NCBI RefSeq assembly: GCF_031583575.1
Contig: NZ_CP134146.1
Coordinates: 868,001-932,000 of the forward strand
Origin: Thalassotalea nanhaiensis
Lineage (GTDB): Bacteria > Pseudomonadota > Gammaproteobacteria > Enterobacterales > Alteromonadaceae
DNA: 64,000 bases
Direction: 5' to 3'
Below, piece after piece: positions 1 to 64,000 of the stretch. The position numbers and the translations under genes are program-made. Each line of letters starts with the position of its first letter. The first letter of the stretch is position 1. The notes under the pieces were generated by a model. The model was not told where the DNA came from, made no database searches, and saw nothing but the letters and a program-made list of their open reading frames with translations.

Positions 1-1037
1 GCGATGTAAACAACTCTCGAATGAATTCAGCTCGAGAAGTACAGTTTAAACTTAAGCCACTAGCCTACTCTATGGGGCTTACATTAAGAGATGTAGCTTC
101 ACAAGTTAGCTATAGTTTTTATGGCCTTGAGGCACAGCGTATACTACGTGATGGTGAAGAAGTTAAAGTGATGGTGCGCTATCCAATAGAAGATCGCAGC
201 TCGATTGGGCATGTGGAAGATGTTCTTATACAAGCTGCCAATGGTGCTGAAATTCCATTATCTGAAGTTGCTGACATTATGGTAACGGACGGCGTAACTC
301 AGATTCGCCGAGAAAATGGTAACCGAACTATTAACGTATGGGCTAATGTGGACGCAGAACAAGCGCAACCATTTGAAATAGCCAAAGACATTCGTGAAAA
401 CTTTATGCCTAACTTACTTAAAAAGTACCCTATGGTGAAAAGTGAAGTGGCGGGAAGAATTCAGGAAGAGATTGATAGCCAGAATACCCAAATGCGTGAC
501 TTTATCATCTCGTTGTTGATTATTTATAGCTTACTTGCCGTGCCATTAAAGTCTTACAGTCAACCGGTAATTATTATGTCGGTGATCCCGTTTGGTGTTA
601 TTGGCTCTGTGCTTGGTCATATGATCATGGGTATAGACTTAAGCGCCTTATCGATATTGGGAATTATTGCAGCTGCTGGGGTAGTGGTAAATGACTCTCT
701 GGTGATGATTGATTATATTAACAATGCGAAAAAAGCAGGTATTAAAGCTACGATTGCCGTAGTGGATGCAGGGTGTAGTCGTTTTAGAGCGATTTTACTT
801 ACCTCGTTAACCACGTTTATTGGCTTAGTACCAATTATGATGGAAACCAGCATGCAAGCGAAAATGGTGATTCCAATGGCTGTTTCGTTAGGCTACGGTG
901 TATTATTTGCCACAGTGGTAACGCTATTGTTGATACCTTGTTTGTACATTGTGGTTACGGATATCAAAGGCTTGTTTAAAAGGAAGAAATCGAGCCAAGC
1001 TGTTGAGCCAGTGTTAACCCACGAGGTGGAAGCATAA
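1..1037 (+). CDS. RND-family efflux transporter permease, C-terminal part (5' truncated by window edge)
   Basis: The reading frame is open from base 3, so this is the last 344 residues of a gene that begins before the window. RND pumps are proton-driven inner-membrane transporters that work with a periplasmic adaptor and an outer-membrane TolC-type channel. The visible part starts in the second periplasmic porter region (VKVMVRYP), followed by a dense membrane block with about six helices (for example IISLLIIYSLLAVPL and VIIMSVIPFGVIGSVLGHM). The segment GVVVNDSLVMIDYIN matches the second-half transmembrane motif of RND pumps. The protein ends in a short basic then acidic cytoplasmic tail. 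Substrate cannot be told. A strong bidirectional terminator follows, and folA converges on it. Confidence 0.9.
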   Translation, partial: DVNNSRMNSAREVQFKLKPLAYSMGLTLRDVASQVSYSFYGLEAQRILRDGEEVKVMVRYPIEDRSSIGHVEDVLIQAANGAEIPLSEVADIMVTDGVTQIRRENGNRTINVWANVDAEQAQPFEIAKDIRENFMPNLLKKYPMVKSEVAGRIQEEIDSQNTQMRDFIISLLIIYSLLAVPLKSYSQPVIIMSVIPFGVIGSVLGHMIMGIDLSALSILGIIAAAGVVVNDSLVMIDYINNAKKAGIKATIAVVDAGCSRFRAILLTSLTTFIGLVPIMMETSMQAKMVIPMAVSLGYGVLFATVVTLLLIPCLYIVVTDIKGLFKRKKSSQAVEPVLTHEVEA

Positions 1038-1056
1038 AGTATTAAATTACTGTAAT

Positions 1057-1084
1057 AAAAAAGGGGCGTAAGCCCCTTTTTTTT
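1057..1084. terminator. Bidirectional intrinsic terminator between RND gene and folA
   Basis: GGGGC-GTAA-GCCCC (1063-1076) is flanked by an A-run on the left and eight Ts on the right, so it works in both directions for two converging genes. No repeat array follows on either side. Confidence 0.9.
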
Positions 1085-1102
1085 ATGTACAAGAATTAAA
1101 AA

Positions 1103-1594
1103 CTAAATTCGTTCATACACTTTAAAGTTGTAGTTATGCGGGTTTTTATCATCAGCATTGTGAGCATCTTCTTTAACGCATTGCCAGTCATTATTGACGT
1201 TATAATCTGGAAATAGGGTATCACCATCTACAGTTAGGTCAATTTCGGTAATATAAAGGCGCTGGGCTGCTTTTAAGCAGTGTTCGTAAATACTGCCACC
1301 ACCTATCACCATTATCTCTTCTACGTCCGTCACAAGGGCTAAAGCAGCATCTACAGATGTTACTGTTTCAATACCATCTGCCTGATAACTTTCATCGCGG
1401 CTAATAACAATATTCCGTCGACCAGGTAATGGAAAACCTATTGATTCAAAGGTTTTTCGTCCCATAATCACCGGCTTTTTTAAGGTTGTTTGTTTGAAGT
1501 ACTTTAAATCGGCAGGCATGTGCCAAGGCATTTGATTATCTTTACCAATAACACGGCCATTCGCGTGGGCAACAATCATAGATAATGTGGTCAT
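1103..1594 (-). CDS. folA: Dihydrofolate reductase
   Basis: DHFR reduces dihydrofolate to tetrahydrofolate with NADPH, supplying one-carbon carriers for thymidylate and purine synthesis. The 163-residue protein has the usual bacterial length. It shows the N-terminal strand SMIVAHANGRVIG, the loop NQMPWHMPADL with the catalytic acid at D29, the cofactor-binding segment MGRKTFESIG, and the glycine-rich IGGGSIY. It is the target of trimethoprim; nothing here suggests a resistant variant, but that cannot be judged by eye. It stands alone, converging on the RND gene. Confidence 0.96.
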   Translation of the reverse strand: MTTLSMIVAHANGRVIGKDNQMPWHMPADLKYFKQTTLKKPVIMGRKTFESIGFPLPGRRNIVISRDESYQADGIETVTSVDAALALVTDVEEIMVIGGGSIYEHCLKAAQRLYITEIDLTVDGDTLFPDYNVNNDWQCVKEDAHNADDKNPHNYNFKVYERI

Positions 1595-1756
1595 GAAAAA
1601 ACTCTTACTGAAGTATATTTTTTGATGGCGCTAGAATATCAAACATTTCAGCAAAAAACACTGAAAAGGCAGCTTGCTTGGCGTGGATAAACAGCCTGTG
1701 CATTTCAAAATCCTAATGCTGCACTATAATATTGAGTTTTACTCTCGCTGAAACGA

Positions 1757-1785
1757 AAAAGGCCAGACATAATATCTGGCCTTTG
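1757..1785 (-). terminator. Intrinsic terminator downstream of obgE
   Basis: GGCCAGA (1761-1767) pairs with TCTGGCC (1775-1781). On the minus strand the stem is followed by a run of Ts, about 25 bp past the obgE stop. The rest of 1595-1805 contains only upstream sequence of folA. Confidence 0.8.
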
Positions 1786-1805
1786 TATGCAAAAAGAGTG
1801 AACCG

Positions 1806-2984
<1,179 letters not shown>

Positions 2985-3114
2985 TTAAGCTCCAAACATA
3001 AATGTATGTATTCATTATAACCAGTGATTAAAAAAACCACTAATTTGAAATGGTTGCCTTTCATAACCAAACTTACTTTCTAAAAATGAAATTATAGCGT
3101 TTGATTCTTTAAGC

Positions 3115-3145
3115 AAAAAAAAACTCGCTAAATAGCGAGTTTTTA
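3115..3145 (-). terminator. Intrinsic terminator after rplU-rpmA
   Basis: ACTCGCT (3123-3129) and AGCGAGT (3134-3140) form a stem with a four-base loop. On the minus strand it is followed by a run of eight or more Ts. It lies between rpmA and obgE. Confidence 0.85.
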
Positions 3146-3165
3146 TATTCGTTATCGCTTACTGA

Positions 3166-3423
3166 TTATTCAGCAATGATTGATACGAACTTGCGGTTTT
3201 GAGGACCTTTAACATCAAACTGAACTTTACCGTCAGTTAATGCAAATAAAGTGTGGTCTTTACCAATACCCATGTTTGTACCAGCGTGGAATCTAGTACC
3301 ACGTTGACGAACGATTATGTTACCCGCTAAAACTGACTCGCCACCAAAGCGTTTAACACCTAAGCGTTTCGCTTCTGAATCACGACCGTTACGAGTACTA
3401 CCTGCTGCCTTCTTATGTGCCAT
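3166..3423 (-). CDS. rpmA: 50S ribosomal protein L27
   Basis: L27 reaches the peptidyl transferase centre of the large ribosomal subunit. The 85-residue protein begins [20 protein letters not shown], the conserved flexible N-terminal arm, and contains [16 protein letters not shown] and the core [18 protein letters not shown]. The arm starts directly at Met-Ala-His, so it is not the longer Firmicutes type that needs N-terminal cleavage. It sits 15 bp after rplU and is transcribed with it. Confidence 0.98.
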
Positions 3424-3438
3424 CGTTAATTACTCCTA

Positions 3439-3750
3439 TTAACCGTTGATACCAGTAATCTTCACTTCAGTAAACCACTGACGGTGGCCTTGCTGCTTGC
3501 GTGAATGCTTACGACGTTTAAATTTAACGATTTTAACTTTATCGCCACGACCTTGGCTTACAACTTCCGCTGTAACTTTGCCACCAGCAACGTAAGGTGC
3601 GCCTACGTTGATGTCGTCGCCATTAGCAACCATTAAAACATTTTCGAATTCTACTGTTGAACCAATTTCTAGTTCTAGTTTCTCTAAGCGAACAGTTTGA
3701 CCTTCGCTTACACGGTGTTGTTTACCACCGCTTTGGAATACAGCGTACAT
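3439..3750 (-). CDS. rplU: 50S ribosomal protein L21
   Basis: L21 binds 23S rRNA in the large subunit. The 103-residue protein starts [14 protein letters not shown] and ends with the basic [19 protein letters not shown] segment followed by FTEVKITGI, all typical of the family and of full length. It is the first gene of the rplU-rpmA pair, with a clear sigma-70 promoter at 3809-3837. Confidence 0.98.
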
Positions 3751-3808
3751 TTGCTACTCCGTACTGCGCCATTAATAGTGACGCACAAATTAAAATAATA
3801 GGTCGCGG

Positions 3809-3837
3809 ATTCTACGCGAAGATTTAGGGCTTAGCAA
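3809..3837 (-). promoter_or_regulatory. Sigma-70 promoter of rplU-rpmA
   Basis: On the minus strand TTGCTA (3837-3832) and TAGAAT (3814-3809) are separated by exactly 17 bp and followed by a G/C-rich start region, leaving a leader of roughly 50 nt before rplU. The divergent 309-bp gap to ispB (3751-4059) holds this promoter and the ispB promoter and otherwise nothing I recognise. Confidence 0.75.
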
Positions 3838-3983
3838 GCCTAATTAGCAAATTTACTGTAATTTTTTATGAAAAATAAATTACAAAAAGTTACCTTTGCT
3901 TTTTCTTAAGCCAAAGCAGGGTGGGTAAGGGGTTTAATTGCAGTCTATTTAAGCTTATTTTGCTGTTATTTTGTATAGATAAC

Positions 3984-4011
3984 TTTGTTATTAGGTAAAA
4001 TAGTGTAAAAT
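3984..4011 (+). promoter_or_regulatory. Probable promoter of ispB
   Basis: TTTGTT (3984-3989) and TAAAAT (4006-4011) are spaced by 16 bp, about 50 bp upstream of the ispB ATG. The hexamers are imperfect, so this is tentative. Confidence 0.45.
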
Positions 4012-4059
4012 CATCGCCTATATAAAAATACCTAAACAATCATTATAAACCAGTAGACT

Positions 4060-5031
4060 ATGAACATTAATCAAATCCAAGAACTTGCCAGCTCTGACAT
4101 GAGTGCGGTAAATACCCTTATATATTCGCAACTAGAATCTGACGTTGTTCTGATTAATCAACTTGGTATGTATATAGTCAACTCTGGTGGTAAACGTATT
4201 CGTCCTCTATTAACTGTATTGGCAGCTCGTGCTATGGGTTATCAAGGCGATAAACATATTTGTTTAGCTGCCATAATTGAATTTATTCATACTGCCACAT
4301 TGTTGCATGATGATGTGGTTGATGAATCATCAATGCGCCGTGGTAAAGAAACAGCTAATGAGCTATTTGGTAATAGTGCCAGTGTATTGGTAGGTGACTT
4401 TCTTTATACACGTTCGTTTCAAATGATGGTCACATTAGATGATATGAGTATTATGAAAGTGCTTTCTAATGCAACTAACGTTATCGCTGAAGGTGAAGTA
4501 CTGCAATTAATGAACTGTAATGACCCTGACACTACGGTAGAAAGCTACAGACAGGTGATTTATTGCAAGACAGCCAAATTATTTGAAGCTGCTACTCGTC
4601 TGGCTGCTGTTGTAACGGAGCAAACAGATGACATGGTTAAAGCCATGACTGCTTATGGAATGCATTTAGGTACAGCGTTTCAACTCATTGATGATTTACT
4701 TGATTACACCGCCGATGCTCAAGAAATGGGTAAGAATGTTGGTGATGATTTATCTGAAGGAAAGCCAACCTTACCACTATTGCACGCTATGCATAACGGT
4801 AATGAAGCTCAGCGTGTAATGATTCGTGAAGCGATTGAGACGGGTAATGGCATGGAAAACCTTAATGAGATCTTAACTGCCATGCAAGAAACAGGTGCGT
4901 TAGAGTTAACCCAACAAATGGCCGAAGAAGAAGCTGAAAAGGCTATTGCGGCCCTTAATCTTCTTGATGACTCTGCATATAAACAAGCGCTTGTTTCACT
5001 CGCACATTTATCTGTGGATAGAAACGCCTAA
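4060..5031 (+). CDS. ispB: Octaprenyl/polyprenyl diphosphate synthase
   Basis: Trans-polyprenyl diphosphate synthase that elongates farnesyl diphosphate with isopentenyl units to make the quinone side chain. The 323 residues show GGKRIRPLL, the first aspartate-rich motif LLHDDVVDE (D84-D88) and the second motif LIDDLLDY (D211-D215), which bind the Mg-diphosphates. Position next to rplU-rpmA, divergently, is the same as in Escherichia coli. Its stop codon overlaps tail-to-tail with the hydrolase gene on the other strand (5028-5031). The exact chain length (C40 or other) cannot be read from sequence. Confidence 0.95.
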   Translation: MNINQIQELASSDMSAVNTLIYSQLESDVVLINQLGMYIVNSGGKRIRPLLTVLAARAMGYQGDKHICLAAIIEFIHTATLLHDDVVDESSMRRGKETANELFGNSASVLVGDFLYTRSFQMMVTLDDMSIMKVLSNATNVIAEGEVLQLMNCNDPDTTVESYRQVIYCKTAKLFEAATRLAAVVTEQTDDMVKAMTAYGMHLGTAFQLIDDLLDYTADAQEMGKNVGDDLSEGKPTLPLLHAMHNGNEAQRVMIREAIETGNGMENLNEILTAMQETGALELTQQMAEEEAEKAIAALNLLDDSAYKQALVSLAHLSVDRNA

Positions 5032-5726
5032 TAAACTTGCTCTTGGATGAGCTTAGCCGCTTGTTGGCCCCATATTTGATATAACCTTGCGCTAGGGTGG
5101 AAACCATCGATGGCAAGCATGTCGTCGACTTTTCCTACGTTAATTTGCAGATATTGGCATACCCCTTTACAGCTTTGTTTTAAAAGTTGGTCGAATTCTT
5201 CGGCGCGTGTGCCAACAAACCAACGTAGCGGTTGTGGTAATACCTGTATTTTTCCCATGGGTGGAAGTGAACTTAACAGTAACAGTCTGGGGTTAAACTT
5301 TCTTAGTAATTTCTGCCTTAGTTGCAACTGATTATTAAGCCATGTTTTGGCGCTAATTCCTGACGTGACGTCATTCACCCCCAATGAAGTAACAATCACA
5401 TCAATTTTCTGTGACTTTAAATCATCAATGGCTTTAATTGTATCTGCTGTTGTTGCGCCAGTGCTAGCGTGTAGCTGCCAATTAACTCTATGGCGGTGTT
5501 GTAAGTTGTTAATTAAATTGCCAAGTAATGCATTACGTTGATGGTTAACACCTACTCCTGCAGCCGCAGAGTCGCCAATGATTAATAAGTTTAGCTGTGC
5601 TCCAGCGCCGTTTATGCCCTCTCTTAATCCCTGTGGCTCTGGAAGCTCAGGTACAGTTTTTCGGACTTTAATTCCTTGCAAGTAAATTAGAGGCATTAAT
5701 GAAAAGCCTAATAGTTTATTAAGCAT
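5028..5726 (-). CDS. SGNH/GDSL-family hydrolase
   Basis: A serine esterase/lipase-fold enzyme of 232 residues. Block I is IIGDSAAAG with nucleophile S53; block III is SLGVNDV with N118; the C-terminal DGFHPS gives D207 and H210 of the catalytic triad. The N-terminus is hydrophobic (MLNKLLGFSLMPLIYLQG), likely a signal anchor or uncleaved signal, suggesting an envelope location. It differs from TesA in its N-terminal extension and in divergent block II. Substrate is unknown. It is a single gene, tail-to-tail with ispB. Confidence 0.85.
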   Translation of the reverse strand: MLNKLLGFSLMPLIYLQGIKVRKTVPELPEPQGLREGINGAGAQLNLLIIGDSAAAGVGVNHQRNALLGNLINNLQHRHRVNWQLHASTGATTADTIKAIDDLKSQKIDVIVTSLGVNDVTSGISAKTWLNNQLQLRQKLLRKFNPRLLLLSSLPPMGKIQVLPQPLRWFVGTRAEEFDQLLKQSCKGVCQYLQINVGKVDDMLAIDGFHPSARLYQIWGQQAAKLIQEQVY

Positions 5727-5814
5727 AAAAGAAAACTGGAAAGTGATAGATACTTTTAGTGTAGAACAAACTTTTTTAGTTTGTGTATTAAATTTGATGC
5801 TGAGACTTTTTATT

Positions 5815-6029
5815 GCAGGGATTTACAAACTTAATACCATCCTTGGCAATTCTAAGTTATTTCTTCCCTGAGATTTACAAACTTAATGCCATCCTTGGCA
5901 GTTTGCATTCCATCATCCGTGAAGTACAGAATTTAAGCCATCCTTGGCAATTCTAAGTTATTTCTTCCCTGAGATTTACAAACTTAATGCCATCCTTGGC
6001 AGTTTGCATTCCATCATCCGTGAAGTAAA
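5815..6029 (-). repeat. Terminator-adjacent repeat array 1 (downstream of mdh)
   Basis: On the minus strand the array begins at the T-tract of the mdh terminator with ACTTCACGGATGATGG. A unit of about 101 bp is present twice plus a degenerate end (for example GATTTAC starts at 5872 and 5973). Each unit has two hairpin modules: one with arms CAAACT/AGTTTG and one with AGAATT/AATTCT, both around GCCATCCTTGGC with an asymmetric bulge. It explains essentially all of the 351-bp gap 5727-6077 apart from the terminator. Confidence 0.85.
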
Positions 6030-6057
6030 AAAAACCGGTCAATTGACCGGTTTTTAA
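6026..6057 (-). terminator. Intrinsic terminator of mdh
   Basis: The palindrome ACCGGTCAATTGACCGGT is flanked by an A/T-run on both sides. In the mdh direction eight Ts run straight into the repeat array. Confidence 0.88.
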
Positions 6058-6077
6058 GATGCTTTATCAACTTAAAT

Positions 6078-7010
6078 TTAAGCGATAAAATCAACACCTT
6101 CTTGAATGTCAGCGTTTAACGTTGCTAACATTTCATTTTTTGCATTTTCTTCGTATGCACTTAACGCGCCGTAAGGTAAGTATTCTTCAACACCATTTTT
6201 ACCTAAACGTACAGGTTGAGCGAAATATGCAGCATCGCCAGTGTTACCTTCAACGTATGCGTAATCGATAACGTCTTCACCTTGTAAGCCTTTAACTAAA
6301 GACATACAAAAACGAGCAGCAGCAGCACCCATAGATAATGTAGCAGAACCGCCACCAGCTTTCGCATTTACTACTTCAGTACCCGCATTTTGGATACGTG
6401 GAGTTAATGCATCAATCTCTTCTTGAGAAAACTCAACACCTTCAACTTGTGAAAGAAGAGGTAAAATAGTTGTACCAGAGTGGCCACCAATTACTGGAAC
6501 TTTAACGTCTGATGTTGATAAGCCTTTAAGCTCAGCAATAAATGTTTCACTACGGATAACATCAAGAGTAGTTACACCAAATACGCGGTTAGCTTCGTAA
6601 GTACCTGCTTTTTTGAATACTTCAGCAACAATTGGCACAGTACCATTAACTGGGTTAGTAATAACGCCAACTAGTGCTTTAGGACAGTTAGCAACAATGC
6701 CTTCTGCTAAAGTTTTGATGATACCAGCGTTAACAGCAAATAAATCTGCACGGTCCATACCTGGCTTACGAGGCATGCCAGCAGGAATGATAACAATGTC
6801 ACAACCTGTTAATGCATCAGCCAATGAATCAGCGCCGTAACCTTTAACCGTCACATCGGTAGGGATGTGTGAAAGATCGACAGCAACACCTGGTACTACA
6901 GGTGCAACGTCATATAAAGATAACTCAGAACCTGCTGGTAATTGAGTTTTTAATAGTAATGATAATGCTTGACCGATACCACCGGCAGCACCTAAAACGG
7001 CAACTTTCAT
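6078..7010 (-). CDS. mdh: Malate dehydrogenase (NAD)
   Basis: Cytosolic enzyme of the citric acid cycle interconverting malate and oxaloacetate. The 310 residues have the E. coli-type N-terminus [14 protein letters not shown] (Rossmann glycine motif 7-13), the substrate arginines in MPRKPGMDR (R81, R87), D150 and R153, and the catalytic histidine in GGHSGT (H177). Divergent from argR, as commonly found in gammaproteobacteria. Its terminator abuts repeat array 1. Confidence 0.98.
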
Positions 7011-7128
7011 TGAATCTCTCCAAATAATATTTGTATAGTGAAGTAACTACCGTTCGTTTAGTTGAGTAATTACTTTATTTTTTAATGCCACAGAAGATAC
7101 CCAATTGCGCCTTAAATTACAAACTATT

Positions 7129-7158
7129 TTGTCATATCTGTACAAAGGCTGATATGAT
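7129..7158 (+). promoter_or_regulatory. Promoter of argR
   Basis: TTGTCA (7129-7134) and TATGAT (7153-7158) with an 18-bp spacer lie about 75 bp before the argR ATG. ArgR usually represses itself, but I see no convincing ARG-box pair here. A short palindrome CAAATAATATTTG (7021-7033) lies in the mdh leader. Confidence 0.6.
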
Positions 7159-7232
7159 ACTTTAGTTTAGATATTCTCTATGTGTAAGATAATCTTAACA
7201 AAGACCATTTTTTCAGAGTAAAAGACAAGAAT

Positions 7233-7703
7233 ATGAGCTCACAACAAAAACAAGAAGCATTAGTTAATGCATTTAAAGAACTGTTAAAACAAGAACAATT
7301 TGGCTCTCAAGGTGACATCGTTGACGCATTAAAAAGCGAAGGCTTTGATAATATTAGCCAATCAAAAGTATCACGTATGCTTAGTAAGTTTGGTGCGGTA
7401 AGAACACGTAACGCCAGACAAGAAATGGTTTATTGTTTGCCCGCTGAATTAGGTGTGCCGACTGCCAAAAGTCCTCTGAAGCAGCTTGTATTGGATATTG
7501 AAAGTAATGATGTAATGATCATTGTTCGTACCAGTCCTGGAGCTGCACAATTGATTGCACGTTTACTTGATTCATTGAGTAAGGCTGATGGCGTATTAGG
7601 TACCATAGCTGGTGATGATACTATATTTATCGCACCAACTGCTGTAGGTGATATTGAAGAAACGAAAGAGAAGCTTAATCTGTTGTTTCAAAAAATGTAT
7701 TAA
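7233..7703 (+). CDS. argR: Arginine repressor
   Basis: Hexameric arginine-dependent regulator of arginine metabolism genes and cofactor for Xer recombination in relatives. The 156 residues comprise a winged helix-turn-helix (about 1-70, with QSKVSRML at 43-50) and a C-terminal hexamerisation/arginine-binding domain with [14 protein letters not shown] and [12 protein letters not shown], whose paired aspartates contact arginine. Length matches the family. Divergent from mdh, with its own promoter and a terminator at 7741-7765. Confidence 0.97.
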
Positions 7704-7738
7704 TGCATAGAAACGAGAAGTTTCAGGTTTCTATAAAT

Positions 7739-7765
7739 AGAAAAAGGCGCATTGCGCCTTTTTTG
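7739..7765. terminator. Intrinsic terminator between argR and the DyP peroxidase gene
   Basis: GGCGC-ATT-GCGCC (7746-7758) with AAAAA before and TTTTTT after can serve both converging genes. No repeat follows. Confidence 0.85.
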
Positions 7766-7793
7766 TTATGTCGGATTCAGTGCACTAAACTTT

Positions 7794-8723
7794 TTAGTCT
7801 TCTTTAGCAATTTTCGTGATTAGATCTAACGATGGGGCAAAAAATGCAGCACCTGTTTCAGCCTGAGTGTATTTCAGCAAATGATCGAAGTTACCATGGC
7901 CGTCACCTTCAATCATACTTTTTAACTGTAGCTCAAAATTTACAGGTGTGTGGCAGTAAGCAACAAAAAACAACCCCTGAATTTTCATGTGACCATATGG
8001 CATACTTTGCCTAACAATTTCTAAAGAGTTACCTTCTTTATCTTTTAAGTTTGTACGCTTAATATGAGCAGTATGTGGCTTATCCTCAGAGGCATATTCG
8101 ATGTCATCGCGTTTGGTTCTACCGATAATGTCTTCTTGTTGTTTTTCTTCAAGTGTTTGCCATAAGCTCATATTGTGGCGATAACGCTGTATGTGCAGAT
8201 AACTACCTTTGCAAAATTCGCTTTGATCTTGTTCTTTAACTAAGGCAACTTCGCGTTTATGCATGCCTTTAGGGTTTTCACTACCATCGACAAAACCAGT
8301 CAAGTCTCTGCCGTCTAAATATCGAAAGCCTTTTACTTGCTCAACAAGCTCAACACCATCATTTAATAAATCACATACTTTGGTACTAACTACGTGATTT
8401 ACATCTGCCCGGTCGCTGCGGATCTCTATAAATAAGTCATAATTTGTTGCCGGTGCAAACCTGTCTTCAACTTGCATATGAGCAAAGGGCTTTAAGCCAT
8501 TCGGTCTTGCTTGTGGGTAATACTCATCCCAATAACTTGCACCAATAGCGATGACTGCATTTAAGTTTGATTCTGAAAATTGATCGGCGTAATCATCAAA
8601 AAGCTCAGGTAGGGCCGCGAGTGCTTTACGTATAAATTTGTTTTTATTATCTAATACATTAAACATTAAATAATAACTGTGTAAATTTGGCTCGGCACAA
8701 ATGCCAAATTGTTCTCTAGCCAT
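7794..8723 (-). CDS. DyP-type heme peroxidase, YfeX-like
   Basis: Cytosolic dye-decolorising-type peroxidase of 309 residues. The family signature GFVDG (143-147, catalytic D146), the proximal heme histidine in the segment HTAHIKR (H220) and the distal arginine in IVRQSMPYG (R238) are present. No Tat signal is seen, so it resembles the cytoplasmic YfeX class rather than EfeB. I start at ATG 8723 (MAREQFGIC): a GAG lies seven bases upstream, whereas the in-frame TTG at 8735 and ATG at 8729 are poorly placed. The physiological substrate of YfeX-type enzymes is debated. Confidence 0.9.
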   Translation of the reverse strand: MAREQFGICAEPNLHSYYLMFNVLDNKNKFIRKALAALPELFDDYADQFSESNLNAVIAIGASYWDEYYPQARPNGLKPFAHMQVEDRFAPATNYDLFIEIRSDRADVNHVVSTKVCDLLNDGVELVEQVKGFRYLDGRDLTGFVDGSENPKGMHKREVALVKEQDQSEFCKGSYLHIQRYRHNMSLWQTLEEKQQEDIIGRTKRDDIEYASEDKPHTAHIKRTNLKDKEGNSLEIVRQSMPYGHMKIQGLFFVAYCHTPVNFELQLKSMIEGDGHGNFDHLLKYTQAETGAAFFAPSLDLITKIAKED

Positions 8724-8835
8724 AAACATTCTCAAATCATAAATTTAATTTAAGTATATGAGTTTATTTATGTTTAACAAAGAAAAATATTGATAGTTTA
8801 GAAACTAGCAAGGATACACGAGAAGTGTCGTCGGT

Positions 8836-9648
8836 TTAACGTTGTGCAGGAACCGAAAATAATTTTTTATCATGCCAACGTAGCATAGTTAATTCTCCAC
8901 CCCAAACACAGCCAGTATCAAGAGCGTATACATTAGAGTTACCTACTTCACCATTTAAACTTGCCCAATGACCGAATACCCATTGTGTTTTGTCTATAGA
9001 TTTAGATAAATCAAACCAGGGAGAAAGGTTTGGATCTTGGTTCAATGATGGAGAGTCTTTATGAGTAAACTCTAATGAACCGTCAGAAAAGCAAAAACGC
9101 ATGCGAGTTAAGGCATTTACACTGAATCTAAACTGTTCTTCTTCAGTGTTAGCATCCTTCCAACTGTTTGGCATACTGCCATACATCAAATTAAGCCAAT
9201 GCTCACGTTGATTACCTGATATGCGCTGTTGAACAAAGTTTGATTGTGCTAACGCATCCTCAGGCTGCCATTGTGGCGATAAGCCAGCATGACTCATATA
9301 GGCGTTTTCATTGGGCAGTTGTTCTACAAGAGGGTACTGTGCAAGCCAGTTCATTAACTCATCTATATCAGGTGAACGAAGTAAGTCATCTAAACGGTCA
9401 TTTTTTTTAACTTTTTTAATGCCTGCATGAACAGCAAGTAGGTGTAAGTCATGATTACCTAATACAATTTTTGCACTATTGCCTAACGACTTTATCAGTC
9501 TTAGTGTTGCTAGCGAGTCTGGACCTCGAGCGACGAGATCACCAGTAAACCAAATTTGATCGGTTTGACGATCAAAATTAATCAACTTCATAAGCTGGCA
9601 TAATTCAGCATGACATCCTTGAATATCGCCTACCAGGTAGATATTCAA
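8836..9648 (-). CDS. apaH: Bis(5'-nucleosyl)-tetraphosphatase, symmetrical
   Basis: Hydrolyses Ap4A to two ADP and also acts on Np4-capped RNA in relatives. The 270-residue metallophosphatase shows GDIQGCH (7-13), GDLVARGP (36-43) and GNHDLH (64-69), the metal-binding blocks of the PPP family, plus the C-terminal VFGHWASLNG. It is the last gene of the lptD-surA-pdxA-rsmA-apaG-apaH run, two bases after the apaG stop. Confidence 0.96.
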   Translation of the reverse strand: MNIYLVGDIQGCHAELCQLMKLINFDRQTDQIWFTGDLVARGPDSLATLRLIKSLGNSAKIVLGNHDLHLLAVHAGIKKVKKNDRLDDLLRSPDIDELMNWLAQYPLVEQLPNENAYMSHAGLSPQWQPEDALAQSNFVQQRISGNQREHWLNLMYGSMPNSWKDANTEEEQFRFSVNALTRMRFCFSDGSLEFTHKDSPSLNQDPNLSPWFDLSKSIDKTQWVFGHWASLNGEVGNSNVYALDTGCVWGGELTMLRWHDKKLFSVPAQR

Positions 9649-9650
9649 AG

Positions 9651-10043
9651 TTAGTTAACTATATTAGGAATGGCTAGGCCGAAAACAGGGATGTTGATTT
9701 TATGCTTGTTACCCTGCAAATCTTTCATAATATAAAATCCTTCCATAGTGCCTAAAGGAGTTTTTATAATTGAACCACTGGAGTAACGATAGCGTTGACC
9801 GCTTTGTAAAATTGGCTGTTGACCTACAACACCATCACCTTCAACAGAGACTTTATTACCATCAGCATCAGTAATAAGCCAGCTACGAGAAATTAGCTGT
9901 AGGGTTTTATCACTATTGTTTTCTATGGTGATGGTATAGCTAAAAACAAACCTATCTTGATATTGATCGGATTGCTCTTCAATAAAGTCGACATGTGTCG
10001 AAACTTTAACTAATTGTCCCGGTGTTGACTGTTCTGCTTCCAT
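9651..10043 (-). CDS. apaG: ApaG domain protein
   Basis: Small beta-sandwich (fibronectin type III-like) protein of 130 residues. It has the family blocks FSYTITIENNSDKTLQLISRS, WLITDADG, VVGQQPIL and the C-terminal GTMEGFYIM. The role of ApaG in bacteria is not settled; mutants in enterobacteria affect cobalt and magnesium phenotypes. It is located between rsmA and apaH in the conserved operon. Confidence 0.95.
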   Translation of the reverse strand: MEAEQSTPGQLVKVSTHVDFIEEQSDQYQDRFVFSYTITIENNSDKTLQLISRSWLITDADGNKVSVEGDGVVGQQPILQSGQRYRYSSGSIIKTPLGTMEGFYIMKDLQGNKHKINIPVFGLAIPNIVN

Positions 10044-10065
10044 CGCAAATCTCCAGTTATTTTTA

Positions 10066-10875
10066 TTACAACTCTGGTGGATTATCCGTTAAGTAATTCG
10101 CAACAGTAATATAGTCGTGCATACTCAAATTTTCAGGTCTTAAACTGGCTTTTATACCTAACGCTTCTAACTGCTCTGCACTGATCAGCTTCTTAAAACT
10201 GTTGCGAATGGTTTTACGTCGCATGCTAAATGCTTCTCTGGTTACACGCTCTAACCATTTTACATCTTTAGCTGGATACATAATTTCTTTATGCGGTATT
10301 AACCGTACAATTGCACTGTCTACTTTTGGCGGTGGCTGAAATGCTTCAGGGCCAATTTCCATTACCGGTATTACCTGGCAATAGTATTGACACATAATCG
10401 ACAAGCGACCATAAGTTTTTGAATTGGGCTCTGCAGCCATTCTATTCACAACTTCTTTTTGCAGCATAAAATGCATATCTTTAACTTTATCTTTAAAAGT
10501 CAGAAGGTGAAATATTAATGGGGTAGAAATATTATAAGGTAAATTACCAAAGATTCTTAAGGCTTGCTCATCTGCAAGAGTAGCAAAATCGAACTTTAAT
10601 GCATCTGTCTCATGAATGGTTAAATTCTTTGCGATAAAAGGGTGATGACGTAACCTATGCGCAAGATCTCTATCAAGTTCAACGACAGATATATCACCAG
10701 CTCTTTCAATCACCGGCTCAGTCAACGCGCCTAAACCTGGGCCTATTTCAACCAGGTTTTCGCCAGAACATGGATTAATTGCATCAACAATACGGCTAAT
10801 TACTGCATCGTCATGTAAGAAGTTTTGGCCAAAGCGCTTTTTGGCTTGGTGACCTAAATGGCTTTTATTACTCAT
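10066..10875 (-). CDS. rsmA: 16S rRNA (adenine1518-N6/adenine1519-N6)-dimethyltransferase
   Basis: RsmA (KsgA) dimethylates two adjacent adenines in the 3' helix of 16S rRNA late in 30S assembly. The 269 residues begin with [13 protein letters not shown], followed by the SAM-binding [10 protein letters not shown] (44-52), the acidic VVELD (64-68) and the catalytic NLPYNIS (111-117). The start overlaps the pdxA stop by four bases, indicating translational coupling. Confidence 0.97.
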
Positions 10876-11855
10876 TGCTGATTTTGTACCAAGTTAATTG
10901 CATTATTCATTGCTGCTCTAAAACTTCCTGTATCGGCGTCCAATGAGCCAGCAAGTTCGATAGCAGTACCGTGATCTACAGAAGTCCTTATAAAGGGTAA
11001 ACCTAAGGTAATATTTACAGAGGAGCCAAATCCTTTGTATTTAAGCACTGGCAAGCCTTGATCATGATACATAGCCAATACTGCATCAGCATCGTCTAGG
11101 TATTTTTGTTGAAAGATGGTATCTGCGGCTAACGGGCCAACTAAATTCATTCCTTCTTCACGTAACGATTCAAGGGCTGGGCTAATCACTTCAATTTCTT
11201 CTTTACCTAAGTGACCATCTTCGCCGGCATGTGGGTTTAAACCACAAACATAAATTTTTGGTTCTTTTATACCAAATTTTTCTTTTAGATCTTTATGAAG
11301 TATACGTGTGATTTTCTGAATTCGCTCGAAAGTTATCGCTTTTGAGACATACTCCAGAGGGATATGTGTTGTCATTAATGACACTCTTAATCCTTCCGTT
11401 GCAAGCATCATAACAACATCAATGCAATTTGCTTGTTGAGCAAAATATTCAGTATGACCACTAAAAGGAATACCAGCTTGGTTAATCAATCCTTTATGAA
11501 CTGGGCCGGTAACTATCGCTTTAAACTCTCCTGACATATTGCCTTCACAGGCAAGCCTTAGAGTTTCAACCACGTAAGCACCATTATTGGCATCTAGCAC
11601 GCCAGGTTGAGCCGGTTGAGCCAGCCTTACTGGTAGCACTTCTATGGTACCAGCCTTATGCGCCTTTGGTGAGGCGGCAGAGTCATAAATATTAATAGCT
11701 AATGGCAAGTTCAACAGTTTTGCTCGTTGCTCCAGTAGCTCTGGATCAGCAATCGCAACAAGCTGCACTGGCCAGTTTTCTTGGGCCAGTTGCACTAAAA
11801 TGTCTGGACCAACGCCCGCTGGCTCTCCAGGAGTAATGGCAATTTTATTTACCAT
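10872..11855 (-). CDS. pdxA: 4-hydroxythreonine-4-phosphate dehydrogenase
   Basis: PdxA oxidises 4-phosphohydroxythreonine in the DXP-dependent pathway of pyridoxal phosphate synthesis. The protein of 327 residues has [11 protein letters not shown], the metal-binding [11 protein letters not shown] and SGHTEYFA, and the C-terminal [15 protein letters not shown] with [10 protein letters not shown]. An in-frame GTG at 11858 overlaps the surA stop, but ATG 11855 lies better behind the AAGG of the end of surA, so I use ATG. Confidence 0.96.
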
Positions 11856-11857
11856 CA

Positions 11858-13168
11858 CTATTCACCTTCTTCGTCAAAAATCTCAATGTAAGCTTCATCG
11901 CGAGTCTCTTTCATCCAGCGGATAACTTCAACACCAAACTTTCGATTGAATAGTAGGTTGTAGGCACGATTTTCGTTATTTTGATCTGTTGCATCTAACG
12001 TTCTTCGGCCAGTTAGTTGCACTAAATGCCAGCCAAAAGAGCTACGAAATGGTTTATGATATTCATCTATTTCTAACGTCGCTAATGCATTCTTGAAAGC
12101 TGGGTCGTAACTATTTGGATCTGTCCAACCTAAATCTCCACCACGAGAAGCTGATGGACCTTCTGAGTGTTCTTTAGCTAAGGTATCAAAATCTGCTTCA
12201 CCAGCTTTTATCTGTGCTAAGAAATCTATTAGTATTTTCTCTGCTTTTTCTTCAGATAGAATGATTGATGGTTCAATTAAAATATGACGTGATTTAACTT
12301 CACTTACTTCAACAGTTTCTTTACCACGAATATCTAATATTTTAATAATGTTAAAGCCTAAACCGGTACGTATCGGCCCAAAGACTTCACCTTTATTTTG
12401 ACCGTCAACCAATTCTGCAAATAAGGTTGGCATTTCATTAATACCGCGCCAGCCAATATCACCACCTTCTAATGCACTAGGGGCACCCGAAGAGGCAATC
12501 GCTATTTTCTTAAAATCTGAGCCGTTATTTAATAAATCAATAACTTTGTCTGCTCGAGATTTTGCGTCAACCAAATCATCTTGAGTTGGTTCATCTGGAA
12601 AGCTGATCAGTATATGGCCGATATTATATTCAACATCAGCGTTTTTTTGTTGTTTCATTAAATCTACAAGGTTTGATATTTCTTGTGGGCTAATGGCAAC
12701 ACGACGACGTACGTTGGCTCTTCTAACTTCGTTAGTGATCATTTCTGTGCGAATGCCTTCACGATAGCTTTCATAGTTGATGCCGTCAGCGACTAATTTT
12801 TGCCTAAACTGTTCGGTCGTCATACCGCCATTATCGTTGGCGATTGATGCAATAGCTGTGTCTAACTGTGCATCACCAATTTGTACGCCCATACGTTCGC
12901 CCATTTGAATTAATAAACTATCGTTTATTAATTTTTCCATCGCTTGGGTACGAAGAGCCGCATCAGAGGGTAAACTTTGTTTTTCGGCGAGAGCTTGTTT
13001 TTTTACATTGTTTACTAGATCGTTTATTTCAGATTCAAGTACGACACCTGAATTTACAACAGCTACTACTCTATCCAGTTCTAATTCTTTTGCATTAACA
13101 ACAGATGTTGTAATAGCGCTGCTTACTATGCCTGAAATGATAAAGGCAATTTTGATTATTGTTTTCAT
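11858..13168 (-). CDS. surA: Periplasmic peptidyl-prolyl isomerase/chaperone SurA
   Basis: Main periplasmic chaperone delivering unfolded beta-barrel proteins to the Bam complex. The 436 residues carry a signal peptide (1-26, [21 protein letters not shown]), an N-terminal chaperone domain starting [18 protein letters not shown], and two parvulin domains (about 175-275 and 285-385) with NIGHILISF and RSRHILI-like starts and GGDIGW and GGDLGW loops. Its gene follows lptD, whose product is a SurA-dependent barrel, so the pair is functionally linked. Confidence 0.96.
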
Positions 13169-13267
13169 GGAATAAAATCTACGGTTATTTACTTCGAATT
13201 TGTTAAAATTATTAGAATGTTAACTTCTTAAACTTTCTTGAATATTAATTATTAGCCAAACTATGGC

Positions 13268-15550
13268 TTAGTTACTTAGAAAATACGGGCGTTTATAGCC
13301 AAATATGCCTGATTCTAACATATCATCTATAGGAAGTGGTTTTTGATTTCCACCTAATCCTTTAAGAACAAACTGTAGCATAAAACCATTATCAAATTCA
13401 TCGCGATTTTCATTATTAACATCTTGCTCATCTAAATTGGTATTTATATTACGATAAACGGCAAAACGAACAGCCCAACAACAGCTTTCATATTGAACGC
13501 CACCATAGGCTTCAAGTGAACGTTCTCTGAGTAAATCATGCGTAACCCGACCAACAAATTGCCAATCTTTATTGATTGGAAAACTAGACAGAGCTGATGC
13601 TTGCTCAATAGGTACACCTGAAACATTTTCAATGTAACGATGACTTAACTGAAAGACATTTCGACTATCTTTACGATAATCTATGCTTACATGGCTTTTA
13701 TCTGTTCGTTTATTTTTGGTGTCGTATTGTATCTCTGTTTGTAATTGCCATCTTTTGGCAAGCTGAATAAACAAGTCTCCTGCCAAAGCCGATGCATCTT
13801 CACGTTCACCATCTTCATTAAAGGTAATATTACTATTATCTAAGTAAAATATACGACCTAAACTCAGGTGAAAAAGTTCCTTGTTTGTTTTATCTAATAA
13901 CCTGGTTGTTGCGCCGACAGATACTTGATTTGCTTCTGCGATACGATCTAAACCACTAAATCTTCGGTCCCTGAATAACCCGTCAAAATCATCTTGCATG
14001 GGCGAAGTATCATAAATAAATATATCGCTCTGATCTTTTTCAGGGATATATAAGTACTGTATTTGTGGTTCAAATGTTTGAGTCATATTATCGACAAAAA
14101 TAGAAGTGTCGCGATCAAAGTTTAAGCCGGTGTGTATCCTCGCCTTTGGTAACGTACGTTCAGTATCTTCAGCAATATTAAGCCCTGTTAAATTGATCGT
14201 ATCAACATTATCTTGTTGATAGGCAGTATGCATGACTCTAAAATCAGAATTAATAAACCAACCAGGTTTAGAGTATGGAATTGAAATTCCGGTTTCTACA
14301 TGTAGTCTGTCAGCCGTAGGCAAATCATCATTAGAAATATCAAAATGAGAATATTCGCTATAAACATTAAAGGTACTATTTAGAAAGCCTAATGGTTGAT
14401 AAAGGTCAAATTCTATTTGCGGTAAGGTACGGTAACTGGGGTTGTTATCCCCTAATACTTTAAAATCTTGCACTTTAACGGTCGAATGCCAGTTATTACT
14501 GAAATATGATAGTTCGCCAATGCGCCATAAATACGCTTCTGATTTGCTGAAATGTTTACTACCAATATCAACTAAATAGTTATCATCACTGATATCACTG
14601 TAATCTACAAAAACACGATAATTGTCGGAAAACGTACCTGCATGTTGAAATCTTGCTAAATAACGAGAATCATCGTTATTAATTAATTCTTCATCTTTTT
14701 CTAAATACTCAACATCAATTTGACCAAATTGTTGGCCTGATAAATACCTGAATTCTGTGTTTAATTGGGTTCCGCGTTTTGACATGTAATATGGAGTGAT
14801 TGTGGCATCCATATTTTCGGCAATATTCCAGTAGTAAGGAACGCCAATTTGAGCGCCCTTATTACTTGATGAAGAGATAACTGGATATAAAAAGCCGGTT
14901 TTACGTTCATCGGTAAGGGGGAAATTAAAGTAAGGCAGATAAAAAATAGGTACGTCTTTTACTTTAAAAATCGTATTCCAAGCTTCACCTTCATTATCTT
15001 CAGTAGATAAATTAATTTCACTTGCTGATATTTGCCAAGCGGGTACAGGCTCAATACACGTTGTAAAGCTTGAGTCTATTAAACTGGCACCTTGCTCGCT
15101 TATTTTTAATTCACCAGCTGCGCCTCTTCCGGTTGACTCGTGCAATTGATAACGGGAATTTGTTAATACCATTTTTTTATCTAGAGAACTTGCCTCTAGA
15201 CCGTCGGCATCAATAGTCATTGAGCTATCTTGAAAACGGGTATTACCGATCGCCGATATTTTACCACTTACTCGATCAACCAGTATTGTGTCAGAGGCTA
15301 TTTTCTTATCACCAGCGGCTAATTTCACTCCACCAGAGAAACGGGTTGACTGGTTTTTTTCAACATATGATTTTTTTGACTCTATTAATATCGATTGTTC
15401 TTCGAGTACCGTTGGATTTTCTAAAGTAATAGGATCTGGAACAGGAATAGGGCACTTAACTATCAATGGTTGAGTGCCATCTTCGGCAGCAATAGCGAAG
15501 CTATTTACGCCTAAAAAAATGACAAAAAATAAACTACGGTTGTGTGGCAT
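13268..15550 (-). CDS. lptD: LPS-assembly outer-membrane protein LptD
   Basis: LptD with LptE inserts lipopolysaccharide into the outer leaflet. The 760-residue protein has a signal peptide (1-22), an N-terminal beta-jellyroll (about 45-190, with VDRVSGKISAIGN) and a long C-terminal beta-barrel. Four cysteines fit the two interdomain disulfides of the family: C33, C165 and the adjacent pair C690-C691. It is the first gene of its operon, about 100 bp from surA. Upstream lie a MITE-like element and an AT-rich stretch. Confidence 0.96.
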   Translation of the reverse strand: MPHNRSLFFVIFLGVNSFAIAAEDGTQPLIVKCPIPVPDPITLENPTVLEEQSILIESKKSYVEKNQSTRFSGGVKLAAGDKKIASDTILVDRVSGKISAIGNTRFQDSSMTIDADGLEASSLDKKMVLTNSRYQLHESTGRGAAGELKISEQGASLIDSSFTTCIEPVPAWQISASEINLSTEDNEGEAWNTIFKVKDVPIFYLPYFNFPLTDERKTGFLYPVISSSSNKGAQIGVPYYWNIAENMDATITPYYMSKRGTQLNTEFRYLSGQQFGQIDVEYLEKDEELINNDDSRYLARFQHAGTFSDNYRVFVDYSDISDDNYLVDIGSKHFSKSEAYLWRIGELSYFSNNWHSTVKVQDFKVLGDNNPSYRTLPQIEFDLYQPLGFLNSTFNVYSEYSHFDISNDDLPTADRLHVETGISIPYSKPGWFINSDFRVMHTAYQQDNVDTINLTGLNIAEDTERTLPKARIHTGLNFDRDTSIFVDNMTQTFEPQIQYLYIPEKDQSDIFIYDTSPMQDDFDGLFRDRRFSGLDRIAEANQVSVGATTRLLDKTNKELFHLSLGRIFYLDNSNITFNEDGEREDASALAGDLFIQLAKRWQLQTEIQYDTKNKRTDKSHVSIDYRKDSRNVFQLSHRYIENVSGVPIEQASALSSFPINKDWQFVGRVTHDLLRERSLEAYGGVQYESCCWAVRFAVYRNINTNLDEQDVNNENRDEFDNGFMLQFVLKGLGGNQKPLPIDDMLESGIFGYKRPYFLSN

Positions 15551-15735
15551 GCATAGTCCGGTAAATAAATGCTGCTGAGTTCTGTAAATATATTAAGACT
15601 AATAGAATTTTTACAGATTTCTAATTATTATTGCAATACAGCGGTATTATACCAATCCGTATTAATCTTTAGTTTAACATAGCTTTAGATAATAATTTTA
15701 GTAATAATTCAACAATTTATATTTTAGTTTTTGGG
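15551..15735. other. AT-rich gap upstream of lptD
   Basis: This stretch should contain the lptD promoter on the minus strand, but no hexamer pair is convincing. It includes ATACCAATCCGTATTAAT near 15648. I recall similar strings recurring in marine gammaproteobacterial genomes, but I cannot verify that here. Confidence 0.3.
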
Positions 15736-16051
15736 TTAGGGCGTTTTAACCTTTCCCGTTCATTTTTGCAGCCGGGGTTTTGTTATTTTTACAAGACAAT
15801 TATGGTGACGTGTAGTAGTCTACATAAACTGTAATTAACGCAGTAAAAATGACAAAAAAATGCTGCCCAAAGGGTTCGACTAAACACACCTTGAACTGCG
15901 TTGATTGTCATTTACATACGACTGCATGGACGCAGGAGATAGTGCGACTCAGGAGACAAAGCCGAGCACTACTATGCTACATTCCAATCGCCTTGTTCAA
16001 GATGAGTTTCGTTTGAACAAAACTTGAACTTGAAAGGTCAACACGCCCTAA
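15736..16051. mobile_element. MITE-like element with 20-bp terminal inverted repeats
   Basis: The ends TTAGGGCGTTTTAACCTTTC (15736-15755) and its counterpart at 16032-16051 are inverted repeats matching at 18 of 20 positions and enclose 276 bp with no coding capacity. The interior differs in texture from the flanks, with GC-richer blocks. This is the structure of a non-autonomous insertion-sequence derivative. TTA/TAA at the tips may be target duplication or part of the repeat. No transposase is present, so the parent IS family is not determined. Confidence 0.7.
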
Positions 16052-16100
16052 AGTATATTGTAATTAATTCTAGTTTATTCACCTCAAATGTGGAGTGTTT

Positions 16101-17114
16101 TTGTTGTCAGCTCTAACTCGTAAGCAAAAATTTGAAACCTGGTTAGCTCATAGTTTCCCAAACGAACAGATCAACATTATCCCTTTGTCAGGAGATGCTG
16201 GTTTTAGAGTTTATTATCGTTTAATTTTGGCTGAAACAAGCTATATCGTTGTCGATGCGCCACCAGAAAAATTAAACAATTTAGCATTTGTAAGTTTAGC
16301 GCACTGTTTTCGAGCTTCTGGTTTAGTCGTTCCTGAAATTATTCATTATGATGAAATCAATGGCTTTATGTGTTTATCTGATTTTGGCGATACGTTATTA
16401 AGTGAGAAACTTAACAAGTCGACAATAACCGCACTATATGAAAAAGCGATAAAGCTGTTACCAAAAATTCAACAAACTTCAGCGCAAGAACAGTGGCCGC
16501 TGCCAATTTATGATGCACCATTTTTACAATTGGAAATGGAAATCTTTAGTGAGTGGTTAGTAATAAAACACTTAAATATCACCTTAACCAGTGATGAAGA
16601 AAAACAACTACGACAATGCTTTAATTTATTAACAGCAAGTGCGCTCGAACAACCGCAAGTAACAGTACATCGGGATTTTCACAGCCGTAATTTAATGTTA
16701 ATTGATAATGATGATATTGCGGTAATAGATTTCCAAGATGCTGTTACAGGACCAACTACCTATGACTTGGTTTCATTACTTAGAGATTGCTATGTGCGTT
16801 GGGATGATGAATTAATTGAACCACACATTCGTACTTATTATTTGAATAATAAAATCGAAGTGAGCTATCAGCAATTTAAACGTTGGTTCGACCTTATGGG
16901 ACTACAGCGACATATAAAAGCGAGTGGCATCTTTGCTCGTTTGTATCATCGTGATAATAAACCTGGATACTTGCAAGATATTCCGTTGACGTTGTCATAT
17001 ATAATAGACATTGCGGCAAGGTATCCGGAGTTAACCTTTTTAAGTGATTTAGTGCAAAGTAAAATAATGCCCAGTGTTACTAAACTTTCCTATCAGCCAG
17101 AGGTTAAAATATGA
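16101..17114 (+). CDS. amgK: N-acetylmuramate/N-acetylglucosamine kinase-type phosphotransferase
   Basis: An aminoglycoside-phosphotransferase-fold sugar kinase of about 337 residues. With MurU it forms the recycling route that returns peptidoglycan MurNAc to UDP-MurNAc, bypassing MurA and hence fosfomycin. It shows the catalytic loop HRDFHSRN (190-197) and the metal motif IDFQD (209-213). The assignment rests on the fold plus the adjacent, overlapping murU (ATGA). Start: GGAG at 16092-16095 is placed for TTG 16101 or TTG 16104; the GTG at 16095 overlaps that site, so I reject it. Confidence 0.85.
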   Translation: MLSALTRKQKFETWLAHSFPNEQINIIPLSGDAGFRVYYRLILAETSYIVVDAPPEKLNNLAFVSLAHCFRASGLVVPEIIHYDEINGFMCLSDFGDTLLSEKLNKSTITALYEKAIKLLPKIQQTSAQEQWPLPIYDAPFLQLEMEIFSEWLVIKHLNITLTSDEEKQLRQCFNLLTASALEQPQVTVHRDFHSRNLMLIDNDDIAVIDFQDAVTGPTTYDLVSLLRDCYVRWDDELIEPHIRTYYLNNKIEVSYQQFKRWFDLMGLQRHIKASGIFARLYHRDNKPGYLQDIPLTLSYIIDIAARYPELTFLSDLVQSKIMPSVTKLSYQPEVKI

Positions 17115-17785
17115 AGGCAATGATATTAGCTGCAGGGCGAGGGGAAAGGATGAAACCTCTCACCGATGATTGCCCAAAGCCGTTATTAAAAGTGGCAGGG
17201 ATCCCATTAATAGAACATCATTTAAATAACTTAAAAGCTGCTGGAATAACAGATATTGTTATAAACCATGCCTGGCTTGGGGAAAAGATAGAAAAGTACT
17301 TTGGCAACGGTCAAGAATTTGGTGTTTCTATTCAATACAGCGCCGAACGTGAAGGTGCATTAGAAACTGCAGGCGGGATTGTGAAAGCATTGCCGCTGTT
17401 AGGAAGTAAACCTTTTTTAATCGTTAATGGTGATATTTATTGTCAGTATCCATTTGAAAAAATCCCTTCATTAAAAGAGGGGGAGCTTGCTCATTTAATT
17501 TTGGTCAAAAATCCTGAGCATAATCCCAAAGGGGATTTTGCCTTTAACAATGACAAGTTAAAGTGGGGCGAAGAATTTAACAATAAATACACATATTCCG
17601 GTATTGGACTTTATCAACCTAAATTATTTACTCATTTGAAGATTGAAAAAGCGCCATTAGCACCCATCTTAATTGCTGCGATGAAAAATGATAATATCAG
17701 CGGTAGTTTATATTCTGGTTTGTGGAGTGATATTGGTACTCCACAGCGGTTAGCGCAAATAAATAAATTAGTAATGGAAAAGTAA
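17111..17785 (+). CDS. murU: N-acetylmuramate 1-phosphate uridylyltransferase
   Basis: Nucleotidyltransferase that joins UTP to MurNAc-1-phosphate in cell-wall recycling. The 224 residues begin MKAMILAAGRGERMKPLTDDCPKP, the signature of sugar-nucleotide pyrophosphorylases with the UTP-binding glycine loop, then NLKAAGITDIVINHAWLGE, the metal-binding VNGDIYC, and WSDIGTPQRL near the C-terminus. It starts within the stop of amgK, so both are made from one message. Confidence 0.9.
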   Translation: MKAMILAAGRGERMKPLTDDCPKPLLKVAGIPLIEHHLNNLKAAGITDIVINHAWLGEKIEKYFGNGQEFGVSIQYSAEREGALETAGGIVKALPLLGSKPFLIVNGDIYCQYPFEKIPSLKEGELAHLILVKNPEHNPKGDFAFNNDKLKWGEEFNNKYTYSGIGLYQPKLFTHLKIEKAPLAPILIAAMKNDNISGSLYSGLWSDIGTPQRLAQINKLVMEK

Positions 17786-17786
17786 T

Positions 17787-18575
17787 ATGCGAATTTGGGG
17801 TAAAGTATTTGGTTTTGCGCTTGGGTTTATGGCTGGTCGAATAATTGGAGCAATTATTGGATTATGGCTGGGACATAAGTTTGACCAAGGCATGGGCATG
17901 GACTTTAATGCCTTCAATAAGCAAAATGATAGTGACCGTCAAAATGCCTTTTTTAAGGCTACTTTTTCAGTAATGGGGCATATTACTAAAGCAAGTGGCC
18001 GTGTCACCGAAGATGAAATCGCCTTCGCCAGTGGCGCGATGAAGCGTTGGGGACTAAATCAAGATACCACCACAATAGCCCAGCAAGCATTTAATGAAGG
18101 CAAACAGGAATTTTTTGACTTAGAAAAGCAACTAAGGCAATTGAAAAGCTCTTGTTTTGGTCGCCATGATTTATTGCAGATGTTTATTGAAATTCAAATT
18201 CAAGCGGCATTTGCTGACGGCGAATTACATCCTAAAGAGCGACAAATTCTTCATAAAATAGCGAGAAGTTTAGGCATTTCAGCGCGAGAGTTGGACTTTT
18301 TGTTAGATAGAATTGTTGCTGGTGAACAGTTCCATCAAGGCGGAAGTCAAACCCCTGCGCAAGCAAAAAATCAACTGCAAAATGCTTATAAGATACTTGG
18401 CGTAACGGCCAATACAGAGCATAAAGAAGTGAAGAAAGCCTATCGTAAATTAATGTCTCAACATCACCCAGATAAACTTGTTGCTAAAGGTTTACCGCCC
18501 GAGTTGATGGAAGATGCCAAGCAAAAAGCACAGGATATTCAAGCTGCATATGAGTTAATTACAGCACAAAAATAA
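17787..18575 (+). CDS. djlA: Membrane-anchored co-chaperone DjlA
   Basis: Type III J-domain protein that stimulates DnaK at the inner membrane. The 262 residues show one N-terminal transmembrane helix with glycine pattern (FGFALGFMAGRIIGAIIGLWLG, about 8-29), a TerB-like helical middle (about 55-185, with AFADGELHPKERQIL) and a C-terminal J-domain with HPD at 227-229. It is one base after the murU stop, so it belongs to the amgK-murU transcript, ending at the terminator near 18583. Confidence 0.95.
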   Translation: MRIWGKVFGFALGFMAGRIIGAIIGLWLGHKFDQGMGMDFNAFNKQNDSDRQNAFFKATFSVMGHITKASGRVTEDEIAFASGAMKRWGLNQDTTTIAQQAFNEGKQEFFDLEKQLRQLKSSCFGRHDLLQMFIEIQIQAAFADGELHPKERQILHKIARSLGISARELDFLLDRIVAGEQFHQGGSQTPAQAKNQLQNAYKILGVTANTEHKEVKKAYRKLMSQHHPDKLVAKGLPPELMEDAKQKAQDIQAAYELITAQK

Positions 18576-18582
18576 CTTGTAA

Positions 18583-18607
18583 GAAAAAGGGGGGAGCCCC
18601 CTTTTAT
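18583..18607. terminator. Intrinsic terminator between djlA and lpxL
   Basis: GGGGG and CCCCC around a GAG loop, with As before and TTTTATTTG after, serve converging djlA and lpxL. No repeat follows. Confidence 0.8.
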
Positions 18608-18611
18608 TTGT

Positions 18612-19550
18612 TTAATCGTAAAACTTAGGATCAGCTTTATTGGGGCGTGTTTTAAATCTACGATGCAGCCACATGTACTGATCTGGCTCGCGCAAAATAG
18701 CCTGCTCAACCAGTTTGTTAATTCTGATAATGTCCTGTTCATCATCGCCGCTTGGAAAGTTTTCCAAAGCCGGTAAAAACTCAAGAATATAGCCACTATC
18801 ATCGGGTAAGCGCCTTGGTATCAGCATCAATGTTTTAACATTCTTAACCTTAGCAAACAACATCGTACCAAACGTCGATGCGGTATGTTCTACATTGAAG
18901 AAAGGCACAAAAATAGAACGTTTACGGCCATAGTCTTGGTCTGGCAAATATACACATGTTTCTTTTGAACGAAGGGCTTTTATCATGCCTTTAACGTCGG
19001 TTTTATCAATCATGTATTTGTTTGAGCGTGAACGTCCACTATGTTGGAAGTACTCCATTAATGCATTATGGTTTGGTCGATAAAAAGCTACTGTTGGATG
19101 TACATGACCAGTTGCACGGCCAGAGAATTCTAAGCTCAGATAATGCAGCGTGAGCAATAAAATACCGCTGCCATCAGATTTTGCTTGTTCTAAGTGTTCT
19201 AAACCCGACACATTAATTTTGCGCTTAACTCGCCAGTCTGGCCACCACCAGCCCATGCCTGTTTCAAACAAACCGATGCCAGTATTTTCAAAGTTCTTTT
19301 TAAGCATTACTTGGCGTTCTTGTTCAGAAAGTTCGGGAAAGCAAACTTCAATATTCTTTTTGGCAACCTTTAAGCGGGAACCGCCAATTTTCATCATTAA
19401 CCGACCAACGATACGACCCATTAATAGTTGGACTTTATAAGGCAACCATGAAATAGCGTATAAAATAATAACAGCAAGCCAAGTTAGCCAATATTTTGGC
19501 AATAGGAAGCTAAGCTTAAATTTTTCTTGTATAACTTTGTTTTTGCTCAA
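18612..19550 (-). CDS. lpxL: Lipid A biosynthesis lauroyl/myristoyl acyltransferase
   Basis: Late acyltransferase adding a secondary acyl chain to Kdo2-lipid IVA at the inner membrane. The 312 residues have one N-terminal membrane helix (WLTWLAVIILYAISWLPY) and the catalytic HX4E motif HYLSLE (H136, E141), followed by VAFYRPNHNALMEY and VYLPDQDYG. HYLSLE is closer to the LpxL type than LpxM, but the donor chain cannot be predicted. It diverges from hldE, another LPS gene. Confidence 0.9.
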   Translation of the reverse strand: MSKNKVIQEKFKLSFLLPKYWLTWLAVIILYAISWLPYKVQLLMGRIVGRLMMKIGGSRLKVAKKNIEVCFPELSEQERQVMLKKNFENTGIGLFETGMGWWWPDWRVKRKINVSGLEHLEQAKSDGSGILLLTLHYLSLEFSGRATGHVHPTVAFYRPNHNALMEYFQHSGRSRSNKYMIDKTDVKGMIKALRSKETCVYLPDQDYGRKRSIFVPFFNVEHTASTFGTMLFAKVKNVKTLMLIPRRLPDDSGYILEFLPALENFPSGDDEQDIIRINKLVEQAILREPDQYMWLHRRFKTRPNKADPKFYD

Positions 19551-19684
19551 GGATTCATCAACTCATTGAAAAGCTTATGTTACACTATACTCAATAACAC
19601 AAATAATTGCCTGTTAAGGTCCAAGTTGAAGTATTGAATTAGTGTTTAATGTATTCAGCTATTATATCCATTTTGGAAACCAGT

Positions 19685-21112
19685 ATGAAAGTAGATATCC
19701 CAAATTTTAATAAAGCCAGAGTTCTCGTTGTTGGTGATGTTATGTTAGACCGTTATTGGTCTGGTCCTACGGGAAGAATTTCACCGGAAGCACCAGTACC
19801 TGTGGTTAAAATTAATAATCATGAAGATAGACCCGGCGGTGCAGCCAACGTAGCATTAAATATTGCCAGTTTGGGTGGGCAAGTGACGCTTTCAGGCCTT
19901 ACTGGTGAAGATGATGTGGCCGATAATTTAGATACCAATTTGTCTGCGATGGATGTTATTTGTAAATTTTCACGCAGTGTTGATGTGCCAACTATTACAA
20001 AGTTGAGAGTCTTAAGTCGTAATCAACAGTTACTGCGTTTAGATTTTGAAGAATCACTGCATCATTTAGACAAAACTGAACTTAATAATTTAGTTGAACA
20101 AAACCTTCGTCAACACCACCTTTTATTATTGTCTGATTACGATAAAGGTACGTTATCTAACGTAAGTGAATTAATCGCCCTGGCCAAGAAAAACAATATT
20201 CCCGTACTAGTCGATCCAAAGGGCTCTGACTTTACAAAATACAGAGGTGCAACATTAATTACGCCAAACCTATCTGAATTTGAAGGGGTTGTAGGACCGT
20301 GTAAAGATGAGGCTGAATTAGTCGCAAAAGGGCAACAACTGTTAATTGACCTAGATTTACAAGCATTATTGGTAACCCGTTCTGAACATGGTATGACCTT
20401 AATTAGAGCAAATGAAGAAGAATTGCATTTACCTACCCAAGCTCAAGAAGTTTATGATGTTACTGGTGCAGGAGATACCGTTATCGCAACATTAGCCTTG
20501 GCTATTGCTGCGGGTTCATCTTTCTGTGAAGCTAGCGCGTTAGCCAATATTGCTGCAGGTGTGGTTGTCGGTAAAATTGGTACATCTACTGTCAGTGAAG
20601 TTGAGATCGCTCAAGCCATTTCATCTGGACAAGAAAGTGGCTCAGGTGTGGTAAGTGAAGAGCAATTAAAAATTATGATCGCTCAAGCCAAACAACGTGG
20701 TGAGAAGGTAGTTATGACCAATGGTTGTTTTGATATTTTACATGCCGGTCATGTTTCTTATTTAAGCCATGCAGGTAAATTAGGTGATCGATTAATTGTC
20801 GCTGTTAATGATGATGACTCGGTTAAACGCTTGAAAGGAAGTGGCCGACCGGTAAATCCTATGGATAGACGTATGGCGGTATTAGCCGGCCTAGGAGCTG
20901 TTGATTGGGTGGTAAGTTTTTCTGAAGATACACCACAACGTTTGATTGCCAACTTATTACCAAATACCTTAGTTAAAGGTGGAGATTATAAAGTTGAAGA
21001 TATTGCTGGTGGCAAAGAAGTCATAGCAGCAGGCGGTGAAGTGCAAGTGCTTAACTTTGAAGAAGGTATTTCTACAACTGAAATTATCAACACTATTCGT
21101 TTAGAAGACTAG
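19685..21112 (+). CDS. hldE: Bifunctional heptose 7-phosphate kinase/heptose 1-phosphate adenylyltransferase
   Basis: Makes ADP-heptose for the LPS inner core. The 475 residues combine a PfkB-type kinase (about 1-320; [20 protein letters not shown] near the start, [14 protein letters not shown] as the catalytic/anion-hole block) and a cytidylyltransferase-fold domain (about 340-475; [16 protein letters not shown]). An in-frame ATG at 19649 would add 12 residues, but ATG 19685 has GGA seven bases upstream and gives the family N-terminus MKVDIPNF. Its 3' end is followed by repeat array 2. Confidence 0.96.
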
Positions 21113-21139
21113 TCGAGACACGAGTCTGGCCCTGAATTA

Positions 21140-21294
21140 GGAACTTAGTGCCATCCATGGCAAGTAGGCATTCCTTCTTCCTTGAAGTGAGCCGACTTTG
21201 ATGCCATCCATGGCAAGTAGGCATTCCTTCTTCCTTGAAGTGAGCCGACTTTGATGCCATCCATGGCAAGTAGGCATTCCTTCTTCCTTGAAGT
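21140..21294 (-). repeat. Terminator-adjacent repeat array 2 (downstream of tolC)
   Basis: Three tandem copies with a 53-bp period: the core GCCATCCATGGC occurs at 21150, 21203 and 21256. Read from the tolC terminator each unit is ACTTCAAGGAAGAAGGAATG, then a hairpin with arms GCCTACTT/AAGTCGGC around GCCATGGATGGC and an ATCA bulge. An apparent 71-codon ORF on the minus strand here is just the tandem repeat. Confidence 0.88.
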
Positions 21295-21321
21295 AAAAAG
21301 GCGACCATTTGGTCGCCTTTA
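21294..21321 (-). terminator. Intrinsic terminator of tolC
   Basis: GGCGACC (21300-21306) pairs with GGTCGCC (21311-21317) around ATTT. In the tolC direction a TTTTT tract runs directly into ACTTCAAGG of array 2. It could also end hldE transcription from the other side after crossing the repeats. Confidence 0.88.
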
Positions 21322-21342
21322 TTATATCTACAGTATTTAAGA

Positions 21343-22668
21343 TTAATTTACTTCAGATAAACCTTGGTTTATTGCAGCAATATCCTGTTCTGAAATAGTA
21401 CCTGCAGCTTCTTTCAAACGTAGCATGTTGGTAATGTATTGGTAACGAGTCGTAGATAGATTACGTTTAGCGTTATACAAGTTACGTGTACTTTCTAACA
21501 CATCAACAATAGTACGAGTACCAACTTCAAAACCTGCTTCTGTTGCTTTTAACGCACTTTCAGCTGAAATTACCGATTGCTCAAAGGCTTTAACACCTGA
21601 GATTGTGGCAACGATAGTATTGTATGAATTACGAGATTCACGCACGATACCACGGTAAGTAATTTGCATATCTTGGCTAGCAGCAACATAGTTATGTTGG
21701 GCAGCTCGAACTTTTGAGCTGGTGTTGCCACCAGAATAAATTGGTACGTTTAATTGAATACCAATTGATTGATCATCTTGCTCATAAGATGTTAATGCTG
21801 AGTAATCATCATCAACATCACTTTGGCCAATGCTACCAGTCAAGCTAAGAGTCGGTAAGTGACCGGCACTTTCAATATCAATGGCTTCTTTCGATATATC
21901 CATGCTGATTTTTTGTGAAATCAACTGTAAATTTTTCGCTTCTGCCATTTTTTGCCAATCATTAGCACTACTTGGAGAAGGCATTACGGCACTAAAACGT
22001 TCAGTGTTTAATACGTTTAAATCTCTTGGGTAAGCACCGGTTATTTCGCGAAGAATTTCCTCAGAGGTATAAACCGCGTTTTGTGCGCGAATTTCTTCGG
22101 CAATTGAGTTATCAAATTGAGCCTGAGCTTCATGAACGTCTGTAATTGCTGTTAAACCAACAGAGAAACGTTGTTTAGTTTGTTCTAATTGACGTTCAAT
22201 TGCTTTTTTCTCTGCTTGGGCGAAATCTAATCCGTCATAGGCAGCTAGAACATTAAAGTAGGCTTCAGTAACGCGAGTGATCATTTGTTGTTTAACAAAT
22301 TGATAATTAATATCACTTTGGTGCGCACGTTTTTTCGCTGTGTCTAAACCTAACCAGCTATTGTGATGGTATAACTGCATATTCAAATTTAATGCAATAC
22401 GAGTTGTTTCACTGTCTTGTACTGTATTGCCTTCGATTTCAACTTCTTGAGTACCGAAAGATGCAATAGCATTTAATTGAGGCATTAATACTGAACGAGA
22501 CTGTTCAATCGTTTCTTGAGCCGATTTAAACTGAGCTTCAGCTCTTAAAACTGTAGGATCATTTTGTAGTGCTAACTGGTATATTTCTTGTAAATCTTGT
22601 GCGGCTACTATTGAACTAGAGCTAGCTAACACAACACCAATAAATAAAGAGTTAAATTTGTTTGTCAT
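21343..22668 (-). CDS. tolC: Outer-membrane efflux channel TolC
   Basis: Trimeric outer-membrane channel for drug efflux and type I secretion. The 441-residue protein has a signal peptide (about 1-23, ending VAAQ), then two repeated outer-membrane efflux domains (about 25-215 and 225-425) rich in long helices, such as DLQEIYQLALQNDPTVLRAEAQ. The ATG at 22683 lacks a ribosome site, whereas ATG 22668 has GGAAAAG six bases before it, so I choose the latter. It is divergent from nudF, as in E. coli. Confidence 0.93.
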   Translation of the reverse strand: MTNKFNSLFIGVVLASSSSIVAAQDLQEIYQLALQNDPTVLRAEAQFKSAQETIEQSRSVLMPQLNAIASFGTQEVEIEGNTVQDSETTRIALNLNMQLYHHNSWLGLDTAKKRAHQSDINYQFVKQQMITRVTEAYFNVLAAYDGLDFAQAEKKAIERQLEQTKQRFSVGLTAITDVHEAQAQFDNSIAEEIRAQNAVYTSEEILREITGAYPRDLNVLNTERFSAVMPSPSSANDWQKMAEAKNLQLISQKISMDISKEAIDIESAGHLPTLSLTGSIGQSDVDDDYSALTSYEQDDQSIGIQLNVPIYSGGNTSSKVRAAQHNYVAASQDMQITYRGIVRESRNSYNTIVATISGVKAFEQSVISAESALKATEAGFEVGTRTIVDVLESTRNLYNAKRNLSTTRYQYITNMLRLKEAAGTISEQDIAAINQGLSEVN

Positions 22669-22828
22669 GAGTTTCTTTTCCATTATTTACACAAACTGCC
22701 TTATATTTGCTAGTTAGTGTAGCGTTTTTTAATGCTATGCTGAACAATAATAAATCAATTCAACCTGAATAAAGTGTAACAGAATTTTTTTTGTAACACA
22801 TTGTTATAGCTAAAAAGTATTACAACAT

Positions 22829-23455
22829 ATGACAAAGAGTAACACTATTAAACAATATTGTTCTGGCGATGTCACCGTAATGGCACGCGATATTAAGTAC
22901 CATGGGTTTTTTCGTATTGATCAATATCAAATTAAACATAGATTATTTAATGGACAATGGAGCGGGTTAATTTCACGTGAAATATTTGAACGTGGTGATG
23001 CTGTGGTGTTAATTCCCTACGATCCTGTTAACAAAAATGTATTGTTAATTGAACAGTTTCGCCCTGGTGCTGTTCGAACAGAATCATGTCCTTGGTGTTT
23101 TGAGTTTATTGCCGGTATGTTTGGCGAGAATGAGCGCCCAATAGATGTGGCAATTAGAGAGGCAGAAGAAGAAGCCAATCTGATTGTTAATGAGCATCAA
23201 ATACGACATGTAATGAATTATTTATCCAGCCCAGGTGGAACAAGTGAGAAGTTATATATGTACGTCGCGTTAATGGACCTCTCTAAAGTCGTTAATGGTT
23301 GCGTTTCAGGCCTTGATGAAGAGAATGAGGATATAAAGTCGCACTTAATGGAGTTAGATAGCGCCATTAATTTGTTAAATGATGGTAAGATCAATAATGC
23401 ATCAACAATTATTGGCTTACAGTGGTTGGCATTGAATCATACAGAACTGGTCTAA
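22829..23455 (+). CDS. nudF: ADP-ribose pyrophosphatase, NudF type
   Basis: Nudix hydrolase splitting ADP-ribose to AMP and ribose 5-phosphate. The 208 residues carry a Nudix box at about 94-116 (GMFGENERPIDVAIREAEEE and on), with RE and EE metal ligands present; the usual glycine near the end of the box is asparagine (EEEANL). The upstream FRPGAVR and the downstream PGGTSEKLYMYVA match the ADP-ribose subfamily. First gene of nudF-yqiB-cpdA-yqiA(-parE), the same order as in E. coli. Confidence 0.93.
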   Translation: MTKSNTIKQYCSGDVTVMARDIKYHGFFRIDQYQIKHRLFNGQWSGLISREIFERGDAVVLIPYDPVNKNVLLIEQFRPGAVRTESCPWCFEFIAGMFGENERPIDVAIREAEEEANLIVNEHQIRHVMNYLSSPGGTSEKLYMYVALMDLSKVVNGCVSGLDEENEDIKSHLMELDSAINLLNDGKINNASTIIGLQWLALNHTELV

Positions 23456-23485
23456 ATATTAATTAATATTGGAATATAAATTAAA

Positions 23486-23935
23486 ATGGCAAAATATCGC
23501 CCAAGCTTGAAAGGGCTTGATCAATCATTTGAAAAAAACTATATGCTGATAACCCGTTTACTCGGGGATATGGATATTGAGGGTGATGAGCGATATTTTT
23601 TTATTACCGATGTACTGGAATATAAAATAGCGATAACCGAGAAAACTAAATACACTCATGTGGTTGAGTTTAAACAACTGGTCAGTCAAACAGAATCATT
23701 AGCGAGTAAAGTACATTTACCTAAGCCAAGTATGACAATTCGTATTTATCACGATGCGCGTTTAGCCGAAGTAATAGAAAGCCAATACATAAAGCAAATT
23801 AAACCTAGATATGATTACCCTAATCAGGAAATGCATTTACCTGATGAAAAACAGCAAACTCAGCATTTTCTTACTGAATGGCTGCACCTTTGTTTAACAG
23901 AAGGTAAAGCAAACATACACCTTGATATCAAATAG
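23486..23935 (+). CDS. yqiB: DUF1249 family protein (YqiB-like)
   Basis: Uncharacterised 149-residue protein. It starts MAKYRPSLKGLDQSFEKNYMLITRLL and contains TIRIYHDARLAEVIESQ and KQQTQHFLTEWLHLCLTEG, which I recognise as DUF1249/YqiB. No signal peptide, membrane segment or catalytic motif is evident, so it is probably cytosolic. Its constant place between nudF and cpdA is the best functional hint; no activity is known to me. Confidence 0.88.
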   Translation: MAKYRPSLKGLDQSFEKNYMLITRLLGDMDIEGDERYFFITDVLEYKIAITEKTKYTHVVEFKQLVSQTESLASKVHLPKPSMTIRIYHDARLAEVIESQYIKQIKPRYDYPNQEMHLPDEKQQTQHFLTEWLHLCLTEGKANIHLDIK

Positions 23936-23956
23936 TATATAAAGCCTAACATAACG

Positions 23957-24712
23957 ATGAATTCTATAACTATCGCTCAATTTTCAGATTGCCATTTGTT
24001 TTCGACTAAAGGTGGTATGCATTATGGTCATAATGTTTTCACCAACCTTACAAGCGTACTTTCTGAACTCGCTAGTATGAAAGACTTAGATGCCGCTGTA
24101 TTCACTGGTGACTTAACTCAAGATCATAGTGATGAATCGTATCAACTGTTTAATCAAGTAATTATTGACAGCAACCTGAGTTGCCCGATTTATTGGTTAG
24201 CGGGAAATCATGATGACACTTTGTTGCTAAGCAAACACTTAACAGCAATGAATATTCAAGCGGACAAAGATATAACAATGAATGATTGGCGTTTGTTATT
24301 AATCGACTCTAAAAGTGACACGCCTGCAGGTTTGGTCAACGAAAAACAACAAGGGAGAATTCGAAGTAAAACTAAGGATATTGAAAACACCTTAATCTTT
24401 ATGCATCATCACGCCATTGATGTTGGTTATTTTATTGATAAACATGGCCTGAAAAACCAACAAGAATTTTGGATGGCGGTCGATCATAATAAAACGATAA
24501 AAGCCATTTGTTGTGGACATATACATCAAGGGTTAAATATCGTAGCAAACGAGCAATATTCAGTGCCACTATATACATGCCCGGCTACTTCAATACAATT
24601 TGACCCACAAGCTGATACTGTTTCAGCATTGAACAGCGGCCCAGGGTATCGTTTGCTGGAGTTGTTTAGCGACGGCACTATAAAAACGTCGATTAATCAT
24701 TTACCACAATAA
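23957..24712 (+). CDS. cpdA: 3',5'-cyclic-AMP phosphodiesterase
   Basis: Class III phosphodiesterase that lowers cAMP and tunes CRP-dependent transcription. The 251-residue metallophosphoesterase has D11-C-H13, GDLTQD (51-56), GNHD (83-86), MHHHA (148-152) and CGHIHQG (185-191), the complete metal-binding set. It lies 21 bp after yqiB and 19 bp before yqiA. Confidence 0.94.
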   Translation: MNSITIAQFSDCHLFSTKGGMHYGHNVFTNLTSVLSELASMKDLDAAVFTGDLTQDHSDESYQLFNQVIIDSNLSCPIYWLAGNHDDTLLLSKHLTAMNIQADKDITMNDWRLLLIDSKSDTPAGLVNEKQQGRIRSKTKDIENTLIFMHHHAIDVGYFIDKHGLKNQQEFWMAVDHNKTIKAICCGHIHQGLNIVANEQYSVPLYTCPATSIQFDPQADTVSALNSGPGYRLLELFSDGTIKTSINHLPQ

Positions 24713-24731
24713 ACCGTTAGCAGAATAATTA

Positions 24732-25322
24732 ATGAAACAAAAAATATTGGTGATTCATGGTTTTAACAGTTCACCACAATCACTAAAAGCTCAAATAACC
24801 AAGCAATATATCCAACAAAACTTCCCGAGTGTCGAAGTGATTTGTCCGCAGTTGTTATCAAATCCTAATGCCGCTATAGAGCAATTAAGCAATATTATTG
24901 ACAGTGATAATCAATGTCGGTGGTTTTTAACCGGTTCATCACTTGGTGGCTACTTTGCCACCTATTTGGCTGATAAATATAATTTAAAAGCGGCATTGAT
25001 AAACCCGGCAGTAAAGCCTTATGAATTATTAGACGATATTCTTGGTGAACAAACCAACCCATATACCAATGAAGTGTATCAAGTCACTCTTGAGCACATG
25101 CACCATTTAAAGACCTTTGAAATTGATAAAATAAACGCAAAAAATCTTTTAGTTATGGTACAAACAGGTGATGAAGTGTTAGATTATCAACAAGCAGTTA
25201 ATAAATACCAACAAAGCCAGCTTTGTGTGCAGCAAGGTGGTGATCATAGCTTTATTAATTTTGACAAAATGCTGCCAGATATTGTTAATTTTTTTCAGTT
25301 AAATAAAACCATTAGCAATTGA
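24732..25322 (+). CDS. yqiA: Esterase YqiA, alpha/beta hydrolase
   Basis: Small cytosolic acyl-CoA/ester hydrolase family of 196 residues. HGFNSSPQS (9-17) forms the oxyanion region, GSSLGG (68-73, nucleophile S70) is the elbow, and GGDHSF near 175 supplies the histidine. It precedes parE by about 115 bp as in E. coli, but an inverted repeat separates them, suggesting that parE has its own control. Confidence 0.92.
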   Translation: MKQKILVIHGFNSSPQSLKAQITKQYIQQNFPSVEVICPQLLSNPNAAIEQLSNIIDSDNQCRWFLTGSSLGGYFATYLADKYNLKAALINPAVKPYELLDDILGEQTNPYTNEVYQVTLEHMHHLKTFEIDKINAKNLLVMVQTGDEVLDYQQAVNKYQQSQLCVQQGGDHSFINFDKMLPDIVNFFQLNKTISN

Positions 25323-25356
25323 AATTAATTCAATAATATAATTAATATCTAAACCG

Positions 25357-25388
25357 TTCAGTTAACTTGATTCAACGGGTTAACTGAA
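25357..25388. promoter_or_regulatory. Inverted repeat between yqiA and parE (possible operator or rho-independent hairpin)
   Basis: TTCAGTTAAC (25357-25366) and GTTAACTGAA (25379-25388) are perfect 10-bp inverted repeats with a 12-bp spacer. No T-tract follows, so a simple terminator is unlikely. It lies 49 bp before parE. Confidence 0.5.
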
Positions 25389-25436
25389 GTAAAAATATAA
25401 ACAGTGTTATCGATAATAAAATAACTAGAAGAATCC

Positions 25437-27326
25437 ATGACTGATCAATATAACTCCGAATCCATTGAAGTCTTAAGTGGCTTAGACCCAGTACGTCGCC
25501 GACCGGGCATGTACACTGATACCATTCGCCCTAACCATCTTGGCCAAGAGGTGATCGATAACTCAGTCGATGAAGCATTAGCCGGCCATGCACAAAATAT
25601 TCAAGTGATATTACATGAAGATCAATCATTAGAAGTTATTGATGATGGTCGTGGTATGCCAACTGATATACATCCAGAAGAAGGTGTCCCAGGCGTTGAA
25701 TTAATATTTTGCCGATTACACGCCGGTGGTAAATTTTCTGGTGATAACTATCAATTTTCTGGTGGTCTCCATGGTGTTGGTATTTCGGTTGTTAATGCAT
25801 TATCCAATCGTGTTGAAGTAACAGTTAAGCGTAATCAACAAGTATTTGAGATGGCATTTGAGCATGGCGAAAAAGTTTCAGATCTAACGGTTGTAGGTGA
25901 GGTTGGCAAACGTAATACAGGAACTAGAGTCCGTTTTTGGCCGGATGCTAGCTATTTTGATTCGCATAAATTCTCAGTTTCTAAACTTATTCATATTTTA
26001 AAAGCAAAAGCGGTACTTTGTCCCGGCTTAAATATAAAGTTTAATGACAAGGTTTCTAATACTAAACACCAGTGGTGTTACCAAAACGGTTTACAAGATT
26101 ACTTAGTTGAAGCGCTTAAGGGGTATGTGAGCTTACCGGAAGTACCATTCATTGGTTCGTTCACGTCACAACATGAAGCTGTAGACTGGGCTGTGTGTTG
26201 GTTGCCAGAAGGTGGTGAAAGCGTTGGTGAGAGTTATGTAAACTTAATACCGACAATCCAAGGCGGTACTCATGTAAATGGTTTACGTCAAGGTCTGCTC
26301 GATTCAATGCGCGAGTTTTGTGAGTTCAGAAATTTAATCCCGCGCGGCCTTAAATTAACACCGGATGATATCTGGGACAAATGTTCGTATATTCTTTCGG
26401 TTAAAATTCAAGACCCGCAATTTGCTGGACAAACTAAAGAACGTTTATCATCACGTCAATGTGCTGCCTTTGTATCAGGTGTGGTAAAAGACTCATTTAG
26501 TTTATGGCTAAATGAACATACTGAAATTGCTGAAGCGCTTGCCGAATTTTGTATCTCTAACGCGCAACGTCGATTGCGAGCGAGTAAAAAGGTCGTTCGT
26601 AAAAAGGTAACACAAGGCCCAGCATTGCCAGGGAAATTAACCGACTGTGGTTCTGGCGAACCGGAGCGAACAGAATTGTTTTTAGTAGAGGGTGACTCTG
26701 CGGGTGGTAGTGCTAAACAAGCTCGCGACAGAGACTTTCAAGCAATTATGCCTTTACGCGGTAAAATTCTTAACTCATGGGAAGTTGAATCAGGGCAAAT
26801 TTTAGCCTCACAAGAAATTCACGATATTTCTGTTGCGTTAGGAATTGATCCTGACTCTGAAGATTTATCAACACTAAGATATGGCAAAATTTGTATATTA
26901 GCTGATGCCGATTCGGATGGGTTACATATTGCCACATTACTTTGTGCACTATTCACTCAACACTTTTTACCATTAGTACAAGCTGGCCATGTATTCGTTG
27001 CTATGCCGCCCTTATATCGGATTGATATTGGCAAGGAAGTTTACTATGCCTTAGATGAGCAAGAAAAAGATGGCGTGCTTGACCGAATAGAAGCTGAGAA
27101 AAAGCGCGGTAAAGTTAATGTGCAGCGCTTTAAAGGATTAGGTGAAATGAACCCTCTGCAACTTCGTGAAACCACAATGGATCCTAACACCCGTCGCCTA
27201 GTACAACTTACGGTTGACGATTTTGATGTGACTATGGAGATAATGGATATGTTGTTATCTAAAAAACGCTCTGGTGATCGCAAAGAATGGCTGCAAGATA
27301 AGGGGAATTTGGTCGATTTTGACTAA
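25437..27326 (+). CDS. parE: DNA topoisomerase IV subunit B
   Basis: ATPase subunit of topoisomerase IV, which decatenates daughter chromosomes. The 629 residues contain the GHKL ATP site (VIDNSVDEALAGH about 40-52, DDGRGMP, GGLHGVG), the transducer domain, and the Toprim block EGDSAGGSAKQARDRDFQ with DADSDGLH. The C-terminus has FKGLGEMNP. Length corresponds to E. coli ParE (630) and not GyrB. Its partner parC lies 3 kb downstream beyond an insertion of four genes. Confidence 0.97.
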   Translation: MTDQYNSESIEVLSGLDPVRRRPGMYTDTIRPNHLGQEVIDNSVDEALAGHAQNIQVILHEDQSLEVIDDGRGMPTDIHPEEGVPGVELIFCRLHAGGKFSGDNYQFSGGLHGVGISVVNALSNRVEVTVKRNQQVFEMAFEHGEKVSDLTVVGEVGKRNTGTRVRFWPDASYFDSHKFSVSKLIHILKAKAVLCPGLNIKFNDKVSNTKHQWCYQNGLQDYLVEALKGYVSLPEVPFIGSFTSQHEAVDWAVCWLPEGGESVGESYVNLIPTIQGGTHVNGLRQGLLDSMREFCEFRNLIPRGLKLTPDDIWDKCSYILSVKIQDPQFAGQTKERLSSRQCAAFVSGVVKDSFSLWLNEHTEIAEALAEFCISNAQRRLRASKKVVRKKVTQGPALPGKLTDCGSGEPERTELFLVEGDSAGGSAKQARDRDFQAIMPLRGKILNSWEVESGQILASQEIHDISVALGIDPDSEDLSTLRYGKICILADADSDGLHIATLLCALFTQHFLPLVQAGHVFVAMPPLYRIDIGKEVYYALDEQEKDGVLDRIEAEKKRGKVNVQRFKGLGEMNPLQLRETTMDPNTRRLVQLTVDDFDVTMEIMDMLLSKKRSGDRKEWLQDKGNLVDFD

Positions 27327-27353
27327 TTAATCAAAACTTTAGCTTTTAACTAT

Positions 27354-27381
27354 ACCTAGGTAACCCCCGAATTACCTAGGT
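27354..27381. repeat. Inverted repeat downstream of parE
   Basis: ACCTAGGTAA (27354-27363) and TTACCTAGGT (27372-27381) pair perfectly around an 8-base loop. The tail TCTATCCTC is only weakly T-rich, so this may be a poor terminator. The remaining sequence to 27562 is AT-rich leader of the first SYLF gene. Confidence 0.55.
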
Positions 27382-27562
27382 TCTATCCTCATACATTTCA
27401 TTAATTACATTTTTCATACAAATAAATACTATTCACATACAGACAACATAAAATTAACAACTATACTTTATAACAAGTCTAGTTATTTCAGTGAGTTAGT
27501 TTTTTGTTTCACTGTAAACTTTTAGCAAATATTATAAAGTAACAATAAAAAAGGTAATGTTG

Positions 27563-28114
27563 ATGAAAAAATTAATTGTACTACTCGCTACTGTCGTTTT
27601 ATCCGCTTGTTCTGCTACAGGGGATACCCCAGGCGAACAAAAAGCCGCAATTGCTGCGATGAATAACCAAGTTATCGCTGATGTCGAAAAAGCCAGTCCC
27701 GGTGCTATGAACCATATTAAGTCGGCGCCCGGTTATGCAACGTTTAGTAATGCTCAAATCAATCTTATTTTTGTTGCTGCTGGTGGCGGCTACGGTGTTG
27801 TAAACAATAATCAAACTGGCGCTAAAACATACATGGATATGTATGAAGGCGGTATTGGTTTTGGTTTAGGTGCTAAAGATTTTAGGGCTGTTTTCGTATT
27901 TAATACAGCTAAATCAATGAACATGTTTGTTGAAGAAGGTTGGGCGTTTGGCGCTGAAGCCGATGCTGCGGCAAAAGCTGATGAAAAAGGTGGTGAAGTC
28001 GGTGGTGGTGTTACCATTGGTGACATTACAGTATATCAGTTAACCGAAACTGGCTTAGCAATACAAGCAACCGTTAAAGGCACTAAATACGTCAAGAATG
28101 AAGAATTAAATTAA
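27563..28114 (+). CDS. SYLF/YSC84-domain lipoprotein, copy 1
   Basis: A 183-residue probable lipoprotein. The lipobox VVLSAC places the acylated cysteine at residue 16. Downstream I recognise a SYLF-type (Ysc84-related) lipid-binding domain: SAPGYATFSNAQINLIFVAAGGGYGVV, then KTYMDMYEGGIGFGLGAKDFRAVFVFN, then the C-terminal TVYQLTETGLAIQATVKGTKYV. SYLF domains bind phospholipids in eukaryotes; bacterial roles are unknown. ATG 27563 has AAGG eight bases upstream; the ATG at 27557 is too close to it. This is the first and best conserved of three tandem paralogues. Confidence 0.82.
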   Translation: MKKLIVLLATVVLSACSATGDTPGEQKAAIAAMNNQVIADVEKASPGAMNHIKSAPGYATFSNAQINLIFVAAGGGYGVVNNNQTGAKTYMDMYEGGIGFGLGAKDFRAVFVFNTAKSMNMFVEEGWAFGAEADAAAKADEKGGEVGGGVTIGDITVYQLTETGLAIQATVKGTKYVKNEELN

Positions 28115-28138
28115 TTTCATCTGCTGTTTACTGTTGTA

Positions 28139-28166
28139 AGCTGCCAAAAAAATTGGCAGCTTTTTG
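28139..28166 (+). terminator. Intrinsic terminator after SYLF copy 1
   Basis: AGCTGCCAA (28139-28147) pairs with TTGGCAGCT (28153-28161) followed by TTTTT. No repeat array starts here, unlike the terminator after copy 3. Confidence 0.85.
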
Positions 28167-28205
28167 GGCATTAAACTAAACAAAATTGATTAATAAAAAA
28201 TATTA

Positions 28206-28724
28206 ATGATGAAACATATTATATTAACTCTGTTATTCGCTTTATTTTCTTGCACAAGCTCAAGTCCTCCCGCTGGACATCAACGTGCAGAGATCCTAAA
28301 AATACGTGATTTAACAATTGATCAAATTGATAAGCATGAACCAGAGTTAACTTATCAATTAAAGTCTGCTTCAGGTTATGCCATATTTTCGAATCAAAAA
28401 AATAAAAAAATCAAATTGCCCGAAGGGATTGGGATTGGTGTTATCCATAATAATGTAAATGGATCGAATTATTATTTGCTTGCTGATACTGAATTAGTAA
28501 AGAGTCCGAACAGTCGATTTATTGTATTGTTTTTAAATGACACCGAAGTGCAAAGCTTTATCAGTTATGCCAAGGTCATTAATGATAAGACATTGATGTC
28601 TTCACACCCAAAAATAGATTTAAGTGCAAGAGCCATCAAAATCTATCAAGTTGATATTGATGGCAAAGCTGCGTTAATCACTGTTGACAGTGCTAGATTT
28701 TGGCAAAGTGACAGATTAAATTAG
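28206..28724 (+). CDS. Divergent SYLF-like lipoprotein, copy 2
   Basis: A 172-residue probable lipoprotein (lipobox LFALFSC near residues 10-16) that aligns with its neighbours by position: LKSASGYAIFSNQ corresponds to IKSAPGYATFSNA of copy 1, SRFIVLFLND to RAVFVFN, and the end SARFWQSDRLN to GTKYVKNEELN. The glycine-rich central part is largely lost and replaced by KNKKIKLPEGIGIGVIHNN. The frame is intact, so it looks like a fast-evolving paralogue rather than a broken gene. Function unknown. Confidence 0.65.
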   Translation: MMKHIILTLLFALFSCTSSSPPAGHQRAEILKIRDLTIDQIDKHEPELTYQLKSASGYAIFSNQKNKKIKLPEGIGIGVIHNNVNGSNYYLLADTELVKSPNSRFIVLFLNDTEVQSFISYAKVINDKTLMSSHPKIDLSARAIKIYQVDIDGKAALITVDSARFWQSDRLN

Positions 28725-28854
28725 TCACCCTTCCTTTATTGGTTACATTTAAAAAACATAATGCTAACAAATCTATCGATCTTAACGTTTCAATAAAATT
28801 TATAATTGCCTTATACATTTAGGATAAAAACACTCAAAGAAACAAGGCGTTTAT

Positions 28855-29379
28855 ATGAAAACATTTTTTGCACTACTCGTTGCTTTTGTCGTTTCCGGCT
28901 GTTCATCTGTTGGTGATACAAGGTATGCAATGGCGAACAATCATATGAATCAAATTAGTAATATTGAAGAGATTAGTCCTGGAGCTCTAACTGAAATTAA
29001 TGAAGCGCCTGGTTTTGCGGTATTTAGTACTGCAGAGGTAAATTTGCTGGTTGTCTCTACCGGAACAGGCCATGGCGCTGTTTATAATAATGAAACCGGT
29101 GAAAGAACATATATGGACGTATTTGAGAGTGGTGTAGGTGTAGGAATTGGTGGTAAAGATGTGAATACGATTTTGGTATTTAACACTATGGAGTCGCTAG
29201 AAAAATTTACTGAAGAGGGCTGGATTTTTGATAATGAGCTTGATGCAAGCGGTAATGGTTCTGTTGTAAATGGTGAACAAATTGGCGATATTACTTTGTA
29301 TCAATCGACTAAAACCGGTGTAAATCTACACGCCATGTTAAAAGGTACTCGCTTCTCCAAAAGTGAAGATTTGAATTAA
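28855..29379 (+). CDS. SYLF/YSC84-domain lipoprotein, copy 3
   Basis: A 174-residue probable lipoprotein with lipobox FVVSGC. It parallels copy 1 throughout: EISPGALTEINEAPGFAVFSTAEVNLLVVSTGTGHGAVYNNETGERTYMDVFESGVGVGIGGKD and a C-terminal TLYQSTKTGVNLHAMLKGTRFS shown here only as family landmarks. A separate upstream AT-rich stretch (28725-28854) probably carries its own promoter. Its terminator at 29398-29432 abuts repeat array 3. Confidence 0.8.
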   Translation: MKTFFALLVAFVVSGCSSVGDTRYAMANNHMNQISNIEEISPGALTEINEAPGFAVFSTAEVNLLVVSTGTGHGAVYNNETGERTYMDVFESGVGVGIGGKDVNTILVFNTMESLEKFTEEGWIFDNELDASGNGSVVNGEQIGDITLYQSTKTGVNLHAMLKGTRFSKSEDLN

Positions 29380-29397
29380 CATTGACAGTTATAAAAG

Positions 29398-29432
29398 AAG
29401 CCGGAGATATTTAAAATGTCTCCGGCTTTTTT
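29398..29432 (+). terminator. Intrinsic terminator of SYLF copy 3
   Basis: AAGCCGGAGA (29398-29407) pairs with TCTCCGGCTT (29419-29428), followed by a T run. Array 3 begins at the next base. Confidence 0.9.
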
Positions 29433-29775
29433 AATTCATGGATGAATTAACTTAGAATTACCATGGAGGGTATAAATTCTGTTACATCAGGGAGGATGGA
29501 ATGTCGACTTGCCATGGATGGCAATAAAGTCGACTCAATTCATGGAAGAAGGAATGCAAATCGCCATGGACCGCTCTATCACATCCTCGGCAATTGCTCC
29601 CTGCATTGCTCTAATATACAACATCCATATTGAAAATGTGATCACGGCATATACAACCTCCATGTTGAAAACGGCAATAAAGTCGACTCTATTCATGGAT
29701 GAATTAACTTAGAATTACCATGGAGGGTATAAATTCTGTTACTCATGGAAGAAGTAATGTAAATCGCCATGGCTG
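29433..29775 (+). repeat. Terminator-adjacent repeat array 3, with nested segment
   Basis: Composite array filling the gap between SYLF copy 3 and the VOC gene. Two near-identical modules (about 29433-29482 and 29692-29741) contain the hairpin with arms AGAATT/AATTCT. One hairpin with perfect arms GTCGACTT/AAGTCGAC around GCCATGGATGGC and an AATA bulge lies near 29503-29534. A nested segment spans 29564-29674. A 67-codon ORF at 29509-29712 is repeat-derived and not a gene. Confidence 0.85.
29564..29674 (+). repeat. Nested ~110-bp segment shared with array 5
   Basis: From CCATGGACCGC to GTTGAAAACGGC this block matches 34721-34830 at most positions (ATCACATCCTCGG, ATTGCTCCCTGCATT, TAATATACAAC, GGCATATACAAC). 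It splits a hairpin core: here the left arm (GCAAATC) and right arm (AAAGTCGAC) no longer pair, suggesting recombination between units. Confidence 0.75.
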
Positions 29776-29828
29776 CAAATGGATTTATGTGTACAATATC
29801 ATTAAGTACATACATTTATAGGCTGAAA

Positions 29829-30257
29829 ATGAGCAATCAAGCTGACAAAACCCTCTGTCATATATCTATTGGTACAAATCAATTAGAACTAGCGGTAGCA
29901 TTTTATGATGCATTACTACCTACATTAAATATCAATCGAGTAGTTGAACATGAACAAGCCGTTGCTTATGGTAAAAACGGCTACCCTACCTTCTGGGTTC
30001 AAATACCCTTTGATCAACAGAAGGCCTCTGTTGGAAATGGTTCACACATTGGCTTTATGGCTACCAGCAAAGCACAAGTGCAACAGTTTTATCAATTAGC
30101 CTTAGAGCTTGGCGCAACTTGTAATGGTAAACCCGGACCTAGGAGCGAATACGGTGAACCGTATTATGGGTGTTTTGTAATAGACCTTGACGGCCATAAA
30201 ATAGAGGCGAGTTTCTGGGATGTTGAGCTTGCAGATAAAATATACGGTAAAAAATAG
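29829..30257 (+). CDS. VOC (glyoxalase/bleomycin-resistance superfamily) protein
   Basis: A 142-residue vicinal-oxygen-chelate fold protein: MSNQADKTLCHISIGTNQLELAVAFYDALL at the start, HIGFMATSKAQVQQFYQLALELGA in the middle, and YYGCFVIDLDGHKIEA at the end, with a metal-ligand-like H and E in the expected places. Substrate unknown. The frame is open upstream to 29769, but those 20 codons come from repeat array 3; ATG 29829 has an AGG six bases upstream and starts the recognisable fold. Confidence 0.82.
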   Translation: MSNQADKTLCHISIGTNQLELAVAFYDALLPTLNINRVVEHEQAVAYGKNGYPTFWVQIPFDQQKASVGNGSHIGFMATSKAQVQQFYQLALELGATCNGKPGPRSEYGEPYYGCFVIDLDGHKIEASFWDVELADKIYGKK

Positions 30258-30520
30258 CTGAATCTAGAAATTTATCCATAATTTCTATTTTGTGAATGAG
30301 TAAATTGAGATAAAGTAGTTATATACCAAATTGACTGAATATTTGCTCATTTTGAAAGGTAAAAAATAACTACTTAGTAAAATTGATGCCTTGTATTTAT
30401 CCCTTTTTCCTTATGAAAAAGTAGAACACATACATAATCAAATTTGTATAAATTAAAATAATAACAAACTTACTAGCAGTGCAATGAAAACATTGCCGAC
30501 TATAGGGAACACTATTCGTT

Positions 30521-32785
30521 ATGTCTGATGCAATCGAATTAAGTTTAGATGGGATCGAACAGCTCCCACTTAGACGATTTACTGAAGATGCCTACCTAAA
30601 CTATTCTATGTACGTGATCATGGATCGCGCCTTGCCACATATTGGTGATGGCTTGAAACCTGTACAACGACGTATCATTTATGCAATGAGCGAACTTGGC
30701 TTACATGCCGGGGCTAAATATAAAAAATCTGCTCGTACCGTTGGTGATGTATTAGGTAAGTTTCATCCGCATGGCGATTCAGCCTGTTATGAAGCCATGG
30801 TATTAATGGCACAACCGTTTTCGTATCGTTATCCATTAGTTGATGGCCAAGGAAACTGGGGTGCGCCAGACGATCCTAAGTCGTTTGCTGCAATGCGTTA
30901 TACCGAATCTAAACTATCTAAGTTTAGTGAGCTTCTCTTATCAGAATTAGGTCAAGGGACAGTTGACTGGGCGCCGAACTTTGATGGTACGATGAAAGAG
31001 CCAAAAACTCTGCCTGCTCGACTCCCTCATATTATGCTTAATGGTATTACCGGTATTGCTGTAGGTATGGCTACCGATATTCCACCACATAATGCTCGAG
31101 AAATGGCTAATGCTTGTGTACATTTAATTGAGCAACCCAAAGCCGAGTTAACTGACTTGCTTGAACATGTTCAGGGGCCTGATTATCCGACCGATGCTGA
31201 AATTATCACGCCGAGAAATGATATTGAAAAAATATATCAAACTGGTCGTGGCAGCATTAAGATGCGTGCAGTTTATGATATTGAACAAGGTGATGTTGTA
31301 ATTACAGCATTGCCGCACCAAGCATCTGGTGGAAAAATATTAGAGCAAATAGCAGCACAAATGACTGCGAAAAAGCTGCCTATGGTAGTCGACTTACGCG
31401 ATGAGTCAGATCATGAAAACCCAACACGTTTAGTCATAGTACCTCGTTCAAACCGTGTTGATATTGAACAATTGATGCAGCATCTGTTTGCCACAACGGA
31501 TCTAGAGAAAAACTATCGTGTTAACTTAAACATGATTGGTTTGGATAACCGTCCGGCGGTTAAAAATTTAAAACAAATATTAGCTGAATGGATAGAGTAT
31601 CGCCGAGAGACTATTCGTAGAAGATTGCAGTATCGCTTGGATAAAGTCTTGGCGCGTTTGCATATTTTAGATGGCTTATTGGTTGCCTATTTAAATATTG
31701 ATGAAGTGATAGCGATTATCCGTGAGTATGATGATCCTAAAGCTGAATTAATGAGCCGTTTTTCGTTAAGTAAAACGCAAGCTGAAGCAATTTTAGAAAT
31801 AAAGTTACGTCAATTAGCGAAACTTGAAGAAATAAAAATTCGTGCAGAGCAAGATGAACTCGCTGCAGAGCGTGATTCATTAGAGCTAACCTTAGGCTCA
31901 AAAGCGCGTATGAACACGTTAATGAAAAAAGAAATTTTAGCTGCCGCGAAAGATTATGGCGATGATCGTCGTTCTAAACTTATAGAACGAGGCGAAGCTA
32001 AAGCATTAAATGAAAAAGACTTAATGCCATCAGAGCCAGTCACGGTCGTAGTGTCTGAAAAAGGTTGGGCAAGGGCCGCTAAAGGTCATGATATTGATGC
32101 CGTAGGTTTAAGTTATAAAGCCGGTGATGAATATTTATGTTCAGCAAAAGGTCGCAGTAACAGCCCGGCGGTGTTTATCGATTCTAGTGGTAGGGCATTT
32201 GCAACTGACGCGCATACCTTACCTTCAGCGAGGAGCCAAGGAGAGCCATTGACCGGACGCTTTAACCTAGCTGCTGGTGAAACGTTCCAACAAGTTGTGA
32301 TGGCGAGTGACGAGCAGAAATATCTATTAGCATCTGACAGTGGTTACGGCTTTATCGGTAAATTTGCTGATATGGTATCTCGTAATAAAAACGGGAAAGC
32401 GTTGTTGAGTTTACCACAAGGTGCTCAAGTTTTAGCTCCTCAAGAAGTCAACGATATTGACAACCAATTATGTCTGGCAATTACCACTGAAGGTAGGATG
32501 CTGTTATTCCCGTTAAAAGATTTACCTCAATTAAGTAAAGGTAAGGGCAATAAAATTATTGGTATTCCAACTGCACGAGCAAAAGCTAGAGAAGAGTATG
32601 TCACAATTTTAAGTATTATCGGTACTGATGAACCAATAACGCTCTTTGCAGGCAAGCGTAAATTAACGCTTAAACCGAGCGATCTTGAGCACTATAGAGG
32701 TGAACGAGGACGTAGAGGTAATAAACTTCCTCGAGGGCTGCAACGCGTTGAAAGAATTACAGTAGGCAATGAGCCCGATTCTTAA
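30521..32785 (+). CDS. parC: DNA topoisomerase IV subunit A
   Basis: Breakage-reunion subunit of topoisomerase IV. The 754 residues contain the quinolone-determining region [12 protein letters not shown] with S87 and E91 (both the sensitive-type residues at the E. coli 80 and 84 equivalents), and the catalytic tyrosine in AAMRYTES (Y127). The C-terminal beta-pinwheel (about 490-740) is ParC-like and lacks the GyrA box. The 263-bp gap upstream (30258-30520) has no other gene. Its terminator abuts repeat array 4. Confidence 0.97.
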
Positions 32786-32809
32786 TAACAATTTATAATT
32801 TACAACGAC

Positions 32810-32840
32810 AATAACCCTGGAATTTATTCCGGGGTTATTT
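32810..32840 (+). terminator. Intrinsic terminator of parC
   Basis: AATAACCCTGGAA (32810-32822) pairs with TTCCGGGGTTATT (32827-32839), with one wobble pair and a TTTA loop. Array 4 starts at 32841 with ACTTCAGGGATGACC. Confidence 0.85.
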
Positions 32841-33090
32841 ACTTCAGGGATGACCATTTTGATCACATCCTTGTGAAAATGGCATATGTTACTCCCTGTA
32901 AAAAAAGGAATGGCAGCTAAACATGGATGGCATGAAGTTGATTCACTTCAGGGATGACCATTTTGATCACATCCTTGTGAAAATGGCATATATTACTCCC
33001 TGTAAAAAAAGGAATACCAGCTAAACATGGACCGCTCATTCACATCCATGTGATCACGGCATTCATTACATCCTGTAAATCATGTTATGA
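32841..33090 (+). repeat. Terminator-adjacent repeat array 4 (downstream of parC)
   Basis: Tandem unit with a 104-bp period: ACTTCAGGGATGACC starts at 32841 and 32945. Each unit has a hairpin CCATTTT/AAAATGG with inner CAC/GTG, a CTCCCTGTAAAAAAAGGAAT stretch, and a second core AAACATGGATGG (first unit) or AAACATGGACCG (second unit). The last part (33028-33075) carries a shorter nested insertion like that of arrays 3 and 5. Confidence 0.85.
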
Positions 33091-33227
33091 AATTGATTCA
33101 CTTAAATGAAAACCGCCGTGGACCGCGCTCTAATACATCGTTGTTTACTCGACCTATATCACATAGTGCGAATCATCGCTTTAACTTTGTGATTACTTTG
33201 AATATCGCAGTATTTAGTAATTGTGTG

Positions 33228-33233
33228 TATAAT
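33228..33233 (+). promoter_or_regulatory. Probable -10 element of plsC
   Basis: A perfect TATAAT at 33228-33233, with no clear -35 at standard spacing. It predicts a transcript start near 33240, downstream of the longest-ORF start (33087), supporting the shorter PlsC protein. Confidence 0.5.
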
Positions 33234-33275
33234 TGCGCCCTTATTCCTGATTTATCGTTTTTTATGAGGCACATC

Positions 33276-34025
33276 GTGTTAGCAGCTGTTCGTATTTTTT
33301 TAGTAACCATTGCACTATTAGTGATTTGTATTGTTTCAATTTTTATGTGTATGTTGGTACCTACTAACCGTAATAAGGCTCATTATACAGCTAAGTTTGT
33401 TGGCGCATTAGCCAAATTGTTTGGTATTGATGTAGAGATCAGAATGCCAAAAGAAATCGAAGAGTTAGGCCCAGTTGTTTATGTTGCCAATCATCAAAAT
33501 AGTTATGATATTTTCACTGTAAGTGCAAGTTTACCTAAACGTACAGTCAGTGTTGGTAAAAAAAGCCTTAGGTTAATACCATTTTTTGGGCAAATGTATT
33601 GGTTTACCGGCAACATTTTACTTGATAGAAATAATCGTTCTAAGGCACATGGCACCATTACCGCTACCGCAGATAAAATAAAGCAACGAAAAATATCAGT
33701 TTGGCTTTTTCCTGAAGGCACGCGCAGCTATGGTAAAGGTTTATTACCATTTAAAACTGGAGCGTTTCATACTGCCAAACAAGCAGATGTGCCAGTAGTT
33801 CCTGTATGTGTTAGTAATACTCATGATATGGTTGATTTAAATCGTTGGGATAATGGCAAAATGATCATTGAATTTTTGGCACCTATCAATGTAAATGACG
33901 GCTCTCGTGAATCAATTCGTCACATTGCCAATAACACTCACGAAATAATGTTGGCTAAAATTACCGATATCAGTATTGAAGCAGGCAACGAATTAATTAA
34001 TGCTGAAACAGCAAAAGCAGGATAG
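33276..34025 (+). CDS. plsC: 1-acyl-sn-glycerol-3-phosphate acyltransferase
   Basis: Makes phosphatidic acid from lysophosphatidic acid at the inner membrane. The 249-residue form has an N-terminal membrane helix (RIFLVTIALLVICIVSIFMCML), the catalytic NHQNSYD (HX4D), WFTGNILLDRNNRSKAHGT, and FPEGTRSYGKGLLPFKTGAF. The frame is open from 33087, but that part derives from repeats and lies before the TATAAT at 33228. GTG 33276 has GAGG seven bases upstream and gives the E. coli-like length (245); ATG 33264 is the alternative. Next to parC as in E. coli. Confidence 0.92.
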   Translation: MLAAVRIFLVTIALLVICIVSIFMCMLVPTNRNKAHYTAKFVGALAKLFGIDVEIRMPKEIEELGPVVYVANHQNSYDIFTVSASLPKRTVSVGKKSLRLIPFFGQMYWFTGNILLDRNNRSKAHGTITATADKIKQRKISVWLFPEGTRSYGKGLLPFKTGAFHTAKQADVPVVPVCVSNTHDMVDLNRWDNGKMIIEFLAPINVNDGSRESIRHIANNTHEIMLAKITDISIEAGNELINAETAKAG

Positions 34026-34029
34026 AGAA

Positions 34030-34413
34030 ATGACAGAGCAAAGCGACGTAACATTAAATGAAGAAGAATTAAACGAACTACAAGAGTGGTACGCGCACAC
34101 TGAAGCGTTGGTAAATGAATTACTCGAAGATGGCTCTAATGATGAAGCAATGCACACCATCGAACATCACTTTGCTAGTTCAAGTTTTGAAATACTTGAA
34201 TCTGCTGCAATTGCTGCATTTAAACTGGGTTTAGAGGTTGAAGAACCTGAAGAGGCTGTCTTAGAAAATGGCGCTCGAGTATTTGCCTTTGATATTGTTA
34301 CTGAACAATACCTTGATGAAGAAGATATCAAAATAGAAACGAAAGCGATGTTCGAGTTGGCAAAAAAATGTAATGTAGATTACGATGGTTGGGGAACCTA
34401 TTTCGAAGAATAA
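34030..34413 (+). CDS. rraB: Ribonuclease E inhibitor RraB
   Basis: Small acidic regulator that binds the C-terminal scaffold of RNase E and alters mRNA decay in relatives. The 127-residue protein has the family pattern NELQEWYAHTEALVNELLEDGSN, TIEHHFASSSFEILESAAIAAFKLGLEV and the end YDGWGTYFEE. ATG 34030 has GGATAGAG just upstream and starts four bases after the plsC stop; the longer frame from 34000 overlaps plsC. Probably co-transcribed with plsC. Confidence 0.9.
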   Translation: MTEQSDVTLNEEELNELQEWYAHTEALVNELLEDGSNDEAMHTIEHHFASSSFEILESAAIAAFKLGLEVEEPEEAVLENGARVFAFDIVTEQYLDEEDIKIETKAMFELAKKCNVDYDGWGTYFEE

Positions 34414-34439
34414 CTTGTAAAGGGTAAAGTGAGGTAAAT

Positions 34440-34601
34440 ATGCAATGGATATCTAATATTTTTCAACCACAGATATTAGCGTTATTAATCCCTGTTATTG
34501 CAATCATTGCAATCTTTGGTAATAAAGCGTTAAAAGCTCACCATGAACATTTAGAGCGTATGGAAAAAATACGCAATGGTATTGACCCTGATGCAGAATG
34601 A
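34440..34601 (+). CDS. Small membrane protein of unknown function
   Basis: A 53-residue frame beginning MQWISNIFQPQI, 26 bp after rraB and directly before the terminator at 34617. It has one strongly hydrophobic helix (about 10-27, QILALLIPVIAIIAIFG) followed by a charged cytoplasmic-type tail (KAHHEHLERMEKIRNGIDPD). AAGTGAGG lies a few bases upstream, giving a fair ribosome site. The architecture recalls PspB-like small proteins, but I see no real similarity. I consider it a real gene because of its place in the operon, its ribosome site and its clean membrane topology. Confidence 0.7.
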   Translation: MQWISNIFQPQILALLIPVIAIIAIFGNKALKAHHEHLERMEKIRNGIDPDAE

Positions 34602-34616
34602 TTAACCTTTACCCAT

Positions 34617-34643
34617 AAAAAAAGCGCTATATAGCGCTTTTTT
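34617..34643 (+). terminator. Intrinsic terminator of the plsC-rraB operon
   Basis: AAAGCGCT (34621-34628) pairs with AGCGCTTT (34633-34640) around ATAT, ending in six Ts. Array 5 begins directly after it. Confidence 0.88.
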
Positions 34644-34897
34644 GATTCAGGGAATAATCAATGCAAATCACCATGGACGGTATTAGATTTGTAGATTCAG
34701 GGAATAATCAATGCAAATCACCATGGACCACTCCATCACATCCTCGGTAATTGCTCCCTGCATTACCCTAATATACAACGTCCATGTTGAAATGTGAGCG
34801 TGGCATATACAACTTCCACGTTGAAAACGGTATTAGATTTTTAAATTCAAGGATGAATTAACTTAGAATTACCATGGATGGATTAAATTCTGGTAGA
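34644..34897 (+). repeat. Terminator-adjacent repeat array 5, with nested segment
   Basis: Begins GATTCAGGGAATAATC at the terminator and repeats this start near 34694 and, diverged, near 34845. Hairpins include arms CAAATC/GATTTG around ACC-ATGGAC-GGT with an ATTA bulge (34655-34691) and AGAATT/AATTCT (34865-34895). A nested segment lies at 34721-34830. It fills the 313-bp gap before the DUF481 gene, apart from the terminator and a small hairpin GTGTT/AACAC at about 34901-34914. Confidence 0.85.
34721..34830 (+). repeat. Nested ~110-bp segment shared with array 3
   Basis: From CCATGGACCAC to GTTGAAAACGGT, matching 29564-29674. Here it sits inside a hairpin whose flanking arms (AAATC and GATTT) still pair, so this looks like the original insertion context. 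Confidence 0.75.
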
Positions 34898-34914
34898 TTC
34901 TGTGTTAACCAACA

Positions 34915-36042
34915 CTAAAAAGAATATTCTAAGCCGACAATTAGTAGTACATCGTTACTTTCTGGCAGCACGCCATTTTCATCTGGAATTGGATCTTCAA
35001 CGCGATCAATTATCGCTTTTAATTCAATATCAAAATCTTTTACGACTTCAATATCTATTCCCGTTTCCAAATGATGAATAACAGAGCCTGACTCTTCACT
35101 AACGAACTTTGCATTGTAATCAAATACATATTCAATATCATCGGTGATATCTCGTTCATATTTGGTGCCGACAATTAACACTGGCGTGGTATCATCTTCT
35201 TTTTCGTTTTCTGCTACATGGTCAAAAGTTGTATATTGAACACTTGGACCTGCGTACACATCCCATTTTGAATCTGGTTCATCATAAATAATATAACCAG
35301 CAGCAACACCTAACGTTACTTGATGTTCTATATTAGTAAATTCATTGGTGTAATATTCAAAACTTGGTAAGCGGAAGAAAAACTTTCTTGAATAGTACCA
35401 ATCATATGATGCATTTAAACGATGATTCTCTTCTGTTTTTACCGTATCACCGGTATCAGGATCTTCGACTTCGGCAAAAATCCCGGTATAACTGAGCATT
35501 GTTCTTGATGTTGAAGTTAAGCGTCTGGCATTAGCTTGTAAGGTATAATCGAAGCGTTCAGAGTTACCACTCTTAAAGTTCATACCTAAGCTTATATTAC
35601 CATCCCATAGGCTTTCGTCACTGTGCTCTGATGCGGCAACTGTTAATAAAGTACTTCTAGGAATAGACACCGTTGGCTTGTCAATAAACGTTACTTTATC
35701 TTCAGTGATCAATAATTGTCCTTCATGGATTTCATCATTATCTAAACGAATGCTCATCACATCTTTTGATCTAAGTTGTGCGATGTCTTTCATTTTAATG
35801 GTGACAATACCAAATTCGTCACTATCAAATTCAACTTTATCTTGATACATAGAGATGATATCACCAGCAACTAATTCGCCATTCTTAAGTAATATCCAGT
35901 CAAATTTTTTCGGCACTGCCGGCACATTAATTGGCCACTCCGGCGTTGCTGATTTGACTTCTTCCTGTGCAAAAACTGGTGCGCTGGTACTTAGCATTGC
36001 TGCTGATAAAATAGCAAAGCTAATAATTGATTTAGTTGTCAT
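34915..36042 (-). CDS. DUF481-family outer-membrane beta-barrel protein
   Basis: A 375-residue exported protein with signal peptide (1-25, cleaved near VFAQ). Residues about 45-135 form a small beta-rich domain (DWILLKNGELVAGDIISMYQDKVEFDSDEFG), then the DUF481 barrel (about 140-375; NISLGMNFKSGNSERFDYTLQ, alternating strands, terminal LEYSF with C-terminal Phe). DUF481 proteins are salt-stress or porin-like outer-membrane proteins of unknown function (E. coli YdiY is an example). Single gene, on the opposite strand to plsC-rraB. Confidence 0.83.
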   Translation of the reverse strand: MTTKSIISFAILSAAMLSTSAPVFAQEEVKSATPEWPINVPAVPKKFDWILLKNGELVAGDIISMYQDKVEFDSDEFGIVTIKMKDIAQLRSKDVMSIRLDNDEIHEGQLLITEDKVTFIDKPTVSIPRSTLLTVAASEHSDESLWDGNISLGMNFKSGNSERFDYTLQANARRLTSTSRTMLSYTGIFAEVEDPDTGDTVKTEENHRLNASYDWYYSRKFFFRLPSFEYYTNEFTNIEHQVTLGVAAGYIIYDEPDSKWDVYAGPSVQYTTFDHVAENEKEDDTTPVLIVGTKYERDITDDIEYVFDYNAKFVSEESGSVIHHLETGIDIEVVKDFDIELKAIIDRVEDPIPDENGVLPESNDVLLIVGLEYSF

Positions 36043-36103
36043 ATTTACTACGTATTAAAATTTTTAAATAAAGCATTAAAGCTACTATAACTTGAGTGAG
36101 AGT

Positions 36104-36135
36104 AAAAAAAAAGGTCAGTGAAAAACTGACCTTTA
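36104..36135 (-). terminator. Intrinsic terminator of valS
   Basis: GGTCAGT (36113-36119) and ACTGACC (36125-36131) pair; in the valS direction nine Ts follow. No repeat array is attached. Confidence 0.88.
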
Positions 36136-36177
36136 TTTATTTGTTTAACTGTAAATTACAGGTAAATCACCAGTAAA

Positions 36178-39033
36178 TTATAGGTTGGCAATCGTTTGTT
36201 TTTGCTCTGCTAACTTAGCTAACATAGATTCTGCTTCAGCGAGTTTCTCTTGCTCTTTCGCTATTACAGCTGCTGGCGCTTTGCTAACAAAATTATCATT
36301 ACTTAATTTTCCACGAGTGCGAGCAACATCTTTTTCCAGTTTTTCAACCGCTTTACTTAAGCGTGCCAGTTCTGCTTCGACGTCGATTAAACCAGCCATT
36401 GGAATAAGTACACTCATATTGCCAATTACAGCTGTTGCTGAAACCGGGCCATTATCATCTTCAGCCAGTACTTCGATAGTATCAAGCTTGGCTAAGGCAC
36501 TTAAAAATGGCTTGTTATCTTCTAAACGACGGGCATCCTCGCTATCAACACCTTTAAGAAAAACCGGTAAAGGCTTGCTTGGTGCGATATCCATTTCGCC
36601 GCGGATATTACGAATCGCGACAATGAAACTTTTAACCCATTCCAAATCGTTAATTGCTTGCTCATCCAACTGGTTAGCATCAAATTGTGGAAAGCTTTGT
36701 ACCATGATGCTTTCTTCACTGAAGTTAGCATTAGTAAGAGGTACAACACGCTGCCAAATTGTTTCAGTGATGTATGGCATGATAGGGTGCATTAGACGCA
36801 ATAACGCTTCTAATACAGTTACTAGTGTGTGACGAGTACCACGTTGTTCAGCTTCATTACCTTTGAATAATACCGGCTTGGTTAACTCCAAGTACCAGTC
36901 ACAGAACTGATTCCAAGTGAACTCATATAATGCTTGTGATGCTAAATCAAAACGGAAAGAGTCGAACGCTTCATGTACCGTCTTTACTGTTTGTTGGAAT
37001 TGTCCAATGATCCAACGATCAGCAAGAGATAGTTCCATCTCACCGCCAGATAATCCACAATCATGTTCTTCAGTATTCATTAATACATAACGACTGGCAT
37101 TCCATAACTTGTTGGTAAAGTTACGGTAACCTTCAAGGCGTTTCATATCCCAACTGATGTCACGGCCTGTCGATGCACATGCTGCTAAAGTGAAGCGCAG
37201 CGCATCAGTTCCGTGAGCTTCTATACCTTCAGGGAATTCTTTTTTGGTTAACTTGGTAATTTTTTGCGCAAGCTTTGGCTGCATCATATTACCAGTACGT
37301 TTTTCCAGTAAATCTTCCAGGCTAATACCATCAATCATATCTAACGGATCGATTACATTACCTTTTGATTTACTCATCTTATCGCCATTTTCATCACGAA
37401 TAAGACCGGTTACATAAACCTTTTTAAATGGTACTTGTGGTGTGCCATCTTCATCTTTAACAAAGTGCATGGTCATCATGATCATGCGAGCAACCCAGAA
37501 GAAAATAATGTCAAAACCAGTTACTAATACATCAGTAGAGTGGAATTTTTTCATTGCTTCTTCGTTATCAGGCCAACCTAATGTTGAGAATGTCCACAAC
37601 GCAGAAGAGAACCAGGTATCTAATACATCGTTATCTTGAGATAGCGTAACACTCGCGTCTAAATTATTATTCGCGCGTACTTCATCTTCGCTACGACCTA
37701 CATAAACACGCCCAGTGTTGTCGTACCATGCTGGAATTCTATGACCCCACCAAAGCTGACGAGAAACACACCAATCTTGAATGTCGCGCATCCAGGCAAA
37801 GTACATGTTTTCGTATTGTTTCGGTACAAATTCAATATCGCCATCTTCTACAGCTTTAATCGCAGGTTTAGCTAACGTTTCTGCACGCACATACCATTGA
37901 TCTGTTAGTAGTGGTTCAATAACTACACCTGATCTGTCACCAAATGGTACGGTTAAATCATGGTCCTTAACTTCATCAAGTAAACCTAACTCTTCAAATT
38001 TGGCCACAATAGCTTTTCGGGCAACAAAGCGATCCATTCCAGCAAACTCTTGTGGTAGAGCAGGGCTGTAAGCGGTAGATACTTCACCATTGCTGGCGTA
38101 AATTTCTGCGGCAGATAAAATATTCGCATTGTTATCAAAAATATTGATTAGTGGTAATGAATGGCGTTTACCAACTTCATTATCGTTAAAATCATGGGCA
38201 GGGGTGATTTTTACACAACCTGTGCCTTTTTCAATATCGGCATGTTCATCGCCAACAATTGGAATTAAACGATTTACTAATGGCAATAAAATGTTTTTGC
38301 CAATTAAGTCTTTATAACGTTCGTCATCAGGATTAACCGCTACGCCAGTATCGCCAAGCATTGTTTCTGGACGAGTCGTTGCTACAACAATGTAATCTTT
38401 ACCATCAGCGGTTTTAACACCATCAGCTAGTGGATAACGGAAATGCCACATGTGGCCTTTCTTATCTTTGTTTTCAACTTCTAGATCTGAAATTGCCGTG
38501 TGTAATTTAGGATCCCAGTTAACTAAACGCTTGCCACGATAAATTAAATCATCTTCATATAAACGTACAAATACTTCTTGCACGGCATTACTCATGCCTG
38601 CATCCATGGTAAAGCGTTCTCTGCCCCAATCGATCGAGTTACCTAAACGACGCATTTGTTTACCAATGGTGCCGCCAGATTCTTCTTTCCATTCCCAAAT
38701 TTTATCGATAAAAGCATCACGACCATAGTCATGACGAGTTTTATCTTCTTCAGCGCCAATTTTACGCTCAACAACCATTTGCGTTGCTATGCCAGCGTGA
38801 TCTGTACCGGTTTGCCAAAGGGTAGATTTACCTTGCATACGTTGGTAACGAATTAACGTATCCATGATGGTTTGTTGAAAGGCATGACCCATGTGCAGGC
38901 TACCAGTTACGTTTGGTGGTGGAATAGCAATACAGTAACCATCACCTTCGGTAGTTGGACTAAAATAACCTTTCTCTTCCCAAGAAGAGTAAAGTGTTTG
39001 TTCGATATCAGCGGGATTAAATGTTTTTTCCAT
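36178..39033 (-). CDS. valS: Valyl-tRNA synthetase
   Basis: Class I aminoacyl-tRNA synthetase charging tRNA-Val, with an editing domain against threonine. The 951 residues have the HIGH-type motif [13 protein letters not shown] near 38-50, the editing domain (about 190-350, [15 protein letters not shown]), [12 protein letters not shown] (about 555-566), an anticodon-binding domain, and a C-terminal coiled coil ([22 protein letters not shown]). Length matches E. coli ValS (951). Downstream of pepA-holC on the same strand, as in enterobacteria. Confidence 0.98.
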
Positions 39034-39047
39034 GGTCTTCTATTTTT

Positions 39048-39497
39048 TTACGCAGCTTGTACGGCAGGAGTTGTGCTTACATTAAAGCCAAGTTGTTGAT
39101 ATGCACGATATCGCAATCTGGCTAATTTTTTGAGCGCTTCGTCTGTAGGTACAAAGTCGATGATTTGTGAAAATTGGCCAGCAAAGCTTGGTACTTGGCT
39201 AGACAAATTAATTAATATATTTCTGTTGTTTGTTGGCGCTTGCCAACTTATTTCAACGGGTGAACCACTATGTAACCCTTCTCCAGGTAAATTATGTGGT
39301 ACAAAACTGTCGGCATCAAAGGCCCACAGTAATTCATCAATTTTGTGCGCCATTTGTTGGTCATCACAAAATATAAAAACCCGTTGATTTTGGCGGTAAA
39401 AGCCAGCGGCTTTTACACAGGCAAGCTGCAGGTGATCTTGTTCACTTAATTGTTCGCTATTCGCATCTAATAAATTGAAGAAAACCTGACTTGTCAT
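39048..39497 (-). CDS. holC: DNA polymerase III chi subunit
   Basis: Chi links the clamp-loader complex to single-strand binding protein. The 149-residue protein starts MTSQVFFNLLD and has CVKAAGFYRQNQRVFIFCDDQQMAHKIDELLWAFDADSFVPHNL, the typical chi pattern with W in the DELLW turn. The frame extends to 39521 inside pepA, but ATG 39497 follows the pepA stop by one base and has AGGGCG upstream. Co-transcribed in pepA-holC-valS. Confidence 0.93.
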   Translation of the reverse strand: MTSQVFFNLLDANSEQLSEQDHLQLACVKAAGFYRQNQRVFIFCDDQQMAHKIDELLWAFDADSFVPHNLPGEGLHSGSPVEISWQAPTNNRNILINLSSQVPSFAGQFSQIIDFVPTDEALKKLARLRYRAYQQLGFNVSTTPAVQAA

Positions 39498-39498
39498 G

Positions 39499-41004
39499 TT
39501 ATTCGCCCTGTTCTTGACCACTACGGTTTAACAAGAACTGGGTAAGCATACTAACAGGGCGGCCCGTTGAGCCTTTGTTAGCGCCACCGCGCCATGCCGT
39601 ACCGGCAATGTCTAAGTGAGCCCAATTATACTTTTTAGTAAACTTAGATAAGAATACTGCAGCGGTAATTGTTCCAGCTGCACGCCCACCCAAGTTAGTA
39701 AAGTCGGCAAACGGACTGTCTAATTGATCTGCGTAGTCGTCCCATAAAGGTAAACGCCATGCTCTGTCACCACTTTGGTCAGAAGCATTTAAAAGCTCAT
39801 GGGCAAGTGGGTTATGTGAACTTAAAAGACCTGTTGCATGCGCACCTAGTGCAATAACACAAGCACCGGTTAAGGTTGCAACATCTACTACAAGTTCAGG
39901 GTCAAATCGTTCAACATAAGTTAATGCATCACAAAGAACCAAGCGTCCTTCAGCATCAGTATTTAACACTTCTACCGTTTGGCCTGACATTGTTGTTAAT
40001 ACATCACCTGGGCGGTAAGCATTGGCATCTGGCATGTTTTCACAGCCGGCCAATACACCAATAACGTTAATCGGTAAATCAAGTTGCACTAATGAATTCA
40101 TTGCACCTAATACACCGGCGGCGCCGCCCATGTCATACTTCATTTCATCCATGGCTTCGCCTGGTTTTAATGAAATACCACCAGAGTCAAAAGTTAAGCC
40201 CTTACCAACAAGTACAATTGGTTTAGAATCATCACCAGCGCCATTATAAGTAATTACGCTCATTAAAGATTCGTTTACACTACCACGACCAACGGCAAGG
40301 TATGAGCCCATGCCCAAGCTTTCCATTTCAGCTTCGTTTACTACATGAGTCGATACTTTATCATTACCTGCGGCAAGCTCTTGAGCTTGCTCAGCAAGAT
40401 ATGCAGGGTTACAAATGTTTGGTGGTAAGTTGGCAACGTCTTTACACACTTTAATGCCTGCAGCAATGCCTAAACCGTGGCTAATTGCACGTTCACCCAT
40501 AGGTAACTCACGACGTGTTGGCACGTTAAATACAATTTTACGCAGCGGACGACGAGCTTCTTCTTTACGAGTTTTTAAACTGTTAAAGCTGTATAAGCAA
40601 TCTTGTGTTGCTTCTACTGCTTGGCGAACCTTCCAGTAGGTATCGCGACCCTTTACATGCAGTTCAGATAGGAAACACACAGCTTCCATTGAACCAGTTT
40701 CATTAAGAGTGCTGATTGTTTTACTAATAATTTGACGATATTGGCGTTCATCAAGTTCACGTTCTTTACCACAACCAACTAATAAAACACGTTCACTAAG
40801 AATATTAGGTACTTGATGTAATAATAACATCTGACCTGATTTCCCTTCTAAATCACCGCGGCGTAATAGGTTAGAAATATAACCGCCACTTATCTCATCA
40901 AGTTGCTCAGCTACAGCTGATAAACGACGTGGCTCGTACACACCAACTACGATGCAGGCACTGCGTTGCTTTTCTGGGCTGCCACTTTTTACACTGAACT
41001 CCAT
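39499..41004 (-). CDS. pepA: Leucyl aminopeptidase (aminopeptidase A)
   Basis: Hexameric M17 metallopeptidase; in E. coli it also binds DNA in cer recombination and carAB control. The 501 residues match that protein from [21 protein letters not shown] onwards, with [15 protein letters not shown] (metal-binding lysine and aspartate) and the [10 protein letters not shown] signature. The ORF can extend to GTG 41010, but that codon overlaps the AGGAG ribosome site; ATG 41004 is correct by spacing and family length. Divergent from lptF across a 271-bp control region. Confidence 0.97.
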
Positions 41005-41275
41005 GAACACTCCTATTTAATACTTACTTTATGTTTAATTACTTGTTTTTGGCTTATTTTGTTACTTTCAACTTGCTAAAATCTGCCTTTAGCAGATAGA
41101 CTAAATAAGGCCTTTCGTTTTTATTTTGGCTGTTTAAGCTATTATTATAGCTAGATTCAGCGCTGTTGCATTTTGATTACTCATTGTAGTCAAAATTTAT
41201 TATATATAAAAACGGTAAGTTTACTTAAAAATTGGCCAGTTGTCAGAAAAAAACTAAGTTTTTTGGATTAAATCA

Positions 41276-42385
41276 GTGATTATTTTTCGATATTTGTTAA
41301 ATGAAGTAGGCAGAACACAACTTGGTGTTTTCTTTGTGTTAATGACCATCTTCATTAGCCAGAAGTTTGTACGTATACTTGGCGATGCGTCCGATGGCGA
41401 CTTTCCTGCTCAAATGGTTTTAACCTTCATGGGGCTAACTATTCCTCATCTTATGGGCATCCTGTTACCACTTAGCTTATTTCTCGGTATTTTACTGGCT
41501 TATGGTCGAATTTATGCTGAAAACGAAATGACCGTATTGCATGCCTGTGGCGTAAGTGAGTGGTATGTGGTTAGAGTGACGCTAGTCATTGCATTTATTA
41601 CCTCAGTTATTACCGGAATATTCACCCTTTATCTGTCACCCCTGGCCGCTGAAACTGAGTATCAAGTCAAAGAACAATTATCGAAAGATGTTGGTATTGC
41701 AGCATTATCGGCAGGCAGATTTCAAAAAACAAACAACGATGAAGCCGTAGTGTTTATAGAAAACATTAACGATAACAACGAACTGGATAAAGTGTTCGTT
41801 GCTCAATTGCCCAAAGATGATGACGGTAAACAAGACCATGTAAATGTTATTTATGCAGCCAAGGGTAAGGTTATTGAAGATGAAAATGGCGCTCAACGGT
41901 TGATTTTAGATATGGGCAACCGATATCAAAAAGATAATATAAATAAAGAGTTTCAAACCTTGTCTTTTGCCAACTATGAAATGCAAATTAAAGATCAAAA
42001 AGTAGAAGAGCGTTTACGAAAATTAAGTGCTATTCCAACCTTAGAATTAATCAATAATCCGTCTCATGAAGCTGCCGCTGAAGTGCAATGGCGCTTTTCA
42101 TTTGTGCTCTCAGTATTTATTTTAACGTTAATCGCCGTACCATTGAGCGTTGTTAATCCTAGGCAGGGTAAATTTGCCAAAATGTTCCCTGCATTAATGT
42201 TGTTTCTAGGTTATTTCATTTTATTAACCAGTGCGCGCTCGGCAATGGACGATGGTAAAATTGCACCTGAAGTAGGCTTGTGGCCCATTCATTTAACCGC
42301 ACTGTTTTTAGGGTGGTCATTACTGATCAAAAGCCGAGGCAGCGGTAAACGGTTCAAAGCAAAAATGTCTAGGGGCAAAAACTAA
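41276..42385 (+). CDS. lptF: LPS export ABC transporter permease LptF
   Basis: Inner-membrane permease of the LptB2FG extractor that pulls LPS from the membrane onto the LptC-A bridge. The 369 residues show three N-terminal helices (VFFVLMTIFISQKFVRILGDA, LMGILLPLSLFLGILLAYG and following), a periplasmic beta-jellyroll (about 135-265) and three C-terminal helices with VPLSVVNPRQGKFAKMFPA. It starts with GTG, preceded by GGA at 8 bases. Its last base overlaps the lptG start codon. Confidence 0.95.
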   Translation: MIIFRYLLNEVGRTQLGVFFVLMTIFISQKFVRILGDASDGDFPAQMVLTFMGLTIPHLMGILLPLSLFLGILLAYGRIYAENEMTVLHACGVSEWYVVRVTLVIAFITSVITGIFTLYLSPLAAETEYQVKEQLSKDVGIAALSAGRFQKTNNDEAVVFIENINDNNELDKVFVAQLPKDDDGKQDHVNVIYAAKGKVIEDENGAQRLILDMGNRYQKDNINKEFQTLSFANYEMQIKDQKVEERLRKLSAIPTLELINNPSHEAAAEVQWRFSFVLSVFILTLIAVPLSVVNPRQGKFAKMFPALMLFLGYFILLTSARSAMDDGKIAPEVGLWPIHLTALFLGWSLLIKSRGSGKRFKAKMSRGKN

Positions 42386-43449
42386 TGCGTATTTTAGACA
42401 TTTATATTGGCAAGATAATCGCCACTACAACGTTCTTAACGCTCGCGGTATTAGTGAGTGTAAGTAGTATTATAAAATTTGTTGAGCAAATGAGGGCTGT
42501 GGGGCGTGGTAGTTACGACTTAATCGATGCCGCACTATACGCGTTTTATGCAATGCCCAGAGATGTTGAAATTTTCTTTCCTATGGCCGCACTTGTTGGT
42601 GGTTTGATTGGATTAGGAATGATGGCCAGTAATAGTGAATTGGTGGTTATGCAAGCGGCGGGTTTGTCTAAAATACAAATCATTAAATCGGTGATGAAAA
42701 CCGCTGCCATACTTATTGTAATGAGTATGGCCGTTGGTGAGTGGCTAGCACCACAAGGTGAAGCTACTGCCAGAGAGTTAAGAGCACAAGCCATTTCAGA
42801 GGGCAGCTTAATATCATCCAAAAGCGGGGTGTGGGCAAAAGATGGCGAGCTTATTGTTCATATTACCGAGGTAGCAGATACGGGCACCTTAAAAAATATA
42901 TCGCTTTATAAATTTGATCAAAATTTACAGATGAAACAGTGGCTCACTGCAAAGAGTGCCAGCTGGGTTGAAGACCGTTGGTTAATGCATGACATCGAAA
43001 TTTCTGAATTTTCTGAGCAACGCATCAATAATTCACTTAAGGATAGCCAAGAGTGGCAATCTTCACTTACGCCTGAAAAGCTGGGTGTGGTAACAGTAAA
43101 ACCTGAAGCATTATCGGTACAAGGTTTAATCAGCTATTTGGACTATTTAGAAGAGAACAACCAAGATACCAGCCGTTATGAGTTGGCCTTTTGGCGTAAG
43201 CTTATGCAACCGATCACCGTGGCGGTAATGCTGTTAGTTGCACTCTCTTATATATTCGGACCACTGCGTTCGGTATCTATGGGGGCAAGAATTATGATGG
43301 GGATAGGAACAGGTATCACTTACGATTTCGCCAACCGAATGTTTGGCTCTATTAGTCAAACCTTTCAACTGCCGCCTTTTATTGGTGCAGTATTGCCGAG
43401 TCTATTGTTTGTAATAGTTGCCGTATATTTGTTAAGGCGCAAAGCATAA
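42385..43449 (+). CDS. lptG: LPS export ABC transporter permease LptG
   Basis: Partner of LptF. The 354 residues repeat the architecture: three helices, a periplasmic jellyroll (about 135-260, with ISLYKFDQNLQMKQWLTAKSASW) and three helices ending in VAVYLLRRKA. The N-terminus MRILDIYIGKIIATTTFLTL and the MPRDVEIFFPMAALVGGLIGLGMMASNSELVVMQAAG region are typical landmarks. Translationally coupled to lptF by one-base overlap; ends at a terminator at 43455. Confidence 0.95.
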   Translation: MRILDIYIGKIIATTTFLTLAVLVSVSSIIKFVEQMRAVGRGSYDLIDAALYAFYAMPRDVEIFFPMAALVGGLIGLGMMASNSELVVMQAAGLSKIQIIKSVMKTAAILIVMSMAVGEWLAPQGEATARELRAQAISEGSLISSKSGVWAKDGELIVHITEVADTGTLKNISLYKFDQNLQMKQWLTAKSASWVEDRWLMHDIEISEFSEQRINNSLKDSQEWQSSLTPEKLGVVTVKPEALSVQGLISYLDYLEENNQDTSRYELAFWRKLMQPITVAVMLLVALSYIFGPLRSVSMGARIMMGIGTGITYDFANRMFGSISQTFQLPPFIGAVLPSLLFVIVAVYLLRRKA

Positions 43450-43451
43450 AA

Positions 43452-43480
43452 AATAAAGGTCTGCTTAGCAGACCTTTTTT
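43452..43480. terminator. Intrinsic terminator between lptG and the RDD gene
   Basis: AAAGGTCTGC (43455-43464) pairs with GCAGACCTTT (43468-43477) around TTA, followed by TTTTTT minus-A tail. Serves both converging genes. No repeat attached. Confidence 0.88.
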
Positions 43481-43512
43481 GTTAATCACAAGTTTAGTTA
43501 CCAAACTTGCTA

Positions 43513-44007
43513 TTAAATCTCACCAGTTCGGGCTTTATTGGCCTCTAAACTAAGTACCACAACTTCAGTGTCGGTAAACCTGTCTTGTAGCGATAACTTA
43601 TTTTTACGATCAAAAATCACGGTTAAATTACCTAAACCAAACAGTGTAAACAGCAAGCGTTTAACGCCGGTTTTCTTTGAAATTTTACTACCATCAACAT
43701 TTTGAACTCGTAACCGCCAAGCACGCATACCAATAGTTTGTCCGCTTTTGGCCCAAAAAAATACAAAGAAAAAGCCAACCCAAAATAACGCCCAACCAGT
43801 AATTAATGCTTCATATAAAAACGAGCTACTTTTTAAATCAATGGCATGCTCAAAGCCTTGGTTATCAATAGTACCTTGGGCGAATAAAAGCGCAAATATT
43901 ACGAACGCAATAGCACCTGAAAACATGTAAACAGCGATTGATAATAAAAAGTCATAAACGTATGAGCCTAAACGGCGCCTAAAACCTGCGCGAGGATATG
44001 ATTCCAT
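43513..44007 (-). CDS. RDD-family membrane protein
   Basis: A 164-residue protein with the RDD pattern: an N-terminal amphipathic part FRRRLGSYVYDFLLSIAVYMF with the conserved R and D, then two to three transmembrane helices (about 14-45 and 62-92) and SGQTIGMRAWRLRV. RDD proteins are small membrane proteins, some linked with Na+/H+ exchange, most without known function. Single gene, convergent with lptG. Confidence 0.85.
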   Translation of the reverse strand: MESYPRAGFRRRLGSYVYDFLLSIAVYMFSGAIAFVIFALLFAQGTIDNQGFEHAIDLKSSSFLYEALITGWALFWVGFFFVFFWAKSGQTIGMRAWRLRVQNVDGSKISKKTGVKRLLFTLFGLGNLTVIFDRKNKLSLQDRFTDTEVVVLSLEANKARTGEI

Positions 44008-44137
44008 AAGTACTTCTAAATTTTCCTAAACCTGTAATGGCGCAAGTGTAGCATTTGAGTAAAAAAAGACAAAGCAGTTCCAAAAATCTAACGAATTAGA
44101 TACATTATGATTATTCGTCAATCTTCTAAAGGAACAA

Positions 44138-44605
44138 ATGTTGCTTTCATTTTTAGAACTAAAAGTACCACCAGTTATAGTTGTATTTATTGCGGCGTTG
44201 GCTATGTACTTTTCACCAAACCCAATCGTTTATTTTTCGTTAGATCCTATGCTCGCCTATTACACCACTCGTGTTTTATTTGTAGTGTCGGCATTGGTGA
44301 TTGTATTAGGGATATATTGTTTTAGAAAAGCGAACACTACTGTTGATCCGGTGAACCCAAAAAATGCGTCACAGTTGGTTAATTTTGGCATTTATAAATA
44401 TACCCGTAATCCAATGTACTTGGGATTTGCCATAATGCTGTTAGCTATGGCGGTTAAAATGCAAAGCTTAGTTGCCTTTCTTTGGCTTGCTGTTTTTATT
44501 TGGTATATGAGTCGGTTTCAAATTAAACCGGAAGAACGTGCATTAACAAAAGTATTTGGCGAAGCCTACAGCGAATATTGCCAGCAAGTAAGGCGCTGGC
44601 TTTAA
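44138..44605 (+). CDS. Isoprenylcysteine carboxyl methyltransferase-family membrane protein
   Basis: A 155-residue integral membrane protein with four hydrophobic segments. GIYKYTRNPMYLGFAIMLLAMAV and PEERALTKVFGEAYSEYCQQVRRWL form the conserved SAM-binding C-terminal motif of the ICMT/PEMT-like superfamily (RNPMYLG and the EE). Many bacterial members are uncharacterised; the substrate cannot be predicted. AAAGGA sits six bases upstream of the ATG. An overlapping ORF at 44107 in another frame is a shadow. Confidence 0.83.
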   Translation: MLLSFLELKVPPVIVVFIAALAMYFSPNPIVYFSLDPMLAYYTTRVLFVVSALVIVLGIYCFRKANTTVDPVNPKNASQLVNFGIYKYTRNPMYLGFAIMLLAMAVKMQSLVAFLWLAVFIWYMSRFQIKPEERALTKVFGEAYSEYCQQVRRWL

Positions 44606-44631
44606 GCTTACGAGAAGGTAGAAGCTCTTAC

Positions 44632-45975
44632 TCAGGTATTAGATACGACACTTTCTACTTTGCCATCATTTAGTTGTGTGGTGATGGTGTCACCTTCTTT
44701 TACGTCATCAACACTTTTCATAATTCTACCTTGTTCATCTCTGGTAATTGAATAGCCTCTGGCTATTGTTGCTAATGGGCTGACAATATTTAAATTATGG
44801 GCAAGTTTTGCAAGTTGCAACTGCTTGTTATCTTTAAGCTGTAACTGTGCTCTTGTTAAACGACTATCTAGATCGTTTAGCTTAACTTTAGCTAATTGAA
44901 TTTGTTGAGTTGGATTTTTGCTTGCTAATCGTTGTTGTAATAACAGAGATTGATTTTTTCTTTGCGTTTGTTGTTCTATCATTTTTTGGTTTAAACGCAT
45001 GGCTAAATCATCAGCGTGTTGTTGCTGGTTTTGCAATTGTTTAACCGGGCTGGCAAGTGCCAACTGATGATTAAAGTACTGATGATTAGCTTTGTGGTCT
45101 TGCACTGCTTGTTTAATTAAATGCGTTAAGCGCTGACGATAGTGGCTAATTTGGGTGAGCAATTGTTGATTGTCGCTTGATACTAACTCTGCCGCAGCAG
45201 ATGGAGTTGGTGCACGCATATCTGCAACGTAATCAGACAAGCTGGTGTCAACTTCATGGCCAACCGCACTTATTACCGGGATGTCGCAATCAAATATTGC
45301 TCTCACCACTGGCTCTTCATTAAACGCCCATAAATCTTCAAGTGAGCCACCACCTCTGCCCACAATTAATACATCACATTCATCACGTTCGTTGGCATTA
45401 TAAATAGCGTCGCTTATTTGCTCTGCGGCTAAATCACCTTGTACCAGAGTAGGGTAAATCACAACTTCTATGCTTGGGTTTCTACGTTTTAATACGGTAA
45501 GAATGTCTTTAACCGCGGCACCAGTGCTTGAGGTAACGATTCCAACGGTTTTTACAAAATCAGGAATAGGCTGCTTATACCTTTGGTCAAATAAGCCTTC
45601 ACCTTGAAGTTGATTTTTTAATAATTCAAATTTTTGACGGAGTAAGCCTTCTCCTGCGTCTTCCATTTGTTCAATGATTAATTGAAAGTCGCCACGAGGT
45701 TCATAAAGCGAGACTTTTGCTTTTACTAATACTTGTTGACCGTTTTGTGGCTTAATACGGGTATAACGATTATTGCCTTTAAACATGGCGCAACGAACTT
45801 GCGCTTTGCTGTCTTTTAACGATAAATACCAATGACCAGAGCTTGCGGCGATGAAATTAGATATTTCACCACATAACCATAGGGTTCTTAGTTCACTTTC
45901 TAAGATATAACGTACTTTTTTGGTAAGCTCACTTACCTGTAATATATGCTGTTTGCTCTGATCTAAATGGTTCAT
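44632..45975 (-). CDS. xseA: Exodeoxyribonuclease VII large subunit
   Basis: Catalytic subunit of the single-strand-specific exonuclease VII. The 447 residues have an N-terminal OB fold ([25 protein letters not shown]), the catalytic core with [17 protein letters not shown] and [28 protein letters not shown], a long coiled-coil arm (about 275-395, rich in Q, L and K) and a small C-terminal beta part ([15 protein letters not shown]). Divergent from guaB, as in E. coli. Confidence 0.96.
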
Positions 45976-46029
45976 AAGGTGCTTTTGTGATTATTTTTCA
46001 AATAAATACGGTTTTTTACAAAATTTAAG

Positions 46030-46058
46030 TTTACCTAAGCGGTCAAAGTGGTTAAAAT
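46030..46058 (+). promoter_or_regulatory. Sigma-70 promoter of guaB
   Basis: TTTACC (46030-46035) and TAAAAT (46053-46058) with a 17-bp spacer. Transcription from about 46065 gives a leader of some 55 nt with a small hairpin GGAGT-ACG-ACTCC (46087-46099). I see no PurR palindrome. Confidence 0.65.
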
Positions 46059-46120
46059 CCATTCGCAATTATTACTCCACTCTATTGGAGTACGACTCCC
46101 ACATAAGCGAGAATGTTGCA

Positions 46121-47590
46121 ATGCTAAGAATAGCCCAAGAAGCCCTAACCTTTGATGATGTACTACTAGTACCTGCCCACTCAACGGTTCTACCACATAC
46201 TGCAAGCCTTAAAACTAAACTTACCAGTAAAATTGAATTAAACGTGCCTATTTTATCTGCGTCTATGGACACAGTAACCGAAGCCCGTTTAGCCATTGCC
46301 TTAGCGCAAGAAGGTGGTTTAGGTTTTATCCATAAAAACATGACGATAGCGGAACAAGCTGCCAATGTCCGTCAAGTTAAAAAGTATGAAAGTGGTATTG
46401 TGACAGATCCTGTTACAGTTAGTCCAGATATTAGCATTCGCGAAGTATTTTACCTTGCCGATGAATTAAAGTTTTCAGGTTTCCCTGTAGTAGACGCTGA
46501 AAATAACTTAGTTGGTATCATTACCTCACGTGATTTACGTTTTGAAACTGACTTAGAGAAAAAAGTGTCAGACCTAATGACACCTAAAGATAAGTTAATC
46601 ACTGTGAAAGCTAATGCAGAACGTGAAGAAATTCTTAACAAAATGCACGCCAACCGCATTGAAAAAATCTTAGTTGTTAACGATGATTTTGAAATCAGCG
46701 GTATGATCACTGCAAAAGATTACCAAAAAGCAGAAAGCAAACCGAATGCCTGTAAAGATGAATTAGGTCGTTTACGTGTTGGTGCTGCAGTTGGTGTTGG
46801 TGCTGGAACTGATGAACGTATCACAGCGTTAGTTGCTGCCGGTGTTGATATTTTACTTATCGATACTTCACACGGACATTCACAAGGCGTGTTAGATAGA
46901 GTTAAAGAAACTCGTCAAGCGTTCCCAGATTTACAAATTGTTGCCGGTAATGTTGCCACTGCTGAAGGTGCAAAAGCACTGGCAGATGCAGGTGTTAATG
47001 CGGTTAAAGTGGGTATTGGCCCAGGTTCAATTTGTACAACTCGTATTGTTACCGGTTGTGGTGTACCACAAATTACAGCTATCTCTGAAGCGGTTAAAGG
47101 CCTAGCGGGTACTGACATTCCAGTAATTGCCGATGGTGGTATTCGTTTCTCAGGTGATATCGCTAAAGCATTAGTTGCTGGCGCACACTGTGTAATGGTT
47201 GGTTCAATGCTAGCTGGTACTGAAGAAGCACCAGGTGAAGTTGAACTTTATCAAGGGCGTTATTACAAATCTTACCGCGGCATGGGCTCTCTAGGCGCAA
47301 TGAACCAAAAAGAAGGTTCATCTGATCGTTACTTCCAAAAGTCTGACGAAGCCGACAAGTTGGTACCTGAAGGTATTGAAGGTCGTGTAGCGTATAAAGG
47401 ACCGATGGCTGCAATCATTCATCAACAAATTGGTGGTATTCGCAGTGCAATGGGCTTAACCGGCTCTGCAGATATTGAAGAAATGCGTACTAAACCACAG
47501 TTTGTCAAAATTACCGCAGCTGGTATGGGCGAGTCGCACGTGCATGATGTAACCATCACAAAAGAAGCGCCTAATTATAGGTTGGGATGA
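46121..47590 (+). CDS. guaB: IMP dehydrogenase
   Basis: Oxidises IMP to XMP, the first committed step of GTP synthesis. The 489-residue protein starts [25 protein letters not shown] as in E. coli, has a CBS-pair insertion (about 95-205; [20 protein letters not shown]), the catalytic cysteine loop [11 protein letters not shown] and the flap region KGSSDRYF-like EGSSDRYFQ. The frame is open from 46085, but those 12 codons lie in the leader. Followed by guaA after a gap with a long hairpin. Confidence 0.97.
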
Positions 47591-47600
47591 TTTTTCTATA

Positions 47601-47698
47601 GGAGTGGTTATTTGTCCCAATTTCGACTTTTAGTGTACTCATTTGCAAGAGCAAACTCCGTGCACTAAAAGCCGAACTAGAAACAAATCCCTCACTCC
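47601..47698. other. Long imperfect stem-loop between guaB and guaA
   Basis: Successive paired blocks nest around one axis: GGAGTG/CACTCC (47601, 47693), ATTTGT/ACAAAT (47610, 47683), TTCG/CGAA (47622, 47673), CTTTTAGTG/CACTAAAAG (47627, 47663) and TTTGC/GCAAA (47642, 47651) with loop AAGA. No T-tract follows. It could be an mRNA processing or attenuation structure or a small palindromic element. Confidence 0.65.
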
Positions 47699-47788
47699 GG
47701 GCATATTGAATAGTTTAAAAATTAAAACGTTAATAAATATTTATAGAACTGCCAAGAGCGGTTCTTTACAAACAAAGAGAAGAGACTA

Positions 47789-49366
47789 ATGAGTCAAGAT
47801 ATTCATGATCATCGAATTCTAATTTTAGATTTTGGTTCTCAGTACACGCAGCTTATTGCTCGTCGTGTTCGTGAAATTGGTGTTTACTGTGAGCTATGGG
47901 CTTGGGATGTTACAGAAGAGCAAATTAAAGGCTTCAACCCTACAGGTATTATCCTTGCAGGTGGTCCAGAGTCTGTAACAGAGGACGCCTCGCCGCGTGC
48001 ACCTGAGTATGTATTTAATGCTGGCGTACCAGTACTTGGTATTTGTTACGGTATGCAAACTATGGCTGAGCAGCTTGGCGGTGGAGTAGAAAGCTCTGAG
48101 CATAAAGAATTTGGATACGCTGCTGTTGAAGTTATCGGTAAGTCTGCATTATTTAACGCTATTGAAGATTCAATAAGTTCTAATGGTAATGCTTTACTCG
48201 ATGTTTGGATGAGCCATGGTGACAAAGTTTCAGAAATTCCTGCAGGCTTTACCACTATTGCACAAACACCAAGCTGTAAATACGCAGCTATGGCAAACGA
48301 AGACAAGCAATTTTACGGTGTTCAATTTCACCCAGAAGTAACTCATACAAAGCAAGGTATGCGTATTTTAGAGCACTTTGTTGTTGATATTTGTCGCTGT
48401 GAAAAACTTTGGACTTCAGCAACCATCATTGAAGATGCAATTGCTAAAATGAAAGCCCAAGTTGGTGACGATGAAGTCGTACTGGGTTTATCTGGTGGTG
48501 TTGATTCATCAGTAGTTGCAATGCTTTTACATCGAGCTATTGGCGACAAGCTTACCTGTGTATTTGTTGATAACGGCTTACTTCGTTTAAACGAAGGCCA
48601 ACAAGTAATGGATATGTTTGGCGATCACTTCGGCCTGAATATAATTCATGTTGATGCTGAAAACCGTTTCTTAGATCGCATGTCGGGTGTTAGTGACCCA
48701 GAAGCAAAACGTAAAATCATTGGTAATGTGTTTGTTGAAATCTTTGACGAAGAAGCTGGTAAATTAAAGAACGCCAAATGGTTAGCTCAAGGTACTATTT
48801 ACCCTGACGTAATCGAATCTGCGGCCTCAGCTACCGGTAAAGCCCACGTGATTAAGTCACACCATAACGTTGGTGGACTTCCTGAAGATATGGAGCTTGG
48901 CTTAGTTGAACCGTTACGTGAACTTTTTAAAGATGAAGTACGTAAAATAGGTTTAGAGTTAGGCTTACCTTACGACATGCTTTATCGTCACCCGTTCCCT
49001 GGACCAGGTTTAGGTGTTCGTATTTTAGGTGAAGTGAAAAAAGAATATGCTGACTTATTACGTCGTGCAGATGCTATTTTCATTGAAGAGTTACACAAGC
49101 ATGACTTGTATAAAAAAGTAAGCCAGGCGTTTACGGTATTTTTACCGGTACGTTCAGTTGGCGTTATGGGTGATGCTCGTAAATATGATTGGGTTGTATC
49201 ATTACGTTGTGTTGAAACAATTGATTTCATGACTGCTCGTTGGTCACACTTACCGTACGATTTCTTAGGTTTAGTGTCTAACCGTATCATTAACGAAATT
49301 GATGGTATTTCTCGTGTAGTTTACGATATTTCTGGTAAACCACCAGCAACTATCGAGTGGGAATAA
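47789..49366 (+). CDS. guaA: GMP synthase (glutamine-hydrolysing)
   Basis: Converts XMP to GMP with glutamine as nitrogen donor. The 525 residues have a class I glutamine amidotransferase domain (about 1-205) with the nucleophile in GICYGMQ and the histidine/glutamate pair in QFHPEVTH, an ATP pyrophosphatase domain with the P-loop GLSGGVDSS (about 232-240), and the C-terminal dimerisation domain ending PPATIEWE. Follows guaB by 198 bp; AAGAGAAGAG precedes the ATG. Confidence 0.98.
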
Positions 49367-49393
49367 TAATCCACTAAGTTAATATCTACATAT

Positions 49394-49432
49394 ATAAAGG
49401 CCTAGTAATTTTTATTACTAGGCCTTTATTTT
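49394..49432. terminator. Intrinsic terminator between guaA and the DUF gene
   Basis: AAAGGCCTAGTAAT (49396-49409) pairs with ATTACTAGGCCTTT (49414-49427) around TTTT, with ATTTTTA following. Strong 14-bp stem serving both converging genes, with no repeat attached. Confidence 0.85.
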
Positions 49433-49449
49433 TAGAAGCGAGAAACTTT

Positions 49450-49893
49450 TTATTTTAAATGCTGTTCAGCATAGTGCTGCATTGCTTTACTAAAGTGCTC
49501 TGCAAAACCTTCGCAGAACTGTTCAAAGTTTGCTTTTTGGTCGGCATCATTGGCAATGCTATTGGCCATAGCATTAAACTTTTCTTTACTAATAAGTACT
49601 GATTTTTTCTGCAAGGTTGATAATGCAAACGTAGTGTAAGCAAGATAGTGCTGAACTACCTTTTGCATTTCATCAGAGTCAATAGCAAACGATGTGGCTT
49701 GGGCAAGTTCAGCATTAAAAGCTTCGGCTTTTTCTTTAAGCGCCATAGTGTCTTCTATGCTTAAATTAGCTAATTGCTCCAGGCGTTGATCAACTTTATC
49801 ATCGCCAACACGTTCGCGCGCTATTTGCTCTTGGCGCTCAAATTCTGCACTTTCAAATTCGCCGTTATTTTCATCTTTGTTGATATCACTCAT
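49450..49893 (-). CDS. Hypothetical acidic helical protein
   Basis: I do not recognise this 147-residue protein. It has no signal peptide or membrane segment. The first 45 residues are highly charged and probably disordered (DINKDENNGEFESAEFERQEQ); the rest (about 50-147) is predicted helical, with HYLAYTTFALSTLQKK and FEQFCEGFAEHFSKAMQHY. The spacing of aromatics faintly recalls TipAS-like globin folds, but this is weak. The protein is intact, single, and convergent with guaA. Confidence 0.6.
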   Translation of the reverse strand: MSDINKDENNGEFESAEFERQEQIARERVGDDKVDQRLEQLANLSIEDTMALKEKAEAFNAELAQATSFAIDSDEMQKVVQHYLAYTTFALSTLQKKSVLISKEKFNAMANSIANDADQKANFEQFCEGFAEHFSKAMQHYAEQHLK

Positions 49894-50001
49894 GGATATT
49901 TACCTCGGTATTAATTTTAATGGCGCAATGTTGCCATAAAGCCTTAACTATAGCTATAGTAGTCCTCTAAGCAATATATTGTTATTTTAATAGGACACAC
50001 C

Positions 50002-50574
50002 ATGATTTTATATGGTTCAACAACTTCTCCTTTCGTTCGTCGTATTCGTATGTTTACCCACAGTATTCCGGTTGATTTTGTGGTGATGGATATTTTCTCA
50101 GCTGAAGATCGTAAAGTTTTAATCGCTAAAAATCCAACCTTAAAAGTACCTTTTTTAGTTGATGATGATACTAATGTCTTTGATTCAAGAGTGATACATC
50201 GTTATATAACGGATAAATTTGAATTAACTCCAATTACCTGGCAACAAGAAAATACTTTAACGTTAATCGATTCTATTAGTGACTCACTTGTGTCTATGTT
50301 TTTACTTAGCCGTAGTGAAATAGATACCAGTGAAGATAAAATGTTTTTTAATTTACAACGCCAACGAAGTGATAAGGTGTTTGCTCAGCTTGAAAAGCAA
50401 TGTAAAGCAGGGGACTTTAACGAATGGGATTACCCAAGTATTTGTTTATATAGTTTGATCGATTGGGCACACTTCAGACCACTCGTTGACTTTGCGCCTT
50501 ATCCTGCTTTATTAGAGTATTATAAAAACAATAGTAATCGAGAAGAAGTGAAGGAAACTGATCCAAGGGAATAA
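50002..50574 (+). CDS. Glutathione S-transferase family protein
   Basis: A 190-residue protein whose N-terminal thioredoxin fold (1-75) reads MILYGSTTSPFVRRIRMFTH, then NPTLKVPFLV with the cis-proline that binds glutathione, and DSRVIHRYI. The C-terminal part is helical (about 85-175). S8-P10 replaces the CxxC of glutaredoxins, so it belongs with GST/SspA-like proteins. Substrate is unknown. Its 3' side is repeat array 6. Confidence 0.8.
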   Translation: MILYGSTTSPFVRRIRMFTHSIPVDFVVMDIFSAEDRKVLIAKNPTLKVPFLVDDDTNVFDSRVIHRYITDKFELTPITWQQENTLTLIDSISDSLVSMFLLSRSEIDTSEDKMFFNLQRQRSDKVFAQLEKQCKAGDFNEWDYPSICLYSLIDWAHFRPLVDFAPYPALLEYYKNNSNREEVKETDPRE

Positions 50575-50578
50575 CTTA

Positions 50579-50674
50579 AAGCTGTTTTCAACATGGCAGT
50601 TTGCATTACTTCGTCCCTGAAGTTACAAACTTAAAGCCATCCATGGCAGTTTGCATTCCATCATCCCTGAAGTA
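50579..50674 (-). repeat. Terminator-adjacent repeat array 6 (downstream of gltS)
   Basis: Read from the gltS terminator: ACTTCAGGGATGATGGAATG, then the hairpin CAAACT-GCCATGGATGGC-TTTA-AGTTTG (core 50636-50647), then a second start ACTTCAGGGACGAAG and a truncated second unit ending in CCATGTTGAAAAC, the right end of the nested segment seen in arrays 3 and 5. Confidence 0.85.
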
Positions 50675-50700
50675 AAAAGCGCCCTTAGGCGCTTTTTTTA
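50674..50700 (-). terminator. Intrinsic terminator of gltS
   Basis: AAAAAGCGCC (50674-50683) pairs with GGCGCTTTTT (50688-50697) around CTTA. In the gltS direction the T-tract runs into ACTTCAGGG of array 6. Confidence 0.88.
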
Positions 50701-50720
50701 TTTGAAATATTTTAATAGGG

Positions 50721-51944
50721 TTAGCCAATAAATGCTAAATAACCCTGTAAGATGATTAAGTTAGCAATATCAATAAAGAAGGCGCCAACAATTGGAACAA
50801 CCATAAAGGCTTGTGGTGATGGTCCATTACGAGACACTAATGTGCCCATGTTCATTACCGCTGTTGGCGTAGCTCCCATACCAAAGCCACAGTGGCCACC
50901 AGCCATAACTGCAGCATCATAGTTTTTGCCCATAAATTTAAAAGTAACGAAATAAGCAAAGAATGCCAGCATAATAGTTTGGCACACTAAAATAATAAGT
51001 AATGGAATAGCTAAATCAAAAATTTCCCAAAGCTTTAAGCTCATCAGTGCCATTGATAAAAATAGGGCTAGTGAAACCGTACCTAAAATATCGACAGTTT
51101 CGTTATTTATCTTATATGCTTTTGTTGTTTCTGTAATATTGGTAATAATTACCCCTATAAACAATGCGTAGACAAAATTAGGGATCATTAACGATTTGAT
51201 CTCGAAGGAGTCGATAAACTCTTTGAAATACTTTGCTCCGCCAACGCATATAAGTAATATGAACAATGTTTCTGAAATTTTCTTTGCGGTAACTTTATCT
51301 TCTTCTAACTGATTGTAGGTAACTAGCTCAGGGTGAGTATCATGGTGATGACCACCTTTACCAAACTCAGATTCCAAGCCATTTTTGTCCATTATACGTT
51401 GTGCAACTGGGCCACCAATGATACCGCCCATCACTAAGCCGAAGGTTGCAGCGGCCATAGCTAACTCTAACGTTTTGATACCGTACATTTCTTGGAATGT
51501 TGCAGCCCACGCTGCACCGGTACCGTGTCCTCCTGATAAAGTAATAGAACCGGCAATTAGCCCCATTAATGGCTCAAGGCCTAGTAAAGTAGCAAGACTT
51601 ACACCAACGCCGTTTTGAACAATAATATATAAAGAAGCGACACCTAAAAATATAAATACTTTTGCCCCGCCTTGGGCAAGAAGCTTGAAACTTGCCGACA
51701 AGCCAACGGTTGAAAAAAACAACAACATAAACGTATCTTGCAATGGCAAGTTAAAGTTTATTGTGGTGCCATTTGAATGTAAAACGGTGATAATAATTGC
51801 AATTACTAACCCGCCCAGTATTGGTTCGGGAAAATTGAATCGCTGTAAAGGTTTAATTGAATAGTTAATAAAGCGCCCAATAAAGAGCACCAATATTGCT
51901 ATTATTAATGATTCTATCGCATCCACTTCAATGACATTGTTCAT
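50721..51944 (-). CDS. gltS: Sodium/glutamate symporter
   Basis: Inner-membrane Na+-coupled glutamate importer of the ESS family, 407 residues with ten or more hydrophobic helices. The two inverted re-entrant loops are visible as GSITLSGGHGTGAAWAATF and MAGGHCGFGMGATPTAVMNM. A hydrophilic loop in the middle (HHHDTHPELVTYNQLEEDK) is histidine-rich. It lies divergently from another dicarboxylate/amino-acid carrier, suggesting a small uptake locus. Confidence 0.92.
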   Translation of the reverse strand: MNNVIEVDAIESLIIAILVLFIGRFINYSIKPLQRFNFPEPILGGLVIAIIITVLHSNGTTINFNLPLQDTFMLLFFSTVGLSASFKLLAQGGAKVFIFLGVASLYIIVQNGVGVSLATLLGLEPLMGLIAGSITLSGGHGTGAAWAATFQEMYGIKTLELAMAAATFGLVMGGIIGGPVAQRIMDKNGLESEFGKGGHHHDTHPELVTYNQLEEDKVTAKKISETLFILLICVGGAKYFKEFIDSFEIKSLMIPNFVYALFIGVIITNITETTKAYKINNETVDILGTVSLALFLSMALMSLKLWEIFDLAIPLLIILVCQTIMLAFFAYFVTFKFMGKNYDAAVMAGGHCGFGMGATPTAVMNMGTLVSRNGPSPQAFMVVPIVGAFFIDIANLIILQGYLAFIG

Positions 51945-52334
51945 GAGTAATTATCAACCTTTTAAATTTTCATTTATGGTTTTGAGGAGGTTTGTATCAA
52001 TCCTATTAACTATAGAACAAAGTTTTAGCGATAGAATATTTTTGGTTAACTTTTTCTTAAAAATATCTTTTTTTATATTTTATTTGTCATTTTTTATTGG
52101 TCACTAATTAAACAGTGGTTCAAAAAACACTCTAATGCTGATTACATAATCCGTCGCTTTTAGGGTTAAGTGTAACTTTTGTTTTCATTCTTGTTGAACG
52201 TTGTTTTTATGTTGTCAGCGTGGTGTTTTCAAGCTGTTTTGATTTGTTTTTACAGGCTTTTATTAGTAGAGATACTCTTTAATTTCATTATGATTGAGGC
52301 ATTAAAATTATATCCACAAGAGTAGAGTTAAATA
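51945..52334. promoter_or_regulatory. Divergent control region of gltS and the DAACS symporter
   Basis: This 390-bp AT-rich gap must hold promoters for both genes. I see an 8-bp inverted repeat ATATTTTT/AAAAATAT (52036-52043, 52059-52066), which may be chance at this base composition, and no strong sigma-70 pair. A 38-codon frame at 52209 lacks a ribosome site and is not called. Confidence 0.4.
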
Positions 52335-53612
52335 ATGAATGCAATAAAAGATAATTTATCAGCTAAGGTTTTCCTTGGTTTGATTTTTGGTTTAATCATC
52401 GGTTCAATGATCCAATACGTAGTTCCACCGTCATGGGCAATGGCCTCTTTTACAACTGAAGCTGCTGGTGGCTTAGGTGGTATGTTTGTATCAATGATTA
52501 AATTGATCGTAGTGCCTTTAGTATTCATTTCTATCACTTGTGGAATTTGTGAATTAAAAGACTTATCAAGCTTTGGTCGTTTAGGCACTAAAACGTTTGG
52601 CTTTTACATTGTTAATACTATTGTAGCAATCGCTGGTACTATCGCCGTGGTTTCATGGTTACAACCTGGTGTTGGTGTTAACTTAGGTGCACACGCTGAA
52701 GCGGTAACTCTTGCTGCAACAGAAACGCCTAACATGTGGCAAATGGTTATTAATATTATCCCATCAAACCCTTTTGAAGCGTTTGCTAAAGGCGATATGT
52801 TACAAATTATCTTTATGGCAATCATGACTGGTATCGCTATTCAAGCGCTTGATAAGCGTGGTGGTCCAGCAATTCGTACCTTTAAAATGGCAAACGAAAT
52901 CATGATGAAACTAATTACCTTAGTGATGTCATTAGCGCCATACGGTGTATTCTTTCTAATGATTTCATTAGGTGCAACACTAGACTCAAGCAAGATGTTC
53001 GCGGTTGCCGGTTACATTGCCCTTGTTGTTGCGTCATTCATATTTATGTTTATGGTTGTGTACCCTGTAGTTGTTTACCTAACAACCGGTATTAAGCCAT
53101 TAACATTTATTAAGCACATTCGTGAGCAAATCATGTTCTCATTATCAAGTGCTTCTTCAAATGCAACAATTCCAGTTACGTTACGTACCGTTGTTGAAAA
53201 AATTGGTGTGTCTAAATCGGTTGCCGGTTTTGGTGTTCCACTAGGCGCTACTATGAACATGTCTGGTGCGGCTATTTATACAACTATCGCAACTATGTTC
53301 GTTGCTAACGCATACGGTATGCCAATGGCTGCTGATCAAATGTTACCATTAGCATTTACAGTATTGTTACTATCAATTGGTGCAGGTGGTGTTCCAGGTG
53401 GCGGTATCGTTTCTATCGGTATTTGTTTAAGCACTTTCGGTCTTCCAATTGAAGCACTAGCTATTGTTGCTGCTGTTGACCGTATTTGTGACATGTTCTG
53501 TACAACAGCTAACGTGGTTGGTGATACAGCGATTAACACTATTGTGGCTAAATCAGAAGGTGAAATTCAAACACCTGTTGAAGGTCAAATGGCGACAGCT
53601 CGAGTTGCTTAA
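52335..53612 (+). CDS. Dicarboxylate/amino acid:cation symporter (DAACS family)
   Basis: Sodium- or proton-coupled carrier of glutamate, aspartate or C4-dicarboxylates, 425 residues with eight helices and two hairpins. HP1 is seen as SLSSASSNATIPVTLRTV (serine-rich), HP2 as LLSIGAGGVPGGGIVSIGI, and helix 8 as DRICDMFCTTANVVGDT with the substrate-binding aspartate. The helix-7 cation motif, usually NMDGT, is NMSGA here (GATMNMSGAAIY). That departure may affect ion coupling. It resembles GltP/SstT-like carriers, but I cannot name the substrate. Confidence 0.88.
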   Translation: MNAIKDNLSAKVFLGLIFGLIIGSMIQYVVPPSWAMASFTTEAAGGLGGMFVSMIKLIVVPLVFISITCGICELKDLSSFGRLGTKTFGFYIVNTIVAIAGTIAVVSWLQPGVGVNLGAHAEAVTLAATETPNMWQMVINIIPSNPFEAFAKGDMLQIIFMAIMTGIAIQALDKRGGPAIRTFKMANEIMMKLITLVMSLAPYGVFFLMISLGATLDSSKMFAVAGYIALVVASFIFMFMVVYPVVVYLTTGIKPLTFIKHIREQIMFSLSSASSNATIPVTLRTVVEKIGVSKSVAGFGVPLGATMNMSGAAIYTTIATMFVANAYGMPMAADQMLPLAFTVLLLSIGAGGVPGGGIVSIGICLSTFGLPIEALAIVAAVDRICDMFCTTANVVGDTAINTIVAKSEGEIQTPVEGQMATARVA

Positions 53613-53635
53613 TAAACTCATAAAGTTTTAAATAA

Positions 53636-53665
53636 AAAATCCCGACATTGTTCGGGATTTTTTTT
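53636..53665. terminator. Intrinsic terminator between symporter and lipoprotein genes
   Basis: ATCCCGA (53639-53645) pairs with TCGGGAT (53652-53658), with eight Ts after it and an A-run before it. The bases directly following (CTCAGGGAAGAG) resemble the start of the repeat units, though the rest does not. Confidence 0.85.
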
Positions 53666-53694
53666 CTCAGGGAAGAGCTTATCCTCCAGAGCTG

Positions 53695-54252
53695 CTAGAT
53701 CATTTCTCCTGCATTGAAACTACATAAATACCAGTTTGCTTTGTCATCCCAATAAACATTGCCTTTTTCAAGTTTCATTAAGCCCATAACCGGTTGCTGC
53801 TTTAAATAAGGCTGCCAATTAAATAAGTTTTTATCACGGCTGTACCAGCCACTTATCATCAATTTTATTTGTTTGTTATTAACCTTTATTACGGTTGCTT
53901 GTGCCTGAGCTTTAGCGGTATGTGTATTTATATACCCAGATTCATCGGCAACTTTGTAGGTAACGCTGCTATTACGACATATTTCTTGGTTAACGGTGAA
54001 ACCTGAATGATTACTTTTGCTGTTCAGCGCATCACTATCTTTTGGGGGATTTGAGGAGGGCGGCAAAGTACTTTCGTCAGCTATTTCAACCTCTTTTATA
54101 GCGATTTTATCCATTTCCGGCTCAAAGTCAGCAGGTTTGATGTTAGGTAACACAACTTTTATGTTGGTTTCGGTTTTAGGTTGCTGTTGCTGTTGGACAC
54201 AGGAACATAACATTAATGTTAAACCGGTAAATATTAGAGGTGCTCTTAACAT
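53695..54252 (-). CDS. Lipoprotein of unknown family
   Basis: A 185-residue exported protein. The signal peptide ends in a lipobox LMLCSC with the acylated cysteine near residue 18, followed by QQQQQ. A low-complexity linker (about 20-75) leads to a C-terminal region (about 80-185) with two cysteines (NQEICRNS and WYLCSF) that might form a disulfide, plus aromatic-rich strands (ISGWYSRDKNLFNWQPYL). I do not recognise a named family. ATG 54252 has AGAG six bases upstream; the frame from 54270 is less likely. Confidence 0.7.
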   Translation of the reverse strand: MLRAPLIFTGLTLMLCSCVQQQQQPKTETNIKVVLPNIKPADFEPEMDKIAIKEVEIADESTLPPSSNPPKDSDALNSKSNHSGFTVNQEICRNSSVTYKVADESGYINTHTAKAQAQATVIKVNNKQIKLMISGWYSRDKNLFNWQPYLKQQPVMGLMKLEKGNVYWDDKANWYLCSFNAGEMI

Positions 54253-54492
54253 GCTGATCTCTTTAAACATAATCTTTGGTTGATTTATTATTATTATTTT
54301 TAATTTGATAATGCCTAAGAAAATATGAATTTACTAATTTAATATTAGCTATGCTAAACCGTGCACTTTCATTTACGAAAAATTAAATGCGCACAGCATA
54401 ACAATTCCACCACAAATTAATTAATGTAATTGTTCTCAATTTCATCTATAATCGCGCCAATTTTTACACACTTATTTAATTGAGGGCTTATC

Positions 54493-54924
54493 ATGGCTAT
54501 CGAACGTACTTTTTCTATCGTAAAACCAGACGCAGTTGCTAAAAACGTAATTGGTTCTATCTACAACCGTTTTGAATCTGCTGGTCTTAAGATCGTTGCA
54601 GCTAAAATGATTCACTTAAGCCGTGAAAAAGCTGAAGGTTTCTACGCAGAACACGCTGAGCGTCCTTTCTTTGGTGCTTTAGTTGACTTCATGACTTCTG
54701 GTCCTGTTATGGTTCAAGTTTTAGAAGGCGAAAACGCTGTTCTTAAAAACCGTGAAATCATGGGTGCTACTAACCCAGCTGAAGCATTAGCTGGTACTTT
54801 ACGTCACGATTTCGCTGAGTCAATTGACGAAAACGCATGTCACGGTTCAGATGCACTAGAATCTGCTGCACGTGAAATTGCTTACTTCTTCTCTGACGAA
54901 GAAGTTTGTTCACGTACTCGTTAA
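54493..54924 (+). CDS. ndk: Nucleoside diphosphate kinase
   Basis: Transfers the gamma-phosphate between nucleotides through a phosphohistidine. The 143 residues have [15 protein letters not shown] at the start, [19 protein letters not shown], and the catalytic histidine in NACHGSDA (H117). Full family length. A TATAAT lies at 54447-54452 with no good -35. Located just before rlmN as in many gammaproteobacteria. Confidence 0.98.
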
Positions 54925-54984
54925 TTTAAACGAGCACTGAACTAGGAATAAGACAAGCGGTATTACTACCTCTACTTGTTCCAC

Positions 54985-55022
54985 AGAAGGATTTTACTTT
55001 TTAAAGTAAAATCCTTTTGTTG
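54985..55022 (+). terminator. Intrinsic terminator after ndk
   Basis: AAGGATTTTACTT and its complement (54987-55016) form a long AT-rich stem with a small loop, followed by TTTTGTTGTTTT. Confidence 0.75.
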
Positions 55023-55080
55023 TTTTAAGGCCTATTAACTTAAATGTTACCGGCTGTAACAAAATCATAACAAAGCTAAA

Positions 55081-55109
55081 TTGTTTCACTTGCCTGAAAA
55101 GTGTACAAT
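55081..55109 (+). promoter_or_regulatory. Sigma-70 promoter of rlmN
   Basis: TTGTTT (55081-55086) and TACAAT (55104-55109), spacer 17 bp. It occupies the 5' part of the longest open frame and so excludes a start at 55081. Confidence 0.65.
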
Positions 55110-55143
55110 TTGCACCCTTAAAATATTAAGTGAAGAGATTTAC

Positions 55144-56271
55144 ATGACCGACAATGCTATTAAAAAGGTTAACTTATTAAATTTTGATCATCAGATGATG
55201 CGCGAATTTTTCGAATCTATTGGCGAAAAGGCGTTTCGAGCTGACCAAGTGATGAAGTGGATTTATCATTTTGGTTATGAAGACTTTGAGCAAATGACTA
55301 ACCTTAATAAAGCATTAAAGCAAAAGCTTGCTCGATTATGTGAAATTAAAGCGCCAACTATCTCAGAAAAACAAGTTTCAGAAGATGGCACCATCAAATA
55401 CGCATTATTGCTTGAAGGTGGCCAAGAAGTAGAAACAGTGTGGATCCCTGAAAAAGAACGTGCAACGCTATGTGTATCATCACAAGTAGGTTGTGCATTG
55501 GAGTGTACGTTCTGTGCCACCGCTACTCAGGGGTTTAACCGTAATCTAAATGTTTCTGAAATTATCGGCCAAGTGTGGCGTGTCGCTAATGACATTGGTG
55601 CCACTCGTATAGCCGGTACTCGTCCAATTACCAACATTGTAATGATGGGAATGGGTGAACCACTGCTTAATATGAAAAACCTTATTCCTTCATTAGATAC
55701 GTTTTTAAATGACTTGGGTTACGGTTTATCAAAACGCCGTGTAACAGTAAGTACATCAGGTGTTGTACCTGCATTAGCTATGCTGAAAGAAAAAATTGAT
55801 TGTGCTTTGGCTATTTCAGTACATGCGCCAGATAATGCATTGCGTGATGTATTGGTACCTATCAATAAAAAATACCCACTGGAAGACTTTTTAAAAGCAA
55901 GTCGTGACTATATTGATGGTTCTAAAGCCAATAAACAAGTAACTGTTGAATACGTAATGTTAGATCACGTAAATGATTCAACTGAGCAAGCGCATGAACT
56001 GGCAAAAGTACTTGAAGGTACACCAAGTAAAATTAATTTAATTCCATTTAATCCATATCCAGGGTCTCCTTACTCAAGACCAAGTAACTCTCGTATCGAC
56101 AGGTTCGATAAAGTCCTACAAAGTTATGGGCTTACAGTTATCACTCGTCGCCCTAGAGGTGAGGATATTGACGCAGCGTGTGGTCAATTGGCTGGGGATG
56201 TTTTTGATAGAACTAAACGTAGCGTTAAAAAACAGATGCAAGCTGACGAAATTTCAGTGAAAATGGTGTAA
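55144..56271 (+). CDS. rlmN: 23S rRNA/tRNA (adenine-C2)-methyltransferase
   Basis: Radical SAM enzyme that methylates A2503 of 23S rRNA and A37 of some tRNAs. The 375 residues have the iron-sulfur motif CALECTFC (C117, C121, C124), [18 protein letters not shown]-like [13 protein letters not shown], and the C-terminal catalytic cysteine in DAACGQL (C346). ATG 55144 (MTDNAIKKV) lies after a promoter at 55081-55109 and has AGAG upstream; the TTG at 55081 is the -35 element. Heads the cluster to bamB. Confidence 0.96.
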
Positions 56272-56349
56272 TAGGTTTAATAGCAGGGTACACTGATGTT
56301 AAGTGTCACCTGCTTTATAACAATAACAATTACACCAGTGAGTTGCCGT

Positions 56350-57720
56350 ATGCGAAAATTAGTACAAAATTCAGGGAAGATAGCATTTATTTTTATAGCC
56401 CTTACGGGGCTGAGTGCCTGCGTTACTCAGAACTTTGCTGAGGATAAACCGGTTGTTGAACGAGATTTTAATGACGATCAAATAGCCCGTACCCGTATTT
56501 CTTTAGCATTAGGCTATTTACGAATGGGCAACACTGCGCAAGCCAAATTTAACCTAGAGAAAGCCAAGCAGTACTCTCCTAACCTCGTCGATGTTTACAC
56601 CGCTTTTGCTCATTATTATGAGAGTGTGGGCGAGTTTGAAAAAACTGAATTGTCTTATTTAGAAGCCCTGTCTATAGAAGATGAAGATGCCGACACGCTA
56701 AATAACTTTGGTGTATTCTTATGTCGTCAAAACCGTGTAGACGAAGCAGAAAAATATTTTTTAAAAGCGATTGAAGTACCAACCTATATTCGCGTTTCCG
56801 AAAGCTATCAAAACATTGCGCTTTGTCATTTAAAAGTCGAACAATTTACTAAAGCAGAAAAGGCCTTAAAACGAAGTATTGCCCATAGCCCTAATAGTTC
56901 GGCAAGTTTAATGCAAATGGCGCAGCTGCAATATGCTAAAGGGAGTTATGAAAAAAGTGCTAACTATTTAAGTCGTTTTGAATTAGCAACTAGACGCTTT
57001 ACTCCGCAAGCAATTGCATTAGCATTTAAGATACAGAAAAAACTGGGCAATGAAGAAGTGTCGAATAACTACGCGACAATGTTGCTTAAAATGTTTCCTG
57101 ATTCAAGCCAAGCGAAAGAGTATTTAGATAATGAGCTGGTGCAAATTGAAGCTGACAATCTAGCGCTTAAATACCGTAAATATAAGCTGCTCAATTCTGG
57201 TGTTAAAATCAACAAAAAACCAGTGGTTGTTTTGACTAAAGCCGTGCCTAACAAAATAAAATCGGATGGTTTTAAACAAAAACAACCGACCATTAATTTT
57301 ACTAACGAAAAGTTAGTTGATGATGCAACTATTGCCCAACAAACGGGTCAGAGTATTGCAAAGAATAGCCAAATTGATAGCCAAATGAACGCTAAAACAG
57401 GCCATTCTCAACCTGCGTCTAAGCCAGTGAATAATGCCCCTAAAGCAGCTCCTGTTAAGCAAGCGCCGGTCAAAACAGTTGCAGCAAGTGCTAAGCCTAA
57501 GGTAAGCAGTCCTGTAAATGCTCCATCTGCTGCAAGTGTGCAAACTAAAAGTATTAGAGTTGCTGATTTAGATAACCCAGTACATACCGTACAAAAGGGG
57601 GAAAATCTCTATCAAATATCAGTAAAATATAACATAACCATTAGTACGATTCGCCGTTGGAATGATCTAAAAGAAGAGACCATACAAGTAGGGCAAGTAC
57701 TAAGACTAACGAAACCATAA
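56350..57720 (+). CDS. pilW: Type IV pilus biogenesis protein PilW/PilF with C-terminal LysM domain
   Basis: A 456-residue lipoprotein. Signal and lipobox ALTGLSAC put the acylated cysteine near residue 24. TPR repeats (about 45-265; AQAKFNLEKAKQYSPNLVDVYTAFAHYYE, DADTLNNFGVFLCRQNRVDEAEKYF) form the PilW/PilF pilotin for the PilQ secretin. Beyond it is a low-complexity Ala/Pro/Lys linker (about 305-405) and a LysM domain (411-456; HTVQKGENLYQISVKYNITISTIRRWN) for binding peptidoglycan. Classical PilW has about 250 residues. ATG 56350 is taken because residues before it are not signal-like. Confidence 0.88.
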   Translation: MRKLVQNSGKIAFIFIALTGLSACVTQNFAEDKPVVERDFNDDQIARTRISLALGYLRMGNTAQAKFNLEKAKQYSPNLVDVYTAFAHYYESVGEFEKTELSYLEALSIEDEDADTLNNFGVFLCRQNRVDEAEKYFLKAIEVPTYIRVSESYQNIALCHLKVEQFTKAEKALKRSIAHSPNSSASLMQMAQLQYAKGSYEKSANYLSRFELATRRFTPQAIALAFKIQKKLGNEEVSNNYATMLLKMFPDSSQAKEYLDNELVQIEADNLALKYRKYKLLNSGVKINKKPVVVLTKAVPNKIKSDGFKQKQPTINFTNEKLVDDATIAQQTGQSIAKNSQIDSQMNAKTGHSQPASKPVNNAPKAAPVKQAPVKTVAASAKPKVSSPVNAPSAASVQTKSIRVADLDNPVHTVQKGENLYQISVKYNITISTIRRWNDLKEETIQVGQVLRLTKP

Positions 57721-57732
57721 TTAGATATAAAT

Positions 57733-58668
57733 ATGAGCGACAACGAAGAACCTATTGATATCAGTGATGATATTGTTGTTATAGGCCCAGGTCAGATGCT
57801 GCGAGATGCCCGCACTGAGCTTGGATTATCAGAAGCAGAGGTTGCTGAGCATTTAAACCTGCGCCTTGCACTTATCATTGATATTGAAAACGAACAATTT
57901 GATGCCAATACCCCAACAACATTTTTACGTGGTTATTTAAAAAACTATGCGAAATTTGTTGGTGTTAATCAAACCGATGTTATTGCCAGTTATGAGATGC
58001 TGGCTGTTGCTGAGAAGCAGGGCGACGAAATGAAAAGTTTCTCGCAAAGCACTCGCAAAAAAGCTGAAAACAACCGTTTAATGATGGTCATTTATGCAAT
58101 TGGTTTTGCCTTAGTAGCATTGTTTGTTGTTTGGTGGTGGCAGGAAGCTAAGCAAAAAGAAACTGTACCTGTTACAGATAATGCCGAACAAAGCCAAATT
58201 TCTTCTCCTGTAGAGCAACAGCCTGTTATAGATACTACAATAGATGTAAGTAACACCAACAATGAACCTACTCCTGCAGAAGTCGTTATAGCTACTGAAG
58301 AAGTGCCAGTCGATGAAGTTTTTGAACAGCATATTGCTAATAATACTGACACTGCAGCTGTTACCGAAAATAGTGTAAATATTGCAGAGAGTGAACCGGA
58401 GCCTGTTTTAGAACAAGTGATTGAGCTAGAGCAATTAGTCTTTAAGTTTTCAGGCGATTGCTGGGTAAATATTTTTGATGCCAATGGCGAACGATTGGCT
58501 TGGGGCATTAAAAAAGCAGATTATATTATGACCCTAAATGGTAAAGCACCTTTTTCAATTACTTTAGGTAAACCAGAATTGGTGTCAATAGATTATAATG
58601 AAGTTGCAATCGATATGAGCCAATTTCAGCAGGGCCAAATAGCCAAGTTTACTTGGCCTAAGTCATAA
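57733..58668 (+). CDS. rodZ: Cytoskeleton protein RodZ
   Basis: Bitopic membrane protein linking MreB to the cell-wall elongation machinery. The 311 residues have a cytoplasmic helix-turn-helix (about 20-90; MLRDARTELGLSEAEVAEHLNLRL), a basic juxtamembrane stretch (RKKAENNR), one helix (about 116-136; MVIYAIGFALVALFVVWWW), a Thr/Glu/Pro-rich periplasmic linker and a C-terminal beta domain (about 230-311; FSGDCWVNIFDANGERLAWG). Twelve bases after pilW. Confidence 0.93.
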   Translation: MSDNEEPIDISDDIVVIGPGQMLRDARTELGLSEAEVAEHLNLRLALIIDIENEQFDANTPTTFLRGYLKNYAKFVGVNQTDVIASYEMLAVAEKQGDEMKSFSQSTRKKAENNRLMMVIYAIGFALVALFVVWWWQEAKQKETVPVTDNAEQSQISSPVEQQPVIDTTIDVSNTNNEPTPAEVVIATEEVPVDEVFEQHIANNTDTAAVTENSVNIAESEPEPVLEQVIELEQLVFKFSGDCWVNIFDANGERLAWGIKKADYIMTLNGKAPFSITLGKPELVSIDYNEVAIDMSQFQQGQIAKFTWPKS

Positions 58669-58743
58669 AGTTTTAATGACAAAGCCTGTGTTATAAATAG
58701 ATAGAATTAGGCCAAGTAACATTGGTCAAATTATTGAGTAATT

Positions 58744-59859
58744 ATGTTTAGTGAAACCCCAATAAAACGCCGTAAATCCACTCAGATAATGGTAGGCAAT
58801 GTACCGGTAGGCGGCGATGCCCCTATTACTGTACAGTCAATGACTAATACCTTAACCACCGACGTAGATGCAACTGTTGCACAAATTAGAGCATTGGAAA
58901 ATGTTGGTGCCGACATCGTACGGGTGAGCGTGCCAACTATGGACGCGGCTGAGGCTTTTAAGTTAATTAAACAGCAAGTGAAGGTTCCATTGGTTGCTGA
59001 TATTCATTTTGACTACCGTATTGCTTTAAAAGTGGCTGAATACGGCGTTGATTGTTTACGTATCAATCCTGGTAATATCGGTAAAGAAGATAGAATTCGC
59101 TCTGTTGTTGAAGCAGCACGCGATAAAAACATTCCAATTAGAATTGGCGTTAACGGTGGTTCTTTAGAAAAAGATCTGCAAGAAAAGTATAAAGAGCCTA
59201 CGCCAGAAGCGTTGTTAGAATCTGCCCTTAGACATGTTGATATTCTTGATAGACTCAATTTTGATCAATTCAAAGTGAGTGTTAAAGCGTCTGATGTGTT
59301 TTTAGCTGTGGGTGCTTATCGCTTACTTGCCAAGCAAATTAATAATCCATTGCATTTAGGTATCACTGAAGCTGGCGGTTTCCGCTCTGGTGCCGTTAAG
59401 TCATCAGTAGGCATGGGCATGTTATTAGCTGAAGGTATAGGTGATACATTGCGAGTTTCTTTAGCCGCTGATCCGGTAGAAGAAATTAAAGTTGGCTTTG
59501 ATATTTTAAAGTCATTACGACTACGTAGCCGAGGTATTAACTTTATTGCCTGTCCAAGTTGCTCTCGACAAGAATTTGATGTTATTTCTACCGTAAACGC
59601 ATTAGAAGAGCGATTGGAAGACTTAATTACGCCAATGGATGTTTCAATTATTGGTTGTGTTGTAAACGGCCCTGGTGAAGCAACCGTTTCAGATATTGGC
59701 TTAACCGGCAGTGCTCGTAAAAGTGGCTTTTATCTAGATGGCGAACGCCAACGTGAGCGTATTGAAAATGATAATATTGTAGATACTCTTGAACAAAAAA
59801 TTCGTGCTCGAGCCAGCCTTTTAGACGAAAAAAATAAAATAGACGTTAAAGAAGTGTAA
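58744..59859 (+). CDS. ispG: 4-hydroxy-3-methylbut-2-en-1-yl diphosphate synthase (flavodoxin)
   Basis: 4Fe-4S enzyme of the MEP isoprenoid pathway, making HMBPP from MEcPP. The 371 residues form a TIM barrel (about 1-245; [29 protein letters not shown]) and an iron-sulfur domain with [10 protein letters not shown] and [10 protein letters not shown] providing the cysteines. The bacterial two-domain type. Follows rodZ by 75 bp, and with ispB shows the MEP-to-quinone route in this window. Confidence 0.97.
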
Positions 59860-59897
59860 ATAGCCAGCTTAGTAAGTGCTATTAATGGCGTAATGTG

Positions 59898-59927
59898 TTG
59901 TAAGAATGAGCACTTTTACCCTATAAT
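59898..59927 (+). promoter_or_regulatory. Sigma-70 promoter of hisS
   Basis: TTGTAA (59898-59903) and TATAAT (59922-59927), spacer 18 bp. It drives a leader of about 45 nt. Confidence 0.7.
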
Positions 59928-59950
59928 GCCGCCTTTAATTTAATAAATTG

Positions 59951-59976
59951 CCAATAGTCTCGATACTATTGGGATA
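59951..59976 (+). promoter_or_regulatory. Leader hairpin overlapping the hisS ribosome-binding site
   Basis: CCAATAGT-CTCGAT-ACTATTGG (59951-59972) is a perfect 8-bp stem whose 3' strand ends in the GGGA used as Shine-Dalgarno. Folding would hide the ribosome site, a layout suitable for translational control. Confidence 0.55.
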
Positions 59977-59980
59977 ACTG

Positions 59981-61276
59981 ATGAGAACATCAAAAGTGAG
60001 TAAAGCGATTCAAGCTATTCGTGGTATGAATGACTGTTTGCCCGGTGAAACCAATAAGTGGCAAATGGTAGAAGACGCAATGCGTCGTGTTGCGGGTAAT
60101 TATGGTTATGCAGAAATTCGTATGCCGGTTGTTGAATCAACCAACCTTTTTAAACGTGGCATTGGTGAAGTAACCGATATTGTTGAAAAAGAAATGTATA
60201 CCTTTGACGACAGGAATGGCGATAGCCTAACACTGCGACCTGAAGGGACTGCAAGCTGTGTACGCGCCGGTAACCAACATGGTTTACTTTATAATCAAGA
60301 GCAGCGCCTGTGGTACATGGGGCCAATGTTCCGCCATGAACGTCCTCAAAAAGGTCGTTATCGACAGTTCCATCAGTTTGGTATTGAAAGCTTTGGTATT
60401 GCAACGCCAGATATTGATGCAGAAGTTATTATGTTAAGTGCTCGACTTTGGCGGGAACTTGGCATCGAAGATTTTGTCACACTAGAGTTGAACTCGTTAG
60501 GGTCAAATCAAGCAAGAGCAGATTATCGTGATGCATTAGTTGAATTTTTAACGCTGCATGAAGATAAACTGGACGATGATTCTAAACGTCGTATGCATGC
60601 AAACCCGCTACGTGTTTTAGACAGTAAAAATAGAGATGTGCAAGCGTTGCTAGTTGATGCACCTAAGTTATCAGAGTACTTAGATGAAGAATCAACTCAA
60701 CATTTTGCAAGTTTATGCAAACGTTTAGACGCAGCTGGTATTAAATATACTATCAATGAACGCTTGGTTCGTGGCTTAGACTACTACAACCGTACTGTAT
60801 TTGAATGGGTAACTGACAGCTTAGGTGCACAAGGTACTGTTTGTGCAGGCGGACGTTACGATGGTTTAGTTGAGCAGTTAGGCGGTAAAGCAACACCCGC
60901 AGTAGGTTTTGCGATGGGTATTGAACGCTTAGTGTTGATGCTAACTGAATTAGATAAATTAGAAAATATTAGAGCCACTACAGATGTGTATGTCGCAATG
61001 GTTGGTGAAAATGCCGAACTTGCTGGAGTAGCTTTAGCCGAGCAATGGCGTGATGAGGTGCCTGGCATCCGCATTCAAAGTCATTGTGGTGGTGGTAAAT
61101 TTAATAAACAAATGAAACGTGCAGATAAATCAGGTGCTTTGGTTGCAATTATTTTAGGTGACTCTGAAATAGAACAGCAACAAGCTACGGTTAAATATTT
61201 GCGTGAGAATAAAGAACAACAAACTGTGCCATTTAGCAATGTTGCACCGTTACTAGAAGAATTAATTAAAGGGTAG
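59981..61276 (+). CDS. hisS: Histidyl-tRNA synthetase
   Basis: Class II synthetase charging tRNA-His. The 431 residues have [14 protein letters not shown] at the N-terminus, motif 2 [12 protein letters not shown] and [17 protein letters not shown], histidine-binding [16 protein letters not shown] and [13 protein letters not shown], and a C-terminal anticodon domain. ATG 59981 with GGGA seven bases upstream is preferred over an in-frame GTG at 59996, although it adds a short MRTSK extension relative to E. coli. Preceded by its own promoter and a leader hairpin. Confidence 0.96.
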
Positions 61277-61283
61277 AAGAAAA

Positions 61284-61916
61284 GTGGAAACGTATCAAAC
61301 TGAAGAGCAACAAGTAGAAGCAATTAAAGGCTATTGGAAAGAAAATGGCAATTCATTAATTGCTGGTTTAGTGATTGGTTTAGGTGGTTTTATTGGATGG
61401 AACTACTATCAAGATAGCGTAGTTGAAGCACAACAAGTTGCGTCTTACCAATATCAGCAGACCATGCAAGCGTTTGAAAGTGAAGAAGCCGATTTCAGAG
61501 CCAATACCCAAGCGTTTATTGATGCCAATTCAACAACTGCATATTCAGCCTTTGCAGCATTTGCTTTAGCTAAAGACGCTGTTGAGCACGAAGACTTTGC
61601 TGGTGCAGAAACTCAATTAAAGAAAGCTGTTGAACTTGCAGCCAATGAAAATATAAAGGCTATTGCTTACTTACGTTTAGCTCGAGTACAAATACAACTT
61701 GAAGCATTCGATAATGCATTAGCTACGTTAGCGCAAACAATGCCAGAAACATTTAAGGCAAGTATTGAAGAAACTAAAGGTGATACTTACCTTAAGCAAG
61801 GCAACACTGAACTTGCTCGAACAGCTTATCAAGCTGCAGCGGATGCTGGTGGTTTACAAGCTAACCCAACATTACAAATTAAATTGGATGATTTAGCGGT
61901 TAATGTAGCCGGTTAA
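61284..61916 (+). CDS. yfgM: YfgM family inner-membrane protein (ancillary SecYEG translocon subunit)
   Basis: Bitopic protein with a periplasmic TPR-like domain; E. coli YfgM associates with PpiD at the Sec translocon. The 210 residues show a cytoplasmic start (METYQTEEQQVEAIKGYWKENG), one helix (about 25-42; SLIAGLVIGLGGFIGWNYY) and an alanine-rich helical periplasmic part (about 50-205). It begins with GTG after AAGAAAAG, seven bases past hisS, and its stop overlaps the first codon possible for bamB. Confidence 0.92.
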   Translation: METYQTEEQQVEAIKGYWKENGNSLIAGLVIGLGGFIGWNYYQDSVVEAQQVASYQYQQTMQAFESEEADFRANTQAFIDANSTTAYSAFAAFALAKDAVEHEDFAGAETQLKKAVELAANENIKAIAYLRLARVQIQLEAFDNALATLAQTMPETFKASIEETKGDTYLKQGNTELARTAYQAAADAGGLQANPTLQIKLDDLAVNVAG

Positions 61917-61927
61917 TGGAGAGTTTT

Positions 61928-63148
61928 GTGACATTTTTTAACAAACGAATTTTAACCGCTTTATTACTTTCCAGCGCTTTAGTCGCTTGTTCATCTGATG
62001 ATGAAGAAGAAGAGGCGCCGGCCTTTGCCGAGTTAACTGAAATCGAAGCTTTATTTGAGCCTGAAGTTATCTGGGATGAAAGTATTGGTGATGGTGTTGA
62101 GCATTATTTCTCACGTTTATCTCCTACAATCGCCTATGGCAAAGTGTATACCGCAGATAGATTAGGTGATGCATACGCGCTTGATTTAGCTACTGGTGAT
62201 GAGGTTTGGTCTATCGATTTAAGTGACGTTAATGATGAACGTGGCTTTTTTGATGATCGCGTATCTGCTCGCATCGCAGGTGGAGCATCTACAGGTTATG
62301 ACAAGGTTGTTTGGGGCAGTGAAAATGGCGATGTATTTGCCTTAAATGCTGAAACAGGCGAATTAGAATGGCAAGCGAAAGTTCCTGGAGAAGTAATTTC
62401 TAAACCAGAGTTTGATAGTAATTTTGTTATCATCAATACGGCTTCTGGGGCTTTAGTCGCATTAGATGTAACAACCGGTGAAGAAGTATGGAAAGCAGAG
62501 CAATCTGTTCCTCCGTTATCATTACGCGGTGTAAGTGGTGTAACCATTAATTCAGGCGGTATATTTGTTGGTTTAGCATCAGGTGAAGTTGGTGTTTATA
62601 TTGTTGAAAATGGCCAGCAAGGCTGGGCAAAAGAAATAGGTGAACCAAGTGGTTCAACTGAATTACAACGTATCGTAGATGTTGACGTAACCCCGGTTAT
62701 TTTCGGTGATAAAGTTTTTGCCATTTCATCAAACGGCAATTTAGCAGCAATTGACCTTCGCAGTGGTCGTGAGGTATGGAAGCGTAAATATTCGTCTTAC
62801 CGTAAATTAACGGTTTCTGGAAATCAGATTTTTGCTACCGATATCCAAGGCCATTTGTATGCAATTAACCGTAATTCTGGTATGGAGTTATGGAGTAATC
62901 TAGCGTTAACTAACCGAGGTACTACTGGCGCAGTAAGCGTTGGTGATTATGTCGTTGTTGGTGATTTTGAAGGTTATTTACATTGGATGAGCAAAACTGA
63001 CGGTACTATTGTTGCTCGTCATCAAGTTGATTCAAGTGGCATTTATGTAACGCCTGTTGTGCACGAAGGCTTGTTGTATGTACAAAGTCGAGATGGTGAT
63101 TTAGAAGTGATTAAAACACCTGAAATTATTAAGGCAAGTGCCGAGTAA
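61928..63148 (+). CDS. bamB: Outer-membrane protein assembly lipoprotein BamB
   Basis: Lipoprotein subunit of the Bam complex, an eight-bladed beta-propeller. The protein (about 406 residues) has lipobox SALVACSS with the cysteine near residue 21, an acidic DDEEEE stretch, and repeated propeller strands with the PQQ-like pattern (ALDLATGDEVWSIDL, ALNAETGELEWQAKV, ALDVTTGEEVWKAE). GTG 61928 lies six bases after GGAG; ATG 61916, overlapping the yfgM stop, is an alternative with a poorer ribosome site. Confidence 0.94.
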   Translation: MTFFNKRILTALLLSSALVACSSDDEEEEAPAFAELTEIEALFEPEVIWDESIGDGVEHYFSRLSPTIAYGKVYTADRLGDAYALDLATGDEVWSIDLSDVNDERGFFDDRVSARIAGGASTGYDKVVWGSENGDVFALNAETGELEWQAKVPGEVISKPEFDSNFVIINTASGALVALDVTTGEEVWKAEQSVPPLSLRGVSGVTINSGGIFVGLASGEVGVYIVENGQQGWAKEIGEPSGSTELQRIVDVDVTPVIFGDKVFAISSNGNLAAIDLRSGREVWKRKYSSYRKLTVSGNQIFATDIQGHLYAINRNSGMELWSNLALTNRGTTGAVSVGDYVVVGDFEGYLHWMSKTDGTIVARHQVDSSGIYVTPVVHEGLLYVQSRDGDLEVIKTPEIIKASAE

Positions 63149-63202
63149 AATTCGAAAGCGATAATTAATCTATCGTCTTTCTGACAATTTGCTAAAATTA
63201 TA

Positions 63203-63235
63203 AACGGCTCCGTATTTTTTACGGGGCCGTTATTT
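63203..63235 (+). terminator. Hairpin terminator between bamB and der
   Basis: AACGGCTCCGTA (63203-63214) pairs with ACGGGGCCGTT (63221-63231) with one wobble and a TTTTT-rich loop, followed by ATTTGTTTAATTTT. Moderate. Confidence 0.65.
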
Positions 63236-63287
63236 GTTTAATTTTATTGAGTTTTTATAGCTCAATATATTCATTTTTGAGGTAGCC

Positions 63288-64000
63288 ATGCTTCCTGTTG
63301 TAGCCCTAGTTGGGCGTCCAAATGTTGGTAAATCAACATTATTTAACCGCTTAACACGTACCCGAGATGCGTTAGTTGCTGATTACCCAGGACTAACCCG
63401 TGATCGTCAGTATGGTCAAGCGAACGTTGAAGGCTTGCCTTTTATTGTTATTGATACCGGTGGTATTGAAGGTAACGAGCAAGGTATTGATGCCAAAATG
63501 GCTGAGCAGTCATTATTAGCCATTGATGAAGCCGATGCTGTGCTATTTATGGTTGACGCTCGTACCGGTTCGACATCTGCTGATATTGCCATCAGTGAGC
63601 ATTTACGCAAACAAAGTAAAAAAGTATTTTTGGTTGCTAACAAAATTGATGGTGTTGATGCCGACTCTGCCGTTGCCGAATTTTATGACATTGGCCTAGG
63701 TGAAGTTCACCCTATTGCTGCGGCTCATAATCGCGGTGTTACGCAGTTAATTAATTTAGCCTTGGCACCTCACATTGAAGAGCTTTCTGCACAAGTTGAA
63801 GAAACTGAAATTATCGACCTAGCCGAAGGCGAAGAGTTTGATGATTCAGAAGAAACTCAACAAGATGACAAAATAAAGCTGGCTATCATAGGTAAGCCTA
63901 ATGTTGGTAAATCAACATTAACCAACCGTATCTTAGGTGAAGAACGTGTTGTTGTTTACGATATGCCAGGTACTACCCGTGATAGCGTATATATACCTAT
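63288..64000 (+). CDS. der: Ribosome biogenesis GTPase Der (3' truncated by window edge)
   Basis: Tandem GTPase acting in 50S assembly. The frame starts at ATG 63288 ([17 protein letters not shown]) and runs off the window after 237 codons. G domain 1 shows GRPNVGKS (9-16), DTGG (57-60) and NKID (near 118-121); an acidic linker ([15 protein letters not shown]) leads to G domain 2, beginning [14 protein letters not shown] and [10 protein letters not shown]. The KH-like C-terminal domain lies outside. Follows bamB, the conserved order. Confidence 0.96.

Follow-up and report, generated by a model that had tools for sequence, protein, structure and literature searches.

Hairpin repeat arrays at the T-tracts of intrinsic terminators in Thalassotalea nanhaiensis and other marine gammaproteobacteria

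Arrays and terminators in the window

The window, a stretch of 64 kb from the 4.31-Mb genome of Thalassotalea nanhaiensis (G000), holds 14 copies of the motif TTCANGGANGA, against 0.27 expected and a maximum of three in 100 shuffles. A first-pass annotation of this stretch had described six repeat arrays, each beginning at an intrinsic terminator and running in the direction of the terminated gene, and reading each locus bore out the six junctions and their directions. On the minus strand, the terminator of mdh (6027..6055; stem CCGGTCAATTGACCGG and T8) is followed by an array with two alternating subtypes, a 101-bp duplication and eight GGA cores 24-27 nt apart (5820..6026), that of tolC (21295..21320; stem and T5) by 2.8 copies of a 53-bp unit with six GGA cores (21142..21294), and that of gltS (50674..50693; stem and T5) by one full unit and one apparent deletion derivative of a unit from the genome G005 (50571..50673). 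On the plus strand, a SYLF-like gene (28855-29379, with a weak Ysc84 match under the curated cut-off) has a terminator with T6 (29399..29432) and behind it AATTC-type units with an inverted inner module (29433..29785), and the parC terminator (32810..32840) is followed by two copies of a 104-bp composite unit with inverted modules (32841..33080). The third plus-strand array (34644..34900) begins with GATTCAGGGAATAATC, a unit type also found in the genome G010, and has an AATTC-type unit further on; it had been attributed to the plsC-rraB operon and does begin at a terminator (34617..34643, with T6), but the owner of that terminator is a small ORF downstream of rraB (34440-34604).

Some of the earlier description needs adjustment. 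The T run does lead directly into the array at the six junctions, although the T-tract of parC reads TTATTT and is no pure T run. It is the hairpin next to the T-tract, the first of the array, that agrees in direction with the gene; the long units carry inverted modules, at about 29.57-29.68, 32.84-33.08 and 34.73-34.83 kb. To the six arrays must be added a seventh site that was overlooked, on the plus strand at 53658..53690, where the single hairpin CTCAGGGAAGAGC comes after the T8 in the terminator of gene 52335-53612; three different units stand behind the orthologues of this gene in G000, G005 and G010. The stems differ from site to site, as had been claimed, and the mdh stem is present in G010 with another loop and T8 and without an array, so that it must belong to the gene and not to the repeat. 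The parC gene of G010 also lacks an array.

Position and structure of the repeats across the genome

The pattern TTTTT-N-CTTCANGGANGA, in which T5 is present by construction, occurs 48 times in the whole genome and never in the reversed form, and TTCANGGANGA occurs at 153 places against 43 reversed. Loci outside the evenly spaced stretches were picked by the T5 pattern, and T adjacency is therefore no proof there. The genome-wide tabulation of terminators and orientations that the first-pass annotation had proposed was run on samples of 400 and 644 kb, and its outcome did not contradict the reading. In the evenly spaced stretches (400 kb) all 11 arrays, ten found by profile at E<=0.01 and one added by eye, begin at the T-tract of an intrinsic terminator and run in the direction of its gene, and the window adds six. 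In 644 kb the motif CANGGANG forms 31 same-strand noncoding clusters, compared with 0-6 for seven distinct control motifs (eight in all, two being mutual reverse complements); the control CANCCANG, for instance, is found 54 times in noncoding DNA and makes 6 clusters. Clusters, stems and subtypes were all sorted by eye. By this sorting 22 of the 31 lie at a T-tract and stem (the TTATTT of parC included), one more has a stray core ahead of such a start, six belong to the interior or to inverted portions of arrays with such a start, and two do not fit, one (1099253) starting at a stop codon and lacking a stem and one (2626665) having a weak stem. Thus 23 of 25 independent clusters begin at a terminator T-tract. 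Among the 28 single noncoding cores of the same sample, four stand behind a terminator T-tract, three are inverted modules preceded by TTTT, and the other 21 lack an adjoining T-tract; these include second cores of arrays and hits that are probably due to chance. A random oriented noncoding site lies 1-5 nt behind T4 or more with a frequency of 0.054. The end of a same-strand ORF is at most 260 nt from 24 of the 28 listed starts, and none has an opposite-strand ORF end only. At 151 strictly predicted terminators a GGA hairpin is found on the same strand at -2 to 1 nt in 17 cases, and on the opposite strand within 40 nt in none.

The array units are pairs of hairpins at a distance of about 25 nt. 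Their stems covary and their loops are like those of CsrA sites, the loop letters having formed part of the selection of units. Where neighbouring cores are 23-29 nt apart, the distance is 24-28 nt in 201 of 203 cases. A unit measures about 50 nt and consists, in outline, of a hairpin H1, whose ANGGAN loop is closed by a C-G pair, then a short linker, and a hairpin H2, which has the same loop on a stem in two steps. Position -2 of H1 pairs weakly (136/177, shuffle maximum 122) and position -4 has no pairing excess (33/177, mean 38). At the two inner stem pairs the sense strand has 43 G-T pairs against 14 A-C mismatches, and at the third pair 27 A-C against 14 G-T. Single units are predicted to fold little better than shuffled ones (z -0.6 to -3.0), and in five predicted folds H1 appeared in two and H2 in four.

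Orthologous terminators and other genomes

The comparison of orthologous loci that had been suggested was carried out in part, and among the loci listed some terminators of sister species are empty or carry another repeat subtype, from which it follows that arrays have been gained at existing terminators. At two loci an extra unit stands between the T-tract and the unit that adjoins the T-tract in the other genome, namely at 932781 of G000 in comparison with G010, and at gltS in comparison with G005; a third case, 368301, was dropped on closer reading. The T-proximal unit outscores the last one in 8 of 10 unselected arrays (p 0.11), and with H2 alone scored it is the higher in 35 of 44 untied pairs; a further polarity figure, from loci picked by an intact first hairpin, is inflated. 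Distal decay by itself could produce this polarity. Some single units are near-identical in G000 and G005 (1110180), so not every unit is young, and at 4364571 of G010 a copy stands at TTTTC where the terminator has been lost. Between G000 and the sister species neither a target-site duplication nor an exact pair of sites before and after insertion was found, because the intergenic DNA is too diverged.

Bowmanella pacifica and Thalassomonas sp. RHCl1 have arrays of the same anatomy and with different stems at all 22 sites that were read, which were picked out of 42 listed places for their recurring first stem. The exact TTCA-type pattern has matches in 23 of 295 genomes of the order, G000 being counted among them and the sole member of its genus in the set; in the others it occurs at one or two places per genome. 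Of 25 such loci viewed, two of which coincide, several lie in coding sequence or immediately ahead of start codons, and at L310-L312, L315, L319, L320, L327 and L328 the match does follow a stem-loop, so there may be single true copies in further genomes of the order. Among 80 named mdh neighbourhoods, some of them incomplete, there is one in which the mdh terminator carries an array (Bowmanella, L133). Listings of the open-access literature showed no printed description of such terminator-adjacent repeats, and neither strand-biased SE elements nor the TAACTGA repeats of Beggiatoaceae match them, as far as the excerpts of PMC10782965 and PMC4679880 describe these.

Origin of the arrays and likeness to known systems

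The first-pass annotation had offered a choice between insertion aimed at T-tracts and a selected function immediately beyond the ends of transcripts, and the empty or differently filled orthologous terminators, the T adjacency and the fixed direction support this pair of readings. The most rational explanation, to which we give a probability of roughly 0.6, is a REP-like family of small structured repeats for which the terminator T-tract is the tag, which are inserted there and grow at the terminator end. Each unit would enter, always in the same orientation, where the T-tract of an intrinsic terminator already in place comes to its 3' end, which would leave H1 abutting the T-tract; new units would join at this junction, and the distal part of the array would be shaped by tandem duplication and decay. 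The location and direction of the arrays, the empty or differently filled orthologous sites and the covariation of the stems are observed; addition at the terminator end is supported, if thinly, by the two loci with extra units, and the physical insertion itself we infer. An enzyme may recognise the stem-loop and T-tract of the terminator together with the hairpins of the element itself, the former perhaps as single-stranded DNA, like group IIC introns, which are one type of element that uses a transcription terminator as its address. To our knowledge, few DNA elements do so. Our search found no mobilising gene.

Repeats that land anywhere and survive only where they are harmless, behind terminators, would explain why the arrays are noncoding, terminators presumably being safe places; copies at other noncoding sites should then survive as well, and the close one-way adjacency at the 151 strict terminators makes such a lack of targeting highly improbable. 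Mobilisation as REP/BIME elements by a RAYT (Y1 transposase), the analogy drawn in the first-pass annotation, is hardly more probable. G000 has a single weak Y1_Tnp match, which reads QIQ at what we take to be the position where RAYTs have HxH, and the search for a RAYT gene flanked by the repeat, run in part, found near it an array that stands behind a terminator on the opposite strand. At its foot the first hairpin has the T-tract, and neither GTAG nor CGTC (11 starts, 400-kb stretches). G004, G007, G009 and G014 have Y1 genes and no exact T5-CTTCA, the one subtype searched there, and G013 has T-adjacent copies and no Y1_Tnp match at E<=0.001. A link to a Y1/RAYT mover thus finds no support and was rejected, even if the arrays are clusters of small covarying palindromes behind genes with frequent GT pairs, as REPs are in the excerpt of PMC3733652, which also has CGTC REPs without a dedicated transposase. 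Retro-insertion, with a group IIC-like reverse transcriptase putting the RNA of the element behind terminator stem-loops, we likewise hold to be very improbable. The arrays do lie 3' of a stem-loop, as group IIC introns insert 3' of a DNA stem-loop that they recognise (PMC10190682, in part), and the array-rich genomes G005 and G010 have RVT_1 matches, but 11 of 15 genomes of the genus, the array-rich G000 among them, have no PF00078 match, on which ground a reverse transcriptase was rejected as present motor in G000, and the Rfam search of the window (E<=5) gave 13 matches with no intron family among them.

It is possible, if doubtful, that the arrays are host Csr-type RNA sites, with read-through of the terminator giving an RNA whose C-ANGGAN-G hairpin pairs titrate CsrA; selection would keep location and direction since only sense RNA just past the terminator works. 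The loops and the core spacing agree with the preferences of CsrA, which in part of PMC7652899 are given as the SELEX consensus RUACARGGAUGU, mostly with six-nt loops and four or fewer base pairs, and a bridging of sites over 10-63 nt, which works best beyond 18. The excess of G-T over A-C at the two inner pairs and the finding of csrA in all six genomes searched also suit this role, and a precedent exists in the RrA/B/F read-through RNAs of E. coli, which lie between two rRNA terminators and bind CsrA (PMC8144298, in part). A Csr role by itself, however, leaves the adjacency of a few nt to the T-tract unexplained, the third pair has the opposite bias, inverted modules yield anti-sense motifs, and in G001, which has two csrA matches, the T-adjacent pattern is not in excess (4 vs 4). 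A 3' terminator of their own is found in 6 of 121 arrays and in 4 of 119 control windows, and an sRNA gene with its own terminator was rejected on that ground. At E<=1 the RF00018 model matched nothing in G000, where 53 of 83 candidates were scored, and the Rfam search of the window, whose 13 matches do not include the TwoAYGGAY motif, led to the rejection of a known RNA family.

Insertion and function could be joined, and we tentatively put forward that a structure-guided system plants Csr-type hairpin pairs one-way behind terminators and adds to them at the terminator end, read-through giving a CsrA-titrating RNA, in at least two named marine gammaproteobacterial genera. The machinery would read the terminator stem and T-tract, and the sequence of the array would be free to drift, with loop and position preserved. 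A repeat family addressed to terminators in at least two named genera, in which sequence drifts and hairpin shape and position stay, points to an as yet unnamed insertion machinery or an overlooked job for RNA past the terminator.

Compared with known systems, the arrays resemble the GTAG/CGTC REPs and BIMEs in their patchy distribution among species as well as in their hairpins (PMC3733652, in part), but their tag is the T-tract of the gene's terminator, their direction follows the gene, and what they have in common is a loop and no tetranucleotide. With group IIC introns they share the stem-loop target and the insertion 3' of it (PMC10190682, in part), but the unit is about 50 nt, no intron was seen, and G000 has no reverse transcriptase match. 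With CsrB, CsrC and RsmZ they share many regularly spaced GGA-loop hairpins, the loop letters again being part of the selection, but they stand at dozens of loci behind the terminators of other genes and without one of their own. The RrA/B/F RNAs of the E. coli rRNA operons are likewise GGA-bearing RNAs behind a first terminator, as the arrays would be if read through, but these are three near-identical genes, each with a second terminator, and no repeat family according to the excerpt of PMC8144298.

Repeat arrays behind intrinsic terminators

The six arrays of the window are built from units of about 50 nt, each with a T-adjacent hairpin (H1) and a second one (H2), and the first-pass annotation had them begin at the T-tracts of intrinsic terminators and point the same way as the gene that is terminated; reading all six loci bore out both statements. 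An additional seventh site, at 53658-53690, holds a single hairpin, and the window has 14 copies of TTCANGGANGA (0.27 expected). Protein domain matches are consistent with the identities of mdh, tolC and parC, and the SYLF-like protein has only a weak domain match.

Over the whole genome of T. nanhaiensis (G000), one contig of 4.31 Mb of which the window takes up 868001-932000, TTCANGGANGA has 153 places and its reversed counterpart 43, and the search with the start pattern TTTTTNCTTCANGGANGA gave 48 places against none reversed. Judged by eye, a GC-rich stem precedes the T-tract in most of the 48 contexts; in three (1042894, 1071082, 4283462) the AT-rich end of another repeat does, itself behind a terminator in the cases read. 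Twenty evenly spaced 20-kb stretches, taken to avoid selection by the pattern, contained 11 arrays (ten from the profile at E<=0.01, one added by eye), all starting at a same-strand terminator T-tract, as the annotation would have it (17/17 with the window's six). Across 644 kb, the 140 noncoding copies of CANGGANG form 31 same-strand clusters and 28 singles, and seven distinct control motifs have 15-54 noncoding copies and 0-6 clusters. When assigned by eye, 22 of the 31 clusters start at a T-tract with a stem, one (1367636) has a stray core ahead of such a start, six are inner or inverted portions of arrays with such a start, and two fall outside this pattern, 1099253 (stop codon, without stem) and 2626665 (T5, weak stem). 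Four of the 28 singles stand behind a terminator T-tract, and the motif lies <=5 nt downstream of 26 of 522 lenient terminator-like sites, about 1 in 20.

Because the loop letters entered the selection, the stems alone count as evidence. In T-adjacent hairpins, stem position -1 pairs in 169 of 177 (shuffle maximum 124), -3 in 162 of 177 (maximum 101) and -2 in 136 (maximum 122), with no pairing at -4 relative to shuffles. Where two cores are neighbours, the first stem pair of the second one (mostly H2, in some H1) is Watson-Crick in 194 of 203, in all four types (shuffle maximum 83), and the spacing is 24-28 nt in 201 of the 203 neighbouring cores lying 23-29 nt apart. Without the loop condition, GGA is in the loop of 19 of 75 hairpins beginning 0-3 nt past T-tracts, against 1-4 of 58-68 at shifted control positions. 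On the GGA strand, G-T outnumbers A-C mismatches at the two inner pairs (43 vs 14), the third pair showing the reverse (14 vs 27). For five single units the predicted folding is modest (z -0.6 to -3.0); H1 forms in two of the folds and H2 in four.

Gain of arrays and a possible role

Within the genus, TTTTTNCTTCANGGANGA has 40 copies in genome G005, 20 in G010, 6 in G011, 5 in G006, 1 in G003 and none in nine others. Orthologous gene ends were read for mdh (15 genomes), parC (15) and gltS (10 of 12 having a match). G010 has the identical stem and T8 at mdh and the terminator at parC, both with the array absent; in G005 the mdh site holds another array subtype and the gltS site a related unit, and the G005 array at 3737953 has an empty orthologous site in G010. 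The comparison of relatives that had been proposed turned up empty or differently filled terminators (mdh, parC, 3737953), and the arrays appear, from these orthologous loci, to have been gained at already existing terminators. Behind the gene ending before 921658, three species have three different units in syntenic segments, the G010 copy having the unit with its terminator absent. At 932781 of G000 an AATTC-type unit sits between the T-tract and an ACATC-type unit, which in G010 stands directly at the T-tract, and gltS looks similar between G000 and G005. Some units are shared between species in nearly identical form, such as 1110180 in G000 and G005, so array turnover is uneven.

Of the arrays in unselected segments, 8 out of 10 have a T-proximal unit that resembles the profile more closely than their last unit does (p 0.11 on H2); when only H2, the hairpin not used in choosing loci, is scored, all loci together show this order in 35 of 44 untied pairs. 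This polarity is compatible with addition of units at the terminator end, and also with distal decay alone. In the simplest account, a unit would be inserted at the terminator stem and T-tract in a fixed direction. The suggested link to Y1 (REP-associated) transposases found no support: the only Y1_Tnp match of G000 lacks HxH, at what we take to be its position, and Y1 occurrence does not track the arrays. Reverse transcriptase has no match in G000 and some in G005 and G010.

A Csr role is a plausible inference, because the loop and two-site spacing of the units match those of CsrA sites (PMC7652899), csrA is present, and CsrA is bound in E. coli by an RNA that read-through yields between two terminators (PMC8144298). 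An own 3' terminator was looked for in the arrays and is lacking.

In G000, at about 1540-1850 of stretch L220 (about 2995040-2995350 of the contig, C1), and in G006 (L461), a GGA-rich region resembling CsrB is found immediately upstream of a Y1_Tnp-like gene with degenerate HxH; in G006 the RF00018 model matches this region with E 3e-4, below cut-off.

Other genera and neighbouring repeats

The pattern TTTTTN{1,5}CANGGATG, in which T-runs >5 score more than once on one strand, has 24 matches vs 1 control in Bowmanella pacifica and 34 vs 4 in Thalassomonas sp. RHCl1; within the own genus it has 23 vs 0 in G002, 12 vs 2 in G013, and no excess in G001 (4 vs 4). From Bowmanella and Thalassomonas, 22 of 42 distinct listed places (20 stretches), picked for a recurring first stem, were read, and a stem and T6-7 precede 22/22. 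Their H1 is mostly GTCC..GGAC and ATAC..GTAT, and the bodies differ from those of G000. With RHCl1 counted together with the own genus, to which it may be close, the array anatomy is present in two named genera rather than three.

The Bowmanella mdh terminator (L133, 2700-4300) carries a long array in which modules stand in sense as well as inverted orientation; GCAGAAAA..TGCTCCTGC..TTTTCTGC hairpins are among them. Tandem H1-H2-type arrays, GTGCAGGGATGCAC... and CTGCATGGATGCAG..., were picked up by the CsrB model in G012 (L451) and G009 (L452) around 1430-1880, with no obvious terminator ahead. In G000, a tandem repeat of ~211 bp spans terminator and array together in three copies (L163, about 520500-521000). 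A second repeat type, GGCCANGGANGGCC ... GCAATTTTTTG, lies behind a terminator T-tract (1042948, 1071029; L218). It closes with an AT-rich hairpin and a T-run of its own, and a CTTCA array is in turn joined to these, so that T-tract-anchored elements follow each other in a chain. Yet another repeat, a GCCACCT..AGGTGGC hairpin followed by TTCAGGGAGGAAAACTATGAAAAG, has four near-identical copies (L219 at 846, 4673, 7592 and 7932; region 1823846-1830932) and resembles gene leaders or cassette ends.

Place among known repeats

The arrays were compared with REPs linked to RAYTs, with group IIC introns and with CsrB RNAs, and for each of these kinds they fail defining tests. Among the listings of the open-access literature searched, no matching description of terminator-anchored hairpin repeats was found. 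Among short interspersed palindromic repeats we count the arrays as a new variant; for such repeats the excerpts seen record neither the terminator address nor the direction. By anatomy REPs are the nearest, but where REPs have their tag, the arrays have the T-tract of a terminator.
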